Assembly (NCBI GenBank): GCA_017621055.1
Contig: JAGATX010000015.1
Location: 1 to 64,000 of the forward strand
DNA length: 64,000 nucleotides
Reading direction: 5' to 3'
Origin: Muribaculaceae bacterium
GTDB taxonomy: Bacteria; Bacteroidota; Bacteroidia; Bacteroidales; Muribaculaceae
Under the pieces are notes generated by a model that was not told the DNA's origin, did not search any database, and saw nothing but the letters and a program-made list of their open reading frames with translations. Positions 1 to 64,000 of this stretch are shown here, one piece after another. Positions within the stretch are counted from its first letter, which is position 1. Every line of letters starts with the position of its first letter. Both the position numbers and the translations under genes were made by a program.

Positions 1-45
1 GTTTTTCGCTCTCTTTCGCCTAAACGGCGATGCTCCACATCAGTT

Positions 46-129
46 GTCCGGGTGGTGAAATTGGTAGACACGCTACTTTGAGGGGGTAGTGGCCGAAAGG
101 CTGTGGGAGTTCGAATCTCCTCTCGGACA
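46..129 (+). tRNA. tRNA-Leu (anticodon GAG)
   Basis: The sequence folds as a class II tRNA: a 7-bp acceptor stem (GTCCGGG with CTCGGAC, one G-U pair), a D arm, a 5-bp anticodon stem around loop TTGAGGG giving anticodon GAG, a long variable arm typical of Leu, Ser and Tyr tRNAs, and a T arm with GTTCGAATC. It reads CUC/CUU leucine codons. No CCA is encoded. An identical copy starts at 233. Confidence 0.95.
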
Positions 130-131
130 CA

Positions 132-174
132 AAAACCTAAGCGACGCTTGCCGTCCCGCTTAGGTTTTCTTTTT
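132..174 (+). terminator. Intrinsic terminator after first tRNA-Leu
   Basis: A perfect 10-bp stem (AACCTAAGCG at 134-143 with CGCTTAGGTT at 157-166) is followed by a T-rich run. It directly follows the tRNA, so the two tRNA copies may be separate transcription units. Confidence 0.85.
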
Positions 175-232
175 GCCGGCCGTGCCTGCGCCCTACCCTG
201 CTTCGGCGTGCACTCTTGCCCGGCACGCACCT

Positions 233-316
233 GTCCGGGTGGTGAAATTGGTAGACACGCTACTTTGAGGGGGTAGTGGCCGAAAGGCTGTGGGAGTTCG
301 AATCTCCTCTCGGACA
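233..316 (+). tRNA. tRNA-Leu (anticodon GAG), second copy
   Basis: This copy is identical over all 84 bases to the tRNA at 46-129, with the same GAG anticodon and long variable arm. The spacers around the two copies differ apart from a few bases before the 5' end and the terminator stem. This indicates a local duplication kept identical by selection or gene conversion. Confidence 0.95.
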
Positions 317-330
317 CATCTTATAATTAT

Positions 331-366
331 AACCTAAGCGACAACCTCCGTACGCTTAGGTTTTTT
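331..366 (+). terminator. Intrinsic terminator after second tRNA-Leu
   Basis: The stem AACCTAAGCG (331-340) with CGCTTAGGTT (353-362) is the same 10-bp stem as after the first copy but has a different loop. It is followed by TTTT. Confidence 0.85.
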
Positions 367-421
367 CATATACGCTCCATCCCGACACCTAAATTGAATT
401 TTTATTGGTATTTATGCGATA

Positions 422-453
422 TTTGGCTGTTTGAAAAGTAATTTGTAATTTTG
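422..453 (+). promoter_or_regulatory. Bacteroidetes-type promoter for the 525 gene
   Basis: TTTG at 422-425, then 20 bases, then TAATTTTG at 446-453, matching the known Bacteroidetes consensus TTTG-N19-21-TAnnTTTG. Transcription would start near 460, leaving a leader of about 65 bases. The rest of 367-524 is AT-rich, with no gene seen. Confidence 0.8.
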
Positions 454-524
454 TAAATATTTTAGGAACAGAGATTATAAGTAGATAATAACGTATTAAC
501 ATTCAATCATTTATCAACACTGCG

Positions 525-2276
525 ATGAAATCAGGATTTCTTTTTTTGTTGCTGGCATTATTTGTGCCTGCCATTTCGGTCGTGGCAGAGGAGTTCACGA
601 TCTATTATGACAACTCCTCCACGCAATGGGAGAGTGTCGGAATCCACTATTGGGGAGGCCCGCAGACCGATTGGCCCGGCGTGGAGATAGACCATGTGGA
701 GGGCGACATATGGGCCTATACCTTCCCCTCGGATCCCTCCGGATTAAGCGGATTCCTGTTCAAACATGCCACCATGACCGGCGACGCATACAAGACCGCC
801 GATTTCAAGAAGGCTCCCGTGAATGGACATCTCTACAAGGGAGCGGGCGGCGAAAAAGGCAAGGTTACCGATGAGGGCGTTTACCAGGGCTCACCGGCCC
901 CCACGACAGCCACCGTCACCGCATCCCCGAGAACAGGTACGCGGTTTTCGGATGAGATCACGGTCACGCTGACTGTTACGCCGTCGGTCGCCATCTACTA
1001 TACCACTGACGGTTCCGAGCCCACACGGTCGTCATCGGTCTACTCAACTCCGCTCACATTCACCTCGACAACCGAACTCCGCACCCTGACAATCACCGAT
1101 GAGGGAGTGGAGAAGACCCAGAGATTCGTATATACCAAGCGTGAGATTGTAGAGGTTGAGGACGGACGGCTCAACACACAGTACTACCGCATCAATCCGG
1201 ATGGAAGAACCGGCAGCAACCGTACAGTCAATGTGAAGTTTACCAAACATCCCAACACCAACTACCAGTGCACTGCCGACAACGCACTCTCCAACTGGAC
1301 CGACGAGGACCTTATCTGCCAGGGCGTGGCGCGCGACGTGGCTTCCGCCTTCAGGGGCAAGCATGAGTATCCAGTGATCGACTCTTATGCAATATATGCC
1401 GCATATGATGCCGAGAACCTCTATCTCGGCGTACAGTACGTATACTCGGTCTGGGATGCCGGCGGTGACGGAAAGTCGGACAATGACCGTCACCGTCCAT
1501 GGATGATGGACGGACGCATAATGCTGGCGTTCGACCTTGATCCCGACAAGGAATTCGAGGGCCTCCTTACCAACGGCAATACCATCTGGGATGCCGACGG
1601 CAAGTATAATGTGATGCGCAACGGTACTGACTGCATATGGCTGGGCAATACCAAGCCTACCGTGGGCACTCCCGGGCTTTTCTTCCCTAATGCCAGCGGC
1701 ACCACAAGCTATGACGCTCCCTATTGCGTGACTTTCGGCAGCGAGCCTTTCTACGGTGTGGCCAACGGACTCCTTCCCTGCATCGAGCACATCTGGGGAC
1801 AGGCTGACTTCGGTTATGACCCCGAGGAACTGCGCACCAACGATGGTTTCGTGGACCTCATAGAAGAGGTTGACCGCAGCAAGCACACTTTCTATGAGTG
1901 GAAATTCCCGCTGTCAAAACTTGGCGTCACAGAGCAGTATATAAGAGAATATGGCATCGGTGTGATGGTGATCGATACATACGGTCAGGGAGCCACCGGT
2001 TCCACGCCCTATGACCCGACAGTGTTTGACAATGCCGCTGTGCCCTACTCTAAGGATTCGTCCACGAGTGCGGAAAAAGAGGACATGGATATCTTCACTT
2101 ACCGTCATGCCCGCATCGGCGGCATGGCCGGCTCAGGAATCGGGACGCTTCCTTCTGAAGAGACTGTGGACACTCCTGCCGAGTATTACACGATCGACGG
2201 CATACGCGTTTCAGAGCCTGCGCATGGTTTCTATATAATGCGTCGTGGCGACAAGGTGTCCAAGATTATTCTGTAA
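525..2276 (+). CDS. Exported starch-binding-like protein (CBM26-like, chitobiase C-like, CBM9-like domains, sorting tail)
   Basis: The 583-residue product begins with a signal peptide (about residues 1-21, cleavage near VVA/EE). Residues about 23-115 resemble a CBM26 starch-binding module (IYYDN, HYWGG, TDWPGV). Residues about 130-205 resemble the chitobiase C-terminal fold, with YYTTDGSEPT. Residues about 230-540 resemble the CBM9-like/DOMON beta-sandwich found in exported carbohydrate-binding proteins, with AAYDAENLYLGVQY. The last ~35 residues (YYTIDGIRV...GFYIMRRGDK) resemble a short type IX sorting tail. I see no catalytic domain, so a role in binding glucan at the surface is an inference. 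It has its own promoter and a strong terminator and appears monocistronic. Confidence 0.75.
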   Translation: MKSGFLFLLLALFVPAISVVAEEFTIYYDNSSTQWESVGIHYWGGPQTDWPGVEIDHVEGDIWAYTFPSDPSGLSGFLFKHATMTGDAYKTADFKKAPVNGHLYKGAGGEKGKVTDEGVYQGSPAPTTATVTASPRTGTRFSDEITVTLTVTPSVAIYYTTDGSEPTRSSSVYSTPLTFTSTTELRTLTITDEGVEKTQRFVYTKREIVEVEDGRLNTQYYRINPDGRTGSNRTVNVKFTKHPNTNYQCTADNALSNWTDEDLICQGVARDVASAFRGKHEYPVIDSYAIYAAYDAENLYLGVQYVYSVWDAGGDGKSDNDRHRPWMMDGRIMLAFDLDPDKEFEGLLTNGNTIWDADGKYNVMRNGTDCIWLGNTKPTVGTPGLFFPNASGTTSYDAPYCVTFGSEPFYGVANGLLPCIEHIWGQADFGYDPEELRTNDGFVDLIEEVDRSKHTFYEWKFPLSKLGVTEQYIREYGIGVMVIDTYGQGATGSTPYDPTVFDNAAVPYSKDSSTSAEKEDMDIFTYRHARIGGMAGSGIGTLPSEETVDTPAEYYTIDGIRVSEPAHGFYIMRRGDKVSKIIL

Positions 2277-2338
2277 TATCGGCTCCACCATCATTCAATC
2301 ATAGAATTCATCCGCCGTCCTTATGTGTCGGCGCCCCT

Positions 2339-2391
2339 GTCTTCGGCACAACAGCAGCCCTCCCGTTGCTGTTGTGCCGAAGACTTTTTTA
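2339..2391 (+). terminator. Strong intrinsic terminator
   Basis: An 18-bp perfect stem (2339-2356 with 2367-2384) with a 10-base loop is followed by TTTTTT. It ends the transcript of the exported starch-binding-like protein. Confidence 0.9.
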
Positions 2392-2491
2392 TCAGGCTCT
2401 CGTAATGTCATAGCCATAACCAACCAAGGCTCGGAAGGTGCAATAAATCTTGGCTTTTTCTCGTTATTATTTTATTAAAAAGTATATCACA

Positions 2492-3334
2492 ATGAAATAT
2501 TTAAGCGTCTTATTCGTGATTTTAAGCATGGCGGTGGTTTCGTGCAGCAATGATGACGACCCGATTCCTCCAACGGCACAATACAGAATCTCCTTTATCC
2601 ATTCCGATGAGACCGCTCAATCATTCGATTACGACCCGGAGGGAAATATAACGCAGTGGCGTTGCCTGGAGACTCAATCCTCACAAATAATAGCCGAGGC
2701 GGCCTTCAACTATGATGCCAACGTAAATTCAATAGTGATAGATGCTGAAGAATTCCATGGCGACCAGAAGTGGACGTTTGAGGAAGTGCTGTCGCTGAAT
2801 ATGGACGGAACTGCGAAGTCAGCAGAGGGCATTGTCCACCTTTATCAAACTGAAAACAATAGCCTCCTGATGAGAAAGAGATATTCAGCAGTATTCGGCT
2901 ATAATACCGCAAAGCAACTGGAATCGATCCGTATAGTTGAAAAACTCATCCTCGACAGCGGCGATGACCCTTATCCGCTCAAATGGAATATTGATTTTGA
3001 TTGGAACAACGATAATCTTATTGAAAGCAGAGAATACTCAAACCCGGTTTCGCCTCAGAAAGTATGCGAATATTCATATTATGACGGTATCGAAGTTGAT
3101 TATGCCCCGATTGTCCAATACGCCTTTCTTCGAGCGTACTATACCCCGCTCCGATATCAGGGCCGCTTTGGTGCTCAGTCTAAAGACTTGATAAAGAGCG
3201 CAACCATCGATGATAATTACGTCACGGGCTATTGGTATAATCTTTCCAACGGCATCACGAATTCCTTTGTGGAGGAATATTTTGAAACGCTCCCCTCCGG
3301 CCGGGAAATCCAATATTCCGTAGGTTGGGAATAA
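2492..3334 (+). CDS. Putative beta-rich lipoprotein (DUF4595-like)
   Basis: I chose the ATG at 2492 over an upstream in-frame ATG at 2450 because it places a lipoprotein signal at the N-terminus: MKYLSVLFVILSMAVVSC, with the lipobox cysteine at residue 18 followed by SNDDD, a typical surface-export context in Bacteroidales. The 280-residue product has repeating strands of the type FNYDANVNS, FGYNTAKQLESIRI and FDWNNDNLIESREYSN, as in the DUF4595/RHS-like lipoproteins common in this order. The family call is tentative and no enzymatic function is suggested. The gene is visibly AT-richer than most of the window, and no clear TAnnTTTG box was found upstream. Confidence 0.65.
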   Translation: MKYLSVLFVILSMAVVSCSNDDDPIPPTAQYRISFIHSDETAQSFDYDPEGNITQWRCLETQSSQIIAEAAFNYDANVNSIVIDAEEFHGDQKWTFEEVLSLNMDGTAKSAEGIVHLYQTENNSLLMRKRYSAVFGYNTAKQLESIRIVEKLILDSGDDPYPLKWNIDFDWNNDNLIESREYSNPVSPQKVCEYSYYDGIEVDYAPIVQYAFLRAYYTPLRYQGRFGAQSKDLIKSATIDDNYVTGYWYNLSNGITNSFVEEYFETLPSGREIQYSVGWE

Positions 3335-3421
3335 TGGCGCTATCAACCGACGTATTCGTTGACTTTCTGCTTTTCTGTTAATTTAACTTCGGAAGATACG
3401 AATGAAGTAACGAAACAACGG

Positions 3422-3706
3422 TTAAAGCGTTGTTTCTGAATAATCCATTGAATAGGTTATTAAGCCGGCATGATTGACAGAGATATTGGCAACTCCAATA
3501 AACTCTGGAATATCTTCAGTCCAAAACTCAACCTGCATTTGTTCACCAGGTTCTACCTCTACGGTCTTTATAAGTTCGTTCGCTTTATCATTGCACATTG
3601 ACTGCAATGATTCAAAACTATCTTTTACGCTTCCGACTTCTATTGAAAGCATCTTCTTGAGAGGCTTGATAGTCTCTTCTTTTTTGGCTCTTTTGTAAGG
3701 GCTCAT
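3422..3706 (-). CDS. Small protein of unknown function
   Basis: The product has 94 residues, no signal peptide and no membrane segment. A lysine-rich N-terminus (MSPYKRAKKEETIKPLKKM) is followed by an alpha/beta-looking segment. I do not recognise the family. The best evidence that it is real is a perfect Bacteroidetes promoter at the right distance upstream (3736-3767). It lies tail-to-tail with the lipoprotein and is AT-rich like its neighbours. Confidence 0.6.
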   Translation of the reverse strand: MSPYKRAKKEETIKPLKKMLSIEVGSVKDSFESLQSMCNDKANELIKTVEVEPGEQMQVEFWTEDIPEFIGVANISVNHAGLITYSMDYSETTL

Positions 3707-3735
3707 ATCATATCTTATTTATATTATTTTTCTTG

Positions 3736-3767
3736 CAAAATTATATATAAAACAGATGTGTTCCAAA
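3736..3767 (-). promoter_or_regulatory. Promoter for the 94-residue protein
   Basis: On the minus strand: TTTG (3767-3764), 20 bases, TAATTTTG (3743-3736). Initiation would fall near 3729, about 23 bases before the ATG at 3706. An 8-bp inverted repeat (3778-3785 with 3804-3811, CGTTTGTT/AACAAACG) lies just upstream and could bind a regulator; that is speculative. Nothing else was recognised in 3768-3889. Confidence 0.75.
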
Positions 3768-3889
3768 TGCCATTTTACGTTTGTTAACACAGGTTGCTAT
3801 ATAAACAAACGACACCAATTGGTATGTTTAAACAAATTTTAAGTAATAATAAGTTCAACTGTGGCTCTAAAGCCAATTACCTCCTTTTT

Positions 3890-3926
3890 CAAACAAAAAC
3901 CAACGCATCTGTCAAAGGTGCGTTGG
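3890..3926 (-). terminator. Terminator of the regulator/membrane protein operon
   Basis: Read on the minus strand, an 8-bp stem (CCAACGCA/TGCGTTGG, 3926-3900) is followed by a T-rich run. It lies about 23 bases after the stop codon of the regulator at 3950. Confidence 0.8.
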
Positions 3927-3949
3927 TCGGTGATGGCAGCTGCTTCTGA

Positions 3950-4231
3950 TTATATATTGAGGTAGGTTTTCAGCGCCTCTACATATTCTTCAAATGCCTT
4001 GCGCCCATCAGGTGTGATTGAGCAGATGGTGCGGGGCCGTTTGCCCGACATCCCTTTCCCGACTGAGATATACCCTGCATTAGAAAGTTTGTCGAGCTGG
4101 ACGCTGAGGTTCCCGGCCGTCGATTCGGTCTTCTCCTTGAGATATACGAAATCTGCTTCCTCCACATTCATCAGAATGGAAATTACGGCGAGCCGCAGTT
4201 GCGAGTGCAGAAGCGGATTCAGCTCTTTCAT
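3950..4231 (-). CDS. Winged-helix transcriptional regulator (MarR/ArsR-like, HTH_27 type)
   Basis: The 93-residue protein is a single winged helix-turn-helix domain: LHSQLRLAVISILMN (helix 1), FVYLKEKTESTAGNLSVQLDKLSNAGYI (HTH with recognition helix), then a basic wing (VGKGMSGKRPRTI) and a C-terminal dimerisation helix. Such one-domain regulators in Bacteroidetes are usually encoded beside a membrane protein. Here the ATG overlaps the stop of the upstream membrane-protein gene (4228-4231), so the two are translationally coupled. Palindromes in and below the operon promoter (4881-4899, 4961-4977) are the obvious candidate operators, suggesting autorepression. The ligand is unknown. Confidence 0.85.
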   Translation of the reverse strand: MKELNPLLHSQLRLAVISILMNVEEADFVYLKEKTESTAGNLSVQLDKLSNAGYISVGKGMSGKRPRTICSITPDGRKAFEEYVEALKTYLNI

Positions 4232-4854
4232 GCCTCCTTGCGTGCTTTATGGTTGAGGATGTGCCCCGGAACTATCATCATCGCGATGAAAGCGATGATA
4301 AACATGGGCATGAACCAGGAAGTGTACAGCACAACATGGCCGGCAATGCAAGCCAACGTGAACAGGCCGGCTCCCAGACCTATCGCGCCGCCGATAATCA
4401 GAGAATTTTCCTTTACGACAATTCCCGACGCAATTTCGGCGAAAGGAACGACTATCAACGCGATAGCGAACATCATCGACCATGCGTCTTTACCACCGAC
4501 AAGCAAAAATACGAGGCATATGGCGGTGGCGGCAATCGCACTGAAACCGACCGTCGACCATATTCGGGACGTCACGGTGTCTGAATAGTTTTTGACTCCT
4601 TTCTCGCGTTGCATTTTTTTGTCCATTATAGGAGTCAAAGTGCCTCCGATAATCCAGAGCAGGAACCACAGCCAGTTCCATACCGGATTATGAGTGAATC
4701 CGATAAGGACCCATATAAGCGCCGAAAGGACCACTGTCAGATAGCCCCACATCAGCAGGATGCGGCCATCGCCTATATAACGTTGTTTGGTGCGGGCAAT
4801 CATCGAAGTTATCACTTCGAGGCTCTCTCTTTCTGTGAGTTTTCTTTCTTCCAT
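4228..4854 (-). CDS. Multi-pass membrane protein co-transcribed with winged-helix regulator
   Basis: The 208-residue product has a hydrophilic N-terminus (about residues 1-30, MEERKLTERESLEVITSMIARTK) and then about six hydrophobic segments: near residues 32-52, 58-76, 100-120, 124-142, 150-172 and 178-198. It ends in a basic tail. No transporter or enzyme motif is visible. It is the first gene of a two-gene operon with the winged-helix regulator, a pairing seen repeatedly in Bacteroidetes. A stress-sensing or signalling role would be inference only. Confidence 0.75.
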   Translation of the reverse strand: MEERKLTERESLEVITSMIARTKQRYIGDGRILLMWGYLTVVLSALIWVLIGFTHNPVWNWLWFLLWIIGGTLTPIMDKKMQREKGVKNYSDTVTSRIWSTVGFSAIAATAICLVFLLVGGKDAWSMMFAIALIVVPFAEIASGIVVKENSLIIGGAIGLGAGLFTLACIAGHVVLYTSWFMPMFIIAFIAMMIVPGHILNHKARKEA

Positions 4855-4880
4855 ATTATAGGAATTTGAGGGTTGATACT

Positions 4881-4899
4881 TGGTTTATTTTATAAACCA
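4881..4899. promoter_or_regulatory. Putative operator palindrome 1 (in leader)
   Basis: TGGTTTAT-TTT-ATAAACCA is a perfect inverted repeat in the untranslated leader, about 27 bases before the membrane-protein ATG. It shares the half-site GGTTTAT with the palindrome at 4961-4977, centred 79 bases away. Confidence 0.7.
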
Positions 4900-4948
4900 T
4901 TTGCTTCTGAAAAAAGAGCGGTCGCGCGATTCCGCCCTTAATTTGGTG

Positions 4949-4980
4949 CAAAGTTAATAAGGTTTATGATATAAACCAAA
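4949..4980 (-). promoter_or_regulatory. Promoter of the membrane protein/regulator operon, overlapped by operator
   Basis: On the minus strand: TTTG (4980-4977), 20 bases, TAACTTTG (4956-4949). The spacer is almost filled by the palindrome at 4961-4977, so a bound repressor would block RNA polymerase directly. Confidence 0.8.
4961..4977. promoter_or_regulatory. Putative operator palindrome 2 (in promoter spacer)
   Basis: GGTTTAT-GAT-ATAAACC is a perfect 7-bp inverted repeat with a 3-base centre, the same architecture as 4881-4899. It sits between the -33 and -7 elements. Confidence 0.75.
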
Positions 4981-5152
4981 TTTTCCGATGGAAATTTTGA
5001 AAAAATTCAGATACAAAAAGTATAATTCCTGCCATTGAAATAGACCTATCATCGGAGAAGAATAGACCGTTGACGGTGCGGCAACTTCCTGATAGACAAC
5101 TGAGGCAACAAACGTCGCTGCCGGCATGTTATAAATATAAAACAATATTATT

Positions 5153-5326
5153 ATGGCATACGGTATGTTCCTCACTGTACTGACAGCTATCATTGGAACT
5201 TTTATCGGAGTAGGTATAGCTGATTCAGAATGGCTCAAAAAAAGAGTTCATTATCGATTTGCACGATATATTATCGGACTGATAATCGCGCTTATAATTT
5301 TCTGTCCTCTGTATCTCGGAATTTGA
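5153..5326 (+). CDS. Small two-helix membrane protein (57 residues)
   Basis: The product has 57 residues with two clear hydrophobic helices: near residues 5-22 (MFLTVLTAIIGTFIGVGI) and 39-55 (YIIGLIIALIIFCPLYL). They are separated by a charged loop (ADSEWLKKRVHYRFAR). An in-frame TAA at 5138-5140 fixes the 5' boundary and makes the ATG at 5153 the first start. I do not recognise the family; the shape is that of small membrane regulators or holin-like peptides, but no function can be assigned. No consensus promoter was seen upstream. The antisense reading frame has no comparable organisation. Confidence 0.6.
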   Translation: MAYGMFLTVLTAIIGTFIGVGIADSEWLKKRVHYRFARYIIGLIIALIIFCPLYLGI

Positions 5327-5355
5327 GAGTACGGCTGCCATCAGCCTCTTCAATA

Positions 5356-6111
5356 TCACATGGCCGTATATCCTCCATCGACGGCATAAAGACCGCCGGT
5401 GCAGAACTTTGCATCGTCGCCCGCAAGGAAATAGACCATCGCCGCAACATCGTCGGGCTCGCCGACGTTGCCGGTGAGAAACAGCGACCGCTCCTCCTCC
5501 CATACTTCGGCCACAGGTACCCCGCTGCGGTCGGCGGCGCGCTTTATGGCAGCCTCCGATATGGGCGTGACTATCGTCGACGGGCACACAGCGTTGACAC
5601 GTATGCCCGCGTCGGCAAGGTCAATTGCCAGCGACCGAGTCATCTGCGCAAGAGCGCCTTTGGTCAAACCATAGCCGAAACTGTGGGCCTTGCCGACAGC
5701 GCTCTGGTCCGACGCATTGATAATCACTGCCCCGCGCACGCATTCCAGCGCCGGGATGCACGCACGGATAACATTGACGTTACCTATTATATTGATATCG
5801 ATAATGCGGCGGAGGCTATCGTCGCTTATATCCCGGATAGTGTCGGACTGATGGATGCCCGCATTGGCAAAAACGGCATCGATGCCGCCGAAACGCTCTA
5901 CCGCCGCCGCCACTGCCGCCTCGACGGAGCGCCGGTCCGTAGTATCGCCGGATATGGCCAGACAAAAGCCACTGTCCTCCACTTTCGTTATGTCCTTGTC
6001 ATACACCACAGCGTTCCAGCCCCGCATGATAAAGTAACGGGCAGTGGCCAGACCTATGCCCGAACCGCCGCCGCTGATAAATATCGTTCTTCTGAATGAC
6101 CGGTTTTCCAT
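5356..6111 (-). CDS. Short-chain dehydrogenase/reductase (SDR)
   Basis: The 251-residue product is a classical SDR oxidoreductase using NAD(P)H. It has the Rossmann glycine motif SGGGSGIG (residues 13-20), the strand-4 motif FANAG (NAG), a catalytic region around NASDQSA, and YGLTK (YxxxK) as catalytic Tyr and Lys. It ends in LYAVDGGYTAM, typical of SDRs with a closing substrate loop. Substrate unknown. I chose MENRSFRR (6111) because upstream in-frame residues carry no family sequence and overlap a promoter -7 box (TAACTTTG, 6125-6118). That box would place the transcript start at or next to the ATG, so the mRNA may be leaderless. Confidence 0.85.
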   Translation of the reverse strand: MENRSFRRTIFISGGGSGIGLATARYFIMRGWNAVVYDKDITKVEDSGFCLAISGDTTDRRSVEAAVAAAVERFGGIDAVFANAGIHQSDTIRDISDDSLRRIIDINIIGNVNVIRACIPALECVRGAVIINASDQSAVGKAHSFGYGLTKGALAQMTRSLAIDLADAGIRVNAVCPSTIVTPISEAAIKRAADRSGVPVAEVWEEERSLFLTGNVGEPDDVAAMVYFLAGDDAKFCTGGLYAVDGGYTAM

Positions 6112-6266
6112 ATTTCTCAAAGTTATTTTCTGCAAAAATAGGCATTTTTTGATGAAATCGGCATTAACAATTGTCAAAATATCTATTATTCTGAACCTTG
6201 CAGACGGCGCGGCGTTTAAAATATAGATTTTTGAAAACCACTACATAAAAAACAAATACTCAAACA

Positions 6267-6845
6267 ATGAAATACGAATTGCCTGAACTGCCTTACGCAA
6301 ACGACGCCCTCGAACCCGCCATCAGTGCCCGTACTATAGAATTCCACTATGGCAAGCACGAAAAAGCCTATATCGACAACCTCAACCGCCTGATCAAAGG
6401 CACCGAGTTCGAAGACATGGAACTCGAGGACATCATAGCAAAAGCCGACGGAGCGCTCTTCAACAACGCCTCCCAGGCCTGGAACCATATCTTCTACTTC
6501 TTCACCTTCGCCCCCGACGGTGCCTCCGAGCCCAAAGGCGAACTCCGCAAAGCCATAGACCGCGACTTCGGCGGCTTCGACAATTTCAAGCAGGCTTTTG
6601 TCGACGCCGGTGTCGGGCTCTTCGGCTCCGGATGGGTGTGGCTCTCCCACGACGAACAAGGCAAACTCTTCATAACCCAAGGCAAAAACGCCGAAAATCC
6701 CATACGCGACGGCCTGACTCCCATACTTACTTTCGATGTCTGGGAGCACGCCTACTACCTCGACTATCAGAACCGCAGAGCCGACGCTCTTAACCAACTC
6801 TGGAATATTGTCGACTGGGAAGTGGTAGAAAGCCGTTACAAATAA
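6267..6845 (+). CDS. sodB: Superoxide dismutase (Fe/Mn family)
   Basis: The 192-residue cytoplasmic enzyme dismutates superoxide. The metal ligands are recognisable: the His in EFHYGKHEKAY, the His in NNASQAWNH, and the Asp and His in DVWEHAYYLDYQNRR. Length and the absence of a signal peptide fit the bacterial cytosolic family. The Fe/Mn preference cannot be read with certainty. The gene is monocistronic, with a terminator at 6894-6924. Aerotolerant Bacteroidales usually carry one such gene. Confidence 0.95.
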   Translation: MKYELPELPYANDALEPAISARTIEFHYGKHEKAYIDNLNRLIKGTEFEDMELEDIIAKADGALFNNASQAWNHIFYFFTFAPDGASEPKGELRKAIDRDFGGFDNFKQAFVDAGVGLFGSGWVWLSHDEQGKLFITQGKNAENPIRDGLTPILTFDVWEHAYYLDYQNRRADALNQLWNIVDWEVVESRYK

Positions 6846-6893
6846 GAAATCGCAAATAGCACTTAAAAATTAGCATAATGTGATGAATGGAAA

Positions 6894-6924
6894 GGGAGGT
6901 ACTCGTGAGAGCACCTCTTTTTCT
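6894..6924 (+). terminator. Terminator after superoxide dismutase
   Basis: The stem GAGGTACTC/GAGCACCTC (one mismatch) has a GTGA loop and is followed by TTTTTCTT. Confidence 0.75.
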
Positions 6925-6925
6925 T

Positions 6926-6957
6926 GTTGGGTTTGCGGGATAAAATTTGTAATTTTG
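6926..6957 (+). promoter_or_regulatory. Promoter for rlmH
   Basis: TAATTTTG at 6950-6957 matches the -7 consensus exactly. A 3-of-4 -33 match (GTTG, 6926-6929) lies 20 bases upstream. The ATG at 6966 begins only 9 bases after the -7 box, so the transcript has almost no leader. Confidence 0.65.
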
Positions 6958-6965
6958 CAGACGGA

Positions 6966-7439
6966 ATGAAAGTAAAGCTTGTCAGTGTCGGCAATGTGCG
7001 CACGACGGCGGTTGCCGAACTGTGCGCCATGTATCTCAAAAGGGCGGAATATTATTTCCCGCTCACGGTGGTCAACGTTCCGGATATAAAGGTCCCGGCA
7101 GGGGCCACGCACGACAAAATCAAGGACGCCGAGGGTGCCCGCATACTTGCGCAGACGTCGCCCGGCGACTTTGTTGTTCTTCTCGACGAGCGGGGCCGCG
7201 AGTTGACGTCGCGCGCCTTCGCCGAGTTCATGGAGCGCAAGAGCATCGAACTGTCGCGCACGCTGGTGTTCGTCATCGGCGGTCCGTTCGGCTTCAGCCG
7301 CGGGGTCTACGACCGTGCCGACGCGCTGATGAGCCTGTCGCGCCTGACACTGCCCCACGAACTGGCGCGCCTGTTCTTCGCCGAGCAGCTTTACCGTGCC
7401 GGCACAATAATCAAGGGCGAACAATACCATCACGATTGA
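6966..7439 (+). CDS. rlmH: 23S rRNA (pseudouridine1915-N3)-methyltransferase RlmH
   Basis: The 157-residue SPOUT methyltransferase methylates pseudouridine 1915 in helix 69 of 23S rRNA on assembled ribosomes. The C-terminal knot sequence FVIGGPFGFSRGVYDRAD...LPHELARLFFAEQLYRAGTIIKGEQYHH is diagnostic and reaches the normal end of the family. The start MKVKLVSVGN is the conserved N-terminus; the 14 residues before it in frame are translated from the promoter region. The uup gene follows after 11 bases. Confidence 0.95.
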   Translation: MKVKLVSVGNVRTTAVAELCAMYLKRAEYYFPLTVVNVPDIKVPAGATHDKIKDAEGARILAQTSPGDFVVLLDERGRELTSRAFAEFMERKSIELSRTLVFVIGGPFGFSRGVYDRADALMSLSRLTLPHELARLFFAEQLYRAGTIIKGEQYHHD

Positions 7440-7450
7440 CTTCCTGGCAT

Positions 7451-9202
7451 ATGGCAAACATACTAAACGTCGAAAATCTGAGCAAGAGCGTGGGCGACAG
7501 CCTGCTGTGGCAGAATGTCACCTTCGGCATGGATGAGGGCGACAAAGTGGGCGTAGTAGCCCGCAACGGCATAGGCAAAAGCACATTGCTGGCCATCCTC
7601 GCCGGCGCCGACAGCGCCGACAGCGGGAAAATTGTTTACCGTGGCAACACGCGCATAGGCTATCTGCCGCAGGAGCCGCGCTTCGACAGCAGCGCTACGG
7701 TGATGGAGGCCTCCATGCAGGGTGTTGCCGCCGACAGCCGCGACAAACTGGTTCGCCTGCTCACAATGATGGGCATTTCGGACGTGACGGCACCGGCCTC
7801 TACCCTCTCGGGCGGCCAGCGCAAACGCCTGGCGATTGCCCGCACAATTATCTCCGAGCCCGATTTCCTGATACTCGACGAGCCGACTAACCATCTCGAC
7901 ATCTCCACCATAGAGTGGCTGGAGAACTATCTGGGACGCTCGCGCGCCACCCTGCTGATGGTTACCCACGACCGCTATTTCCTCGACCGCGTGTGCAACC
8001 GCATTATCGAAATAGACAACCACACCATCTACACCGTCGACGGCAACTATGCCGAGTACCTGCGGCGGCGTGCCGAAAGGATAGAGGCCATGGAGACCGA
8101 CGTGCTGCGGGCACGAAACACCCTTCGGCGCGAGCAGGACTGGATGAACCGGCAACCGCAGGCACGCGGCGGAAAGGCCAAATACCGCATCGACGCATAC
8201 CACGAGCTGCGCGAGCGCGCACGCGGCACGGCGGCACAAAAGGATGTGGCGCTTGAGGTTACGTCCTCGAGGATAGGCTCCAAGATTTTCGAAGCCCGGG
8301 GCGTGACAAAGTGTTTCGGCGACAGATGTGTGCTTCGCGACTTTTCCTACACTTTTGCCCGCGGCGAAAAAATAGGCATTGTCGGCCCCAACGGCGTGGG
8401 AAAGAGTACGTTCATAAAAATGCTTATGGGCTTGGTGGCCGCCGACGCCGGCACATGGGACATAGGCACCACCGTCCGCTTCGGATATTACAGCCAGGAC
8501 GGAATTGACTTCGACCCGCGGAAGAAAGTTGTCGACGCCGTGACGGAAATAGCCGAGGACATCGACCTTGGTGACGGCCGACGCGTGGCGCCTATGCAGT
8601 ACCTGCAGAAATTTCTGTTCTCGCCGGCCGACCAGCAGAAATACATAGCGCGGCTCAGCGGAGGCGAGCGTTGCCGACTGCACCTGGCCACCGTGCTGAT
8701 GCGACAGCCCAATTTTCTTATACTCGACGAACCTACCAACGACCTCGACATCGTCACCCTCGGCATCGTCGAACAATACCTCGCCGATTTCAAGGGGTGC
8801 GCAATAGTCATCAGCCACGACCGCTATTTTCTGGACAATATAGTGGACCATCTGTTCGTTTTCGAGGGCGACGGCATTGTGCGCGACTTCCCCGGCAACT
8901 ACAGCGGATACCGCGAATGGCTCGCCGCAAACGCCCGTCCCGCCACCGAGCAGAAGAGCGAACCGGCAAAACCGCGCCGCAAGGATGAACGGCCGCCAAA
9001 AATGACATTCAAGGAACGCCGTGAATTCGAGGCCCTCGGCGCCGAAATAGAAGCGCTCAACGCCGAGAAGTCACAAATCGAAGAATTTTTCAACTCCGGA
9101 GCCACCGAGGGCTACGCCGAGAAGTCGCAACGATACAGCGCCGTGTGCGACGAGCTCGACGCCAAAGAAATGAGATGGCTCGAACTATCTGAAAAAGAAT
9201 GA
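7451..9202 (+). CDS. uup: ABC-F ATPase, Uup-like
   Basis: The 583-residue soluble protein has two ABC ATPase domains and no membrane segment, as in ABC-F proteins. Domain 1 has ARNGIGKST (Walker A), LSGGQRKRLAIAR (signature) and ILDEPTNHLD. Domain 2 has GPNGVGKST, LSGGERCRLHLATVL and ILDEPTNDLD. A C-terminal coiled coil (about residues 505-580) points to the Uup branch, linked to DNA/ribosome-related stress tolerance. The ATG at 7451 gives the conserved N-terminus MANILNVENLSKS; longer in-frame sequence upstream lies in rlmH. The stop overlaps the next ATG by four bases. Confidence 0.9.
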   Translation: MANILNVENLSKSVGDSLLWQNVTFGMDEGDKVGVVARNGIGKSTLLAILAGADSADSGKIVYRGNTRIGYLPQEPRFDSSATVMEASMQGVAADSRDKLVRLLTMMGISDVTAPASTLSGGQRKRLAIARTIISEPDFLILDEPTNHLDISTIEWLENYLGRSRATLLMVTHDRYFLDRVCNRIIEIDNHTIYTVDGNYAEYLRRRAERIEAMETDVLRARNTLRREQDWMNRQPQARGGKAKYRIDAYHELRERARGTAAQKDVALEVTSSRIGSKIFEARGVTKCFGDRCVLRDFSYTFARGEKIGIVGPNGVGKSTFIKMLMGLVAADAGTWDIGTTVRFGYYSQDGIDFDPRKKVVDAVTEIAEDIDLGDGRRVAPMQYLQKFLFSPADQQKYIARLSGGERCRLHLATVLMRQPNFLILDEPTNDLDIVTLGIVEQYLADFKGCAIVISHDRYFLDNIVDHLFVFEGDGIVRDFPGNYSGYREWLAANARPATEQKSEPAKPRRKDERPPKMTFKERREFEALGAEIEALNAEKSQIEEFFNSGATEGYAEKSQRYSAVCDELDAKEMRWLELSEKE

Positions 9203-11427
9203 ACAGCCGCATCCTCGCCATAACCTTTCTCAGCCTTCTGCCGGCGACAATGTATGCTTCGGCCGGCAGCGTTGCGGCATCCGACAGCGTCAGGCCGCCG
9301 CACCTCCTGCGCGAGGTCGAAGTGCTCGGCGTGAAGCACACCGACGACGACGCCGAGGCCGTGACGGTGGTCGACGGCGCCGAGGCGCGCCGTCTCGGCA
9401 TCGAGGCTATGCGCGGTCTCGCTGAAATAGCCCCTAACTTCTATATGCCGCAGTATGGTTCGCGAATGACATCGAGCATCTATGTGCGCGGACTCGGCGC
9501 TCGCATGGATCAGCCTGTGGTAGGTCTTACCGTCGACAATGTGCCGGTTCTCAACAAGGACGCATATGACTTCGACATCGCCGAAATAGACAGGATGGAA
9601 GTCATGCGCGGCGCCCAGGCCGTGCTCGGCGGTCGAAACACCATGGGCGGCCAGATCAACATCCGCACACTTTCTCCATTGACCACCAAGGGCCTGCGGG
9701 CATCGGCCGGATACGGAAACGGCAACACTGTCAAGGCCTCGGCGGCATACTATAACTCATTTACCGACCACTTCGGCATGAGCCTGGCCGGCCAATTCAA
9801 CCATACCGACGGATTTTTCCGCAATGAGCATACCGGCAAACTTCTCGACCACGAAAATTCGGGGTCGCTGCGCTGGAAAACCGTATGGCGTCCTCTCAGC
9901 CGTCTGTCCTTCACCAATACGGCCTCGCTGAGCCTCGCCGACCAGGGCGGATACCCCTACCGCAGCCTCGAGACCGGCAAAATAGCATACAACGACACCT
10001 GCTCTTACCGCCGCACCGTCTTTGCCGACGGCCTCACAGTGGCTTGGGCCGGTAAACGCGTGGTAGTCACCTCGCTCACTTCCGTGCAGTATATTGACGA
10101 CGACATGCACCTCGACCAGGATTTCCTCACCGACGAATATTTCACCCTGCGGCAGAAAAACCGCGAATGGACGGTGACCGAAGACCTTTTTACACGCGGA
10201 GAACGCGGTGCCTACAGCTGGCTCGGCGGCGTGTGGGCATTCTACCGCACCTCCGACATGCATGCGCCCGTAAACTTCAAGGATACCGGTATCGAGCGGC
10301 TCATCGAGGAGCACCGCAACAACGTAAACCCCGACTACCCCATCCGCTGGGACACCCGCAGTTTCACCCTCGGCAGCGAATTCACACGGCGCACTGTCGC
10401 CGCCGCCGTATACCATCAGAGCGCCTTCACCACCGGGCTGTGGCGATTCGAAGTGGGTCTGCGCCTCGACATAGAGCGGAACACCCTCGACTACCGCAGC
10501 AACTGCAATACCGGCTACACGACCATGCATATTCTCCCCGACGGCGCCGAAGAAGTGTACTCCCACACCCCCATAGTGATTGATGACGGAGCCTCGATGG
10601 GCAAAACTTTTGTTGAATTCATACCCAAATTCACAGCATCGTACAACTGGGAACCGCTGGCGCCATATATCAACATCTCCAAAGGCTACAAGGCCGGCGG
10701 CTACAACACCCAGATGCTCTCCGACGTTCTCCAGCAACGCATTATGAGCATCATGGGCATCGCCGCTCCTTATTCGCTCGAGCAGATTGTGAGCTACGAC
10801 CCCGAGCGAAGCATGAACTACGAAATCGGTTTCCATTCATCGCTCCTCGACCGGCGTCTGAAAATCGACGGCACTTTTTTCTTTATCGACTGCCGCAACC
10901 AGCAGCTCACAGTATTTCCTGCCGGCACCACAACGGGCCGGATAATGACCAATGCGGGGCGTACCCGTTCGCTGGGCGCCGAACTCACCGCCGAGTGGAC
11001 TGTGGTCGAGGACGTTAACCTCCGCGCCTCGTACGGATACACCAACGCCACCTTCCGGAAATACAACAACGGCCTGCAGGACTTCCGCGGCAAAAGAGTG
11101 CCATATGCTCCCGCAAACACTCTCTTTGCCGAAATAGGCTGGCGGGCATCGCGTCTGAGTTTTGCCGGAATTACTCCCGCACTGTCGGTTTCCACACGCG
11201 GCGCCGGCAGTATCTACTGGAACGAAGAGAACAGTCTTCGGCAACCCTTCTACGCCATGGCCGACATCGCCTTGGTTTTTGCCGCCGAAAAATGGTCGCT
11301 GCGGCTGTGGTGCGACAATCTCACCGGCACGCGGTATAATACCTTCTATTTCATGTCGATCGGCAACGCCTTCCTGCAGGAAGGAATGCCGCGCACCTTC
11401 GGCGCGGCGCTGAGAATCAGAATTTGA
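9199..11427 (+). CDS. TonB-dependent outer membrane receptor
   Basis: The 742-residue product has a signal peptide (about 1-22), a plug domain (LREVEVLGVKH, IYVRGLGARMD, VDNVPVLNKDAYDFDIAEIDRMEVMRG, GGRNTMGGQINIRT) and a 22-strand barrel ending in the aromatic/hydrophobic tail GAALRIRI. It lacks the CarboxypepD-like N-terminal domain of SusC proteins and has no SusD partner beside it, so a small-molecule ligand (siderophore, cofactor or similar) is likelier than a polysaccharide; this is inference. It is translationally coupled to uup (ATGA) and overlaps the convergent gene at 11417 by 11 bases. Confidence 0.9.
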   Translation: MNSRILAITFLSLLPATMYASAGSVAASDSVRPPHLLREVEVLGVKHTDDDAEAVTVVDGAEARRLGIEAMRGLAEIAPNFYMPQYGSRMTSSIYVRGLGARMDQPVVGLTVDNVPVLNKDAYDFDIAEIDRMEVMRGAQAVLGGRNTMGGQINIRTLSPLTTKGLRASAGYGNGNTVKASAAYYNSFTDHFGMSLAGQFNHTDGFFRNEHTGKLLDHENSGSLRWKTVWRPLSRLSFTNTASLSLADQGGYPYRSLETGKIAYNDTCSYRRTVFADGLTVAWAGKRVVVTSLTSVQYIDDDMHLDQDFLTDEYFTLRQKNREWTVTEDLFTRGERGAYSWLGGVWAFYRTSDMHAPVNFKDTGIERLIEEHRNNVNPDYPIRWDTRSFTLGSEFTRRTVAAAVYHQSAFTTGLWRFEVGLRLDIERNTLDYRSNCNTGYTTMHILPDGAEEVYSHTPIVIDDGASMGKTFVEFIPKFTASYNWEPLAPYINISKGYKAGGYNTQMLSDVLQQRIMSIMGIAAPYSLEQIVSYDPERSMNYEIGFHSSLLDRRLKIDGTFFFIDCRNQQLTVFPAGTTTGRIMTNAGRTRSLGAELTAEWTVVEDVNLRASYGYTNATFRKYNNGLQDFRGKRVPYAPANTLFAEIGWRASRLSFAGITPALSVSTRGAGSIYWNEENSLRQPFYAMADIALVFAAEKWSLRLWCDNLTGTRYNTFYFMSIGNAFLQEGMPRTFGAALRIRI

Positions 11428-12457
11428 ACACCTTGTCGGTGTGTCCGTCAGGATAGCGGCGGATGTACACCGAACCTTCGGCCGGCGAAGATACGGGGAT
11501 GCCCGACAGTGTGTAGTACTGCGGAGCTCCGCCGGTATCCACACTAACGTCCTCCACGCCGGTGACATAGTCGGTGCGCTCAATCGTGAACCTGTCGTCG
11601 CCCGGCTGCAGGGTGACGGTGGCAATGGCCTTCACTCCCGGCTCGAGACGCTTGCTCTCCTCGGCGACATCGGTGGCGTAAGTAAACGGCTGATAGGTGT
11701 TCCAGCCATAAGTCAGCAGGCATTCGTCGCCGCTCTTCAGGGAGCTGTCGGCGGTTGTTTTGGGACCGAAGATAAAGGCCGGTATGTAAAATCCCATGCT
11801 TTGATAGCAGATCTTGAACCCGTCGGCCGGAAGCACAACCTCGCCGCGGTATTCACCGCTGACGCTGCGCGGCAGCCTGATGGCGCTATTGTACTGATCC
11901 ACAATATATAGTTCCTCGGGGTGGTCGGACGGCTCGGGGTCGTTGGAGTTGACGATGCTGAAAAGCTCATAGTACTGGTCGGCCACGACGTCCTCCTGCT
12001 GCTTGCGCGTGAAGAAGTATATGTCATATGTTCCCTGAGGCATTTCTATGCACACATCCGAGGGATTCTGGCTGTTGAAAACGCGGAAAAGAGGGTTGAG
12101 ATAGCGCATCAGCACCGGATGCTCGGCCCAATCAGGCAACGTGAAGTAAAGTTTCTCCCATTGCTCCTGAGGTTTGCTGTCGGAAGGGAAAGGAGCATAG
12201 AAAAGGAAGCCGCCGGTGTTGATATCCACTCCGCGCGCAACATAACCGTTGTTGGTAAGGGTCATTACGACAGAATTTGACGAGTCGATGGCCGAAAGCG
12301 ATGGAAAAGTGCCGTCGTCACCACGGACCACCACCCGAGGGGTCATGTCCGGCGATGTATAGGCTATGTTTATCGAGTCGTTCGGCGTTTCGGCGGCTGC
12401 GCAGGCGGCAGCTCCGCAGGCAATGAAAGCTAATGCAATGAATATACGGTATTTCAT
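11417..12457 (-). CDS. Exported protein of unknown function with sorting-like tail
   Basis: The 346-residue product has a signal peptide (MKYRIFIALAFIACGAAACAAAE) and a beta-rich body with aromatic segments (GFLFYAPFPSDS, LYFTLPDWAEHP, TYDIYFFTRKQQEDVV). The C-terminal ~40 residues (PQYYTLSGIPVSSP...VYIRRYPDGHTDKVFKF) closely resemble the tail of the protein at 525, suggesting the same export or anchoring route, possibly type IX secretion. The central domain is not recognised; the GTYDIYFFTR region recalls SusE/SusF-like lectin folds only loosely. It is convergent with the TonB receptor. Confidence 0.65.
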   Translation of the reverse strand: MKYRIFIALAFIACGAAACAAAETPNDSINIAYTSPDMTPRVVVRGDDGTFPSLSAIDSSNSVVMTLTNNGYVARGVDINTGGFLFYAPFPSDSKPQEQWEKLYFTLPDWAEHPVLMRYLNPLFRVFNSQNPSDVCIEMPQGTYDIYFFTRKQQEDVVADQYYELFSIVNSNDPEPSDHPEELYIVDQYNSAIRLPRSVSGEYRGEVVLPADGFKICYQSMGFYIPAFIFGPKTTADSSLKSGDECLLTYGWNTYQPFTYATDVAEESKRLEPGVKAIATVTLQPGDDRFTIERTDYVTGVEDVSVDTGGAPQYYTLSGIPVSSPAEGSVYIRRYPDGHTDKVFKF

Positions 12458-12620
12458 AATCTGAATTTTGGTATGTTATCTATATAACGCGGCTCGCTGC
12501 CACTTGGTTTAGGACGAGCCCTGCGGTGGTAGAAAAATCGGCGACAACGTTCCTTTTGCGTCCGGAATTGATATTTGGCATGAAAAATTTTACCAAAACG
12601 CACCATTTTATAAAATATTT

Positions 12621-12651
12621 TTTGCTGTCTTAATATTTTTTCGTATGTTTG
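12621..12651 (+). promoter_or_regulatory. Promoter of queF-queC
   Basis: TTTG (12621-12624), 19 bases, TATGTTTG (12644-12651). The leader to the ATG at 12708 is about 50 bases. I looked for a preQ1 riboswitch there and saw no convincing match. The remaining 12458-12620 shows no gene. Confidence 0.8.
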
Positions 12652-12707
12652 TCGCATTATTTGAAAAAACAACTAAACGGCAAATATCGGATAACAACAA
12701 CACGACG

Positions 12708-13181
12708 ATGTCAAGAACGAAAAAAGAGACAGAAGGGCTCACACTGTTAGGTAACAATGCCACCCGCTATCCTGCGGACTACGCGCCGGAGATGCTCGAG
12801 ACCTTTGTCAACAAGCATCCCGACGACGATTATATCGTTTCGTTCGATTGCCCGGAATTCACATCGCTGTGCCCGAAGACCGGTCAGCCCGATTTCGGCA
12901 GGATAATCATCAATTATATACCCGATCAGCTCATGGTGGAGAGCAAGAGCCTGAAACTCTACTTATTCAGTTTCCGTAACCACGGCGACTTCCACGAGGA
13001 CTGCGTGAATATAATAATGAAGGACCTGCGCAAACTCATGCAGCCCCGTTATATCGAGGTGCGCGGCATATTCATGCCCCGCGGAGGCATTTCCATAGTT
13101 CCCTTCGCCAACTGGGGCGACGAAGCTCATGCGGCCCTCGTCGCACAACGCCGCCTTGCCGCTTTCCCCCTTAGTTTTTAA
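12708..13181 (+). CDS. queF: NADPH-dependent 7-cyano-7-deazaguanine reductase QueF
   Basis: The 157-residue type I QueF reduces preQ0 to preQ1 in queuosine biosynthesis. The key residues are visible: the nucleophilic Cys in [12 protein letters not shown], the substrate-binding ESKSLKLY motif, and [10 protein letters not shown] carrying the catalytic His/Glu. Length fits the unimodular family. I chose the ATG at 12708 because upstream in-frame sequence falls inside the promoter. queC follows after 11 bases, so two steps of the same pathway share a transcript. Confidence 0.95.
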
Positions 13182-13192
13182 TATTGATAAAT

Positions 13193-13867
13193 ATGCAAAG
13201 CAAAAACGCTATAATGGTGCTCTCCGGCGGCATGGATTCCGTGACCATGCTCTACGAGTATGCCGCGGAAATCGATCTGGCCGTGAATTTCAGCTATGGC
13301 TCCAACCACAATGCCCGCGAGCTGGAGTGCGCGCGCCTGCATTGCTCGCGGTTGGGTATCGAGCTGATAGAAATCGATCTGTCGTTCATAGGCAGGTACT
13401 TCCACAGTTCGCTTCTCGAGGGCGCCGACGCAATACCTGAGGGCAGCTACGACAGCGACAACATGAAGAGCACCGTGGTGCCCTTCCGAAACGGCATAAT
13501 GCTCAGCGCAGCCGCCGGGCTGGCCGAAAGTCACGGTCTCACCACAGTGATGATTGCCAACCATGCCGGCGACCATGCCATATACCCCGATTGCCGCGAG
13601 AGTTTCATCAAGGCTATGTCGAAGGCCATCTCCGAAGGCACATACGAAGGAATAACCATAAAGGCACCCTATACCCTGCTTAGCAAGACACAGATTGCCG
13701 AGCGCGGCAAACGCCTCGGTATAGATTACAGCGAGACATATTCCTGTTACAAAGGGGGCGAACACCATTGCGGTCGCTGCGGAACCTGCATAGAGCGCCG
13801 GCAGGCCATTGCCGATGCCGGCATTGTGGACACAACGGTTTACCTCGATGACTCGGATGATATCTAA
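13193..13867 (+). CDS. queC: 7-cyano-7-deazaguanine synthase QueC
   Basis: The 224-residue enzyme converts 7-carboxy-7-deazaguanine to preQ0 using ATP and ammonia. It has the PP-loop SGGMDS near the N-terminus, VPFRNGIML and ANHAGDHAIYPDCR substrate motifs, and the zinc-binding cysteines SCYKGG..HCGRCGTC near the C-terminus. The ATG at 13193 gives MQSKNAIMVLSGG; a TTG nine bases upstream is a less likely start. It follows queF directly. queD and queE are not in the window. Confidence 0.95.
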   Translation: MQSKNAIMVLSGGMDSVTMLYEYAAEIDLAVNFSYGSNHNARELECARLHCSRLGIELIEIDLSFIGRYFHSSLLEGADAIPEGSYDSDNMKSTVVPFRNGIMLSAAAGLAESHGLTTVMIANHAGDHAIYPDCRESFIKAMSKAISEGTYEGITIKAPYTLLSKTQIAERGKRLGIDYSETYSCYKGGEHHCGRCGTCIERRQAIADAGIVDTTVYLDDSDDI

Positions 13868-13915
13868 GATGCTTATTTTTATCAACCTTTATATTCACCC
13901 TTAAAAATTTTATTC

Positions 13916-14092
13916 ATGGAAGCATTACTTTCCAAGATCCAGACTGCTTTCACGGCCTTCAGCACCGATGCAGCCCTGCAGTGCGAAAAAGCTAACAAAG
14001 CCGCCGGCACACGTGCCCGCAAAGCATCGCTCGAACTCGAGAAACTCATGAAGGAATTCCGCAAGACTTCGCTCGAAGCCTCCAAGAAATAA
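13916..14092 (+). CDS. Histone H1-like DNA-binding protein (Hc1-type)
   Basis: This 58-residue basic protein contains the conserved Bacteroidetes H1-like core KAAGTRARKASLELEKLMKEFRK followed by a lysine end (SKK). Proteins of this size and sequence are the Bacteroidetes relatives of chlamydial Hc1, thought to bind and compact DNA. It lies 48 bases after queC and has its own terminator at 14112-14150. It is short enough to be missed by automated length cut-offs. Confidence 0.85.
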   Translation: MEALLSKIQTAFTAFSTDAALQCEKANKAAGTRARKASLELEKLMKEFRKTSLEASKK

Positions 14093-14111
14093 TCTTCTCC
14101 TTTAACAAAAG

Positions 14112-14150
14112 TGCCCGGCCACTGATGAGTGTGCCGGGCATTTTATTTTG
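14112..14150. terminator. Bidirectional terminator between histone-like gene and pullulanase gene
   Basis: The stem TGCCCGGC (14112-14119) with GCCGGGCA (14133-14140) is flanked by TTTTATTTT on the right and AAAA on the left. It can therefore serve the plus-strand histone-like gene and the convergent minus-strand pullulanase gene. Confidence 0.8.
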
Positions 14151-14166
14151 CAGTTGTGTCAGGGTG

Positions 14167-16191
14167 TCAGCGTGTGCGTGCAAGGATGAGAGCCGATGTG
14201 GGCGCTACCGTCACGCTGCCGCCGCGGCTGCTGTCGAGGCCGTCGGGGTTGATTTGGCCGTCGCGGGCTATCACCGTCCAGTCGCCGCGGGGTATGCGGG
14301 CCACGAAAGCCGATGTCGAGCCATTGAACACTATCTTGATTTCCTTCCATTCGTCGCCGTTGGCGTTGTTCTTTATAGAATAGGAAATTACATTGGGCGA
14401 GTCGACACGGTCGAACACTATGTTGCGGGCAATCTCCTCGGCGGTGGTCATGCGGAAAGCCGGATGCTCGCGGCGAAGTCGGATAAGATTGCGGTAATAG
14501 TCGAACTGCCCGGCGTTAGTGGTCTTGAGGGTCCAGTCGATGGCGTTGATGGAGTCGGGGCTGCGGTAGCTGTTGTGCACTCCGTGCTTGTCGCGAAATA
14601 TCTCCTCGCCGGCGAACATGAAGGGCGTGCCCTGCGAAGTGAACACTATCGTCTGTGCCAGACGGGCGGCGCGCTGACGCTCGGCTTCGGTGCTGCCGGG
14701 CATCGAAAGCGCCAGTTTGTCGGTGAGCATCAGGTCGTCGTGGCAGCTCACATAGTTAATAATCTGCGTAGGAGCCGTGGCATAGGGCGCATGGGCGTTG
14801 TTGCCTTTGCTGTAGTCTACCTGCGGATGAGCGGTGGCTGCGACAATACCTATCTTCACTGTTTCCTCGTTGCCGGGCTTGCCGGTGGCGAAACCGCGGT
14901 CGGCAGCGTTGCTGTAATGGCCTTTGATGGCGTCGCGGATATCGTCGGAGAACACCGCAATGCCCTCCATCTGCGCCACATTCTGCTTGAGGGCACGGCG
15001 CTCAGCGGGCAACGGCGAGTCGCCGGCGGTCCATCCTTCGCCATAAACAAATATCGAGGGATTGATGCGCTTGAGGGCGGCTGCCACAGAATCCATGGTC
15101 TCCATATCGTGGATGGCCATGAGATCGAAACGGAAACCGTCGATATGATACTCGCGGGCCCAATATTCTACGGAACGGACAATGAAGTCGCGCATCATGG
15201 CGCGTTCCGAAGCCGTTTCGTTACCGCAACCCGAAGCATCGGAATATGTGCCGTCGGGGCGATGACGATAGAAATAACCGGGTGCCGTGAGCGAGAAGTT
15301 GGAGTCGTCGCCGCCGGCAGTGTGGTTGTAAACCACATCCATCACCACGCCTATTCCGGCGTTGTGGAGGGCCTGCACCATCTGCTTCATTTCATTCACG
15401 CGGGCGGCGGGGTTGCCGGGATCGGTGCTGTACGAGCCTTCAGGAGCGTTATAGTTCAGAGGGTCGTAGCCCCAGTTATACTGGTTGGCGGGCAGATTGG
15501 CCTCGTCGACAGAGTTGTAGTCATACGACGGCAGGATGTGCACGTGCGTCACTCCCAGTTCCCTCAGGTGGTCGATACCGGTAGCGGCACCTTCGGGGCT
15601 GGTGGTCGCCGGTTCGGTGAGCGCCAGGAATTTTCCCTTATGGGCTATGCCGGAGCTGGGATGCACGCTGAAATCGCGGTGGTGCATTTCGTAGATCACC
15701 GCATCGGTGATGTTCTCAACCACCGGGCCGCGATCGTTCTCCCAGCCTGCAGGGTTGGTAGCCGCGAAATCTATGATTGCGGCGCGCTCGCCGTTGGTTC
15801 CCACGGCCTTGGCCCAGATGCCGGGTGTCTCGGCGAGGGTGCGGCCGTCCACGTTGACGCGGAAGGTATAGAACTTGCCATAGAGCTGTTGAGGCACCGA
15901 TGCCCGCCAGGTGCCCTGTTCGCCACGATGCATGACGAGGGTATCGACGGGGGCTGTATTGCGGTCGTGGTCATAGATAAGGACCTCGGCGCCATCGGCG
16001 GCGGGACTCCACAGCGTGAAGTGTGTGCCGTTGCTGTCGACCTTGAGTTCAAGGTCATCGCCGGTATACGCCGGCCAGCTGAGATATTGAGTGTCCATAG
16101 TTGGTGTCTGGGCCGATATAGCCGTCATGCCGCCGGCACTCGCCGCCAGCAATACCGCGCAAGCAGCGCGTAGTTGTTTTTGCATATTCAA
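14167..16191 (-). CDS. pulA: Type I pullulanase (GH13 debranching enzyme)
   Basis: The 674-residue product has a signal peptide ending near SAQ, an N-terminal CBM48-like region (GTHFTLWSPAADGAEVLIYD) and a GH13 catalytic barrel. The type I pullulanase signature YNWGYDPLNYNAPEGSYS is present, together with DVVYNHT (region I), DGFRFDLM with the nucleophilic Asp (II), YGEGW with the acid/base Glu (III) and YVSCHDDL (IV, variant of the usual His-Asp-Asn). It hydrolyses alpha-1,6 links in pullulan, amylopectin or glycogen; the export signal suggests action on dietary or released glucans. The 98-residue sorting-tail-like gene lies just upstream on the same strand. Confidence 0.9.
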   Translation of the reverse strand: MNMQKQLRAACAVLLAASAGGMTAISAQTPTMDTQYLSWPAYTGDDLELKVDSNGTHFTLWSPAADGAEVLIYDHDRNTAPVDTLVMHRGEQGTWRASVPQQLYGKFYTFRVNVDGRTLAETPGIWAKAVGTNGERAAIIDFAATNPAGWENDRGPVVENITDAVIYEMHHRDFSVHPSSGIAHKGKFLALTEPATTSPEGAATGIDHLRELGVTHVHILPSYDYNSVDEANLPANQYNWGYDPLNYNAPEGSYSTDPGNPAARVNEMKQMVQALHNAGIGVVMDVVYNHTAGGDDSNFSLTAPGYFYRHRPDGTYSDASGCGNETASERAMMRDFIVRSVEYWAREYHIDGFRFDLMAIHDMETMDSVAAALKRINPSIFVYGEGWTAGDSPLPAERRALKQNVAQMEGIAVFSDDIRDAIKGHYSNAADRGFATGKPGNEETVKIGIVAATAHPQVDYSKGNNAHAPYATAPTQIINYVSCHDDLMLTDKLALSMPGSTEAERQRAARLAQTIVFTSQGTPFMFAGEEIFRDKHGVHNSYRSPDSINAIDWTLKTTNAGQFDYYRNLIRLRREHPAFRMTTAEEIARNIVFDRVDSPNVISYSIKNNANGDEWKEIKIVFNGSTSAFVARIPRGDWTVIARDGQINPDGLDSSRGGSVTVAPTSALILARTR

Positions 16192-16263
16192 GTTGGTTAT
16201 GTAAGTATGAAATCAATATGGGTGGAACGGAGCCGAAGCCGGATGAACGGCTATTGCCGGCGC

Positions 16264-16560
16264 CTATTTGACAAGTACACGCACCGCCGCCGCGTTGCCG
16301 GCCTTGACGATATAGTATCCGGCGGGAAGCTCGAAAACCTCAGCTTCGCCGGCGCCGACTGTGCTCTGGCGCACCACCCTGCCGGTCACGGCGTAGATAG
16401 CTACGTCGATGGCCTCGACCGACGGATTGGTGATTTCCACAGCGGCACTGCGAACTTCCACCACGGCCTCGGCAGCAGTGGCAGGAATATCGGCACCTCT
16501 CATCGCCGGGGCGGCGGCAAGCATGGCTGTCAGCAGGACGAGGTGGAAAAAGCGTTTCAT
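16264..16560 (-). CDS. Small exported protein consisting mainly of a sorting-domain-like module
   Basis: The 98-residue product is a signal peptide (MKRFFHLVLLTAMLAAAPAMRGA) followed almost only by a beta-rich module (VDVAIYAVTGRVV...AEVFELPAGYYIVKAG...VRVLVK) like the type A C-terminal sorting domain of type IX cargo. No passenger domain is present, which is odd. It could be a degenerate cargo remnant or a small structural protein. It has its own excellent promoter (16587-16618), favouring a functional gene. The pullulanase gene follows after 72 bases and may be co-transcribed. Confidence 0.65.
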   Translation of the reverse strand: MKRFFHLVLLTAMLAAAPAMRGADIPATAAEAVVEVRSAAVEITNPSVEAIDVAIYAVTGRVVRQSTVGAGEAEVFELPAGYYIVKAGNAAAVRVLVK

Positions 16561-16586
16561 TGTAGGTGTGCTCTATGTCCTTTCTA

Positions 16587-16618
16587 CAAAGTTAAGGAAA
16601 TGTCCGCTAATATCCAAA
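16587..16618 (-). promoter_or_regulatory. Promoter for the 98-residue exported protein (and possibly pulA)
   Basis: On the minus strand: TTTG (16618-16615), 20 bases, TAACTTTG (16594-16587). The predicted leader is about 20 bases. Confidence 0.8.
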
Positions 16619-16652
16619 ACATTAACACTTTTTCATAATTATTGGACAGCAT

Positions 16653-18521
16653 TCATATCGATATTCTAACGCCCCCCAGCACAGTGAAGCCCGGCATCGG
16701 GTAGCCCCGGTTTATGGTGTAACGGGCATCGGTGATATTCTCCAGCCGAAGCATAAGGCACAAATGGCGCCAGACCTGCCACGATATCTTGGTGTTGAGG
16801 AGCGCATAGCTCTGATAGTCCATATCGTCGGCGACAAACAGCCGCGAAGTGCCTTTGAGATCCATGGCGATGCTCAGCGGCTCGACAGGCCGCCATTCAG
16901 CTCCTATATAATATTGATGGCGGGGAGCGCCTGTGAGATTGTGGAGGTTGGTGTGCAGGTAGCTGTATGTGGCCGACACCCACAGATTGCGCAACGGCAT
17001 GCTGCGGGCCGATACCTCGATTCCTTTGTTGATAAACCGGCCCGTATTCTGGTTTTTGAAATCCACGACCTGTATCATATTGTCGCCCTTGCTGTAGTAT
17101 GCCGTCAGCTCGACGGAGAAGAGGCGCCCGAAACTGCGTCCGACGGTCACTTCATAATTCATCATGCGCTCTTGCTCCAGATCGGGATTGGCCATGCGGT
17201 ATAGATATAGTTCGCGGAACGAGGGGTTGCGGAAACCCATGGCGAGATTGCCCTTGAACGTCCAGCCGGCCCACGGATTGACGGCCACGCCGAACTGAGG
17301 GACAAGGCGCGAGTCGAAACGGTTGGACATTGCCAGCCGCAGACCGCCGTCGAGGCACAACACCCCGCCGGCAACGCTCTGCGAGGCCACGAGGTACGGC
17401 GAGTACTCCACTATTGTGCGGTGAGGCAGTATTCCCATGCCGGTGTCTGTTCCGCCAGACATCGGTATGAGGCCGCCGTAGCTGTCGAAATCAAAGCCTA
17501 TGCCGATATCGGCGCCGCGCCAGGTGCGGGTGCTCTGGAAAAGTGTGATGCCGTAGCGGCTGTCGGTGCTGTGGAAATGGCGTGGATCGTCGATGTAGTG
17601 GTTGCCGTAGGTATAGTACATTCGCGCCGTGCCCTGCGTGCGCCCGTAGGTGTTTGTTGCCGAGAGGGATACCTCGCCGCGGGTGACATTCTGGCGGTAG
17701 ACGTCGGTAGATGTCGGGTCGGACAGCGTGGGATAGATACCGTCGCGACCCCGGAAATTCATGAGCGTGTAGTCGGCGTAGGCTTTCCAGTGCGGAGAAA
17801 ATTCGTAACCCACTTTTGCATAGCCGTCGGCCTGGCGGAAAGTCAGTTTGTCGATGTTGCCATCGGTGCGGTTATAACTCAGCGACGCTACCGACGAAAA
17901 GTGCCCTACGCGGGCAGTGTTGCTGATCGTAGTCAACAGGGTGTTGAACGACCCGTACTGGACCGTAAGGTCGGTGTGCACGCCCCCAGACGCATTTCTG
18001 GTGATTACATTGATGGTGCCGGCCATGGCATTGGAGCCGTAGAGCACCGACGCCGGGCCGCGGAGGACCTCCACGCGCTCAACGTTTTCCTTGCCGTAGA
18101 AGTCGGCAATATGGTGAGAGTAGATACCGGCAAACTGAGGCTGGCCGTCGACCATGACAAGCACCGCCGACGCCCTGTCGCCGCCGATGCCGCGGATTTT
18201 GATATGTCCGGAGCCTCCGTTGCTCACGCCGAAGCCCAGCACGCTGCGCTCGCTGACAAACAGCCCCGGCACCATGCCCGATATGGCGGCCAGCAACTGA
18301 GTCTGGCCGGTGGCTTCCAGCGTGCGTTCCCCAACGGTGCTCACCGCATAGGGCAACAGACGCTGCTGCACCGACGTGCCCGTGCCGGTAACGACTATTT
18401 CATTGAGCATGTTCACTGTATCGGGTGCCAGGGCGCTGTCAGAGCCAAAAGCGGTTGTCGCGGCTACGGCTGCCAGCGCTACGGCTGCCAGCGGCCGCCT
18501 TATAGTCTCTTTCTCTCTCAT
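16653..18521 (-). CDS. TonB-dependent receptor (BtuB-like size)
   Basis: The 622-residue outer membrane receptor has a signal peptide, the plug motifs LNEIVVTGTGT, IKIRGIGGDRASAVLVMVDGQPQFAGIYSHH and VERVEVLRGPASVLYGSNAMAGTINVIT, and a barrel ending in VLGGVRISI. Its length is that of vitamin B12 or metal/siderophore receptors, shorter than SusC proteins. No SusD, periplasmic binding protein or ABC transporter gene adjoins it, so the ligand cannot be stated. A minus-strand TAATTTTG at 18566-18559 may be its -7 box, but no good -33 box was found. Confidence 0.9.
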   Translation of the reverse strand: MREKETIRRPLAAVALAAVAATTAFGSDSALAPDTVNMLNEIVVTGTGTSVQQRLLPYAVSTVGERTLEATGQTQLLAAISGMVPGLFVSERSVLGFGVSNGGSGHIKIRGIGGDRASAVLVMVDGQPQFAGIYSHHIADFYGKENVERVEVLRGPASVLYGSNAMAGTINVITRNASGGVHTDLTVQYGSFNTLLTTISNTARVGHFSSVASLSYNRTDGNIDKLTFRQADGYAKVGYEFSPHWKAYADYTLMNFRGRDGIYPTLSDPTSTDVYRQNVTRGEVSLSATNTYGRTQGTARMYYTYGNHYIDDPRHFHSTDSRYGITLFQSTRTWRGADIGIGFDFDSYGGLIPMSGGTDTGMGILPHRTIVEYSPYLVASQSVAGGVLCLDGGLRLAMSNRFDSRLVPQFGVAVNPWAGWTFKGNLAMGFRNPSFRELYLYRMANPDLEQERMMNYEVTVGRSFGRLFSVELTAYYSKGDNMIQVVDFKNQNTGRFINKGIEVSARSMPLRNLWVSATYSYLHTNLHNLTGAPRHQYYIGAEWRPVEPLSIAMDLKGTSRLFVADDMDYQSYALLNTKISWQVWRHLCLMLRLENITDARYTINRGYPMPGFTVLGGVRISI

Positions 18522-18591
18522 TGCAGGAACCAGGAGGTCTGTGGTTTTAACATTTTTGCAAAATTACATCTTTTTCAGCAATTATTTTTCG

Positions 18592-18599
18592 TACCTTTG
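18592..18599 (+). promoter_or_regulatory. Probable -7 element for the dsbD-N/dsbD/mazG/topB operon
   Basis: TACCTTTG matches TAnnTTTG exactly, but the -33 region is only T-rich. Initiation near 18606 would give a leader of about 25 bases before the ATG at 18631. Confidence 0.55.
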
Positions 18600-18630
18600 C
18601 AAAAAATATGCCCTTACAGGCACTTGCTTT

Positions 18631-19104
18631 ATGACCATGTTTAAGAAAATGACACTACTGGTTGCCGTAATGCTCACGGCATTGGCAGCCATGGCACAGA
18701 CACCGCCCGTAAGATGGCGCACACAGGTGAGAATGACAAACCGGACGGAAGGCACCGTCACTTTCCGTGCACTCATAACCCCGGGCTGGCACCTCTACGG
18801 CCTGACCATGCCGCAGGGCGGTCCCCGCGCCACAAGTTTTGACCTTTCGGGCAGCACGGGTATAGAGTTCACCGGAGCAGTCACACCGGAGCGAGCCGCT
18901 GTCAGTGTGGACGATCCTCTTTTCGGCATGACCCTCACCTGGTGGGACGCCAACGTGGCCTTTACCGCACCTTTCCGCGTCACCGACGCAGCCACGGCAT
19001 GTGTGAAAGCCGCTATAACCTTCATGGCGTGCGACGGCAATACCTGCCGGCCGCCCCTCACAGAAAGAATTTCAGCACCCGTAAGAATACCCGCCCATGA
19101 ATAA
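18631..19104 (+). CDS. Stand-alone DsbD N-terminal-like periplasmic domain
   Basis: The 157-residue product has a signal peptide (cleavage near AMA/QT) and one domain homologous to the periplasmic N-terminal domain of DsbD: GWHLYGLTMP, FDLSGSTGIEF, and FMACDGNTCRPP with a CxxxxC pair equivalent to the redox cysteines of nDsbD. It overlaps the start of full-length dsbD by 8 bases, so an extra copy of the domain is made alongside DsbD. It probably accepts electrons from DsbD or an equivalent donor and passes them to a separate set of substrates; this is inferred. An alternative start at 18637 would shorten it by two residues. Confidence 0.75.
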   Translation: MTMFKKMTLLVAVMLTALAAMAQTPPVRWRTQVRMTNRTEGTVTFRALITPGWHLYGLTMPQGGPRATSFDLSGSTGIEFTGAVTPERAAVSVDDPLFGMTLTWWDANVAFTAPFRVTDAATACVKAAITFMACDGNTCRPPLTERISAPVRIPAHE

Positions 19105-21067
19105 GTGCAAGATAATATTGATTCTCGCGGCTCTGGCCTTCGTTATGCACGGAGCCTTTGCCGAAGTTGTGAGACACGTTGCATGGACCGCATCGCTCGA
19201 TACCGCCGACCGTAACTCTCCCGCTCTTGTATTCACGGCTACCGTAGACGACGGATGGCACATCTACGGCCTCGAAATGCCCGACATGGAACCCGAAGCC
19301 GGCGCTCCCGACCCGACGCAGATTGTTCTGGAAGGCAGTAACCATGTCGGCCTTAGCGGTTCTCCCGTGTGCAGTACGACTCCAACCGTCCATTTCGACA
19401 ATTTCATGAATCTGAACCTACCGTGGCTGACAGGCACGTTCACCATCCGCCAGCCCCTGAACCTCGACGGCGACAACGCCCTGATTCAAGGCTATGTGCG
19501 CTATATGGCATGCTCGGAAACGGCGTGCACGCCACCCGAAAAGTTCTACTTCGAATTCACGGTAGGAAATCCGGTTCCGGTACAAGCCGCCCCGCAGGAA
19601 GTAACCGCCCCAGCCCCGCAGGCATCGGCAACATCCGCCGTTTCCGAAGAACTGCGCCGGATGTGGTGGCAACCTGTGGAGATCACCACCGGCAACACCT
19701 CACAGAGCTACTGGATGATTTTCATTCTGGGCTTTCTGGGAGGTCTGGTAGCGCTGATGACGCCTTGCATATGGCCGATGATACCAATGACCGTCAGCTT
19801 CTTCCTCAAGCGCACCAAGAGCCGTCGGCGCGCAATTGCCGACGCCATTCTCTATGCACTGAGCATCATCGTCATTTTCGTATCGCTCGGCATACTTATG
19901 ACCCTGATATTCGGTCCCGGCGAACTTAACAAGATAGCCACCGGCGCCGTGTTCAACATCATATTCTTTGCCATGCTGGTAGTGTTCGCCATCAGCTTCT
20001 TCGGCGCCTTCGAAATCAAGTTGCCGGCAAAGTGGACGAACGCCGCCGACAACAAGGCAAACACCGCCGGTGGCATTCTCGGCATTTTCTTCATGGCTTT
20101 CACGCTGGTGCTCGTATCGTTCTCGTGCACCGGCCCGATTATAGGCACACTCCTTGTCGAAGCTTTCAGCCAAAGCAACCTCATGGGCCCGCTGTTGGGA
20201 ATGGGCGGTTTCGCCTTAGGTCTGGCGCTGCCCTTCGGCCTCTTCGCCTTCTTCCCCTCCATGCTCAAGGAACTGCCGCGTTCGGGCAGCTGGCTCAACA
20301 GCGTGAAGGTGGTGCTCGGCTTCATAGAGCTTATCCTCTCGCTCAAGTTCCTCTCGGTAGCTGACCTCGCCTATGGCTGGCACATCCTCGACCGCGAGGT
20401 GTTCCTGGCTCTGTGGATCGTGCTGTTCATCCTTCTGGGCATGTACCTGCTTGGCAAGCTGCGCTTCAGCCACGACGCGCCGCAACAGCACACGGGCGTG
20501 GGCCGCTTCTTCCTCGCCCTGTTCTCACTGAGTTTCGCCGTTTACCTCGTACCCGGTCTGTGGGGTGCGCCACTCAAAGCCATCAGCGCCTTCGCACCGC
20601 CGCTCTATACTCAGGATTTCAACCTATACGGCGGTGAAATCAGCGTTTACCACGATTACGACGAAGGAATGGAAGCCGCCATGCGGCAGGGCAAGCCTGT
20701 GCTCGTCGATTTCTCGGGCTACGGCTGCGTGAACTGCCGGAAGATGGAAGGCACCGTATTCGACACTCCCGCCGTAAAGGGCATCATCGACCGCGATTTC
20801 ATAATGATTACGCTCATGGTCGACGACAAGACCGAACTTTCCCGACCCTTTGTCGCCACCGAGGAAAACCGCACCGTTACCTTCACCACTCTCGGCGAAA
20901 AATGGGCGTTCCTCCAGCGAAGCAAGTTCTCAACCAATCAGCAACCCTTCTATATAATGCTCGATAACGAGGGCAAACCACTTGCCGGAGCCCGCGAGTA
21001 CGATGAAAACGTCGGCGACTTCGTGGCATGGCTCGAAAACGGTATCGAACAATATAAAAACCAATAA
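19097..21067 (+). CDS. dsbD: Thiol:disulfide interchange protein DsbD
   Basis: The 656-residue inner membrane protein moves electrons from cytoplasmic thioredoxin to periplasmic thiols. All three redox modules are intact: the N-terminal domain with YMACSETACTPP (CxxxxC); an eight-helix membrane core with TPCIWPMIP and SFSCTGPIIG carrying the two membrane cysteines; and a C-terminal thioredoxin fold with GYGCVNCRKME (CxxC). A signal peptide is present. Its upstream partner gene encodes a second N-domain; mazG starts 5 bases downstream. Confidence 0.92.
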   Translation: MNKCKIILILAALAFVMHGAFAEVVRHVAWTASLDTADRNSPALVFTATVDDGWHIYGLEMPDMEPEAGAPDPTQIVLEGSNHVGLSGSPVCSTTPTVHFDNFMNLNLPWLTGTFTIRQPLNLDGDNALIQGYVRYMACSETACTPPEKFYFEFTVGNPVPVQAAPQEVTAPAPQASATSAVSEELRRMWWQPVEITTGNTSQSYWMIFILGFLGGLVALMTPCIWPMIPMTVSFFLKRTKSRRRAIADAILYALSIIVIFVSLGILMTLIFGPGELNKIATGAVFNIIFFAMLVVFAISFFGAFEIKLPAKWTNAADNKANTAGGILGIFFMAFTLVLVSFSCTGPIIGTLLVEAFSQSNLMGPLLGMGGFALGLALPFGLFAFFPSMLKELPRSGSWLNSVKVVLGFIELILSLKFLSVADLAYGWHILDREVFLALWIVLFILLGMYLLGKLRFSHDAPQQHTGVGRFFLALFSLSFAVYLVPGLWGAPLKAISAFAPPLYTQDFNLYGGEISVYHDYDEGMEAAMRQGKPVLVDFSGYGCVNCRKMEGTVFDTPAVKGIIDRDFIMITLMVDDKTELSRPFVATEENRTVTFTTLGEKWAFLQRSKFSTNQQPFYIMLDNEGKPLAGAREYDENVGDFVAWLENGIEQYKNQ

Positions 21068-21072
21068 AATTC

Positions 21073-21858
21073 ATGCATACACGCGAAGAAAAAATCGAAG
21101 CCCTCGGTAGGGTTATCGATACTCTCGACATACTGCGGGTAAAATGCCCGTGGGACGCAAAGCAGACAAACGAAAGCCTGCGGCCAAACACCATCGAGGA
21201 AACATATGAGCTTGCTCAGGCACTCCTCGACGACAACAGCGACGATATCCGCAAGGAGCTCGGCGATGTGCTCCTCCACATTCTCTTCTATTCAAAGATA
21301 GCCTCCGAAAAAGGCGATTTCGACATTGCCGACGTGGCCGATGCTCTAAATAACAAGCTTATTTTCCGCCATCCTCATGTGTTCGGCAATGTCAAAGCCG
21401 ATAGCGCCCATCAGGTGGAGCTAAACTGGGAACAAATCAAACTAAAGGAGAAGGACGGCAATCACAGCGTGCTCGGCGGCGTGCCGAAATCGCTGCCAGC
21501 CCTTGTCAAAGCCTTCAGAATTCAGGAAAAAGCGGCTAACGTGGGCTTCGACTGGGAAGAACGCGACCAGGTATGGGGCAAACTCGACGAGGAACTCGGC
21601 GAAGTACACTCCGCCATAGGCAACGGTGAGATTACCGACATAGAAGCCGAATTCGGCGACCTCCTTTTTGCCGCCGTCAATGCCGCGCGCCTCTACGGCG
21701 TGAACCCCGAAAATGCCCTCGAACGTACCAACCGCAAGTTCATTGCCCGCTTCAACCACATAGAACAGGGCGCCAAGGCCGCCGGCAAGTCACTGAAAGA
21801 CATGACTCTCGGCGAAATGGACGCCCTCTGGAATGAAGCCAAGAACGCCGAACTGTGA
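21073..21858 (+). CDS. mazG: Nucleoside triphosphate pyrophosphohydrolase MazG
   Basis: The 261-residue two-domain all-alpha NTP pyrophosphatase removes pyrophosphate from (d)NTPs, including aberrant ones. Each MazG domain shows its metal-binding acidic motif: EETYEL..DIRKELGDVLLHILF in the first, and DEELGEVHSAIG..DIEAEFGDLLFAAVN in the second. Full E. coli-like length. The stop overlaps the ATG of topB (ATGA). Confidence 0.95.
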   Translation: MHTREEKIEALGRVIDTLDILRVKCPWDAKQTNESLRPNTIEETYELAQALLDDNSDDIRKELGDVLLHILFYSKIASEKGDFDIADVADALNNKLIFRHPHVFGNVKADSAHQVELNWEQIKLKEKDGNHSVLGGVPKSLPALVKAFRIQEKAANVGFDWEERDQVWGKLDEELGEVHSAIGNGEITDIEAEFGDLLFAAVNAARLYGVNPENALERTNRKFIARFNHIEQGAKAAGKSLKDMTLGEMDALWNEAKNAEL

Positions 21859-23888
21859 AACTCTGCATTACCGAGAAACAGTCGGTAGCCGCCGACATCG
21901 CCAAACTCCTCGGTGCCACCTCACGCCGCGACGGTTACTTCGAAGGCGACGGTATACGCGTGACATGGACCATCGGTCATCTGTGCTGTCTGTTCGAACC
22001 CCACGACTATATGCCCCAATGGAAACAGTGGTACCTCAGCAGCCTGCCGATGATTCCCGAGCGCTTCGATATCAAGGTTATCGATGACCCCGGAATACGC
22101 CGGCAGTTTGCCGTTGTAAAGAGTCTGATAGGCCAGGCCGACGAGATTGTGAACTGCGGTGATGCCGGTCAGGAAGGTGAACTCATACAGCGGTGGGTGA
22201 TGAAACTCGCCGGGACCAAGTGTCCGGTGAGCCGGTTGTGGATATCGTCGCTTACGGACGAGGCCATCAGCGACGGCTTTGCCGCCCTCAAACCACAGAA
22301 GGACTTCGACCGCCTTTTCTATGCCGGCCTCTCACGCGCCATCGGCGACTGGATTCTGGGAATGAACGCAACTCGCCTTTACACCCTCAAATACTCACAG
22401 CCCGGCACCGTCCTCTCCATCGGCCGCGTGCAGACCCCTACCCTCGCACTCATTGTCAAACGGCAGAAAGAAATTGCCGAATTTGTACCTCGCGACAGCT
22501 GGGAACTGCACACCCGCTACCGCGACACCGACTTCACGGCAACCATCGACCGCTTCGACACCGAAACCGATGGAACGAAGGCCGTCGAAAGCCTCACAGG
22601 AACTACCTTTACCATTACCGGCTCGACAAAGAAGAAAGGCCGCGAAGCACCGCCACGCCTCTTCGACCTCACATCCCTGCAGGTGGAGTGCAACCGACGC
22701 TTCGGCTGGAGCGCCGACCTGACGCTCCGGCTTATCCAGAGCCTTTACGAAAAGAAACTCACCACATACCCGCGCGTCGACACCACATATCTGAGCGAGG
22801 ACATTTACCCCAAGATAGCACCCACGCTGCGCGCCATGACGCCGTATGCGCGCCTCACCGAGCCAGTGCTCGCTAAGCCTATCGTCAAATCCAAGAAGGT
22901 GTTCGACAATGCCAAGGTCACAGACCACCATGCCATTATTCCCACAGGCCAGAACCCTGCAGGTATCGAGGGCGACGAGAAAAAGCTTTATCATCTTATA
23001 GCTTTGCGGTTTATCGGCGCTTTTTACCCCGACTGCCTTTTCGAGCAGACCGTGGTGGAAGGCCGCGCCGGCGACTATGGTTTCCGCACATCCGGTAAGG
23101 TCATCACCGACCCCGGATGGAAAGTACTATACCCGGCCAAAACCGCCGAAGCGGCCTCCGACGAAGATAACCGCGAACTCCCCGTATTCAAGGCCGGCGA
23201 AGAAGGCCCACACGAGCCTTTTCTGGCAAAGAAAACATCGCAACCGCCCAAATACTACACCGAAGGCACACTGCTGAGGGCTATGGAGACGGCAGGAAAG
23301 ACCGTCGACGACGAGGAGCTGCGCGACGCTATGAAAGAGAACGGAATAGGACGCCCATCCACGCGCGCAGCCATTATCGAGACTCTCTTCAAACGCCGGT
23401 ACATTGTGCGCGAGCGTAAGAACATCATTGCCACCGAAGCCGGCATAGCTCTTATCGACATTATCCACGAAGACCTTCTCAAAAGCGCACGTCTGACCGG
23501 CATCTGGGAGAACAAACTGCGACGCATCGAACGCGGCGACTACTCTCCGGCTCTTTTCGTACGTGAGATTTCCGATATGATGCGCTCGATAGTGACTGCC
23601 GTCATGGCCGACAGTTCCAACCGACATATCGCCGTGGAGCAGCCGGCAAAACCGGAAGATAAGCCGGCTCCAGCCAGAAGCGGAAGCAAGCCGAAGACCA
23701 CGAGGGTAACCCGCCTCGAACAGATAGTTTGTCCCGCCTGCGGACAAGGTCATCTGGTGAAAGGACGCACGGCCTACGGCTGCAGCCGATATGCCGACGG
23801 GTGCCGTTTTCTCCTGCCTTTCGACAAATGTCCGGCCGATGCCACAGTCGGAACCGTCAATAAAAAAATCAAGGCCCTCGCTAAATGA
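21855..23888 (+). CDS. topB: DNA topoisomerase III
   Basis: The 677-residue type IA topoisomerase starts with the Toprim domain (MKLCITEKQSVAADIA; NCGDAGQEGELIQRW carries the DxE-type acidic residues). SIGRVQTPTLALIV follows, and the catalytic tyrosine lies in TTYPRVDTTYLS. IGRPSTRAAIIETL is conserved, and a C-terminal zinc-finger-like segment (CPACGQGHLVKGRTAYGCSRY) ends the protein. It resolves decatenation intermediates and recombination structures. It is coupled to mazG by a 4-base overlap. Confidence 0.95.
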   Translation: MKLCITEKQSVAADIAKLLGATSRRDGYFEGDGIRVTWTIGHLCCLFEPHDYMPQWKQWYLSSLPMIPERFDIKVIDDPGIRRQFAVVKSLIGQADEIVNCGDAGQEGELIQRWVMKLAGTKCPVSRLWISSLTDEAISDGFAALKPQKDFDRLFYAGLSRAIGDWILGMNATRLYTLKYSQPGTVLSIGRVQTPTLALIVKRQKEIAEFVPRDSWELHTRYRDTDFTATIDRFDTETDGTKAVESLTGTTFTITGSTKKKGREAPPRLFDLTSLQVECNRRFGWSADLTLRLIQSLYEKKLTTYPRVDTTYLSEDIYPKIAPTLRAMTPYARLTEPVLAKPIVKSKKVFDNAKVTDHHAIIPTGQNPAGIEGDEKKLYHLIALRFIGAFYPDCLFEQTVVEGRAGDYGFRTSGKVITDPGWKVLYPAKTAEAASDEDNRELPVFKAGEEGPHEPFLAKKTSQPPKYYTEGTLLRAMETAGKTVDDEELRDAMKENGIGRPSTRAAIIETLFKRRYIVRERKNIIATEAGIALIDIIHEDLLKSARLTGIWENKLRRIERGDYSPALFVREISDMMRSIVTAVMADSSNRHIAVEQPAKPEDKPAPARSGSKPKTTRVTRLEQIVCPACGQGHLVKGRTAYGCSRYADGCRFLLPFDKCPADATVGTVNKKIKALAK

Positions 23889-23907
23889 GAACCCCGAATT
23901 CTGACTT

Positions 23908-24102
23908 ATGAGTGCTCTGGTGCAATGGATTATTATCGGCCTGCTCGTCGGCGTCGCGGCAATTCTGTTATGGCGCATTTTCCGGCATGACCCGTGCGCC
24001 GGCTGCTCGGTGGCCGACATTTGCCTAAAAAAAAGCGCCCGCAAAGGCGCCGGTGGCAATCAATGCAAGGGAAATGACTCGCCGACGAGCCGCGAATTGT
24101 AA
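23908..24102 (+). CDS. Small single-pass membrane protein with CxxC motif
   Basis: The 64-residue product has an N-terminal membrane helix (about 5-24, VQWIIIGLLVGVAAILLW), a basic stop (RIFRHD) and a cysteine cluster PCAGCSVADIC. The pattern is like FeoB-associated Cys-rich membrane proteins and similar short Bacteroidetes proteins, but no feoB is nearby. The last 43 bases overlap the end of the convergent CYTH gene, so the C-terminal ~14 residues are constrained by antisense coding. It follows topB by 19 bases. Confidence 0.55.
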   Translation: MSALVQWIIIGLLVGVAAILLWRIFRHDPCAGCSVADICLKKSARKGAGGNQCKGNDSPTSREL

Positions 24103-24530
24103 TATCGCGGATCACCCGTCACTTCCAGGCCTATAAACGGCGGCAGCGGCGGCAGCGGCGCGTCGGCAGCAGGCAATTCAATCTCGGCCACCGTAAGGCC
24201 GGCAAGACGCCCGTCGAACTCATCCACTTCCCATGTCATACCACTGCCGGCAGGTACGTACCAACGCGTTTTTGCCAGCACACGGTCGCCGCAGAGAGCC
24301 AGCAACTGCCGCGCGTCGGCAACAGGTATTCCATACTCCCATTCACCGCGGACGGCGCCCTTGTTGCGGCTCTTGACTGTGATATAAGCGCTCTCGCCGG
24401 CTATGCGCACCCTTACCGTCGCGTCGGCGTCGGTGCAGAGATAGCCCTGCTCCATGCGGCGGTGGCCGGTAGCGGCTGTCTTGTAGCTGTCGCCGTCGAC
24501 AATGAACTTGCGCTCAATTTCAAGGGCCAT
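24060..24530 (-). CDS. CYTH domain protein (triphosphate tunnel metalloenzyme)
   Basis: The 156-residue protein starts MALEIERKFIVD, the diagnostic EIERKF motif of CYTH/TTM enzymes. Alternating charged strands follow (ATVRVRIAG, AYITVKSRNKGAVRGEWEYGIP, WEVDEFDGRLAGLTVAEIEL) and build the tunnel. Bacterial members of this size hydrolyse inorganic tripolyphosphate or act as class IV-like cyclases; which one cannot be decided here. The longer in-frame upstream sequence overlaps rlmD and is unlikely to be translated. It lies 4 bases after rlmD. Confidence 0.85.
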   Translation of the reverse strand: MALEIERKFIVDGDSYKTAATGHRRMEQGYLCTDADATVRVRIAGESAYITVKSRNKGAVRGEWEYGIPVADARQLLALCGDRVLAKTRWYVPAGSGMTWEVDEFDGRLAGLTVAEIELPAADAPLPPLPPFIGLEVTGDPRYYNSRLVGESFPLH

Positions 24531-24534
24531 GCCG

Positions 24535-25944
24535 TCAGCGTTTTTCCAGCAGAACAACGTTCTCAACATGCGCCGTGTGAGGGAACATATCCACCGGCTG
24601 AACCGCCAGCACACGGTAGCCGGCATCGAGCAACGCGAGGTCGCGCGCCTGCGACGCCGGATTGCAGCTCACATAGACAATGCGCCGGGGGGCCGCGGCA
24701 AGAATGGTGTCAACCACCGACTGGTGCATGCCGGCACGCGGCGGATCCACGATCATGACGTCGGGAGTGCCGTGGGCGGCGATGAAATCGGCGGTAAGCA
24801 CATCTTTCATGTCGCCGGCATAGAACTCAGTGTTGACCACGCCGTTAAGGCTCGAATTGAGGCGTGCGTCGGCAACGGCATCCTCCACATATTCGATACC
24901 CACAACCCGGCGGGCACGACCGGCCACATAATTGGCGATAGTGCCTGTGCCGGTATAGAGGTCGTACACTGTCTCCTCACCCGTGAGGCCCGCGAAGTCC
25001 AGAACCGTGCCGTAGAGGCGTTCGGCCTGGCGCGAATTGGTCTGATAGAATGACTTGGGGCCAACACGGAAGTGAAGGTCGCCCATCCGCTCGGTGATAT
25101 AAGGATTGCCGGCGAAGAGTTTGATATCCAGATCGGTGAGGGTATCGTTGACTTTGGTGTTGACCACGTACATTATCGACGTCAATTCCGGGAAATTTGC
25201 TGCCAGTGCGCCTAAGAAAGCCTCGATGTCGGCTGGCCGGTCCTCTCCGAACTGCATCACCACCATATTCTCGCCCGTGGTGGCAGTGCGTATCATCATA
25301 TTGCGCATAAAGCCCTCGTTGGCACGCAGATCGTAGAAACTCAGCGCGTGTTCCTTGGCGTAATTCTTGGCGAAATGTCGAACTTTGTTGCCCAGGTCGC
25401 ACTGGAGGTGACAGGCGTCGATATCAAGTACCTTGTCGAATGCGCCGGGAATGTGGAAGCCGGCGCCGTCGCGCTCGTCGAAGGTCTCGCCGGAGGCCAA
25501 TTGCTCGCGGGTGAGCCAGCGGCGGTTGGAGAACGTATACTCCATCTTGTTACGGTATTCCCAGATGTTTTCCGACGGCAGGGTTGGCCGAACTTCGGGA
25601 ATTTCTACCTTGGCAATACGCTCCAGCGCATCGACAACCTGCTGTCGCTTGCATTCCAGTTGGTAACTGTAAGGCAGATGTTGCCAGCGGCAGCCGCCAC
25701 AAACAGTGAAATGCGAGCAACGGGGTTGCTCGCGCATGTCCGAGGGGGTGACGATGCGCTCTATCCTGCCCACGGCAAAGCTTTTCTTCTTTTTTTCAAG
25801 CTGAACGTCCACAACATCGCCGGGAGCGGCAAAAGGCACGAACACCACCATGCTGTCGCAGCGTCCGAGAGCGTTGCCCTCGGCGGCAACAGCTGTTATT
25901 TCAAGCCCTTCTATCAGGGGCAGAGGTTTTCTCTTTCGTGACAT
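24535..25944 (-). CDS. rlmD: 23S rRNA (uracil1939-C5)-methyltransferase RlmD-like
   Basis: The 469-residue SAM-dependent methyltransferase has an N-terminal TRAM domain and an Fe-S cluster motif (CSHFTVCGGCRWQHL with a further Cys). Its SAM loop is DLYTGTGTIANYVA, and VDPPRAGMH and YVSCNPASQARDL contain the catalytic Cys. It modifies uridine in 23S rRNA (RlmD/RlmCD group; the exact position is inferred by family). It begins 1 base after lon ends and is followed by the CYTH gene, so lon-rlmD-CYTH form an operon. Confidence 0.9.
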   Translation of the reverse strand: MSRKRKPLPLIEGLEITAVAAEGNALGRCDSMVVFVPFAAPGDVVDVQLEKKKKSFAVGRIERIVTPSDMREQPRCSHFTVCGGCRWQHLPYSYQLECKRQQVVDALERIAKVEIPEVRPTLPSENIWEYRNKMEYTFSNRRWLTREQLASGETFDERDGAGFHIPGAFDKVLDIDACHLQCDLGNKVRHFAKNYAKEHALSFYDLRANEGFMRNMMIRTATTGENMVVMQFGEDRPADIEAFLGALAANFPELTSIMYVVNTKVNDTLTDLDIKLFAGNPYITERMGDLHFRVGPKSFYQTNSRQAERLYGTVLDFAGLTGEETVYDLYTGTGTIANYVAGRARRVVGIEYVEDAVADARLNSSLNGVVNTEFYAGDMKDVLTADFIAAHGTPDVMIVDPPRAGMHQSVVDTILAAAPRRIVYVSCNPASQARDLALLDAGYRVLAVQPVDMFPHTAHVENVVLLEKR

Positions 25945-25945
25945 A

Positions 25946-28372
25946 TCATTGATTGGCGTCTTCGTCAGTGACGGCGAGCGCCACCACCTCCGTGAGTGTA
26001 TCTACATAATGGAACGTAAGGCCGCGGCGGTATGACTCGGGCATATCGTCGATGTCCCGTCGGTTCTTCTCCGACATTATAATGTCGGTAATTCCGGCGC
26101 GCTTGGCGGCCAGAATTTTTTCGCGGATGCCTCCCACGGGCAGCACACGTCCCCGCAGTGTGGCCTCGCCGGTCATTGCCGTGCGCGCCGCCACTTTCTT
26201 GCCTTTGAATGCCGAGACTATCGATGTTACGATAGTTATGCCCGCCGAGGGGCCGTCCTTGGGTACGGCGCCTTCCGGAAAATGGACATGCACGGCAGTA
26301 GTATCGATTTTTTCGCGTGATATGCCGAGGACATCGGCATGGGCTTTCACCCACTGATAGGCTATCGACGCCGATTCTTTCATTACATCGCCCAGATTGC
26401 CGGTGACCGCTATGCGGCCTTCCTTGGCAGGCGACAGGCTCGTTTCGGCCATGAGAATGGCGCCGCCGACCTCTGTCCATGCCAGACCGGTAACCACACC
26501 TGCAATGTCGTTGCCCTCGTAGTTTTCGGGGAGGACAGGCGCCAGCCCGAGAAGATCATAGAGATCGGCAGGCTCTACCGGATGAGGGAATGTCTTGCCC
26601 TGCATACCATAGAGCACGGCCTTGCGCGCCACGGCTGCAAGTTTCTTTTCGAGGGCGCGAACGCCGCTCTCGGCGGTATAGTCCCTGATTATGGCTGTCA
26701 GTGCTTCGTCGCTGATCACCAGTTCTTCGTCGGTCAGGCGGTGGTTGGCGCGTATGCGCGGCAGAAGGTGACGGCGAGCTATCTCTATCTTTTCTTCCAG
26801 AAGATAACCGCTGATGTCGATAATCTCCATGCGGTCCAGCAATGGGCGCGCTATGGTGCTCAGCGTATTGGCAGTGGCTATGAAGAGTACGTTCGAGAGG
26901 TCGAAGTCCACATCGATGTAATTATCATGGAAGTGGCAGTTCTGTTCCGGGTCAAGAACCTCCAGAAGCGCGGCCGCCGGGTCGCCTTTGTAGTCGTTGC
27001 CTATCTTGTCGATTTCATCGAGGAGAATAACGGGATTGGTCACCCCTACCCTCTTCATGGCGTCGATTATTCTGCCGGGCATGGCGCCTATGTACGTGCG
27101 GCGGTGACCGCGTATTTCGCTCTCGTCGTGAAGACCGCCGAACGATACCCGCTCGTATTTACGGCCCAACGCGCGTGCTACCGACCGCCCCACGGATGTC
27201 TTGCCCACGCCGGGAGCGCCGACAAGGCAAATTATCGGGCTCTTGCCCTGCGGATTATGGAGTATGAGCGCAAGCTGCTCGAGGATGCGCTCCTTCACCT
27301 TCTCCAGCCCGTAGTGGTCGGCTTCGAGAATTTCCGATGCCGTCTCGAGGCTCTTGTTGACGGGAGTATGCACATTCCACGGCAACGATGCCAGAATATC
27401 AAGGTAGGTGTACTGTATCGAATAGTCGGGCGTCGTCGGGTTGAAGCGCCGCATCTTTTCGGCCTCGCGGCGGAAAGTCTCGAGCACCTTTTCAGGCATG
27501 GAGCACTCCTCGGCACGGGCTATCAGTTTGTCGACTTCATCGTCTTCATCGCCATAGAGGGTCTCGCGGATGGCGTCCATCTGCTGCTGGAGGAAGGCGT
27601 TGCGTTGAGCCTCGTCCATATTCCGGCGTGCCTTGGAGGCCACCTCCTCGGTGAGGTCCACCCGCTGTTTGAACAGCTGCACCTCCGAGAGCAGGCGGTC
27701 GGCACGCTGGCTCAACGCCGACATTGCCAGCATGGCAGCCTTTGCCGACGGTTCGAACGGCATGTTCGTCGCCAGAAAATTCATCATCGCCACGCCGTCC
27801 GAAGATCCCGGCATGGCTCCGCGCAGGTTGTTGGGGTCGCCGCTCACACGCAGTGCACCGTCGACAGTGGCGCGTATAGCCTGCAGACACGCCTCGAACG
27901 ACGCCTCGGCTTCTTTGGCAACGGGAATAACGTCATCCACGGCCTTTACGCGGGCAGTGAGGCCACCGGGCACATGCTCGCCATGCCCGCTGCCAAGGAT
28001 GCGGAAACGGCCGCGCGACCGAACTATCGCAACATGGGTATCCTTGTCGGGATCGAACACATTGAGAACGTCGGCATACACGCCGTAACGATACAGGCCG
28101 GTTGTAACCGCCGGCGAATCGTTGTCGGGCTCTGTCTGGCAGACAATGCCAATCGGCATGCCCTTTTCGAGAGCGTATCGTGCCGTGCGCTCCGATATCT
28201 CGCGCCCTAACTCGAAGGTTACGGTCACGCCGGGGAACAACACCAGATTGCGGGTGGCAAGGATTGGCAGCGAGTCATTGTCCGGCGCTACATCCAGCCG
28301 CCGCGCATCGAATTCTATATGCTCAAGGCGATATGTCGCCTTCTGGGATTCTTTGTTTTTATCGTCACTCAT
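25946..28372 (-). CDS. lon: ATP-dependent Lon protease
   Basis: The 808-residue LonA protease degrades misfolded and regulatory proteins. It has an N-terminal LON substrate-binding domain (LPILATRNLVLFPGVTV), an AAA+ module with Walker A GAPGVGKTS (Ala in place of the common Pro), ILLDEIDKIG (Walker B) and a proteolytic domain. That domain has the catalytic Ser in PKDGPSAGITI and the Lys in GGIREKILAAKRAG. Full family length. It has its own promoter and heads the lon-rlmD-CYTH operon. Confidence 0.96.
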   Translation of the reverse strand: MSDDKNKESQKATYRLEHIEFDARRLDVAPDNDSLPILATRNLVLFPGVTVTFELGREISERTARYALEKGMPIGIVCQTEPDNDSPAVTTGLYRYGVYADVLNVFDPDKDTHVAIVRSRGRFRILGSGHGEHVPGGLTARVKAVDDVIPVAKEAEASFEACLQAIRATVDGALRVSGDPNNLRGAMPGSSDGVAMMNFLATNMPFEPSAKAAMLAMSALSQRADRLLSEVQLFKQRVDLTEEVASKARRNMDEAQRNAFLQQQMDAIRETLYGDEDDEVDKLIARAEECSMPEKVLETFRREAEKMRRFNPTTPDYSIQYTYLDILASLPWNVHTPVNKSLETASEILEADHYGLEKVKERILEQLALILHNPQGKSPIICLVGAPGVGKTSVGRSVARALGRKYERVSFGGLHDESEIRGHRRTYIGAMPGRIIDAMKRVGVTNPVILLDEIDKIGNDYKGDPAAALLEVLDPEQNCHFHDNYIDVDFDLSNVLFIATANTLSTIARPLLDRMEIIDISGYLLEEKIEIARRHLLPRIRANHRLTDEELVISDEALTAIIRDYTAESGVRALEKKLAAVARKAVLYGMQGKTFPHPVEPADLYDLLGLAPVLPENYEGNDIAGVVTGLAWTEVGGAILMAETSLSPAKEGRIAVTGNLGDVMKESASIAYQWVKAHADVLGISREKIDTTAVHVHFPEGAVPKDGPSAGITIVTSIVSAFKGKKVAARTAMTGEATLRGRVLPVGGIREKILAAKRAGITDIIMSEKNRRDIDDMPESYRRGLTFHYVDTLTEVVALAVTDEDANQ

Positions 28373-28394
28373 ATATAATATACGAAAGCGGCCA

Positions 28395-28426
28395 CAAAAT
28401 TACAAAAAAATCCCCGCCCTGACAAA
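28395..28426 (-). promoter_or_regulatory. Promoter of lon
   Basis: On the minus strand: TTTG (28426-28423), 20 bases, TAATTTTG (28402-28395). The leader to the ATG at 28372 is about 15 bases. It separates lon from the long operon that ends at 28480; no clear terminator was seen between them. Confidence 0.8.
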
Positions 28427-28479
28427 TTGCGCTTCTCCTTGCACGCTTTGCAAGTTGGCGGACGGAAGGACGATGAATA

Positions 28480-29145
28480 TCATCGACCGGTATAGTTGAA
28501 CGTATCGATACGTACACGTTGGCTGCGATGCGTTACGCGGGCGCGATAAGTGCTTACCTGTGAGCCGTTTTTAATGCGGACATTGACATTGCCGCCCTGG
28601 GGAGCGCGCATATCGGTGCTGTAATACACGATTTCCACGGTGTATTGCCCATGCAAAGGATTGGACCAGAACACATTCTCGACGGCCTCGTTCTGAGGAT
28701 GGCCACCCTCGCGGTTGTCAACGTCGAGTTCGCCGCCGGTGGCGGGGTCGGTGCGGTTGGCAAAGTAAATCTCGTTGCCGTTAGGCTCATAGACATGAAG
28801 ATCCACATCACCGGGGAAGCCCCACGCCATGGTAACGCGAATTTCGCCGTCATTGCCCTGGTCGGTGGGCACTTCGATAGGTTCAGGTTCGGGCTCAGGT
28901 TCGGGCTCAGGTTCGGGTTCCGGTTCCGGCTCAGGCTCCGGTTCCGGTTCGGGCTCAGGCTCCGGTTCGGGCTCGGGCTCCGGTGCCGGGTCATCGAATA
29001 TCTCGGCCGGCGGATATTCCTCCACGGGAGCGGGGGCTTCCGCCACACGCGGCGGCTCGCCGCAACTTGTGCATTTGCTCATCAGCAGGAGGGCCACAAG
29101 GAGGGCAAAAGCTCCCGCAAGTATTCCTTTGAGATGGTTGTTCAT
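28480..29145 (-). CDS. DUF2135/YfaP-like anchored periplasmic protein with long Glu-Pro linker (copy 3)
   Basis: The 221-residue product has an N-terminal membrane helix (about residues 8-23) directly followed by KCTSCG, then an acidic/proline linker with about 17 consecutive Glu-Pro pairs (about 55-89). A C-terminal DUF2135 domain follows (GDVDLHVYEPNGNEIYFANR, GGELDVDNREGG, ENVFWSNP, GQYTVEIVYYS). EP repeats form stiff extended rods, as in TonB. The lipobox-like cysteine has Lys at -1, so lipidation is unlikely. It is the last gene of the long operon; the stop of the upstream copy overlaps its ATG. Function unknown. Confidence 0.8.
   Translation of the reverse strand: MNNHLKGILAGAFALLVALLLMSKCTSCGEPPRVAEAPAPVEEYPPAEIFDDPAPEPEPEPEPEPEPEPEPEPEPEPEPEPEPEPEPEPIEVPTDQGNDGEIRVTMAWGFPGDVDLHVYEPNGNEIYFANRTDPATGGELDVDNREGGHPQNEAVENVFWSNPLHGQYTVEIVYYSTDMRAPQGGNVNVRIKNGSQVSTYRARVTHRSQRVRIDTFNYTGR
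28881..28986. repeat. Degenerate hexamer repeat coding for the Glu-Pro linker
   Basis: About 17 tandem 6-base units of the type GGTTCGGGCTCA/GGTTCC vary at the third codon positions. On the minus strand they read as alternating Pro and Glu codons. Such repeats can expand or contract by whole EP units without breaking the frame. Confidence 0.9.
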
Positions 29146-29723
29146 CGCTGTTGCGGGTTTGTCGGCGGGGCGTAGTCCACGGTTGCGACATCTACCTCCT
29201 CGCCCTGTTCGTCAAGATGAATATTGTAGCGGCTCTCCTCGCCGTTGACCTGGATGACAACAAGGACATCGCCTTCCTCAACGCCCTGACGCGTCGAGAA
29301 GTACTTCACGGCCACTCGATATCGGCCACTCGGCGGATTGTCCCAGAAAACATTCTCAACGGCAGGCTCGCCACGGCGGCCGCCTTCGAGATTATCCATA
29401 TCGAGCCAGCCGGTAGTGTCGGGATTGCGGCGGTTGGCGAAGTAAATATGGTTGCCGCCAGGCTCATAGACGTGCAGGTCTATATCGCCGGGAAATTCCC
29501 ATGCCAGAGTGACCTTCAGCACGCCGTTGCCGCCGTAATCGTTGGCATCGAACACCGAGTCCTCGGGTTCCGGCTCCGGTTGGGGCGCCACTACGTCGGT
29601 ATCCGGGGGCGTCACGTCCGCTATCTCGCGCGGATGCCCGCAGCTGTGGCACTTCGACAGCAGGAGAAGTGCTATCAGCAGGATGAATGCCCCCACAAGG
29701 AGGCCCTTGAGATGATTGTTCAT
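29142..29723 (-). CDS. DUF2135/YfaP-like anchored periplasmic protein with short linker (copy 2)
   Basis: This 193-residue paralogue of the genes on either side has an N-terminus nearly the same as copy 3 (MNNHLKG.L.GAF.LL.ALLL.SKC.SCG). A shorter Pro/Glu/Asp linker (PPDTDVVAPQPEPEPED) is followed by a DUF2135 domain (FPGDIDLHVYEPGGNHIYFANR, GWLDMDNLEGG, ENVFWDNPPSGRYRVAVKYFS). It overlaps both neighbours by ATGA junctions. The close N-terminal match to copy 3 indicates a recent duplication. Confidence 0.8.
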   Translation of the reverse strand: MNNHLKGLLVGAFILLIALLLLSKCHSCGHPREIADVTPPDTDVVAPQPEPEPEDSVFDANDYGGNGVLKVTLAWEFPGDIDLHVYEPGGNHIYFANRRNPDTTGWLDMDNLEGGRRGEPAVENVFWDNPPSGRYRVAVKYFSTRQGVEEGDVLVVIQVNGEESRYNIHLDEQGEEVDVATVDYAPPTNPQQR

Positions 29724-30238
29724 TGTTGTGGAGAGTTAGGCGCGGCGCCGCGGCGTCGCGGTGATGAATAATCGAATTGTGTAACTGTCTCTTCCTGGCT
29801 GTCCGTAGTGAGACGAACAGTGTATGGTGTCTCCTGTCCGTTGACCTTTACGGTGACGTGCACGTCGCCGCCGCGTGGCGATTCCTCGTCGATGCGGTAC
29901 ATCACCAGACGCACGGTGTATGTTCCTTCGGCAGGATTGCGCCAGAAAGCGTTCTCCTGCGAACCCGGACCGCCTATGCGGTTGTCGACATCGAGCTCGC
30001 CGCCGCCACTACGGCGCGAACTCGTCATGTTGGCGAAATAAATCTCCTCGCCGTCAGGCTGTATGACATGAAGATCCACATCGCCGTAGAAATCCCAGTC
30101 GATATGCACGCGGATATCGCCGTCCTGTCCGAGCTGCTCGCGTGGCTGAGGCAGCTCGAAGCTGCAGTGCGACAGCAGCAATAGGATTATCAACAGCACA
30201 AAAGCGCCGCCAAGACTTATGCCCAGACCCGTTCTCAT
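29720..30238 (-). CDS. DUF2135/YfaP-like anchored periplasmic protein without linker (copy 1)
   Basis: The 172-residue product has a membrane helix (about 8-24), a very short acidic spacer and a DUF2135 domain (YGDVDLHVIQPDGEEIYFANM, GGELDVDNRIGG, ENAFWRNPAEGTYTVRLVMY). It is the most divergent of the three paralogues and the first transcribed. Its start overlaps the last base of the DUF1294 gene. DUF2135 has no established activity; the GDVDLHV and LDVDN acidic motifs suggest metal or carbohydrate binding, but that is inference. Confidence 0.8.
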   Translation of the reverse strand: MRTGLGISLGGAFVLLIILLLLSHCSFELPQPREQLGQDGDIRVHIDWDFYGDVDLHVIQPDGEEIYFANMTSSRRSGGGELDVDNRIGGPGSQENAFWRNPAEGTYTVRLVMYRIDEESPRGGDVHVTVKVNGQETPYTVRLTTDSQEETVTQFDYSSPRRRGAAPNSPQQ

Positions 30239-30534
30239 CAGCGTGTCAGCGCAAAGGCCAGAGCCAGGATCTGCACGAACAGAAGTACCGGTATAGTGAT
30301 GTAAAAGGCCTTTTTGTTAGTCTTGTGGTTGAAAAACACCATACCGCTGAGGGCTCCGAAAGCGCCGAGGGCAGCAGCAGGGATAAAGAGCACCCACTCG
30401 GGGATGCGCCACTTGCCGTAGGTGGCAAGATGTTTGTCGTAAGCGAAAAGCACGAACGACAGCACGCACATCCAGTAGATTATTGGCATGAGCGGGTCGA
30501 AAAACAGTATATTTATATCGAAAGCGTAGTTCAT
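30238..30534 (-). CDS. DUF1294 family membrane protein
   Basis: The 98-residue product has about three or four membrane helices and the characteristic DUF1294 motifs FVLFAYDKHLATYGKWRIPE and LGAFGALSGMVFFNHKTNKKAFYI. The family is widespread and uncharacterised. Its position inside the SrfB/SrfC operon, with gaps of 10 and -1 bases, suggests recruitment as a small membrane component. Confidence 0.85.
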   Translation of the reverse strand: MNYAFDINILFFDPLMPIIYWMCVLSFVLFAYDKHLATYGKWRIPEWVLFIPAAALGAFGALSGMVFFNHKTNKKAFYITIPVLLFVQILALAFALTR

Positions 30535-30544
30535 GGCCTGTTGT

Positions 30545-32341
30545 TTAGAAGATACACGGAATACTTATAAGCACCGAGCGGAGGGCGAAATAGCCGGCAG
30601 TGAGTGCCACCAGACCGCCGGCAGCAAGTGCTATCTCGCCGGCGACATGCCACCAGGGCTGCGGGCCGGCAACCTCCACGAGTTCGTACTCTTTCTCGTC
30701 CTTTTCGAGCGGTACGGGAATATGCGGGAAAGGACGTGCCGACGAATAGAGGTCGACGGCCATCTCGCCCGGTGCCGTAAAGACGTCGCTGCCAACGGCA
30801 GTTTCGCCCTTGGCGTCCAGAACATCGGTTATTCGCACATTGCCCTTGGCCATTATGACCGTTACACCCGCTGCCGGCTGATTGTTGAGCAATTTGACGC
30901 GAACAAGGATATCGGCGAGGTTGGGTGTGCTCTCATAGGGCAATACGAAGATATACTCCTGCTGTTCGGCAACGAGGTCGAAAACGGTGTTGTTCTTCTC
31001 ATCATTACCGTCCCATACCTGCATCTTGTTGCCCGACAGGACGTTGAACGGCCCTACCATTCCGTTGGCATCCGTGAGGAACGCTCCGCGGCCGTTGCCG
31101 TCGCCAAGGTCCACCAGCACAGGATAGCCGGCCAACGGTTCCATCGACAGATTGACCACGCGCACCGTCGCGGTGAACGGTACTGCCGGAGGTGTGTCGA
31201 AAACGAAATCGAAGCGTACGATGCCGTCCACGGCGTTCTTTGTTTCTGAACGGCCGCGCACACCCGCTGCCACAGTGCCCTTGTCGGGTGTGAGGTCGTA
31301 CTCGTACACTGCCATGCCGGAGGCATCGGTAACAAGGTTTACATCCTGATTGCCAACCTTCATAGCCACCGACTCGCCGGCGATGGGAGCGCCGTCGCCA
31401 CCCACAAAAACTTCAACGCGAGTATGCGGTATGTGGGGCGTGCTGAAGTCGAAGTTAAAGTCGTTCACCGCCTCGCGCCTCAGCTCGCGCCTCTGATGCT
31501 CGCCGCGCAGCACAACGTCGCATTCCACACCCTCGAGCCAGGGCAGACTGCAGGTGGTGACTCCTTTGTCGAGCGCCAGCGGCAGCTGCCGGTGGCCGTA
31601 GTTCACCGTCACGGTCTCTGCGCCCACAGGCTCGCCGTCGTGACGCGCCGTGATGCGCACAACAACAAACTGAGTGACATCTACATCGATATGACCGGTG
31701 TTCTCGTCGACATCGACAATGCGTTCCACTCCCGTATCGAGGTCGCGGACGGCTATGTGGCTGCCCTGCGGCAACCGCCCGAAAGAGTATATGCCGTCGT
31801 CGCCTGTTTCCTGTTCCACCCATGCCGTGCCTTGAAGAAGACTGAACTTACGCCGCGGAACAGGCTTGCCGTCGATGGTGAACGACAGTGTTATCTCGTT
31901 GATTTTCTGCTGTACCGTCGTATCGATAATAGTGGCCGCGGAACCGCGTTTGTAGTTGGCGAAGCCCCATCCTGTGAGACGCAGTTCCAGCTCGCCGCCC
32001 TCGCGCCGCCGAACAAAGATGAAGTCATCGTTGGGGAAGCAGAACACCTGCTCGATGACGGCGGCACGCGGTCCGGCCTTGCGGAGGGCGCGGGAGCGCA
32101 GTTCCTCGATCATGGCACGCGCGCGCCGGGTGTCGTCGTCGTTCGCATTGGGCAGTTTCACCCAGCCGTCGGCGTCGCTGTCCGACCAGTAGTAGCTGCT
32201 GTGAGTGACATAGACGGGAGCGAAATATTGGGCATCGGCACCGAGATACTGCTTGATGCGCGTATTGGCGGCATCGCGCACGTTCCAGTTGCTCACTTGC
32301 CAGTGCACTTCCGAACTTGGTACTTCTTTAATCTTTGGCAT
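30545..32341 (-). CDS. C-terminally anchored protein with repeated Ig-like (carboxypeptidase-regulatory-like) domains
   Basis: The 598-residue product has no signal peptide. Residues about 1-135 form an unrecognised alpha/beta domain (VHWQVSNWNVRDAANTRIK...). About five Ig-like repeats follow, with recurring motifs such as DGKPVPRRKFSLL, GEPVGAETVTVNYG, GAPIAGESVAMKV..TDASGMAVYEYDL, MEPLAGYPVLVDL..TDANGMVGPF and NQPAAGVTVIMAKG. The only membrane helix is at about 570-592 (HVAGEIALAAGGLVALTAGYFAL), near the C-terminus. If inserted as a tail-anchored protein, its Ig array faces the cytoplasm, which is unusual. A scaffold role in the complex is inferred. Confidence 0.7.
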   Translation of the reverse strand: MPKIKEVPSSEVHWQVSNWNVRDAANTRIKQYLGADAQYFAPVYVTHSSYYWSDSDADGWVKLPNANDDDTRRARAMIEELRSRALRKAGPRAAVIEQVFCFPNDDFIFVRRREGGELELRLTGWGFANYKRGSAATIIDTTVQQKINEITLSFTIDGKPVPRRKFSLLQGTAWVEQETGDDGIYSFGRLPQGSHIAVRDLDTGVERIVDVDENTGHIDVDVTQFVVVRITARHDGEPVGAETVTVNYGHRQLPLALDKGVTTCSLPWLEGVECDVVLRGEHQRRELRREAVNDFNFDFSTPHIPHTRVEVFVGGDGAPIAGESVAMKVGNQDVNLVTDASGMAVYEYDLTPDKGTVAAGVRGRSETKNAVDGIVRFDFVFDTPPAVPFTATVRVVNLSMEPLAGYPVLVDLGDGNGRGAFLTDANGMVGPFNVLSGNKMQVWDGNDEKNNTVFDLVAEQQEYIFVLPYESTPNLADILVRVKLLNNQPAAGVTVIMAKGNVRITDVLDAKGETAVGSDVFTAPGEMAVDLYSSARPFPHIPVPLEKDEKEYELVEVAGPQPWWHVAGEIALAAGGLVALTAGYFALRSVLISIPCIF

Positions 32342-32371
32342 ATATGGTATTATATTTTTGTTACTTAATGA

Positions 32372-33301
32372 TCATTGGCGTGTTCGCAGCATTGCCGCGG
32401 CCGAATGGACGGCGGCAATAAGCTCGCCGTTGGCCAAAGGAGCCTCGATATTGGTTTCGAGGGCCACAAGGTCGGCATTAGCAATCGCCGACCTCATTTC
32501 CGGCGTGGTCAGACGACCGTCGGAAGGCAGCCGGTTGAGGAAATCGAGGAGCACACGGCGCTCTGCGGCGAGGTAACGGCGATAATCGGCATCCAGCCGC
32601 TCTACCAGAGCCTGACGCGCAAGCTTACGCGGTATCCACGTAATCCGCGCGAGGTCAGTGCATTCGCTGTATTGCGCCAGCAACTCACTTCGGCGTTCCT
32701 CCTGGCGCTGACGGTAAGGGCCATAGTCGCGGACCCTCAGGTTCCAGTCGAGACTGTATCCGGCGCCGGAGGGAACCATGCTTATTGTCACCTGCGTGGG
32801 CTGCACGAACGATGCGGCGCCGAAAGCCAAGGTGCCGTCGATGACGCTGCGGTCGCGCATAAGGCGCCGATACGCAGGCGTGTAGCCAATATTGGGGAAA
32901 TGCCGGACCAAGGTATCGAGACCGCGGTAATTATCTGCCACTTCCGCCACGGCGCCTACATGCTGAGGAGGGAAATCGCGGCCGAAAGCAAGACGGATGA
33001 GGCTGTCGAGCTTGAAAAGGATACCGTTGGCGAGGGTATCGGCAAGGGCGTGGGCACTTCCGTCGGTGAGCGTAACGCCGTGATGTGCCAGAGCGTTGCA
33101 GGCCTCGGCGAAGCGGCGGTCATCCCAGCCGTTGCGAAACCCCTGTATTGCAGTGCGTATGTCGCGACCCGCGTCAGAATAGAGAGGCACAACGTCCGGA
33201 CGGACGGTGACGCGCGGCGCCGGCGGGAACATCAGCAGCCAGGCACCGTAGACTACGGTGGCCAATACCACTACGAGAACGACTAACTTGAGAAATTTCA
33301 T
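32372..33301 (-). CDS. Membrane-anchored periplasmic protein of unknown function
   Basis: The 309-residue product has one N-terminal membrane helix (about 5-24, KLVVLVVVLATVVYGAWLLMF) followed by a largely helical, Arg-rich domain. I do not recognise the family. Segments such as YRQRQEERRSELLAQYSECTD and ALVERLDADYRRYLAAERRVLLDFLNRL look like long amphipathic helices. It lies 6 bases after the 671-residue protein gene, within the SrfB/SrfC operon. Confidence 0.65.
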   Translation of the reverse strand: MKFLKLVVLVVVLATVVYGAWLLMFPPAPRVTVRPDVVPLYSDAGRDIRTAIQGFRNGWDDRRFAEACNALAHHGVTLTDGSAHALADTLANGILFKLDSLIRLAFGRDFPPQHVGAVAEVADNYRGLDTLVRHFPNIGYTPAYRRLMRDRSVIDGTLAFGAASFVQPTQVTISMVPSGAGYSLDWNLRVRDYGPYRQRQEERRSELLAQYSECTDLARITWIPRKLARQALVERLDADYRRYLAAERRVLLDFLNRLPSDGRLTTPEMRSAIANADLVALETNIEAPLANGELIAAVHSAAAMLRTRQ

Positions 33302-33307
33302 CGCTTG

Positions 33308-35323
33308 TTATTTGCCGGGGGTCAGACCGGAGCCATTCTGATGGGGCGTGTTGCCATTTTCCTTATCGTCGGGGGTCGAAGTCGCTTCGGGTTGCTGGAC
33401 TGGCGCCTGTCCCGATATTCCTTGGTTCAGAGCGTTGGTAATCTCGGAAACCGGAACACTGCCGCTTGCAGGCGCCGGCGATACGGCCTCGGCGCCGTCG
33501 GGCGCAGCCTCAGGCTCCGGTTCGGACTGTGGTGTGGCGGCAACGGGGGCCGGAGCGGCCGGATGGGTTGCCGCCGGGGATGCGGGAGTGCCCTCCTCTG
33601 CCTCGTCGGAAACTATATCTTCGGTTTCGGGAGCCTCGGTCTCGGAACTATTGAAATATCCGGTAAAGAACGTGGTTATCGTACCGCCGAGAAGGGCGCC
33701 GGCAAGGAAAACCATGAAGAACAGCATGATAAATATGGCAACGCGTGCCATCCGCGAGCCTATGCCGCAGTAGTCGCTGTCGGAGAACCGGAAAAGCTCG
33801 GCCAGACGACTGAAAAAGCCCGTCTTCGTACCTGCCTTGTTCAGATCAGCCAGATAGAACGGCAGGTGGTCGGGTGTATCGTCGGCAGTACGGAGTGCCT
33901 GAGTGCGATATTTTGCCGGCGACCCCAGGCTGACTGTCACGGAGCCTTTGAGAATGCTTTCGAATTGTTTTTCGAAAATCATATTTCCGTCGCCTGGCTG
34001 GAAGCGGGCATTGACCACTGTCGAGGTCTCGTCGCCGTTGCCGACTGAACTGGTGACGAACAGCCAGTAATTGGTGCCCTTCAGGGCCGCGGGAAGGACA
34101 ACCCTGAGCACACACCCGGCGGCAGGTGCTTGATCAGCCGGCATGTGCTTGCGTTGCGGCTCTGCGACGACTATATCCATGACTTTAACAACGATACGAT
34201 CGCCGACAATACGCACTCCCATCAACTCGCAGCCACTGTCGCGGCTGAGCTGGAAATACTCCGTGATGGGGCGGCCGCCGATGGCGTCGAAATCCTTTAT
34301 TTTATCGCCTGAAACAGTAAAATCGCGTGTGACGGGTACAAAGTTGCCTTTGGCGTCGCGATAGCCCAGATTATCGAGCACCTTGTCGCGGGCAAGGTCG
34401 GTCTTCACGCCCTCTACGGTATAAGTAAATGTCTTACTGATTGGAACGGGAGCTATGTTTGCCGTGACCGTCGCCGTTGCTGCATTCATATCGAACGATA
34501 TCCATGGCAGTTCAGGCAGTCCCTCGCCGGTATAGTATGCTTTGATGATATCGGCATATGCCAGCCGGAAACTTTCCTCGTGATAGCACTCGGGATCGTA
34601 GCCGAGGGCCTTGGTGGAGATAAGCACGGCATCGTCGCTCATCTCGTTGGTGAAATCATTCTTGTCGCACACCACATGAATACGCATCGGAGGACGGGCG
34701 TCCATGTCTTCGGCCGTGAAGGTGAACAGGCGGTCGGTGCCGTTGAAATGTCCGAAAGCGAGCTGCGACACCATGGCGAGCCGGTCGGACGGCATCAGCG
34801 GCAGATGCATCATATAATTCGGGATATCTGCATCGGCACACTCCACGAAATAAGGGCTGTTCAGTCCCTGCATCACTGCTGAACCGCCCCACATGGCCTT
34901 GAGGGTCAGTTCCGACACCACCCGCTGCATCTGCTCCACAGGGAAAACCGGGCGTGCCTGACCCGGACGAAAGCGCCACATGGCACCCTCGCGGACAATA
35001 ACATCACCCTCTACGGTGGCGGCTATGGCGTCGAGTATGTACTTGGGACTGACAGGGCGGCATCCCTGTTGCAAGATTAGAGCGCCTGTAGGCACCTGAA
35101 TGCTGTATTTGAGCGCGTTAATCCGGCCGTCGCCCGGATTGAAACGGCAGAGCACACGCTCGTACACAGAGTATTCGGGGCCGAGAGTGGCGCTGTAGTA
35201 TACCTCCCCGGCAACACGGCTCAAATAACTGCCGTCCTGCGGAGGTGTGCCCTCCCACCCTATGAGTACAAAGTTCTGAAAGCCGGGTTTACGGCCTGAG
35301 ATTGCGATACCTATGTTTGCCAT
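33308..35323 (-). CDS. Single-pass protein with large cytoplasmic domain, possibly GTPase-associated (GAP1-like)
   Basis: The 671-residue product begins directly with a folded domain (MANIGIAISGRKPGFQNFVLIGWEG..LSRVAGEVYYSATLGPEYSVYERVLCRFNPG), with no signal peptide. Residues to about 530 are predicted cytoplasmic. One membrane helix follows (about 532-562, VAIFIMLFFMVFLAGALLGG), then a Pro/Ala/Glu-rich periplasmic tail of roughly 110 residues. The N-terminal domain loosely recalls the GTPase-associated protein 1 families described next to TRAFAC-type GTPases, and the next upstream gene encodes such a GTPase 3 bases away. That resemblance is my inference and needs a profile search. Confidence 0.6.
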   Translation of the reverse strand: MANIGIAISGRKPGFQNFVLIGWEGTPPQDGSYLSRVAGEVYYSATLGPEYSVYERVLCRFNPGDGRINALKYSIQVPTGALILQQGCRPVSPKYILDAIAATVEGDVIVREGAMWRFRPGQARPVFPVEQMQRVVSELTLKAMWGGSAVMQGLNSPYFVECADADIPNYMMHLPLMPSDRLAMVSQLAFGHFNGTDRLFTFTAEDMDARPPMRIHVVCDKNDFTNEMSDDAVLISTKALGYDPECYHEESFRLAYADIIKAYYTGEGLPELPWISFDMNAATATVTANIAPVPISKTFTYTVEGVKTDLARDKVLDNLGYRDAKGNFVPVTRDFTVSGDKIKDFDAIGGRPITEYFQLSRDSGCELMGVRIVGDRIVVKVMDIVVAEPQRKHMPADQAPAAGCVLRVVLPAALKGTNYWLFVTSSVGNGDETSTVVNARFQPGDGNMIFEKQFESILKGSVTVSLGSPAKYRTQALRTADDTPDHLPFYLADLNKAGTKTGFFSRLAELFRFSDSDYCGIGSRMARVAIFIMLFFMVFLAGALLGGTITTFFTGYFNSSETEAPETEDIVSDEAEEGTPASPAATHPAAPAPVAATPQSEPEPEAAPDGAEAVSPAPASGSVPVSEITNALNQGISGQAPVQQPEATSTPDDKENGNTPHQNGSGLTPGK

Positions 35324-35326
35324 GGC

Positions 35327-37300
35327 TTATGCGAATGGATTGGTGAAAAAATCGCGTATTTTATCGCCGAAACTGGAACGACGGACAACGCAGTAGTCGC
35401 TGATTGTATCCAGTATATCGTCGCTGCCGCGCCGGTCGTACTCGAAGATGTTTCCGACGGTGAAATGCCCCAGCGAATAGGCGAAAACCAGGGGGACACC
35501 GTCTTCGTTGGGATCGCGCGAGGCATTGATACCGAACTGACGGCAGCCCTCCACAATCACACGTCGGCCGGCCTCGTTGACAACGCGGCACACGGCATCG
35601 TGGGCCGCATCGGCAAGCTTTCCCGTGGGCGACGGCGGCAATGTATCGCTCTTGGTGACGATGAAGTGGAGTCCTATGACCTTCGACATGACGTCGACAT
35701 TTGGGTTTACGCCGTTTTCGTCGCCGAACATCAGGCTGATGAGTTTCTTGACGGAACTTACCTGATCGTCCTGCTCGACAAGTTCCTTGGTAGGATCAAT
35801 GACGATGAAGAATATCTTGGGATTGGGCGTGTTGAATATTTCAGGAGCGCCCATGCCCATGTCGGCAAAACTTGTTATTGCGCCGCCATCCGAGTATATG
35901 GCCTCGACGATGCGGTCGTAGAAAGCCTCGCCCGCCATCTCGAAAAGATTGAAGTCATAGTGCTTGTTGTCGCGGCCCATCACGCTGGCCTTGATAGTGG
36001 CGATAAAGTTCTTGGGCGTACCCTCCAGCGCCACGCCGTTGCGGGCGTAGGTATGCACCAGGCTGCCGTAGTCGCCGCTGAATCGGCGCTCGTCGAACCA
36101 CAGACGGTCGTTGAGCAGCAGGCCGCTGAGCAGGCACGTCTTTCCCGTCGACGATATGCCGAAGAACACCACGTCGGTGAGGCCTTCCTCGCCGAGACCC
36201 GTGCCGAAACGCGTGGAGTCGTCGGGCGACGGTGGCAGTGAATTCAGTATCGTCGGCAGATTGAGGATGCGGTCGAAAAGAGCGTCGGAGGCGCCGGCGG
36301 CATCCTTCAGTTCTTCGTCGGTGAACACCCCGCTGCGCCGCAGTTCCAGAAAGTTCTCGTAAGAATACGCGTTCGGCGCACGGCGTATCTCGTCGAGGGT
36401 GTCGCGCTTGAGGTCGGCGATACGCTCCTTGACTTTGCCGATAAAAAGATGGCCGGGATTGTGCTCCGCGAAGTTGATGAGAGAATAGATGTCGGCTCGT
36501 CTCAGCGAATTTTCCCAGTCGGCACGCTCGCGCGCCAGACGTGCTATGTCGGCCATATGCCGGCCCCCGGAAGTCCACACTGTTGTGTAGCGACGAACGC
36601 CCTCCTGTATGTCGGGTTGCGACAGTGCCCAGTTCCACATCATGTCGTCGAGCTGATCCTTGCGCTGCTCGGTGAGAGAATAAGAAGTCAGAAACCGCCG
36701 GGCGGCATCGAAGTCGGCGAGTTTGCCGTCGGGAGTGACGAGCATGGCCCATTCGCGGCGGGCCGCCTCGGCCATAAGGTGTCGTATTGTGTCGGCCCAT
36801 TCGTTGCAGCGTGCAACTTCGGCCGCGGCATAGTCATCATTGCGGTATGCATTGAGAAAATCGCGGATGGCATTGACCACACCGGTGCCGGGCATGGCAC
36901 CCGTGGCTGTATTTGCCTCGAGAGCCCGGCTGACTTCCTCCTCGAGTTGGGCAAACTTCCGTTTTTCGGTAAGGCGTCGTTCCATTCCTTCTATTTCAGC
37001 AACATGCGCCGCTGCCGAACCTTTGCCCCGCCATGCGCGCAAATAGGAATTCACGGCCAACAGCACAGCATCGTCGTCGCCGCTCATTTCGGTGAGCGCG
37101 CGGTATTGTTTCACCTCCTCTGGATCGGGACGCGATTGCAGATTGGCCTTTACATCCGCGAGTTTGGGCTGGAAGTCACTGTTGGAGGCGGCGTAGCCCT
37201 CGAGGTCGGCCATCGTCAGCTGATGGGCGAGGACTTTTTCAACCACAGCCTCGACGCTACTGCGGTTCAACCATAATTTTATTGCTTGGGTGAGTGCCAT
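35327..37300 (-). CDS. P-loop GTPase with long helical N-terminal region (DO-GTPase2-like)
   Basis: The 657-residue cytoplasmic protein has, up to about residue 370, a charged all-helical region of repeat character. The P-loop domain follows: VVFFGISSTGKTCLLSG (G1, about residue 387), FEMAGEAFYD (G3-like DxAGE variant, about 454), PKIFFIVIDPT, and VTKSD (G4, about 548). The AGE motif and TKSD resemble the TRAFAC-related 'double-GTPase' families known from bacterial conflict systems; membership is inferred. It sits 5 bases after a four-helix membrane protein gene and 3 bases before the 671-residue partner. Confidence 0.75.
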   Translation of the reverse strand: MALTQAIKLWLNRSSVEAVVEKVLAHQLTMADLEGYAASNSDFQPKLADVKANLQSRPDPEEVKQYRALTEMSGDDDAVLLAVNSYLRAWRGKGSAAAHVAEIEGMERRLTEKRKFAQLEEEVSRALEANTATGAMPGTGVVNAIRDFLNAYRNDDYAAAEVARCNEWADTIRHLMAEAARREWAMLVTPDGKLADFDAARRFLTSYSLTEQRKDQLDDMMWNWALSQPDIQEGVRRYTTVWTSGGRHMADIARLARERADWENSLRRADIYSLINFAEHNPGHLFIGKVKERIADLKRDTLDEIRRAPNAYSYENFLELRRSGVFTDEELKDAAGASDALFDRILNLPTILNSLPPSPDDSTRFGTGLGEEGLTDVVFFGISSTGKTCLLSGLLLNDRLWFDERRFSGDYGSLVHTYARNGVALEGTPKNFIATIKASVMGRDNKHYDFNLFEMAGEAFYDRIVEAIYSDGGAITSFADMGMGAPEIFNTPNPKIFFIVIDPTKELVEQDDQVSSVKKLISLMFGDENGVNPNVDVMSKVIGLHFIVTKSDTLPPSPTGKLADAAHDAVCRVVNEAGRRVIVEGCRQFGINASRDPNEDGVPLVFAYSLGHFTVGNIFEYDRRGSDDILDTISDYCVVRRSSFGDKIRDFFTNPFA

Positions 37301-37305
37301 TTATG

Positions 37306-38292
37306 TCAGAGCTTAACACCATGAGCGCTGCTCAGCCGACGTCGATTGTCGCGAGCATTGACCTTGGTGGAGTACGAGAAGATAAAAAGGAAAAAATACA
37401 AAAACACAATCAGGCCGTAGAGAACTATGCCCTGCCAGCTGATGACAAAAATCTTGTCGTAGGCGGCGGCAAACGTAACGGGAGTGACCGCATAGTCGCG
37501 CGGACTGTCGTTATATGCCGAATATGCCGAGCCGCCGCGGGTGGCTATCAGCGGCAGCTGCATGGAGTGGCTCTGGCGAGTGAGAGTGGAGGCGAGTTCG
37601 CCGGCGAAAGGCTCCAGTCCCGTGCGCAGATGGCGGAATGCCGCCGGCGACAGGCCCGCGGCATCGGCCTGATAGACGGCGAGTGTGGCTGCGTAGCCGT
37701 CGTTCCAGCTTATGCTTCCTATCTGCAGAGCGTCGATCATCGCATCATGACGGGCGGAGAACGACGCAAGAGTCTGCTCGCCAACGGTGCCGGGCTGCTG
37801 CGACAGATAATCACGCAGATAAGCCGTCAAGGCGGCGTCGGCCTCGCTTGTGCCTGAATTGGAGAAATTGCGTAGCCCGCTGAGCGTGCGCGAGGCACGT
37901 TCGTGCTCATAGCTCCGGAAAGTGCTCCACATCGTAGCCACCGAATCCACATCGGCTATGGCCGCGTTGCCTATGGCACGAGCGCAAAGCACATAGTTTA
38001 CCGTATAAATGGCGGGTACGGCCACATAGGCCACGACAGCGAAAGCACCGATAAGACTCACAATCCTTACGGTAAGCCAGTTGCGCATATCCGCAACACT
38101 TGTTTTGGATCGCACGAGGAAGAACATCGATACCGCTCCTATCAGCGCTGCCAAAGCCGTGCTGACTATAACCAGCAAGGGTGCACAGCCCGCCAGAGTC
38201 AGACCCACATAGCAGCAACCCATTATCAGCAGCCACCCTACGATGGTGATAATCAGTCCTAAAGATATGAATTTGCCACTTTTATGTTGCAT
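37306..38292 (-). CDS. Four-helix membrane protein with periplasmic domain
   Basis: The 328-residue product has three N-terminal membrane helices (about 9-29, 33-58 and 72-96), then a soluble helical domain of about 185 residues (SYEHERASRTLSGLRNFS...AFRHLRTGLEPFAGELASTL). A last helix lies at about 283-306 (IFVISWQGIVLYGLIVFLYFFLFIF), followed by a basic cytoplasmic tail. I do not recognise the family. Position in the operon and topology suggest a membrane platform for the neighbouring GTPase. Confidence 0.65.
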   Translation of the reverse strand: MQHKSGKFISLGLIITIVGWLLIMGCCYVGLTLAGCAPLLVIVSTALAALIGAVSMFFLVRSKTSVADMRNWLTVRIVSLIGAFAVVAYVAVPAIYTVNYVLCARAIGNAAIADVDSVATMWSTFRSYEHERASRTLSGLRNFSNSGTSEADAALTAYLRDYLSQQPGTVGEQTLASFSARHDAMIDALQIGSISWNDGYAATLAVYQADAAGLSPAAFRHLRTGLEPFAGELASTLTRQSHSMQLPLIATRGGSAYSAYNDSPRDYAVTPVTFAAAYDKIFVISWQGIVLYGLIVFLYFFLFIFSYSTKVNARDNRRRLSSAHGVKL

Positions 38293-38313
38293 ATCCGGTA
38301 ATATCTTGATAAT

Positions 38314-40185
38314 TTATGAATTAGCCTTGATAAAGAATGGAGTTCCGTGATGAAACCAGTCGGCGTCGACCCCCGAGACGAGCGCTTTGCCGGCATCGTC
38401 GGCACTCAGCGTTATGCGGGCGGCTCCGAACGACATTTCACCATCGCCGGCAGCAGCCGACACTGTCAGAACTATATCGTTGCCATTGGCAGCGGCGGTA
38501 TATGCGGCATCGACAGGCGTCAGGTTCTCGCGGTTTGAGCTGTACAGCAGACGGCCTCTATTGGCCGACGTGGGCTCCAGCTCGACAGTAACAATGGGCG
38601 GCAGCGCCGTGCTGTCGGCTATATCGAGGTACCCGAGCATACAGAACTTATAGCGGTCGCCGCTGCCGCGCGTTATGCTGTTTTTCACCGCCGCGAAGTC
38701 CGATACGGTGTTGTACACGGCCTCTACTGCCGGTCCCGTCTGCACGATCGGCCCTATGGTTGTGCTGCCGGTGACCGGCAGACCCGTATTCTTGAGTATG
38801 GATATTATCTCTTCGGTATTGAGGGTGGGATCCACACTTTTCATCAGCCCTACCGTGCCGGCGACGATGGGCGACGAGAAACTTGTGCCGTCGACCAGCA
38901 TATAACCTTCCGTGCCGGGAACGATGCCGGGGACCTGGACTCCGGGCGCCGAAACAGTGCTCTCATATATCTGACGGTCAGCGAAATTACCGAAATTGCT
39001 GAAATCGGCCTTGTGCATAGTGGCGTCGACCGACGATACCTTGATGATATTGTCGCCGCGTTTTGAGGCATCGAGTGCCGTGAACACATCCTCGTTGCCC
39101 GCCGCCCATACAAGGGTGACATAATTCCGCTGGGCCATATCATATACATAGTGCCACACGTTCTCCTGAGCCAGCAACTCAGTGCCGGCGGCAGCTATCT
39201 GCTGCTCCACGGGCCAGCCCGCGACCTCCTCGGTGAAAGCCAGGCCGGCCGATATGTTGATAACCTGCGCACGCTTGTTTATGGCGTAGAGAATGCCCTG
39301 CAGCATTGCCAGGCAACCGAAGCGGTGGCCCAGACTTACGGGCATGAAACGGCAACGCGGTGCCACACCGGCGCTGGAGCGCCCATTGCCGGTGGCGCCG
39401 AGAGCCATGCCGGCCACCATGCTGCCGTGGGCATAGACAGGATTGGGCCGCTGCGCGTTATAGTCCGACGGCAGGCTCACGTCGCTGTTGCCGTTGGCCA
39501 CAGAGTAAGGCTCTACAATCTCTGTCGAGGCAAATTCCACATTCTCGAGGTCGAAATAGCTGTCGACGACGGCAACGGTGACATCGTTCGAACCCATGGT
39601 TATGTTCCATGCGTCCGGTATCTTCATCATATCGAAATAATATGCATGCCCGGCATTGCGGAATACCGGATCATTGGGCGTTTCGCCCGTTTCCATCACG
39701 CTCTCGTCGAAGACCATGAACGGTATGTCCGGGATTTGCCCGGGCAGCGCTTCCATAATCTCCACTCGGCGCTCCGCCGGGACCTCTATCGACATCAGCT
39801 TGGTGTTGGGGTCGTAGAACAGAATGCGGTATTCGTCGCCGGGATAAAGCTCGTGAAAACGGTTGCACCACTGCTCGTACTCGGCCTGACCGGTCTCCGA
39901 ATCGAAAAGTACATTCAGCCGGTTGGCGACGACCTGCCGGCCGCCCTCGTCGATGATATCCTCATCGTTGATGGGGGGTATCACCTCGCTGACGGGGCGG
40001 TCGGGCAGCGTTGCGTCCACGCTGTCGTCCGTACATTGACGGAACTGACTAAGCAGGAACAGGAAAATCGCCAGCAGAACCATGAAAAGGATACTGCGCC
40101 ACAGGCATCCTCCGCAACCCCACGGCTGCCAGAAAAAGTAATGCCATTTGACAGGTCCTTTCGAATCGAAATGTACTCGCTTCAT
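38314..40185 (-). CDS. Membrane-anchored subtilisin-like serine protease (S8 family)
   Basis: The 623-residue product has a short basic cytoplasmic N-terminus, one membrane helix (about 29-47), a propeptide-like region (about 75-150) and a subtilase domain. The triad is intact: Asp near 208 in VAVVDSYFD, His near 253 in YAHGSMVAGMA, Ser near 435 in DGTSFSSPIVAG. The oxyanion Asn is in VWAAGNED. A beta-rich C-terminal region of about 120 residues follows. The ATG at 40185 begins the protein; longer in-frame sequence overlaps the SrfC-like gene. N-in topology puts the protease in the periplasm. It is probably the effector or processing arm of the system (inference). Confidence 0.85.
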   Translation of the reverse strand: MKRVHFDSKGPVKWHYFFWQPWGCGGCLWRSILFMVLLAIFLFLLSQFRQCTDDSVDATLPDRPVSEVIPPINDEDIIDEGGRQVVANRLNVLFDSETGQAEYEQWCNRFHELYPGDEYRILFYDPNTKLMSIEVPAERRVEIMEALPGQIPDIPFMVFDESVMETGETPNDPVFRNAGHAYYFDMMKIPDAWNITMGSNDVTVAVVDSYFDLENVEFASTEIVEPYSVANGNSDVSLPSDYNAQRPNPVYAHGSMVAGMALGATGNGRSSAGVAPRCRFMPVSLGHRFGCLAMLQGILYAINKRAQVINISAGLAFTEEVAGWPVEQQIAAAGTELLAQENVWHYVYDMAQRNYVTLVWAAGNEDVFTALDASKRGDNIIKVSSVDATMHKADFSNFGNFADRQIYESTVSAPGVQVPGIVPGTEGYMLVDGTSFSSPIVAGTVGLMKSVDPTLNTEEIISILKNTGLPVTGSTTIGPIVQTGPAVEAVYNTVSDFAAVKNSITRGSGDRYKFCMLGYLDIADSTALPPIVTVELEPTSANRGRLLYSSNRENLTPVDAAYTAAANGNDIVLTVSAAAGDGEMSFGAARITLSADDAGKALVSGVDADWFHHGTPFFIKANS

Positions 40186-40225
40186 ATTATATTGATATTG
40201 ATTGATTTTTCGGAATTTCGGGCAG

Positions 40226-43162
40226 TCAGCAGCTCGCTTTGAGGCTCTCGAGCAGTTCGCCCAGAGCGTGGTTGGCTTCCGGGCTGAGATCCGACCGCTT
40301 GATGTGCACCACATAAGCGATGGTCATATACTCTTTCCATTCGTTGTAATGGCGATCGAAAGAGTCGGTGAGCGAGCCTCCGCCCTCAAGCATACGGCCG
40401 AAGAGTTCCTCGAGTTCGTCGTGGCTGTAGGTGCTCCGGCGTTCCCGGTTCATGTAGTCGAAAGCGGGCAGGTCGTTTTCCTTGATTACCAGGCGTGCCT
40501 TGCTCTTGAGTTCGTCGCTGAGCATGGAGTAGCCGAAATCATTGACAAAGGTATTGATTATCGACGACATCATGTCGGCCACCAGACTCTCCTTCATCTG
40601 CGCCAGGTTGGCGATGGTTACTTCCGAGGTTATCTTATCGGCTATATAGTCGGCCAGATGCACACGCTCGGCGCATTCTATCAGCGTGTTGACCATATCC
40701 TTCATCAGCACGGGGTCCACGCCGTCGTCGCCGGAGAAGGTGTTGACAATCTCCTCGGAATGCAGTTTCGCGCGCCACAACTCCATGATATGGTCAGCGA
40801 TGAAGACCTGGTTGGTCTTGGGCCGCAGTTTGTCGCTGAACAGAAGCTCGGTGTTGATGTTCCGGCGTGCCATGGCCTGCTCGGCCATGGCGCGTGTGCG
40901 CCAGTGGTAAGCCTTCATGAGACGTTCCCATTTCTCGTCGATGGAGCGGCAGTCCTCGAAGTCGTTGCACGAGCGGCGGATGATCTGGTATTCGCGGAAA
41001 TTGTTGATTGTTTCGTTGAGGTCGGTGCCGTTCACGAGTTTATGTACCACCCCGAGGCATTCCACCTCCGTAACCTGCAGTGCCTGGAGAAGGTGCCCGA
41101 AGAAGTAGTTGTCGGCATCGCACGCAAGGTCGAGTTCCCATCGCAGGTTCATGGCGTTGTCGATGTTGCGGAGCAGTTTTTCAGCCTCGTTGTCACTGTC
41201 GTATTCTGCGGCGAGGATATCGCGCACCTTGCCCATTATGCGGCGGCGTTCACGCGTCATCTGCTCGTCGCGTATCGCTGCCGCCGCGCGCGACACCTTG
41301 TTCATGCGGTCGATGATATACAGCGAACCGTCGTTGTTCACCGTGGCGGCGACGTCCCACGCGAGTTCGGGGTCGAAGAAAAGCTCGCGGACACTCGAAT
41401 TGGAGATGAACGTGCGCCGCAGAAGACGATAGAAATCCTCGCTCATCTTCAGCCCTTTCTCGGGCGACGACGTGGCAACGTCGTAGCCTTCGAACATGCC
41501 GTTGCCCTGTGCCGTGCAAGCGCTGAAGGCATAGGACCGGAGAAGATAGGTATCCTTGAACGAGTGACCGGAAGCGTCCCAGTTGCGGAACCAGTCAACA
41601 TTCGTCCAGTTGAGCACGGCGTCGAGAAGAACGGTGCGGAAGCGGTCCTCCCAGCGGTTGTTCACCGCCGGCTCTTCGTTGTGGCTTCGAAGGTCCTTCT
41701 CTGTCATGTCGATGTTTATCTTGGTGGCCACAAGCATCAGCGGCGAGATGCCGCCGGTGCGGCGCAGCGTTTCGGCGCGTTCGGCGGCGTCGGCGCCGAC
41801 GTTGCGGCGCACCCACTGGTCCAGAAGGATGTGCAGGTTCTTCACCTCGCTCTGTTTGTGGTGGTGGCAGAACATGAGCACCTTCATCATGTGGCTCTCG
41901 CTGTAGTGATTGAACAGATATGCTATCTTTCCGCGCAGGAAAAGCTTTACCAATACGCTCTGGCCGCTCTTGTCGCGTTCGCCCTCGCGGCAGTTCGCTT
42001 CATCCTGCTGTTCGGGTGAGCGTGCGCCGGGGAAATCGAGCAGATCAGTATCGTTCATCAGCGATTTATCCACCGTTGGCGTGAGCTTGCGCCAGGCCGC
42101 CGAAGGCAACCAGCCGGGCCGGCCGTCGTTGGCGCCGTCATAGCTGTAACTAAGCTTCTCGTCGATGTACTCGGGGTCGATTTTGAAAATGACCTCGGCG
42201 GAAATGGCGCACAAGTCGCACGTGGCGTAGCCGGTCACCTCGCGCAGCTCGCGGGGCGACGGCGACGGAACATAGACCGACGTCTTTATCGGCCATTCGG
42301 CATCGTCGAGGCCGTTGAGACATGCCACCGACATGATTGTGCGCTTGTTTTCGCCACCGTGCATCACCGTCTCGAGGGGCACATAGACCTCAGCGGCAAA
42401 ATCGAGCGCGGAGAGGTCGCCGACAAGACGCTCGAACAGGCGCGATATTGCGGCATTCTCGTGCCAAAGGTATTTGAGCACCGTCACCCATTCTGCAGGT
42501 GGCACGCGCCGTATCACCCTTGCAAGCGTTTCGAAGAGTTTGCTGCGCCGCATACCTTGTGTGGGCGACGGCAGATAGCTCTCCAGGTAGCTCTTTACAT
42601 CGAGAATATCGTCCTCGGTGAGATATGCATGTGCATTCTCCTCACGCGTGGCATAACTGTGGTATATTCTCTCGGCGATTTCGCGCAGTTCCTCATCGGA
42701 GTACTGGCCATAGTCTCGGATATTGGAATAGTATCCGGCAACGAGAATGGAAACCAGCTGACCCGGACGCAGCAGCTTGACAATCACCGGATAGTCCTTG
42801 TTGTATCGTTCGGGGTTGCGGCTGAAACTTGTCAGGCGCGTCACCACGCCGGTGGCTTCGCGGTCATCGCCGATGGGATTTATCTGGTCCACGAAGCCCA
42901 CGCCCTCGGGATATTTGCTCGATTTTATCCTGAAGGGTTTGTCTGTGCGGTTCAGGAGGGTGTTTATCTGATAGCTCTTGCCGGTCTGGCTCTCGCCGAA
43001 GGCCCCGATTGCCGGGTTTTCGTCCATTGCCATCTTCTGGCGCAGCAGCCGGCGCCGTCCCTGCACGAACTCTATGAAATTGTTCTCGTACTGGTCGGGC
43101 TTGTTGGCCTTGAGCCATGCCAGACCGTCGTTGAGAAGTTTGATATCGTCGTTTATTGTCAT
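40226..43162 (-). CDS. SrfC-like P-loop protein (putative virulence factor family)
   Basis: The 978-residue cytoplasmic protein resembles SrfC of the Salmonella/Xenorhabdus srfABC operons. The P-loop is FGESQTGKSYQI (residues 55-66, lysine 62). A DxxG-like switch occurs as LLDFPGARSPEQQ (about residue 377), and LVATKIN (about 479) fits a TKxD-like base-recognition site with Asn in place of Asp. The C-terminal half is helical, as in dynamin-like or large GTPases. The N-terminal helix and P-loop spacing match the family. It follows srfB by 40 bases, the same order as in srfABC. Confidence 0.85.
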   Translation of the reverse strand: MTINDDIKLLNDGLAWLKANKPDQYENNFIEFVQGRRRLLRQKMAMDENPAIGAFGESQTGKSYQINTLLNRTDKPFRIKSSKYPEGVGFVDQINPIGDDREATGVVTRLTSFSRNPERYNKDYPVIVKLLRPGQLVSILVAGYYSNIRDYGQYSDEELREIAERIYHSYATREENAHAYLTEDDILDVKSYLESYLPSPTQGMRRSKLFETLARVIRRVPPAEWVTVLKYLWHENAAISRLFERLVGDLSALDFAAEVYVPLETVMHGGENKRTIMSVACLNGLDDAEWPIKTSVYVPSPSPRELREVTGYATCDLCAISAEVIFKIDPEYIDEKLSYSYDGANDGRPGWLPSAAWRKLTPTVDKSLMNDTDLLDFPGARSPEQQDEANCREGERDKSGQSVLVKLFLRGKIAYLFNHYSESHMMKVLMFCHHHKQSEVKNLHILLDQWVRRNVGADAAERAETLRRTGGISPLMLVATKINIDMTEKDLRSHNEEPAVNNRWEDRFRTVLLDAVLNWTNVDWFRNWDASGHSFKDTYLLRSYAFSACTAQGNGMFEGYDVATSSPEKGLKMSEDFYRLLRRTFISNSSVRELFFDPELAWDVAATVNNDGSLYIIDRMNKVSRAAAAIRDEQMTRERRRIMGKVRDILAAEYDSDNEAEKLLRNIDNAMNLRWELDLACDADNYFFGHLLQALQVTEVECLGVVHKLVNGTDLNETINNFREYQIIRRSCNDFEDCRSIDEKWERLMKAYHWRTRAMAEQAMARRNINTELLFSDKLRPKTNQVFIADHIMELWRAKLHSEEIVNTFSGDDGVDPVLMKDMVNTLIECAERVHLADYIADKITSEVTIANLAQMKESLVADMMSSIINTFVNDFGYSMLSDELKSKARLVIKENDLPAFDYMNRERRSTYSHDELEELFGRMLEGGGSLTDSFDRHYNEWKEYMTIAYVVHIKRSDLSPEANHALGELLESLKASC

Positions 43163-43202
43163 AGTAGTCGGAATGTGAGTGATTGGTAATGAAACAAATG
43201 CA

Positions 43203-46200
43203 TCAGCGGCTCTCTACGCTGAGTTCGAATTCGCCTTTGTCGAGCCAGTGCTGGCCATCGTTGATTATGGACTGACCGATGAACTCAACGGCGTCGAGAG
43301 GCACGGCGTCGCCGTTGCTGTCGACGATATCCTCAACAAACAGCTGCTCGGGATCGCTCTGGAAGTCGCGGCTGAGGGTGAGGCTGAGGGTGCGCCGACC
43401 GCTGTTGTTGTAGAGGGCATAGATGGGGCGCCCGTCGTAGTGCGGCTGGTCGAACTGCTTGGTGCCGAAGAACGCCGGGAACACAGACAGTGTGATGTTC
43501 TCGCTGTTGTGGCCCGGTGTGAGCAGCGTGGTGCTCATGCGGTCGCCCTGATAGAGGTTGATATAGTTTGCCGTGCTGCCGAAATGGCGGAGCATATCGT
43601 CGAATTTCACCGTCATGCCGTTGAAGCTCTCGGTGGAGGCCAGATAGCCGACCATGGCGCCGACGGCAACCACGGCCTTCTGATCGCGGAAATAGCCTTC
43701 GGGGTCGGCAAGGGGATACCACTGACCCACGCGGTACTGATTTAGGCGCACAAGGCGGTCGGGTGTTACAGGCACATACTTGACAAACAGCTCGGTGATG
43801 GCGTCGATCGATGTGGGGCGGCCTGCAAGGACGATGATGTCGCAGTGATGTGCGTAGAGCACAACCGATATCTGCTGCATGAGGCGTTCCATGGTTGATT
43901 TCACCATGTCTGCCACTCGTTTGGGCTCGTAGCGCCATTTGAGGTCTTCGAACCGGAAACCGAAATGGTCGGCGAAATAATCCAGCAGATACGTCGAGGG
44001 CTTAAGACCCGAGAATATCTCGCCGTAGGTATATACCTTCGACGGGCGGTTGAGGCGCAGCTGCTCCATGAAGAACTGTGCCATGGGGTGCGAGATCTGA
44101 GTATTGAAATCCACGCGGCAACGGCGGTCCTTGTCGTCCATCATAGTGCTGTCCACGCCGAAGAAATTGCGTATCAGACCCGATGCGAGGCGCTGTTTCA
44201 GCTGTTTGAGCTCGGCCGGATTGCCCTCGGCCGACCGCAGGTCGCTGACGGCGCCGCGATAGTAGCTGTGACGGCTCATCACGGGTATTTCCGCTATTTC
44301 GTCGGTGCTCATCAGCATCAGCCGGTTTGTCAGCGCCGAGAATATGCTGCCCATTTCGGGGTCGTCGCTGTTATGGTCCTGAATGATGATATTCTGGATG
44401 ATATTGCGCAGTATATCGTCGCCGGCCACATAGAAACTGTCCCAGAACAGCGGGCGTGGCGTCAGGGTGCCTGCATCGTTGCCCGAGCACATGTAGGAGC
44501 ATACCATCACGTCGGTGGTGCCGGCGCCGATATCCACCGACGCTACTGTGATGGCCTTGTCGGTATATCCTTCAGCGGCAAGTTCGGGACGCACATGCCC
44601 CTTGAGGTCGAAAAACTCGCGGGCGCGTCCCTTGTATCGCTCGGCAATCTCGGCGTAAAGATACACGAGCTGGCAACAGGTGGCCTCGTCGTAGGTCCAT
44701 GTGCCCTTACTGATGTCGTAATCGGCATCATCGGGCTTTACTGACAGTTTTTCCACGCTGGGATATACATTTATCTGCGGCAGGCTGTCGGCCGGATATA
44801 TCTGGGAAAGAGCCTCGAAGGCATCGGCAGCGCACTGGCGCAGTTTAATCTGCTCGGCCTTGGGCATTGCCGTGGGGCACGTCAGGATGAGGTTCCGGAG
44901 CACACGTTTGCAGTTGATGTCGCCGTGTTTGCGGAATTCCGGCGAATTTATCTGCATCAATGCCTGTTGAAGCACTTCCACCATGACGAACGTCATCAGC
45001 GACGCACGCGAGTAGTGGGTGTGTCCGTCGGTGGCTTCCAGACAGTTGAAAGGATCGCGGATATATTCGCCGCGGGCGTCGAAGAGGTCGGAAAGTCCGG
45101 GAACATAGATGTTTTCGGCCTCACGGATGTACAGCGGGTCGTTCTCCGTGGTGAGGAACTGCCATTTCTGCTTGAACAGACGGTTATCCCACAGGTATCG
45201 CTTGGGGCTGGAATAGTTGGTGGTGCTTGTCCACAGGTCATCGCTCTCCACCGAGCGGTATACGAGTTTCTTGGCTTCTTCGCCCACACGCACCATCGAC
45301 GGATAGCGGAACATATCCTCATCCTCGATAACGATATCGTTGGCGAAATCAGCCTGGCGGAACACCAGCCGCATGTCGAAGGGCTGTTCGTAAGTCTCCG
45401 CCGGATCGGTAAGGTCGCGCAGAGTCAGCATGGTAACCTTTGTGAAGTCACCGTTTTCGAACAGCAGTCCGCAGGTGCGCGAGTTGCCGATATCGAGCAC
45501 GAAATCTACGGGGATCTCGCGGTCCTTTGGGCAACGGTGGAGTGTGACCTCCGGAGCGGCGCCGCACAGGCGGATGTAGTTTATCAGATAGATGTACCAG
45601 CCGATGTAGCGATAGGAATTATTCAGGGGATCGAGGCCCAGCAGTTCGGCGATATAGTGGCTGAATACCGTAAATTCGCCAGTGGGTGCCATGAAAGTCA
45701 GCAGCGACGATACCTTGTTGCTCACGGCGAACTCCATGCGGTCGATGCCCTCGACGGGGAACGACGGGCGGTGCATGGCCATGTCGTCGGTACTGATGCC
45801 GGTGTCGAAGGCCCATGTAAAGCGGTAGCGGTCCTTGCCGGGCTCGCTGCCCTGCCCTATGCGGTCGATGCGCAGACGGCACCACGAATAAGGCACATCG
45901 CCGCTGACACCGTGCTGCATCTCGAACATGGGCATGGGCAGCCATTTGCCCAGCACGAGTTCGAAAGCCGGCACACGCTCGTGGACATTCGACGGATTAG
46001 GCGTCTTGAAAGCCGACGGTGAGTTGAAGGTATATACTTTTTCGTTGTCGCCGGCATCGAGCTGAGTAAAGAGCGTGGCGGCGACATCGCGGCGCATGAT
46101 CTCCACACCGCCCTCGTCGAGACGGGCACGGCCGTCGGCAAGATACTCTATCGACCGCGAAGTCAGTATCTCGTTGACGGGTATATACTTGCCAACGGTG

Positions 46201-46370
46201 GTATTGTATGTCAACAGGTCGAACAGTCGTTCGCCCGTCATTTCGTTCTTTATGTTGCAGAAACTGTAGCGCAGCGGGCGGCCGCCGGGCAGCACAAGCT
46301 GCTGTTCGGGGTCGAGCTCAAGCTCTACGGTGTGGAACTGGATGCCGCTGTCGGCAATGAGGTGTAACAT
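43203..46370 (-). CDS. SrfB-like actin/Hsp70-fold ATPase
   Basis: The 1055-residue protein resembles the SrfB family. After an N-terminal region of about 285 residues come the actin-like ATPase motifs: phosphate-1 DFVLDIGNSRTCGLLFENG (about 290), phosphate-2 VASVDIGAGTTDVMVCSY (about 612) and an adenosine-like motif DIIVLAGRPTSIDAI (about 845). I chose the ATG at 46370 (MLHLIADSG), which lies 25 bases after the rlmB-like stop; a TTG 39 bases upstream would overlap that gene. It probably works with the adjacent SrfC-like protein; whether it polymerises or acts as a chaperone is unknown. Confidence 0.85.
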   Translation of the reverse strand: MLHLIADSGIQFHTVELELDPEQQLVLPGGRPLRYSFCNIKNEMTGERLFDLLTYNTTVGKYIPVNEILTSRSIEYLADGRARLDEGGVEIMRRDVAATLFTQLDAGDNEKVYTFNSPSAFKTPNPSNVHERVPAFELVLGKWLPMPMFEMQHGVSGDVPYSWCRLRIDRIGQGSEPGKDRYRFTWAFDTGISTDDMAMHRPSFPVEGIDRMEFAVSNKVSSLLTFMAPTGEFTVFSHYIAELLGLDPLNNSYRYIGWYIYLINYIRLCGAAPEVTLHRCPKDREIPVDFVLDIGNSRTCGLLFENGDFTKVTMLTLRDLTDPAETYEQPFDMRLVFRQADFANDIVIEDEDMFRYPSMVRVGEEAKKLVYRSVESDDLWTSTTNYSSPKRYLWDNRLFKQKWQFLTTENDPLYIREAENIYVPGLSDLFDARGEYIRDPFNCLEATDGHTHYSRASLMTFVMVEVLQQALMQINSPEFRKHGDINCKRVLRNLILTCPTAMPKAEQIKLRQCAADAFEALSQIYPADSLPQINVYPSVEKLSVKPDDADYDISKGTWTYDEATCCQLVYLYAEIAERYKGRAREFFDLKGHVRPELAAEGYTDKAITVASVDIGAGTTDVMVCSYMCSGNDAGTLTPRPLFWDSFYVAGDDILRNIIQNIIIQDHNSDDPEMGSIFSALTNRLMLMSTDEIAEIPVMSRHSYYRGAVSDLRSAEGNPAELKQLKQRLASGLIRNFFGVDSTMMDDKDRRCRVDFNTQISHPMAQFFMEQLRLNRPSKVYTYGEIFSGLKPSTYLLDYFADHFGFRFEDLKWRYEPKRVADMVKSTMERLMQQISVVLYAHHCDIIVLAGRPTSIDAITELFVKYVPVTPDRLVRLNQYRVGQWYPLADPEGYFRDQKAVVAVGAMVGYLASTESFNGMTVKFDDMLRHFGSTANYINLYQGDRMSTTLLTPGHNSENITLSVFPAFFGTKQFDQPHYDGRPIYALYNNSGRRTLSLTLSRDFQSDPEQLFVEDIVDSNGDAVPLDAVEFIGQSIINDGQHWLDKGEFELSVESR

Positions 46371-46395
46371 ATCTGTTGTCGGTTTTACTTGGTAA

Positions 46396-47151
46396 TCAGA
46401 GAACTTCAAGGTTTGCCGCCAGACGCTGTCTGACGACTTCGTACATCATCACGCCGGCGGCGACGCTGACGTTGAGGCTGCCTATGGCGCCGAACATTGG
46501 GATGGCGGCGCGACTGTCGGAAAGGGCGAGCACGTCGGGGCTGATACCGGTGTCCTCGGCGCCCATCACCAGAGCTATGGGTCCGGTGTAGTCTCCCTCG
46601 GTGTAGTTGTGGCTCGATTTTTCGGTGACGGCCACTACCGAGCAGCCGCTCTCCTTGAGATAACGCACGCCAGCCACGGTGCTGCGCTCGCGGCAAACGG
46701 GTATGTGGAGCAACGCGCCCGCCGACGTCTTGACGGCATCGGCGCCGACGCCGACGCTGCCGCGCTCAGGAATGACTATGGCGTTCACGCCGCAGCACTC
46801 GGCGGTGCGGGCAATGGCGCCGAAGTTGCGCACGTCGGTAATACCGTCGAGAACAAGGATGAACGGCAATGCACCGTCTTCGAAGAGCGTCGGCACGAGC
46901 TGCCCCAGCCGGTGGTACTCTACGGCGGCGGCAAAGGCCACCACGCCCTGATGGTTCTTGCGGGTATATTTGCCGAGACGCTCGACAGGCACACGCTGAA
47001 CGGGTATCATATATTCGCGCGCAAGGTGACAGAGCCGCACGGCGAGTTCGCCGTTGAGGTCTTTCTTGAGAAGTATCTTGTCGATGGTGCGGCCGGCCTC
47101 GACAGCCTCGATGACGGGTCGCAACCCGAATATTATATCGCTATTTTCCAT
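46396..47151 (-). CDS. rlmB: TrmH-family 23S rRNA 2'-O-methyltransferase (RlmB-like)
   Basis: The 251-residue SpoU/SPOUT methyltransferase has an N-terminal L30e-like substrate domain (FGLRPVIEAVEAGRTIDKILLKKD) and the three SpoU motifs: VLDGITDVRNFGAIARTAE, ALVMGAEDTGIS and IPMFGAIGSLNVSVAAGVMMYE. RlmB methylates G2251 in 23S rRNA; that exact target is by family. Its start overlaps the end of recN by 11 bases, and the SrfB-like gene begins 25 bases after its stop. Confidence 0.9.
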   Translation of the reverse strand: MENSDIIFGLRPVIEAVEAGRTIDKILLKKDLNGELAVRLCHLAREYMIPVQRVPVERLGKYTRKNHQGVVAFAAAVEYHRLGQLVPTLFEDGALPFILVLDGITDVRNFGAIARTAECCGVNAIVIPERGSVGVGADAVKTSAGALLHIPVCRERSTVAGVRYLKESGCSVVAVTEKSSHNYTEGDYTGPIALVMGAEDTGISPDVLALSDSRAAIPMFGAIGSLNVSVAAGVMMYEVVRQRLAANLEVL

Positions 47152-48856
47152 TGTCGGTGAGTTCTTTAAGTTTATCTGCCGCTTTTGTCAGGAGTGCGTC
47201 GGCGGCGCCGAGCGATGCCTCGTCGACTTCGCCGGCAAGCATGACGGCAAGTTCGCGCCGGCGTCCTTGGGCGTCGAGGAGCGCCACTCGCGTGCTGGTG
47301 CTGCTCTCGTCGTCCTGCTTGAACACTTTGAAATGGCGTTCGCCCATGGCGGCCACACCCGGCAGGTGGGTTATGGTCAGCACCTGGATGCTGCGGCTTA
47401 TCTGCGCCATCATGTCGGCCATGCGGTTGGCGATATCGCCCGATACGCCCGTATCCACTTCATCGAAAATTATGGTGGGAAGGGCCATCCGGCTGGCAAG
47501 TATGCTCTTCACCGTGAGCATCAGGCGCGAAATCTCGCCGCCGGATGCCGTGGCGCCCACGGGTGTGAGCGTCTGGTTCTTGTTGAAGGCGAAGAGGAAC
47601 TGTATCTGGTCGGCACCGGTGGACGATAGCCGCGTGCGCGTCAGCGTGATTTCGCATCGCAGGTTAGGCATACCCAACGGCGACGCTTTGGCGCGCAGTT
47701 CGGCGGCAAAGGCGGCGGCAGCGGCGGCACGACGTTCCGAGAGTTTCATTGCCAGAGCCACGGCGGCCTTCTTGGCGCGTCGGGCATCGGTTTCCAGGCG
47801 CCCGAGGATGGTGTCGGCATCGGCGAGAGCCGCCAGCTGGGCACCGAGTTTGTCGTAGAGAGCTATCAGACCGTCGGCATTGTCGGCATGATGCTTGCTC
47901 TGGAGGCTGTATAGCTGCGACAGCCTCCGTTCAATCTCGTCGAGGCGTGCGGGGTCGGCGTCGAGTCCTTCGGCCTTGTCGGCCACGGTGGCGGCAATGT
48001 CGGCCACCTCGAGGCGTGCGCTCTCGAGGCGTTCGGCAAGGTCGTGCCAGCCGGCGTCGGCATTTTCTTCGCCGTAATCGGCGGCGAGGCTCTCAAGAGC
48101 GTCGACAGCACGCCGCAAGGCGCCGAGAGCATCGCCATCGTCGTCGGCAAGAGGTCCGGTGACGGCGTCGAGACGGTCGCGTATTCCTGTGGCATTCACG
48201 AGCATATCGCGTTCAGCCTCCAATGCCTCGGTTTCGCCGGGCACGAGATTCATTTTCTCGAGCTGTCCGAACTGATAGGCTATGAATTCTTCGTCGGCCT
48301 TGTTGCGGCGTATCATCTCCCGAGTGGCTGTATATTTTTTCAGCGCCGAGCGGTAGGCGCCGAATGCTTCGTCATATTCGCGACGCAAGGCGTCGTTGCC
48401 GGCAAGCGTATCGATGATTTCCAGCTGATAGTCGGTATCGGCAAGCAGCAGGTTCTGATGCTGGGAGTGGATATCCACCAACCGGGTGCCGACACGACGC
48501 AACAGCGGCAGTGTCACGGGCGTATCATTAATGAAAGCGCGCGAGCGGCCACCCGGCAGCAACTCCCGCCGCAGTATCACTGAAGCGGCATCGTCGCCTG
48601 TAAGGTCATTCTCGCGAAGAATAGCCTCGATTTCCGAGGCGGGAGATATATCGAAATGAGCCTCTACCACGCACCGCACATCGGCCGACCGCATGGCGCG
48701 CAGGTCGGCGCGTTCGCCCAGCAGGAGACCGAGGGCGCCGAGCATTATGCTCTTTCCGGCTCCCGTCTCGCCCGTGATGATGTTGAAACCGGGAGCGGGT
48801 TCGAGGTCAAGCAAGTCTATCAGCGCATAGTTCGATATGTGTAAACTCCGTATCAT
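47141..48856 (-). CDS. recN: DNA repair protein RecN
   Basis: The 571-residue SMC-like ATPase of double-strand-break repair has an N-terminal Walker A ITGETGAGKSIMLGALGLLLG, central coiled coils (about 160-360), then the signature ASGGEISRLMLTVKS and Walker B PTIIFDEVDTGVSG. Full family length. It is coupled to the DUF4835 gene upstream by ATGA. Confidence 0.95.
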   Translation of the reverse strand: MIRSLHISNYALIDLLDLEPAPGFNIITGETGAGKSIMLGALGLLLGERADLRAMRSADVRCVVEAHFDISPASEIEAILRENDLTGDDAASVILRRELLPGGRSRAFINDTPVTLPLLRRVGTRLVDIHSQHQNLLLADTDYQLEIIDTLAGNDALRREYDEAFGAYRSALKKYTATREMIRRNKADEEFIAYQFGQLEKMNLVPGETEALEAERDMLVNATGIRDRLDAVTGPLADDDGDALGALRRAVDALESLAADYGEENADAGWHDLAERLESARLEVADIAATVADKAEGLDADPARLDEIERRLSQLYSLQSKHHADNADGLIALYDKLGAQLAALADADTILGRLETDARRAKKAAVALAMKLSERRAAAAAAFAAELRAKASPLGMPNLRCEITLTRTRLSSTGADQIQFLFAFNKNQTLTPVGATASGGEISRLMLTVKSILASRMALPTIIFDEVDTGVSGDIANRMADMMAQISRSIQVLTITHLPGVAAMGERHFKVFKQDDESSTSTRVALLDAQGRRRELAVMLAGEVDEASLGAADALLTKAADKLKELTDNGK

Positions 48857-49773
48857 CGGTCCTGACTTCCGTTCTTGATTTTATCGAGGCGCTCGGTCTC
48901 GGTGGGATAAATGGGTTGCAATAGATTATAAACGCGCGTGCGCTCTTCGGCGGGCGCCTTGGAGTAGATGTTCACCAGTTCGTCGAGTTTGGCGTCTTTG
49001 AACATCGACAGAGCCACCGACATCGGCGCCGCCGAGTGAACGGCCGATATTACATCTAGACTCGTGGTCACGGCCTGACGCCCGCGGTCCACACTCGTTG
49101 CCATCTGGTCCAGACCCTGGCGGTGATAGTCGTAGAGCATGCGCCGCAGGCCCGACGTGGCAGGGTCGGTGAATGCGCTCAGCACCGCCGACCGGTTTTT
49201 GGTATCCTCAAAGGCTTTCCAGCCGGTCTCTCCGCTGCTCTGCGCCATCTGCACAATGAGTTTGAGCCGGTCAAACCAGGGCTCGCCGCCCTCCGGCGCG
49301 AAGCTGTCGAAATCCACGGCCAGGATGAGATAGGCATAGAAATTCAATATGGCCGTAAGCTGACTCTCCATGTTGTTGACGGAGAATACCAGCGGCTCGT
49401 TCTCGCGGTAGGTGAAATCTATCTTCGTGTCCTTGAAGTTTATGAGCGTTGTGGTGTAGCTGCTGTTGTAGACCGGCCGAAGCGACTGCACCTGCAGATC
49501 GCCCTTCATGACATCGTCGGCATACTCGCCGATGGTGAAGAACAGCCGACACTGTATCTTTTCGTTAGGCGAGAACTGCGTGTTTGTGAACACCGTGGTG
49601 TTCATATACTCGCTTACTGCCTGCTGAAGGGTTTCGAACACCGATTTATTGGTGCCCGAAATCTGGTCGGCATTTATGGTCACCTCGCAGTCCAGCTCCT
49701 GGCCACGGGCGCCAACGGCGGCAAAAAATGCCGTCATACACATTAATAAATATATACACAGACTTCGGGTCAT
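48853..49773 (-). CDS. DUF4835 family exported protein
   Basis: The 306-residue product has a signal peptide (cleavage near ARG/QELDCEV) and the conserved DUF4835 body (ITINADQI-like VTINADQISGTNKSVFETLQQAVSEYMN; YAYLILAVDFDSFAPEGG). It is a Bacteroidetes-specific family with a fixed neighbourhood beside coaBC and recN and no established function. It overlaps both neighbours by four bases. Confidence 0.9.
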   Translation of the reverse strand: MTRSLCIYLLMCMTAFFAAVGARGQELDCEVTINADQISGTNKSVFETLQQAVSEYMNTTVFTNTQFSPNEKIQCRLFFTIGEYADDVMKGDLQVQSLRPVYNSSYTTTLINFKDTKIDFTYRENEPLVFSVNNMESQLTAILNFYAYLILAVDFDSFAPEGGEPWFDRLKLIVQMAQSSGETGWKAFEDTKNRSAVLSAFTDPATSGLRRMLYDYHRQGLDQMATSVDRGRQAVTTSLDVISAVHSAAPMSVALSMFKDAKLDELVNIYSKAPAEERTRVYNLLQPIYPTETERLDKIKNGSQDR

Positions 49774-51017
49774 TGGTACTCGGTGGTAATGGCATCGAGA
49801 ATATCGGCTGCAACCGCGCTCTTTTCCTTAAGTCCGAAAGTACGGACGTCGGAGGGCTTGCCGGCCGTGATTATCGATATTTTGTTGGTGTCGGTGCCGA
49901 AGCCGGCTCCTTTGTCGGCCAGACTGTTGACCACTATCATGTCGAGGCCTTTGCGGGTGAGCTTTTCGCGGGCGTTGGCCTCGGCGCTGTCTGTTTCGAG
50001 GGCAAAACCGACCATATATTGTCCGGGGCGACGCCCGGCGGCTATAGTGGCGCTTATATCGGGGTTTTTCACAAGTTCTATGCTGTCGATGCCGGCATGC
50101 TCGCGCTTGATTTTGTGCTCCGCCATGTGAGCGGGTGCGTAATCCGCTACGGCGGCGGCAAATATGGCGATATCGGCCTCCGCCGCATTCTTACGGCAGG
50201 CTTCCAGCATCTGGCCGGCGCTCTCCACCGATATTCTTTCTATCGACGGATGGACTGGCGTCAAGGCAACCGGACCGCTCACAAGAACCACGCGAGCCCC
50301 GCGGGCGGCAGCCTCCTCGGCGAGGGCATAGCCCATCTTGCCGGTGGAGAAATTACCGATAAAACGCACGGGGTCAATGCGTTCGTAGGTAGGTCCCGCG
50401 GTAATGAGCACCGTTTTGCCGGCCAACGAGTCACAAGCCCCGAAATGGCGCTCGAGGGCTGCGACGATATCCTCCGGCTCGGCCATGCGTCCGCGGCCGC
50501 TCAGGCCGCTGGCCAGCTCGCCGCTGGCGGGTTCTATAACCGTCACTCCGTCGCCGCGCAGGGTGGCGAGGTTGCGTGCCGTGGTGGCATGTGCCATCAT
50601 GTCGAAGTCCATGGCCGGGGCAACAAAGACCGGAGCACGCATGGACAGATAGGTGGTTACCAGCATATTGTCGGCAACGCCCGTGGCCATCTTCGCCAGA
50701 GTGCATGCCGTGGCGGGCGCAATGACCATGGCATCGGCCCACATGCCTAACTGCACGTGCGAGTGCCATTCGCCGGTGTTGGCCGTGAAAAACTCGCTCA
50801 CCACGGGCTTGCGGCTCAGCGCGCTGAGTGTCACCGGAGTGATGAACTCCAGAGCCGACGGTGTGGCCACCGGCTGCACCTCGGCGCCGGCACGCACCAG
50901 CAGCCGCAGGAGATACACGCTCTTGTAAGCCGCTATGCCACCTGTAATTCCGAGCACTATGTGCTTGCCGGCCAGGACATTCTCTTTCTTTTGATTGGCG
51001 TTGTCCATATCGGTCAT
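49770..51017 (-). CDS. coaBC: Bifunctional phosphopantothenoylcysteine decarboxylase/phosphopantothenate-cysteine ligase
   Basis: This 415-residue protein catalyses two steps of coenzyme A synthesis. The N-terminal flavin-dependent CoaC half has ITGGIAAYKS, the catalytic His in TGEWHSHVQLG and the substrate region PAMDFDMM. The C-terminal CoaB half starts KTVLITAGPTYERIDPVRFIGNFSTGKMG and contains KNPDISATIAAGR. Some N-terminal start ambiguity exists (several Met codons), but the first one overlaps the upstream exonuclease stop (ATGA) and is preferred. Confidence 0.93.
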   Translation of the reverse strand: MTDMDNANQKKENVLAGKHIVLGITGGIAAYKSVYLLRLLVRAGAEVQPVATPSALEFITPVTLSALSRKPVVSEFFTANTGEWHSHVQLGMWADAMVIAPATACTLAKMATGVADNMLVTTYLSMRAPVFVAPAMDFDMMAHATTARNLATLRGDGVTVIEPASGELASGLSGRGRMAEPEDIVAALERHFGACDSLAGKTVLITAGPTYERIDPVRFIGNFSTGKMGYALAEEAAARGARVVLVSGPVALTPVHPSIERISVESAGQMLEACRKNAAEADIAIFAAAVADYAPAHMAEHKIKREHAGIDSIELVKNPDISATIAAGRRPGQYMVGFALETDSAEANAREKLTRKGLDMIVVNSLADKGAGFGTDTNKISIITAGKPSDVRTFGLKEKSAVAADILDAITTEYQ

Positions 51018-51793
51018 TTCTTGCCCAGGCGCAGGCGCACGCGGGTAAAGGCGTTCTTGGTGTTCTGTGCGAAATCGCCCTGCATTATCCAGCTGTAATA
51101 TCCGGGATCAGCGGCAAGCACCTCTTCGGCCAGCCGGCCTTTGTATTTGCCGAAGTTTATCACCTCGCGCTTCTTGTCGTCGTAGATAAGGCGTCCCATA
51201 AGGTCCACGTTGTGGTTAGCACATGCATAGTCGGAGAGGGCGCCCACCTCGTCGGGCAGGTCGTCGTAGCGCTCAAGCTGACTCATAAGCACTTCCATGG
51301 TTGCGCGCGTGTCGGCCAGGGCGCTGTGCGCCTCCTCCAGATTTTTGTCGCAATAGTAGCGGTATGCAGCCGTCAGCGTGCGAGGCTCCTTTTTGTGATA
51401 TATTGTCTGAACATCGATAAATCTTGCTCGCGATATATCGAAATTCACGCCCGCGCGCTCAAATTCCTGGTCGAGCAGCGGAATGTCGAACCGGTTGGAG
51501 TTGAAGCCGGCGATATCGCAACCTTCGAGCTGCGACGCCAGCGATGCCGCTACCTGACGGAAAGTAGGCTCGGATGCAACATCAGCATCCGTGATATGAT
51601 GTATGGCCGTCGCCTCGGCGGGAATGGGTATTCCGGGGTTGATGCGCCGTGTCTTTTCAAGCACGCGGCCGTCGGGCATGAGCTTGATGAGCGAAATCTC
51701 TACGATTCGGTCTCGCGTAATGTTCGTGCCGGTAGTTTCCAGATCGAAAAACACCAGCGGGCGGCTGAGTTTGAGTTTCATTCCTGCAGCCAT
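51014..51793 (-). CDS. DnaQ-family 3'-5' exonuclease
   Basis: The 259-residue DEDDh exonuclease has VFFDLETTGT (first Asp/Glu), GFNSNRFDIPLL (Asp) and EEAHSALADTRATME (His and Asp). It could act as a proofreading epsilon-like subunit or a stand-alone nuclease; its location directly after dnaN fits a replication role. The C-terminal region (about 200-259, KYKGRLAEEVLAADPGYYSWIMQGDF) resembles the exonuclease-associated domain common in Bacteroidetes. A second start at 51781 would remove four residues. Confidence 0.88.
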   Translation of the reverse strand: MAAGMKLKLSRPLVFFDLETTGTNITRDRIVEISLIKLMPDGRVLEKTRRINPGIPIPAEATAIHHITDADVASEPTFRQVAASLASQLEGCDIAGFNSNRFDIPLLDQEFERAGVNFDISRARFIDVQTIYHKKEPRTLTAAYRYYCDKNLEEAHSALADTRATMEVLMSQLERYDDLPDEVGALSDYACANHNVDLMGRLIYDDKKREVINFGKYKGRLAEEVLAADPGYYSWIMQGDFAQNTKNAFTRVRLRLGKK

Positions 51794-52923
51794 CAGAACT
51801 CGCTCACAGTCATGGGCATGAGAAGCATCACCAGCTCGGTGTTGTCGGGTTCCTTACCGGGACGGAAAACGCCGGGCCGCGATGCATCGCCAAGGTTCAC
51901 TATCACTTCTTCGTCCTTGAGGGTGTTGAGGATCTCCATAAGGTAAGAGGCGCTGAAACCGATGGTGAGGTCGGTGCCGCTGTATGAGCAGGGCACCTGC
52001 TCGCGGGCGCTGGTGCACAGGCTCGGGTCGTTGCTCTTGAGGAGTATCTTCTCCGAGGTGATGCGGAACTTCTCGAGGCCTCCCTCGACTTCCACGAAAA
52101 GACCCACACGACGCACGGCGTTGAGGAGCGCCAGACGGTCGACGGTAAGCACGTTGGTGTTGTTGCGCGGAAACACGCGGTTATAGTCGGGGTAATTGCC
52201 GTTGAGGAACGTGCACTGGAATGTGAAATTATCGCTCTCTATCACGGCGCTGCGCGAGTTCATGGTGATATTGAGTGTTTCTTCCTTGGCAAAGACGTTC
52301 TTGAGCACGTTGGCCGGCTTGGACGGTATGACACAGCTGCCGGTAACGCCGGGTGCCGTCCGCGAATCTATGTACCGCACGAGTTTGCGAGTATCGGTGG
52401 CTACAAAGGTGATGTTCTCGGGCTTGACGTCCATGAGCACGCCCTGCATGATCTGACGGTATTCGTCGGTGCTCACTGCAAAACCGGCGTTATCGATACC
52501 GGCGATGAGCTGCTCGGTGGCTATGGAGAAGCTCACAGGCTCCGGGCCCTCGCCGTCTTTTGTGAACTGAGGGTACTGGTCGCCGCTGATGCCCACAAAG
52601 GAATAGTGACCTGACGGATAGCTCATCTGCACCTCGAGAGTGTCCTCCGCGACCACAACCTCCATGCCCTGGTCGGGCAGTTCCTTGAGCAGCTCCACAA
52701 GACGGCGGGCGCCCAGGCAGATGGAGCCTTCGCCTTCCGATGAACTCACTTTTATTCGGGCAGTAAGCGCATTCTCCTGATCGCTGCCCGTTATGGTGAG
52801 AGTGTCGCCGCTGAGGGTGATGAGGAAATTGTCGAGAATCATCAGCGCGTTCTTGCTGTTTATCACTTTGCTGACGGCGCTGGTGGCGTTATAGAGGGTC
52901 TTGCTCGATACTGTGAATTTCAT
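51793..52923 (-). CDS. dnaN: DNA polymerase III beta subunit (sliding clamp)
   Basis: The 376-residue clamp tethers polymerase III to DNA. The three DNA-clamp domains are evident from length and from MKFTVSSKTLYNATSAVSKVI, LSGDTLTITGSDQENALTARI and the C-terminal VMLLMPM end, which forms the partner-binding region. It is the first gene of the 18-gene minus-strand run. A TATCTTTG box at 52973-52966 is probably its -7 element; no good -33 match was found. Confidence 0.95.
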   Translation of the reverse strand: MKFTVSSKTLYNATSAVSKVINSKNALMILDNFLITLSGDTLTITGSDQENALTARIKVSSSEGEGSICLGARRLVELLKELPDQGMEVVVAEDTLEVQMSYPSGHYSFVGISGDQYPQFTKDGEGPEPVSFSIATEQLIAGIDNAGFAVSTDEYRQIMQGVLMDVKPENITFVATDTRKLVRYIDSRTAPGVTGSCVIPSKPANVLKNVFAKEETLNITMNSRSAVIESDNFTFQCTFLNGNYPDYNRVFPRNNTNVLTVDRLALLNAVRRVGLFVEVEGGLEKFRITSEKILLKSNDPSLCTSAREQVPCSYSGTDLTIGFSASYLMEILNTLKDEEVIVNLGDASRPGVFRPGKEPDNTELVMLLMPMTVSEF

Positions 52924-52965
52924 TTGTATGCTGTGTTTATTGTTTACTTAGATTATATAATTGTG

Positions 52966-52973
52966 CAAAGATA
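52966..52973 (-). promoter_or_regulatory. Probable -7 element of dnaN operon
   Basis: TATCTTTG on the minus strand matches TAnnTTTG, giving a leader of about 35 bases. It would drive the whole run to 28480 unless internal promoters exist. The remainder of 52974-53127 has an AT palindrome (53021-53034) and no gene. Confidence 0.6.
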
Positions 52974-53127
52974 CGCAATATTTTTGTTATATTTCACCCG
53001 TCTGCGCTCTTTTCCGGCCCTTTTTTATAAAAAAAGTCGCGCGCCGCTTTTTAGGACGCCAATTTCGGGCATCGGCATACCCTCCCGCGCTTTTCCGGCA
53101 TCAAAATAAAGGCGTGGCCGCTCTGTT

Positions 53128-53159
53128 TTTGTCTATTTCATTTTTTTTCACTACCTTTG
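53128..53159 (+). promoter_or_regulatory. Promoter of the glycogen operon
   Basis: TTTG (53128-53131), 20 bases, TACCTTTG (53152-53159). Initiation near 53166 makes the ATG at 53184 the likely start, since the ATG at 53169 would be essentially leaderless. Confidence 0.8.
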
Positions 53160-53183
53160 CGGCTTGAAATGCGTTTTTCATAT

Positions 53184-54842
53184 ATGGACAATTGCCAACA
53201 GGAAATTAAACTGCTTTTCGAGACCAGCTGGGAAGTATGCAACAAGATAGGTGGCATATATACCGTGCTCTCAACAAAAGCCGCTACTCTTAAGGAACAA
53301 TTCAAGGACAATCTTATATTCATCGGCCCCGATGTATGGAGCGCCGACAGCCCGTGCCCTTGTTTTACTGAAAACCGCACCCTTCTGCGGCGCTGGGCGC
53401 AGAAAGCCCTTCTTCCCGAAGGTGTGGACATACGCATAGGCCGCTGGGATATTCCCGGGCGCCCTGTGGCCGTGCTCGTCAAGTTCGACGGCATGTATGC
53501 CGACAAGGACCGGGCTTACGGACGAATGTGGGAACTTTTCGGCGTCGACTCTCTTCACGCCTACGGCGACTACGACGAAGGCTGCGCCTTTGCACGGGCT
53601 GCCGCCGCCGTGATTAAAAGCTTTGTGGAGGTCAGCGGCACCGACCCGCGCGCCGTAGTGGCCCATTTCGACGAATGGACCACCGCCATGGGTCTTCTCA
53701 CCCTGCGTGCCGACGCACCCGACATCGCCACGGTATTCACCACCCACGCCACAAGCATAGGCCGCAGCATATGCGGCAACGGCAAGCCGCTCTACGACCA
53801 TCTCGCCGACTATGACGGCGATCAGATGGCAGCGCAGCTCAACATGCAGAGCAAGCACTCCCTCGAAAAGGCCGCTGCCTGGAACGCCGACTGCTTTACT
53901 ACCGTTAGCGACGTCACCGCCGCCGAGGCCACGCAGCTGCTGGGCCGCAAACCCGATATCGTGACGCCCAACGGCTTCGACCCGTCGTTTGTGCCGCAAG
54001 GCCGCAAATACACCGCCGCCCGAAACAAGGCGCGCGCCTGTTTGCTCGACGTGGCAAGCGCCCTCACCGGCATCGAATTTGCTCCCGATACCTTCATCGT
54101 GGCCACCTCAGGGCGCTGCGAATACCGTAACAAGGGCCTCGACCTCTTCCTCGACGCCATGGCGGCGCTACGCCGCGAACCCGACGCACGGCGCGTGCTC
54201 ACCTTCGTGATGGTGCCCGCATGGTGCGGCGCCCCGCGTCCCGACCTGCAGCACGCCCTCGCCATGAACGAGCACAACCGTCTTGGCGACCCCGTGCTCA
54301 CCCACCTGCTCAACAACTACGGCGATGACCCCGTCAACCGCCGTATCCACGAAATCGGATTTACCAACGACGCCGCCTCGCAAGTCACCGTAATATACGT
54401 GCCCGACTACCTCAACGGCGCCGACGGCATCTTCGACATACCTTACTACGGTCTGCTCCCCGGTATGGACGCCACCGTCTTCGCCAGCTATTACGAACCC
54501 TGGGGCTACACCCCCCTGGAGAGCATAGCCTTCGGCGTGCCCACCGTAACTACCTCACTCTCGGGCTTCGGCTGCTGGGTGAAGGAACAGTGGGGCATCC
54601 CCGGCTTCCGCAACTGCGGCGTGACAGTGGCAGAACGCACAGACAGCAATTATGCCGATGTGGTGGCAGATCTCGTCAAAGCCCTCACCTCCCTCGAGGA
54701 TATGGACGCCACAGCTGCCGCGCAGGTGCGCGGCGCCGCCACCGACGCCTCGAAGAAAGCCCTGTGGTCGCAGTTCATAGCCTTCTACGACCAGGCATAC
54801 TGCGTAGCCCTCAGCCACCGCGACGAGCGGACACTCAGATAA
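53184..54842 (+). CDS. Glycogen synthase, GT3 (eukaryote-like) family
   Basis: The 552-residue glycosyltransferase adds glucose to glycogen. The N-terminus LLFETSWEVCNKIGGIYTVLSTKA is the signature of GT3 glycogen synthases of animals and fungi, found among bacteria mainly in Bacteroidetes, rather than the GlgA (GT5) type. Further GT3 marks are FTTHATSIGRSICG, VTPNGFD, and the C-terminal ATVFASYYEPWGYTPLESIAFGVPTVTTSLSGFG. Unlike yeast and animal enzymes, there is no long phosphorylatable C-terminal tail. A phosphorylase gene follows after 48 bases. Confidence 0.93.
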   Translation: MDNCQQEIKLLFETSWEVCNKIGGIYTVLSTKAATLKEQFKDNLIFIGPDVWSADSPCPCFTENRTLLRRWAQKALLPEGVDIRIGRWDIPGRPVAVLVKFDGMYADKDRAYGRMWELFGVDSLHAYGDYDEGCAFARAAAAVIKSFVEVSGTDPRAVVAHFDEWTTAMGLLTLRADAPDIATVFTTHATSIGRSICGNGKPLYDHLADYDGDQMAAQLNMQSKHSLEKAAAWNADCFTTVSDVTAAEATQLLGRKPDIVTPNGFDPSFVPQGRKYTAARNKARACLLDVASALTGIEFAPDTFIVATSGRCEYRNKGLDLFLDAMAALRREPDARRVLTFVMVPAWCGAPRPDLQHALAMNEHNRLGDPVLTHLLNNYGDDPVNRRIHEIGFTNDAASQVTVIYVPDYLNGADGIFDIPYYGLLPGMDATVFASYYEPWGYTPLESIAFGVPTVTTSLSGFGCWVKEQWGIPGFRNCGVTVAERTDSNYADVVADLVKALTSLEDMDATAAAQVRGAATDASKKALWSQFIAFYDQAYCVALSHRDERTLR

Positions 54843-54890
54843 AGACACACTCCAGCAAATCATACTTATTGAATACCAACAATTTAAAAT

Positions 54891-57449
54891 ATGAAAATTT
54901 CCGTAAGTAACACCAACGCACCCGTCTGGCGCGACATTACTGTGAAATCAGAACTTCCCGCCAAGCTCAAACCCCTCGAAGAGCTGGCCAAAAACCTCTG
55001 GTGGGTTTGGAACAGCGAGGCCAAGAACCTCTTCCGCTCCATCAACCCCGACCTGTGGCGGCAGACCGGCGAGAACCCGATAATGCTCATCCAGCGCCTC
55101 AGCAGCGACAGAATTCAGCAGATTCTCGACGACGAAATCATGATGGCTTCCATCAATCACGTCTATGCCGATTTCTGCGAGTATATGAAGCAGCCCATGC
55201 GCCGCGATATCCCCTCGATAGCCTACTTCTCGATGGAATACGGCCTGTGCAACTGCCTCAAGATCTACTCCGGCGGACTCGGTGTTCTTGCCGGCGACTA
55301 TATCAAGGAAGCATCGGACAGCCGCGTGGACATGACCGCCGTCGGTTTCCTCTACCGGTACGGCTACTTCACACAGTCGCTCAGCGTCGACGGCCAGCAG
55401 ATTGCCAACTACGAGCCCCAGAACTTCAATCAGCTGCCCATCGAGCAGGTGCTCGAAAAGGACGGCCGTCCCATGATTCTCGAAGTGCCATATCCCGGAC
55501 GTATAGTATATAGCCACGTATGGCGCGTGAACGTGGGCCGCATGAAGCTCTATCTGATGGATACCGACTTCGACATGAACAGCGAGTTCGACCGCGTCAT
55601 CACCCATCAGCTCTACGGCGGCGACTGGGAGAACCGCATCAAGCAGGAATACCTCCTGGGCATCGGCGGCATCATCATGCTCCGTAAACTCGGCGTAAAG
55701 GCCGAACTTTACCACTGCAACGAAGGTCACGCCGCCCTCCTCAACCTGCAGCGTCTGGTGGAATACGTTCAGAACGACGGCCTCAACTTCAACGTAGCCC
55801 TCGAACTGGTGCGCGCCTCCGGTCTCTACACCGTCCACACCCCCGTACCCGCCGGTCACGACTATTTCGACGAGGGTCTCTTCGGCAAATACATGGGCGA
55901 ATACCCCGCAAAACTCGGCATCACATGGAACGACCTCATGAACATGGGTCGCGAGAATCCCGACACCAACGAGCGCTTCTCCATGAGCGTTTTCGCCCTC
56001 AACACCTGTCAGGAAGCCAACGGCGTGAGCTGGCTCCACGGCGAAGTATCCAAGAAGATGTTCGCCGGTATATGGAAAGGATATTCCTGGGAGGAAAGCC
56101 ATGTGGGCTACGTTACCAACGGCGTGCACATGCCCACCTGGGCTGCATCCGAATGGAAGGAATTCTACCTTCAGAAACTCGGCCGCCAGGTCTTCGAACA
56201 CCAGAGCGACCCCATGGCGTGGAAAGCCATTTTCGACGTTCCCGACAACGAAATATGGGACATGCGCGTCAAACTCAAAAACAAATTCATCAACTTCCTG
56301 CGCCGCGACTTCAAGGAGAAATGGCTCGCCAACCAGGGCGACCCCGGCTCGGTGATGAATATCGTGGACCGCATCAACCCCAATGCCCTGATAATAGGCT
56401 TTGCCCGCCGTTTCGCCACATATAAGCGCGCACATCTGCTCTTCACCGACCTGGACCGCCTGGCCCGCATCGTCAACAACGAGCAGTTCCCCGTGCAGTT
56501 CATCTTCGCCGGCAAGGCACATCCCGCCGACGGCGCCGGTCAGGGCCTGATAAAACGCATTGTGGAAATCAGCCACATGCCTCAGTTCCTCGGCAAGATA
56601 ATCTTCCTGGAAGACTACAACATGATAGTGGCCAAGCGCCTCGTTACCGGCGTGGACATCTGGCTCAACACCCCCACCCGTCCTCTCGAAGCATCCGGCA
56701 CCTCCGGCGAAAAGGCCGAGATGAACGGCGTGCTCAACTTCTCGGTGCTCGACGGATGGTGGTATGAAGGCTACCGCTTCAACGAAAAAGCCGGATGGGC
56801 TCTCACCGACAAGCGCACATATACCGACCAGGCCCAGCAGGACAAACTCGACGCCGCAACCATTTACTCCATGCTCGAAAACGAGATCATCCCCCTCTAC
56901 TTCGAGAAGAATTCCGCCGGCTACTCGCCCAAGTGGATCCAGTACATCAAAGGCTCCATAGGCGACATCGCTCCCCACTTCACCATGCAGCGCATGATCG
57001 AAGACTACATCGACCGCTTCTACAACAAGGAAGCCGCCCGCACAAAACGCCTCAAGGCCGACAACAACGCCCTGGCCAAGAACATCGTGGCATGGAAGGA
57101 GCGCGTGGCAGCAGCATGGGGTGGCATCAAGGTTGAGAAAGTGGAGCACAGCGGCGAGATTTCGCAGAGCATCACCGGCGAACCCTTCCGTGTGGAAGTC
57201 ACCGTCGACTGCAACGGCATAGGCCGCGACCTCGGCCTCGAAATGGTGGTGTTCCGTCAGGAAGACGGCCTCGAAAAGCTCGCATACACCGAGCAGTTCA
57301 AGGTTGTGAAGGTCGACGACAACAAAGTGACCTTCGAACTCGTGTCGAAACTCCGCGATGCCGGCGTGTTCCGCTATGGTTTCCGCCTCTACCCCAAGAA
57401 CCCCGAACTCCCGCACCGTCAGGACTTCGCATACACCTACTGGTTCTGA
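54891..57449 (+). CDS. glgP: Alpha-glucan (glycogen) phosphorylase, GT35
   Basis: The 852-residue PLP-dependent enzyme releases glucose-1-phosphate from glycogen or maltodextrin. The early motif [21 protein letters not shown] and YFSMEYGL match the short alpha-glucan phosphorylase type. [25 protein letters not shown] contains the conserved catalytic-site sequence. A C-terminal beta extension (about 720-852) is present as in this subgroup. Together with the GT3 synthase it forms a synthesis/breakdown pair under one promoter, closed by a terminator at 57475-57509. Confidence 0.93.
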
Positions 57450-57474
57450 TAACAACCGGCATACCAATCAAAAA

Positions 57475-57509
57475 AACCGCACGCCCCGTAAGGACGTGCG
57501 GTTTTTTTG
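57475..57509 (+). terminator. Terminator of the glycogen operon
   Basis: The 9-bp stem AACCGCACG/CGTGCGGTT (57475-57483 with 57495-57503) is followed by TTTTTTT. Confidence 0.9.
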
Positions 57510-57568
57510 TATATTTGCAGAAAATCGGCGCCCGTTCCAAAGAACACTCCCACAAAAAACCGCTATTT

Positions 57569-58057
57569 ATGATTATATCGCCCCCGTCGATTTCAATAGT
57601 TATGCCGGCGTTCAATGCCGCTCCCTATATAGGCGCCGCTATTGATTCTGTCCTTGCCCAGACATACCCCGGCTGAAAACTTGTCATCGTCAACGACGGT
57701 TCGACCCATGACACCCTTGCGATTGCCGATTCTTATTCGCTAAAGGACAACCGCATCAGAGTATTCTCGATGAATGCCCCATCGGGTAGTGTGTACCAGC
57801 CCCGGAAACGAGCTATTATCGAGGCTAAAGCGTCAATCGTCTCGCCGGTCGGCGCAGATGATTTACTCGATGCCGATGTTCTCGGAACATTGTTAAACCG
57901 CCGGAATGAAACGGGGGCCGACATCGTCTATCCTTCAATGTATTCTTTCACCGATGGCAAAGTCAATGAGGCACAACTGTATGTGCCGGCTGAACCTGAA
58001 ATTGAAAAAGTCGTTTTCGAAGGGAAGGATACCGTAAAATTCACACTCGACGGATGA
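57569..58057 (+). pseudogene. Decayed GT2-family glycosyltransferase with in-frame TGA
   Basis: Reading from the ATG at 57569 gives a typical GT2 N-terminus (ISIVMPAFNAAPYIGAAIDSVLAQTYPG). A TGA at 57674-57676 follows, and then the same frame continues as GT2 sequence (KLVIVNDGSTHDTLAIADSY, VSPVGADDLLDADVL). GT2 enzymes have Trp at the stop position (YPxWELIIVNDGS), so a TGG-to-TGA change explains it. The frame ends at 58057 after about 160 residues, roughly half the normal length. Faint remnants of a GT tail (NNLALFRKWLRMGDLIK) appear in another frame at 58110-58200, consistent with further decay. Confidence 0.8.
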
Positions 58058-58195
58058 AGGATAGGTTGTAATAGACACAGAAGCTATTTCGCCTCGATTA
58101 TCGACTATCTATTTTAACACCTTCAGAATCTTCAGGAATAATTTAGCGCTCTTTCGCAAATGGTTGCGCATGGGCGACTTGATTAAGGATACGGC

Positions 58196-58933
58196 TCAGA
58201 GGCTGATGCCCAGAGCGGAGGCAAAGGCGCGGCGGTAAGTGTCGCTCACGGGAATGGCGCGTCCGTGCATATTGATGCAGTTTCGCTCCACTACCCTCAC
58301 CTTGTCGAGATTGACAATGAACGAGCGATGCACACGCATGAAAGCCGGCGTGGGCAGGCTTTCTTCCGCGCTCTTCATGCTCATGAGCGTGAGGATGGGA
58401 TTGGGAGAGTCGGAAGTATAGATTTTCACGTAGTCCTTCAGTCCCTCGATGAATTCTATGTCGGCAAGTGGTATTCGCACCAGCCGGTATTCGCTTTTCA
58501 CCACCAGATAGCCGCCGGCCACAGTGGTGGATGCCGGCTGCGCGGGAGGCAGCAACGCCGAGACAGCGCGAGCAGCAGCTTCGCTGAACTGGGCGAAGCT
58601 CACCGGCTTGAGAAGATAATGGAGGGCCGCTACATCAAAGCCTTCGAGGGCATGGTCGGCATAGGCTGTGGTGAAGACCACACGTGTTGCCGGCGGTAAA
58701 CGTCGGGCAAGTTCCATACCGCCCATGCCGGGCATATGGATATCCAGAAATGCGAGGTTCACCTCAGCCCTGGCGCACAGCGAAAGAGCATCTTCGGCAC
58801 TGTTGAGTTCGCCGAGGAGCCGCAAATAGGGCGTGCGCCGGACGTAGCCGCCTATGAGCTGCGCGGCAAGGGGTTCGTCGTCGACGACTATGCACGTCAG
58901 TGGCCTGTCGGCGGTAAGGTCTTCGTTATTCAT
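58196..58933 (-). CDS. LytTR-family response regulator
   Basis: The 245-residue product has a receiver domain (CIVVDDEPLAAQLI, phospho-acceptor Asp in LAFLDIHMPGMGG, Lys in LLKPVSFAQF) and a C-terminal LytTR DNA-binding domain (IPLADIEFIEGLKDYVKIY, FMRVHRSFIVNLDKV). The ATG at 58933 gives the conserved N-terminus and overlaps the histidine kinase gene by 8 bases. Targets are unknown. Confidence 0.93.
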   Translation of the reverse strand: MNNEDLTADRPLTCIVVDDEPLAAQLIGGYVRRTPYLRLLGELNSAEDALSLCARAEVNLAFLDIHMPGMGGMELARRLPPATRVVFTTAYADHALEGFDVAALHYLLKPVSFAQFSEAAARAVSALLPPAQPASTTVAGGYLVVKSEYRLVRIPLADIEFIEGLKDYVKIYTSDSPNPILTLMSMKSAEESLPTPAFMRVHRSFIVNLDKVRVVERNCINMHGRAIPVSDTYRRAFASALGISL

Positions 58934-60038
58934 GGTTCGTTGTATTGCATGGAACAGAGAGCACGGCGCTGTAGTCGTTGCCGGCAACGCGGGTTGAAAG
59001 TGAGGCTTTGTCGCCATAGATAAGCATGAGGCGGCGGCGCAGATTTGCCAGTCCAATGCCGGAGCGGCGTGTCTTGTCGGTGCCGGACGCTGTAGCCGTG
59101 AATGAATTCGACGTCCGGCACACAAGCCAGCCGCCGTCCAGCCCTATGGCGATGGATATCACAGTGCCGCGCGGACCGGTGATGCCGTATTTGAATGCAT
59201 TCTCCACGAGAGGAATAAGCAGCAGCGGCGGAACGCTGACAGAATTGCCTTTCGGCACATCAACGTCGCACTCTATAGGGTGACTGTCCGGAAATATGCG
59301 CAGTTTCATGAGCGACACATAGTTCTCGATAAACTCAAGCTCGCGGGACAGAGGCACGGTAGGACTGTCGTCATACAGCATATACCGCAGCATTCCCGAC
59401 AGCTGATGCACGGCCTGGCGCGCATCGTCGGGCCGCAAATCTATCAGCGCGTAGATAGTGTTGAGCGTATTGAAGACAAAATGGGGGTGCAGCTGGCTGC
59501 GCAGGCTCTCAAGCTCGATGGTGCGTTGCTCGGCAAGCATTTCCTGGCGCTGGCGTTGCATGTCCTTCCATCGCGACGACAGGCGCAGCGCCACCGCAAG
59601 GCCTATGGCAAGAACGAGCATCACCACATCGCGCAGCATGAACGACATGGCCTTGAGGCCTCGCTGCCAGGCTGTAAGCTCGGGGCGCCATGGACTATGG
59701 CGATGACGCGCCGGCGGAGTGAACATATCGTTGATAAAATAAGTGAGCACCATCACTCCGATAATAACAGCCAGATTGATGAGGATAAACCGCATTATCG
59801 CCGGGCGGCTCACCGTCAGCTGCCGGTCGACCAGAAAATAATAGTTGAAATAGAACACGCCCAGATACAGCGCCGCCTTGATGTAGAAGCCCGGATAGAA
59901 GCCCCACGACGGACGGTGCGGAAACGACATGGCCATCACCAGCTCCGGCAGAATGAAGAGCATGGCGATGAACAGTGTATGTGTCAGGCCGGTGGACCAC
60001 CGGCCCGGGTGATTGTTATCGACTGCTGTTTTTGTCAT
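58926..60038 (-). CDS. LytS-type sensor histidine kinase
   Basis: The 370-residue product has four membrane helices in the first ~150 residues (FIAMLFILPELVMAM, AALYLGVFYFNYYFLV, FILINLAVIIGVMVLTYF, DVVMLVLAIGLAVAL), a short coiled coil and a His_kinase/HATPase unit. The phospho-acceptor region is LRSQLHPHFVFNTLNTIYALI; the N box is LVENAFKYGI. It pairs with the LytTR regulator it overlaps. No periplasmic ligand domain is seen, so sensing is probably within the membrane. The ATG at 60038 is favoured by the promoter position. Confidence 0.92.
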   Translation of the reverse strand: MTKTAVDNNHPGRWSTGLTHTLFIAMLFILPELVMAMSFPHRPSWGFYPGFYIKAALYLGVFYFNYYFLVDRQLTVSRPAIMRFILINLAVIIGVMVLTYFINDMFTPPARHRHSPWRPELTAWQRGLKAMSFMLRDVVMLVLAIGLAVALRLSSRWKDMQRQRQEMLAEQRTIELESLRSQLHPHFVFNTLNTIYALIDLRPDDARQAVHQLSGMLRYMLYDDSPTVPLSRELEFIENYVSLMKLRIFPDSHPIECDVDVPKGNSVSVPPLLLIPLVENAFKYGITGPRGTVISIAIGLDGGWLVCRTSNSFTATASGTDKTRRSGIGLANLRRRLMLIYGDKASLSTRVAGNDYSAVLSVPCNTTNHE

Positions 60039-60056
60039 GGCAATGATATTAGTGTA

Positions 60057-60088
60057 CAAAGATATGCAGTCGGCGCGCTGCCGTCAAA
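60057..60088 (-). promoter_or_regulatory. Promoter of the LytS/LytTR operon
   Basis: On the minus strand: TTTG (60088-60085), 20 bases, TATCTTTG (60064-60057). The leader to 60038 is only about 12 bases. Confidence 0.8.
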
Positions 60089-60123
60089 TCTTTGCCGACG
60101 GACGGCACGATAAGTACGACCAA

Positions 60124-61494
60124 TCAGCTCAGAGCGTCGGCGAGACTGTCGGCGTTCACCTTTGTCTGCTCGCCCGTGCTCATGTTCTTGACGGTCACCG
60201 TTCCCTCGGCGAGCTCGCTCTCACCGATAATGGCAAAATACTCGCATTCGAGAGCGTCGGCATAACCTATCTGCTTTTTCATCTTTGCCGTATCGGGGTA
60301 AATTTCTGCCGAAATACCCATTTTGCGTAGCTCTTTGACGAGTTTCATCGACGCTGCGGCCTCGCGGGCACCGAAATTGGCGAAAAGCACACGTGTGGGT
60401 CGCAGTGCGGCTGCCGGGAAGAGGTCGAGAGCCATCATGACATCGTATATGCGGTCGGCGCCGAACGATACGCCCACGCCGGACAGGCCCTGCAGCCCGA
60501 AAATGCCTGTGAGGTTATCGTAGCGGCCACCGCCCGATATGCTGCCCATGGCAGTGTCGAGGGCCTTGACTTCAATAATGGTGCCGGTATAGTAGTTGAG
60601 TCCGCGCGCCAGCGAGATGTCGAGGTCGAGGGCGGCACGCAATCCCAATTCGCGTGTTGCGTCGATGACGGTTCGCAGTTCCTCTACGCCGTGCATTCCC
60701 GTTACCGAGCCGGCAAGCATAGTGGCGAGGCTGGACAGACGTCCGTCGATATCGGCGTCGCTGTCGGCAAGTGCCAGAAAGCCCCCCAGCCGCTCTATAG
60801 CCTCGGCGCCGAGGCCGCGGTCGGCGAGTTCCTCGCGCACCTTCTCCATGCCTATCTTGTCGATTTTGTCGATGGCCGTGGTGATGTCCACAAGCCGCTC
60901 CGGCTCGCCTATTATCTCGGCGATACCGGCAAGCACCTTGCGGTTGTTGAGCTTGATGGCCACGCGGATTCCCAGCCGGGAGAACACCATGTCTATCATC
61001 TGCAGAAGTTCCACTTCATTGAGCAGGGAGTCGGAGCCTACTACATCGGCGTCGCACTGATAGAATTCGCGGTATCGGCCGCGCTGCGGACGGTCGGCAC
61101 GCCATACCGGCTGTATCTGGTAGCGTTTGAACGGCATCTGCAGCTCATCGCGGTGCTGAACCACATAGCGGGCGAAGGGCACCGTCAGGTCATAACGCAG
61201 ACCTTTGTCGCACAATGCCGGCGCCAATGCCTGGTAGTTCCCCTCGTCGATGAGGGAACGGTCCACGCCCTTGAGGAAATCACCCGAATTGAGCACCCTG
61301 TACAGCAGTTTGTCGCCTTCCTCACCGTATTTGCCCATGAGAGTACTGAGGTTCTCCATTGCCGGCGTCTCTATCTGGCGGTAACCGAAAAGAGCGAAAA
61401 CCTCGCGGATGGTATCGAATATATAGTTGCGGCGAGCCATTTCGGTCGTCGAAAAATCGCGTGTGCCTTTGGGCGTACTCGGTTTCTGTGCCAT
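60124..61494 (-). CDS. hisS: Histidine-tRNA ligase
   Basis: The 456-residue class II aminoacyl-tRNA synthetase has the KGTRDF start region, motif 2 ([27 protein letters not shown]), histidine-specific [16 protein letters not shown] and GGRYDNL, motif 3 ([14 protein letters not shown]), and a C-terminal anticodon-binding domain. Full length. Confidence 0.96.
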
Positions 61495-61523
61495 GTCTGA
61501 TTGTCCTTTTTGCTATTTTGCCG

Positions 61524-61555
61524 CAAAGTTAAGCATAAATCGCGACATTTTCAAT
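61524..61555 (-). promoter_or_regulatory. Promoter of hisS
   Basis: TAACTTTG (61531-61524) with a 3-of-4 -33 match ATTG (61555-61552) 20 bases upstream. The leader is about 23 bases. It overlaps the end of the small frameshifted gene. Confidence 0.65.
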
Positions 61556-61806
61556 CTTTGATGCAGTCTTCGGCCATGCGGTGCAGTTCTTCGTCGTTCA
61601 CTTCCCGGCTTAGGATGTAAACGGTATAATTTTACTTTTGTGTTACCGGTCTCAGAGCCTGTCTGAAGACTGATTTTGTCGCCGAACAATTGCATTTCGG
61701 CATAAATCTTTGCAGCGTTGGCGTTCGTAGCCGCCACCATGCAGATAAATGCCGCCACCAGAAAGCAACACATCCGCTTAGTGGTTGAAATTTTGCTTCT
61801 TATCAT
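61551..61806 (-). pseudogene. Probable frameshifted small exported protein
   Basis: The ATG at 61806 opens a convincing signal peptide (CCFLVAAFICMVAATNANAA/KIYAEMQLFGDK) and a beta-like body up to GNTKVKL. The open frame then turns Arg/His-rich and unlike protein (PGSERRRTAPHGRRLHQRL). One base over, another frame reads TVYILSREVNDEELHRMAEDCIKD and stops at 61551, which looks like the genuine C-terminus. A +1 shift near 61625-61635 therefore joins two sensible halves of an ~84-residue protein. It could be a pseudogene or a sequencing error; programmed shifting is less likely. Family unknown. Confidence 0.45.
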
Positions 61807-61881
61807 ACCGAACGTTTAATCAAGGTGTTGTTCAGAAGCACAAATATAGTGTTTTTTTTATAACAGATGGTGAAAGCCGCG

Positions 61882-61913
61882 TTTGTTTTTGTTGAATTTT
61901 TTTGCTAATTTTG
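61882..61913 (+). promoter_or_regulatory. Promoter of recJ-recQ
   Basis: TTTG (61882-61885), 20 bases, TAATTTTG (61906-61913). The leader to the ATG at 61939 is about 20 bases. Confidence 0.82.
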
Positions 61914-61938
61914 CGGATGGAAAAAGGAAGGAAGCAGC

Positions 61939-63669
61939 ATGACACGCAAATGGAACTACCCCACCCTCTCCAATGAGGACAAGAGACTCGGTGCCGAGCT
62001 GGCCCGACGATTTGCCAATTGCCCTCAGGTCAGCGATTTGCTTGTTCAGCGCGGCATCACCACCATCGACGCTGCCGAGCGTTTCTTCCACCCGTCGGTA
62101 CGAGACCTTCACGACCCCTTTCTGATGCCGGACATGACCAAGGCTGTAGAACGTCTCAACCGTGCCATGGGTGCCAAGGAGAGAATAATGGTCTACGGCG
62201 ACTATGATGTGGACGGCTGCACGGCCGTGGCGCTGGTCTACCGCTATCTCCGCAATTTCTACTCAGAGCTCGATTACTACATACCCACGCGCTACGACGA
62301 GGGCTACGGCATTACCCGCAAATGCATCGACGAGTTTGCCGATCAGGGCGTGAAGCTCGTCATAATCCTGGACTGCGGCATCAAAGCCAACGAGGAGATA
62401 GCCTACGCCGCCGAGCGAGGCATAGATTTCATTATCTGCGACCACCACAAGCCCGACACCGAACTGCCGCGCGCCGCCGCCATCCTCAACCCCAAACTCG
62501 AGGGCTCCCCCTACCCATGCCCCCACCTGTCGGGTTGCGGCGTGGGCTACAAACTCATGCAGGCGTTCTCCATCAGCAACGGCATAGCCACCGCCGAGCT
62601 GGAGTGCATGCTTGACCTTGTTGCCGTGAGCATAGCCGCCGACATTGTACCTATGATCGACGAAAACCGGGTTATGGCATATGTAGGTCTAAAGCGACTG
62701 AACACAAACCCGAACATGGGATTGCGTGCCATAATCCGCACCTGCGGCCTCGGCGGCAAGGAAATAACCATAAACGACGTTATTTTCAAAATAGGTCCGC
62801 GCATCAACGCCAGCGGACGCATGCAGAGCGGCAGCGAGGCCGTGGAACTGCTGGTGGCACGCGATGCCAAGGAAGCCAACCGCAAGAGCATAGAAATCGA
62901 CCAGTACAACAAAGACCGCAAAGAGCTCGACAAACGGATTACCGAAGAGGCTAACGCCATCCTCGAAGAGCGTGGCGAGGTTCATTCTCCCAAAAAATCC
63001 ATTGTAATCTACAACAAGCACTGGCACAAGGGAATAATAGGCATAGTAGCCTCGCGTCTCACCGAGCTGTACTATAAACCGAGCGTCGTGCTGACCCTAT
63101 CCAACGGTCTGGCCACGGGCTCGTCGCGCTCGGTGCAGGGTTTCGACATCTATAAGGCCGTGGAGAGCACGCGCGACCTCCTCGAGAACTTCGGCGGCCA
63201 CACATATGCTGTCGGCCTCTCGCTCAAGGAAGAGAATATCCCGGAATTCACCCGCCGGTTCGAGGAATTCGTGGCCACCAACATTCTCCCCGAGCAGACA
63301 ACACCCCAGATCGACATCGACGCTTTCCTCTCCTTCTCGGAGATAACGCCTGAATTCGTGGCTACCCTACGGCTATTCAATCCCTTCGGTCCCGGCAACC
63401 GAAAGCCCACCTTCTGCACACGCCGCGTAAAAGATTTCGGCACGTCGAAACTCGTGGGTAAAAATCTGGAGCACATAAAGCTTGAACTGGTCGACGACAC
63501 TTCCGGCAAGGTCATAAACGGCATAGCCTTCAATATGGCCTCGTACTTCGAGCACATACACTCGGGCAATCCTTTCAATATCTGCTACACCATCGAGGAG
63601 AACAAGCACCCCAACGCCGGCACTGCCCTTCAGCTTCTGGTAAAACAGATACGTGCCGCCGTAGAATGA
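61939..63669 (+). CDS. recJ: Single-stranded-DNA-specific exonuclease RecJ
   Basis: The 576-residue DHH-family 5'-3' exonuclease of recombination and repair has the metal-binding motifs MVYGDYDVDGCTA, ILDCG and ICDHHKP. The DHHA1 region is TGSSRSVQGFDIYKAVESTRDLLENFGGHTYAVGLS, and an OB-fold follows at the C-terminus. Full length. An ATG at 61917 is out of frame, so 61939 is the start. Its stop overlaps the recQ ATG (ATGA), a logical pairing because RecQ unwinds the substrate RecJ digests. Confidence 0.95.
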   Translation: MTRKWNYPTLSNEDKRLGAELARRFANCPQVSDLLVQRGITTIDAAERFFHPSVRDLHDPFLMPDMTKAVERLNRAMGAKERIMVYGDYDVDGCTAVALVYRYLRNFYSELDYYIPTRYDEGYGITRKCIDEFADQGVKLVIILDCGIKANEEIAYAAERGIDFIICDHHKPDTELPRAAAILNPKLEGSPYPCPHLSGCGVGYKLMQAFSISNGIATAELECMLDLVAVSIAADIVPMIDENRVMAYVGLKRLNTNPNMGLRAIIRTCGLGGKEITINDVIFKIGPRINASGRMQSGSEAVELLVARDAKEANRKSIEIDQYNKDRKELDKRITEEANAILEERGEVHSPKKSIVIYNKHWHKGIIGIVASRLTELYYKPSVVLTLSNGLATGSSRSVQGFDIYKAVESTRDLLENFGGHTYAVGLSLKEENIPEFTRRFEEFVATNILPEQTTPQIDIDAFLSFSEITPEFVATLRLFNPFGPGNRKPTFCTRRVKDFGTSKLVGKNLEHIKLELVDDTSGKVINGIAFNMASYFEHIHSGNPFNICYTIEENKHPNAGTALQLLVKQIRAAVE

Positions 63670-64000
63670 ACGTTCCGGACCCCGATACTTTCAATTTCAG
63701 CCTTGACGACGACGAGGACGACTGGCGGCAACCTGCCGGAGCGCCCGTGTACGACACCCCCGCGGCCGTGCTCTCCACATACTGGGGCTACTCGTCGTTC
63801 CGCCCCTTGCAGCGCGATATCATCGACAGCATCCTCGAGGGCCGCGATACCATAGGCCTGATACCCACCGGTGGCGGCAAGAGCATAACCTTCCAGGTGC
63901 CGGCCATGATGCTGCCGGGCGTCACCATTGTCATTACCCCTCTGGTGTCGTTGATGAAGGATCAGGTGGACCGCCTGCGTGCCGCCGATTACCCCGCGGC
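63666..64000 (+). CDS. recQ: RecQ-family DNA helicase, N-terminal part (runs off window)
   Basis: The first ~111 residues are visible. After an acidic N-terminal extension (about 1-30, SLDDDEDDW) comes the RecQ core: STYWGYSSFRPLQRDIIDSILEGRDTIGLIPTGGGKSITFQVPAM (motif 0 and Walker A) and TIVITPLVSLMKDQVDRL (motif Ia). The gene is cut by the window end. It is translationally coupled to recJ. Confidence 0.92.
   Translation, partial: MNVPDPDTFNFSLDDDEDDWRQPAGAPVYDTPAAVLSTYWGYSSFRPLQRDIIDSILEGRDTIGLIPTGGGKSITFQVPAMMLPGVTIVITPLVSLMKDQVDRLRAADYPA

What the first reader, a model, noticed from the sequence alone, without database searches (positions are those of the whole stretch)
28480..46370. An 18-kb SrfB/SrfC-centred operon with two P-loop NTPases, an actin-like ATPase, a periplasmic subtilase and tandem DUF2135 proteins
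Twelve co-oriented, tightly packed genes encode three soluble NTPases (SrfB-like, SrfC-like, AGE-type GTPase) and eight or nine membrane-attached proteins, several reaching into the periplasm. SrfB and SrfC are known from enterobacterial srfABC, and AGE-motif GTPases are known from bacterial conflict systems. I know of no described system that combines both with an S8 protease, cytoplasmic Ig arrays and YfaP-like domains; SrfA is absent. My model, an inference: a membrane-spanning machine in which cytoplasmic NTP turnover controls a periplasmic protease or binding arm, for envelope stress, interbacterial defence or secretion.
Basis: partly seen in the sequence, partly recalled or inferred. Interest (0 to 1): 0.93.

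Follow-up and report, generated by a model that had tools for sequence, protein, structure and literature searches.

The report
SrfABC-type envelope protease machine operon
A twelve-gene bacterial operon encodes three energy-using switch proteins inside the cell and a tethered protein-cutting enzyme predicted to lie outside the inner membrane; the same core set recurs in fixed order in many gut and environmental bacteria and seems to be an expanded relative of the poorly understood SrfABC genes.

Summary
Twelve tightly packed minus-strand genes (46370/46409-28480) encode SrfB, SrfC, a DO-GTPase-like protein, an anchored S8 subtilase and eight further membrane proteins. The core is conserved: of 78 scored SrfB loci, 43 hold SrfB-SrfC-S8-M4-GTPase-TM6 in that order and 20 more the first five, mostly in Bacteroidota. 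Two corrections: a SrfA-type domain is present (N-terminus of the Ig-array protein, homologous to that of Rahnella SrfA and fused to S8 or the D9 domain in relatives); 'DUF2135' is below Pfam's cut-off. The protease slot is swappable: two loci carry a papain-type protease instead of S8, and an alphaproteobacterial locus a SrfA-N/trypsin protein. Best reading: an inner-membrane, NTPase-gated SrfABC-type machine controlling periplasmic proteolysis for envelope or surface physiology. Defence is a live rival, but upstream flanks show few known defence genes. Function untested.

The parts
43203..46409 (-). SrfB: actin/Hsp70-like ATPase (first ATG 46370; TTG 46409 overlaps rlmB)
   Evidence: PF07520 4.1e-157; phosphate-motif patterns in 86 and 99 of 100 homologues; no TM
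40226..43162 (-). SrfC: large P-loop GTPase-like protein (Virul_Fac)
   Evidence: PF10139 1.3e-96; patterns for P-loop, G3 and G4 match 72, 84 and 55 of 89 homologues (narrow patterns); no TM
38314..40185 (-). S8 subtilase, N-terminal TM, predicted periplasmic; the region before the catalytic domain looks like a propeptide (inference)
   Evidence: PF00082 2.6e-31; His and Ser motif patterns in 82 and 77 of 85 homologues, narrow Asp and Asn patterns in 47 and 55 of 85; start and anchor
37306..38292 (-). M4: multi-pass membrane protein, no Pfam family
   Evidence: three TM segments over threshold; no family; M4 profile hit in 66 of 78 scored loci
35327..37300 (-). GTP5: divergent DO-GTPase-like GTPase with long N-terminal extension
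   Evidence: no Pfam hit for the window protein itself; of 16 aligned homologues 4 hit DO-GTPase2 and 2 DO-GTPase1; hhalign with five DO-GTPases 95.1%, 3.3e-8
33308..35323 (-). TM6: large N-terminal part, one TM, low-complexity tail; no known family
   Evidence: profile hit in 45 of 78 scored loci
32372..33301 (-). p7: N-terminally anchored protein of unknown family
   Evidence: TM 6-24; p7 profile hits downstream of TM6 in other loci
30545..32341 (-). SrfA-type protein: SrfA-N domain (about residues 1-135), Ig/MG4-like array, C-terminal TM
30238..30534 (-). DUF1294 membrane protein, 98 aa
   Evidence: ORF; PF06961 2e-18
29720..30238 (-). D9a: TM plus DUF2135/P-domain-like domain (sub-threshold)
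29142..29723 (-). D9b: paralogue of D9a
   Evidence: DUF2135 0.008, below cut-off
28480..29145 (-). D9c: paralogue with Pro-Glu repeat spacer

Best explanation
The operon encodes an inner-membrane machine of the SrfABC kind, enlarged with proteolysis. In the cytoplasm SrfB (ATPase), SrfC (GTPase) and a DO-GTPase-like switch form an NTP-dependent assembly that contacts the membrane through the SrfA-N domain and TM6. In and across the membrane, M4, p7, DUF1294 and D9 proteins hold and aim a tethered subtilase, which cuts envelope or surface proteins when the NTPases switch. The output is most likely remodelling or surveillance of the cell envelope or surface. Shown: gene content, order, domain homologies, domain fusions, protease swaps, predicted anchors. 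Inferred: complex formation, gating, substrate and purpose.
For: Fixed order: 43 of 78 scored loci with all six core genes, 20 more with the first five; no scored locus broke the order. Removing 8 loci whose SrfB matches that of a locus used to build the profiles leaves 35 and 20 of 70. Pairwise distances of core proteins covary (Spearman 0.60-0.94, 61 loci, no baseline). The SrfA-N domain was found in 102 proteins (100 distinct) of the 2141 searched and in 0 of the 126 control proteins; 42 of the 102 also hit S8, 9 of those D9 as well. The protease slot is refilled: of 69 loci with SrfB, SrfC and GTP5, 66 have S8, two a papain-type protease with an N-terminal hydrophobic anchor (L117 3.1e-15, L118 1.6e-15), one none (L134). 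Methylobacterium has SrfA-N proteins with a trypsin-like domain (9.4e-20) and with D9 beside SrfB-SrfC. The charge around the S8 anchor puts its catalytic domain outside (5 K/R, 1 D/E before; 1 K/R, 4 D/E after). Published phenotypes of distant operons: deletion of Salmonella srfABC affects only swarming (PMC4219756, passages); silencing srfB in a jumbo-phage host is listed among knock-downs, mostly of LPS genes, that raise phage resistance while keeping swimming above 50% (PMC11797060, passage); both point to the surface.
Against: Protease is not universal: 9 of the 18 other Bacteroidota loci L036-L053 show an S8 hit in the DNA fetched (some contigs short), the Rahnella SrfABC locus lists no protease neighbour, and L134 has none at the slot. 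Two S8 homologues (L080, L095) lack both the His and Ser motifs. The window's own subtilase showed no SrfA-N hit. Charges around the D9 anchors are not informative. No structure could be predicted. The phenotypes come from distant SrfABC operons.
Confidence: 0.5

Rival explanations
1. A GTPase-thresholded conflict (immunity) system of the kind proposed by Kaur et al. 2020: NTPases set a threshold, the membrane protease and beta-domain proteins are the effectors against phage or competitors.
For: GTP5 is a divergent relative of DO-GTPases. Kaur et al. describe DO-GTPases combined with HSP70, FNIII repeats, peptidases and TM components (PMC7159879, passages). Patchy presence: 13 of 119 genomes of the family, own included, and 0 of the 7 other genus members listed. 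On a Runella plasmid the operon lies next to a BREX system.
Against: No GAP1 homology found for TM6. At 1e-15 only one PADLOC family, with 2 members, among 140 upstream flank proteins from 64 loci; 112 control proteins matched 52 families (each by one member in the 25 shown; the number of distinct proteins is not told). Silencing srfB raised, not lowered, phage resistance (PMC11797060).
Confidence: 0.27
2. A secretion or surface-display apparatus, with the subtilase as a mycosin-like maturation protease of exported substrates.
For: S8 scores 9.9e-23 against the T7SS mycosin model, though far below its cut-off (80.8 versus 278.75 bits); multi-protein inner-membrane set; in host-associated Deltaproteobacteria srf genes lie near T6SS-control genes ppkA/tagQRST and a Hap-like gene (PMC3608642, passages).
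Against: No secretin, usher, channel or export ATPase of a known secretion system is among the Pfam and NCBIfam hits of the proteins scanned; the subtilase anchor is N-terminal, whereas that of mycosins is C-terminal (recalled).
Confidence: 0.1
3. A toxin complex that acts on host cells, as claimed for Xenorhabdus SrfABC.
For: Cytotoxicity reported for Xenorhabdus SrfABC (PMC6950479, abstract and passages).
Against: Relatives occur in Runella (freshwater record), Flavobacterium and Niastella, which are not known as animal pathogens in general (recalled); SrfB, SrfC and GTP5 carry no TM segment and look like cytosolic NTPases; the other members are membrane-anchored.
Confidence: 0.05

Closest known systems
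SrfABC operon (Salmonella, Xenorhabdus, Rahnella; PF07520, PF10139)
   Same: SrfB and SrfC adjacent and in the same order; a protein with the SrfA-N domain is encoded in the operon
   Different: Here SrfA-N sits on an Ig-array protein with a C-terminal TM and lies downstream; further genes including an S8 protease and a DO-GTPase-like GTPase are added; SrfA's own C-terminal part was not searched for
DO-GTPase/GAP1 systems (Kaur et al. 2020, PMC7159879)
   Same: Related GTPase with SGE/AGE Walker B variant; Hsp70/actin-fold partner, beta-sandwich repeats, TM proteins and peptidases as general grammar
   Different: No GAP1 found; SrfB/SrfC and S8 core; the held text does not mention SrfA, SrfB or SrfC
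YfaP / DUF2135 proteins
   Same: Weak profile match of the D9 domain (best 9.4e-4)
   Different: Below Pfam's cut-off, and the P-domain (PF01483) scores about equally (7.4e-4)

Membership tests
SrfABC operon | SrfB (PF07520) above cut-off | tested here: met
   525.4 bits versus 27.1
SrfABC operon | SrfC (PF10139) above cut-off, directly after SrfB | tested here: met
   325.2 bits versus 28.1; adjacent; SrfB-SrfC adjacent in 75 of 76 scored loci holding both
SrfABC operon | a SrfA protein | tested here: inconclusive
   SrfA-N domain present by iterative HMM (3.3e-5 to Rahnella SrfA at the second round, set of 2141 proteins) and hhalign (62%, 7.4e-5; reversed control 1.1%; Rahnella SrfA alone 7.8%); full-length SrfA not tested
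DO-GTPase/GAP1 conflict system | TRAFAC GTPase of the DO-GTPase family | tested here: inconclusive
   divergent relative: window protein has no Pfam hit; 4 of 16 homologues DO-GTPase2, best 5.6e-8; three operon genes counted over the cut-off in 50 genomes (L090, L093, L131); hhalign 95.1%
DO-GTPase/GAP1 conflict system | GAP1 protein | tested here: not met
   no GAP1 match among 15 TM6 homologues at E up to 5; hhalign to one GAP1-N1 and one GAP1-N2 protein (confirmed by Pfam) below 1%; no multi-sequence GAP1 profile could be made
known anti-phage defence system | match to PADLOC models | tested here: not met
   9 of the 12 proteins scanned: only the generic subtilase model, 9e-9
known anti-phage defence system | neighbourhood rich in defence genes | tested here: not met
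   upstream side only, at 1e-15; exception Runella BREX; downstream flanks not scanned
DUF2135/YfaP | PF09906 over cut-off | tested here: not met
   16.7 bits versus 22 for D9b; no DUF2135 hit listed for D9a and D9c
SrfABC-type machine with protease | protease activity dependent on SrfB/SrfC/GTPase | not testable with these tools
   needs biochemistry

The most novel reading that the evidence does not exclude
SrfABC is the stripped-down form of a widespread, undescribed class of transmembrane machine in which cytoplasmic ATPase and GTPase switches, through a dedicated SrfA-N adaptor domain, operate interchangeable periplasmic effectors (subtilase, papain-type, trypsin-type protease or beta-sandwich): a bacterial inside-out signalling protease.
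Probability: 0.4. Interest if true: 0.86.

Novelty: new variant of a known kind. Interest (0 to 1): 0.66.

Why it matters
SrfABC has been called a virulence factor or toxin for years without a mechanism. Showing that its SrfA-N domain is a module joined to proteases of different classes, and that a fixed SrfB-SrfC-protease-GTPase operon is spread through Bacteroidota, gives a concrete and testable mechanism for a family named only by association, and cultured hosts not known as pathogens in which to test it.

Tried and rejected
GAP1 identity of TM6: suggested by position after a DO-GTPase-like gene and by a loosely similar N-terminal pattern; not supported at sequence level (the two GAP1 proteins used were confirmed later). 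GAP1-N2 searches of 198 genomes of the class of G849 (0 hits) and 295 of the window's order (1 hit) did not give enough sequences for a profile.

Defence-island reading: looked strong from the Runella BREX neighbour but not from 140 upstream flank proteins (2 hits of one family at 1e-15). The control (112 proteins, 52 families) shows that the library does ring on other genes of these genomes, but how many distinct control proteins matched is not told, so I claim no statistic. Control regions: one fixed stretch per genome, 31 obtained of 40 asked, proteins taken from 28.

Spread to Betaproteobacteria and Clostridia: rejected. L103 ('Limnohabitans') has 30% GC, unlike that genus (recalled), so probably misbinned; L132 ('Clostridiales') resembles the Prevotella contig L134 in genes and GC.

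Empty-site test: in all 13 genus-mates where both were found, rlmB and lon lie on different contigs (fragmented assemblies), so no simple insertion between them can be shown. Relatives L056 and L058 share the upstream genes of the window up to rlmB; L057 shares them only up to porD.

Structure prediction and fold search: not available. Solved structures: none for SrfB or TM6; for SrfC designed helical proteins (best 7.2e-7) and for GTP5 matches no better than 0.13.

Papers: searches were read as listings; abstract and passages of PMC7159879; abstract and passages of PMC6950479; passages of PMC4219756, PMC3608642 and PMC11797060; PMC8195603 searched, no occurrence. None read whole. The library is open-licence PMC only.

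Rows dropped: L081 from the order count (SrfB ORF called on the wrong strand), leaving 78 of 79. One further SrfB locus of the order sample (G187) was not fetched.
Full report
WHAT IS THERE. The window is a Bacteroidales-type chromosome stretch (T9SS PorD gene at 48853-49773; genome G000). Between rlmB (46396-47151) and lon (25946-28372) lie twelve minus-strand genes: SrfB, SrfC, S8 subtilase, M4, GTP5, TM6, p7, an Ig-array protein, a DUF1294 protein and three D9 paralogues. Domain calls are from Pfam; rlmB, lon and the other flank names are my reading of the translations. GC content of the operon (57.5%) is close to that of its flanks (58.7 and 58.3%), so it does not look recently acquired. 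The subtilase probably starts at 40185.

IS IT CONSERVED. PF07520 occurs in 13 of 119 genomes of the window's family, in 0 of the 7 other genus members listed, in 18 of 295 in the order and 2 of 395 in the phylum sample, own genome included in each. Around 79 named loci found with a SrfB profile I called ORFs and searched them with profiles built from the window genes and relatives. Of 78 scored loci, 43 hold all six core genes in order, 20 the first five, 3 lack S8 but keep M4 and GTP5, 3 lack an M4 call, and 9 stop after the first one to three genes; no scored locus broke the order; median gaps are 14 to 25.5 bases. Without 8 loci that equal profile seeds, the numbers are 35 and 20 of 70. 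Longer downstream stretches from 40 genomes show that many Bacteroidales loci, such as L163-L166, continue TM6-p7-coiled coil-SrfA-N/Ig-DUF1294-D9; the window shares this except for the coiled-coil genes. Core proteins covary in distance; part of this is shared ancestry of the hosts, for which I had no baseline.

LIMITS OF THE COUNT. The 79 loci are the best-scoring of 568, so they favour this subtype. In the order and phylum samples, 9 of the 18 loci L036-L053 show an S8 hit in the DNA at hand, so SrfB loci without S8 are common too. Two named non-Bacteroidota loci are probably binning errors (L103, L132); three others (L112, L115, L116) bear names of Fibrobacterota-type organisms (phylum recalled).

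THE SrfA DOMAIN. Starting from the first 125-135 residues of seven Ig-array proteins, iterative hmmsearch over 2141 proteins found the Rhizobium SrfA-like protein at once (2.1e-5), Rahnella SrfA at the second round (3.3e-5, residues 52-142), and in later rounds more S8, D9 and Methylobacterium proteins, the trypsin fusion only at the fourth (2.3e-4). Profile alignment of the two sets is colinear over nearly the whole domain (62%, 7.4e-5), against 1.1% for reversed sequences; Rahnella SrfA alone gives only 7.8%, so the link is good but not overwhelming. Of the 102 hits (100 distinct) none is among 126 control proteins, and, leaving aside the four plasmid loci, all but two lie within three genes of a core gene; one of the two is on the continuation of a system contig (L055), the other 11 genes away. 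The D9 profile directly hits the C-terminal parts of the Methylobacterium (2.8e-12) and Rhizobium (1.1e-7) SrfA-like proteins. The statement that SrfA is absent is thus wrong for its N-terminal domain.

THE PROTEASE. His and Ser motif patterns match 82 and 77 of 85 homologues; my narrower Asp and Asn patterns match 47 and 55; L080 and L095 lack both His and Ser motifs. In 42 of the 102 SrfA-N proteins the same ORF also matches S8, in 9 of these also D9. In L117 and L118 the S8 gene is replaced by a papain-type protease with an N-terminal hydrophobic stretch (3.1e-15 and 1.6e-15). In Methylobacterium a SrfA-N protein carries a trypsin-like domain (9.4e-20) beside SrfB and SrfC. Refilling one slot with unrelated proteases is the strongest argument that proteolysis is the purpose of that slot; L134, with a SrfA-N/D9 protein and no protease there, is a counter-example.

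THE GTPase. The window protein itself hits nothing in Pfam, but of 16 aligned homologues 4 hit DO-GTPase2 and 2 DO-GTPase1; a search of 50 genomes put three operon genes over the curated cut-off, one of them only with its neighbouring pieces (L090, L093, L131); alignment with five DO-GTPases of other loci gives 95.1% over the P-loop to G3 region. The GAP1 partner that defines those systems was not found; the two GAP1 proteins used for comparison are real by Pfam.

HOW IT MAY WORK. Hydropathy puts S8, p7 and D9 behind N-terminal anchors, the SrfA-N/Ig protein before a C-terminal one, and TM6 around one near residue 537; SrfB, SrfC and GTP5 have none. Charge favours an outside S8 domain; for D9 and p7 it is not informative. 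The model is an NTP-gated inner-membrane complex with an external protease. Complex formation, gating and substrate are inferred. Published hints come from distant SrfABC operons: swarming (PMC4219756), phage resistance on silencing of srfB (PMC11797060), neighbourhood with T6SS-control genes and a Hap-like gene (PMC3608642), cytotoxicity claims (PMC6950479). The first two point to the cell surface; I weight envelope physiology above defence.

DEFENCE TEST. Upstream flank proteins (140 from 64 loci) gave one PADLOC family with two members at 1e-15; 112 control proteins gave 52 families, among them UvrD-helicase-type matches. The number of distinct control proteins is not told, so this shows only that the flanks are not rich in known defence genes. 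One Runella plasmid has the operon 1.3 kb after a BREX system; its GTPase-like gene matches DO-GTPase1 only weakly (0.0057). Downstream flanks were not scanned.

On recheck I corrected the wording on control counts, charge, upstream gene sharing of L057 and the DO-GTPase membership row (now 'inconclusive'), and added.

VERDICT. A real, conserved and, in the library searched, undescribed operon type; filed as a new variant of SrfABC rather than a new kind, because SrfB, SrfC and a SrfA-N domain are there and the purpose remains unproven.

Noticed in passing
L135 (Runella sp. SP2 plasmid) 1-35159: SrfB-SrfC-S8 and further operon genes follow, after 1.3 kb, a BREX system (BrxB-domain protein, brxC, methylase, PglZ, BrxL).
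   Followed up: partly
L117:6112-9654 and L118:2965-6437: Upstream of SrfB: two trypsin-like proteases around a sigma-factor-like and an anti-sigma-like gene (Trypsin_2, Sigma70_r4_2 and zf-HC2 hits among the 19 proteins).
   Followed up: partly
L211 (G841:C96) 98-13108: A genome that also has a SrfB operon carries a separate DO-GTPase/GAP1-N2 system: HSP70-vWA-like protein, FNIII-like protein, three DO-GTPases, GAP1-N2 (1.1e-9).
   Followed up: partly
L036, L038, L039, L043, L044: A 325-340 aa protein of unknown family lies between SrfB and SrfC in other Bacteroidota SrfB loci.
   Followed up: no
L037:11674-13278: Papain-type protease gene (1.9e-17) on the opposite strand about 4 kb from a SrfB gene without SrfC in the stretch; 41% identical to the L117 protease.
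   Followed up: no
window 28480-29145: D9c has a long Pro-Glu repeat between its anchor and its domain, absent from D9a.
   Followed up: no
window 46-130 and 233-317: Two tandem tRNA-Leu(gag) genes with equal scores.
   Followed up: no
L103 and L132: Probable binning errors in public MAGs: a 30% GC contig labelled Limnohabitans; a Clostridiales contig resembling a Prevotella one.
   Followed up: partly
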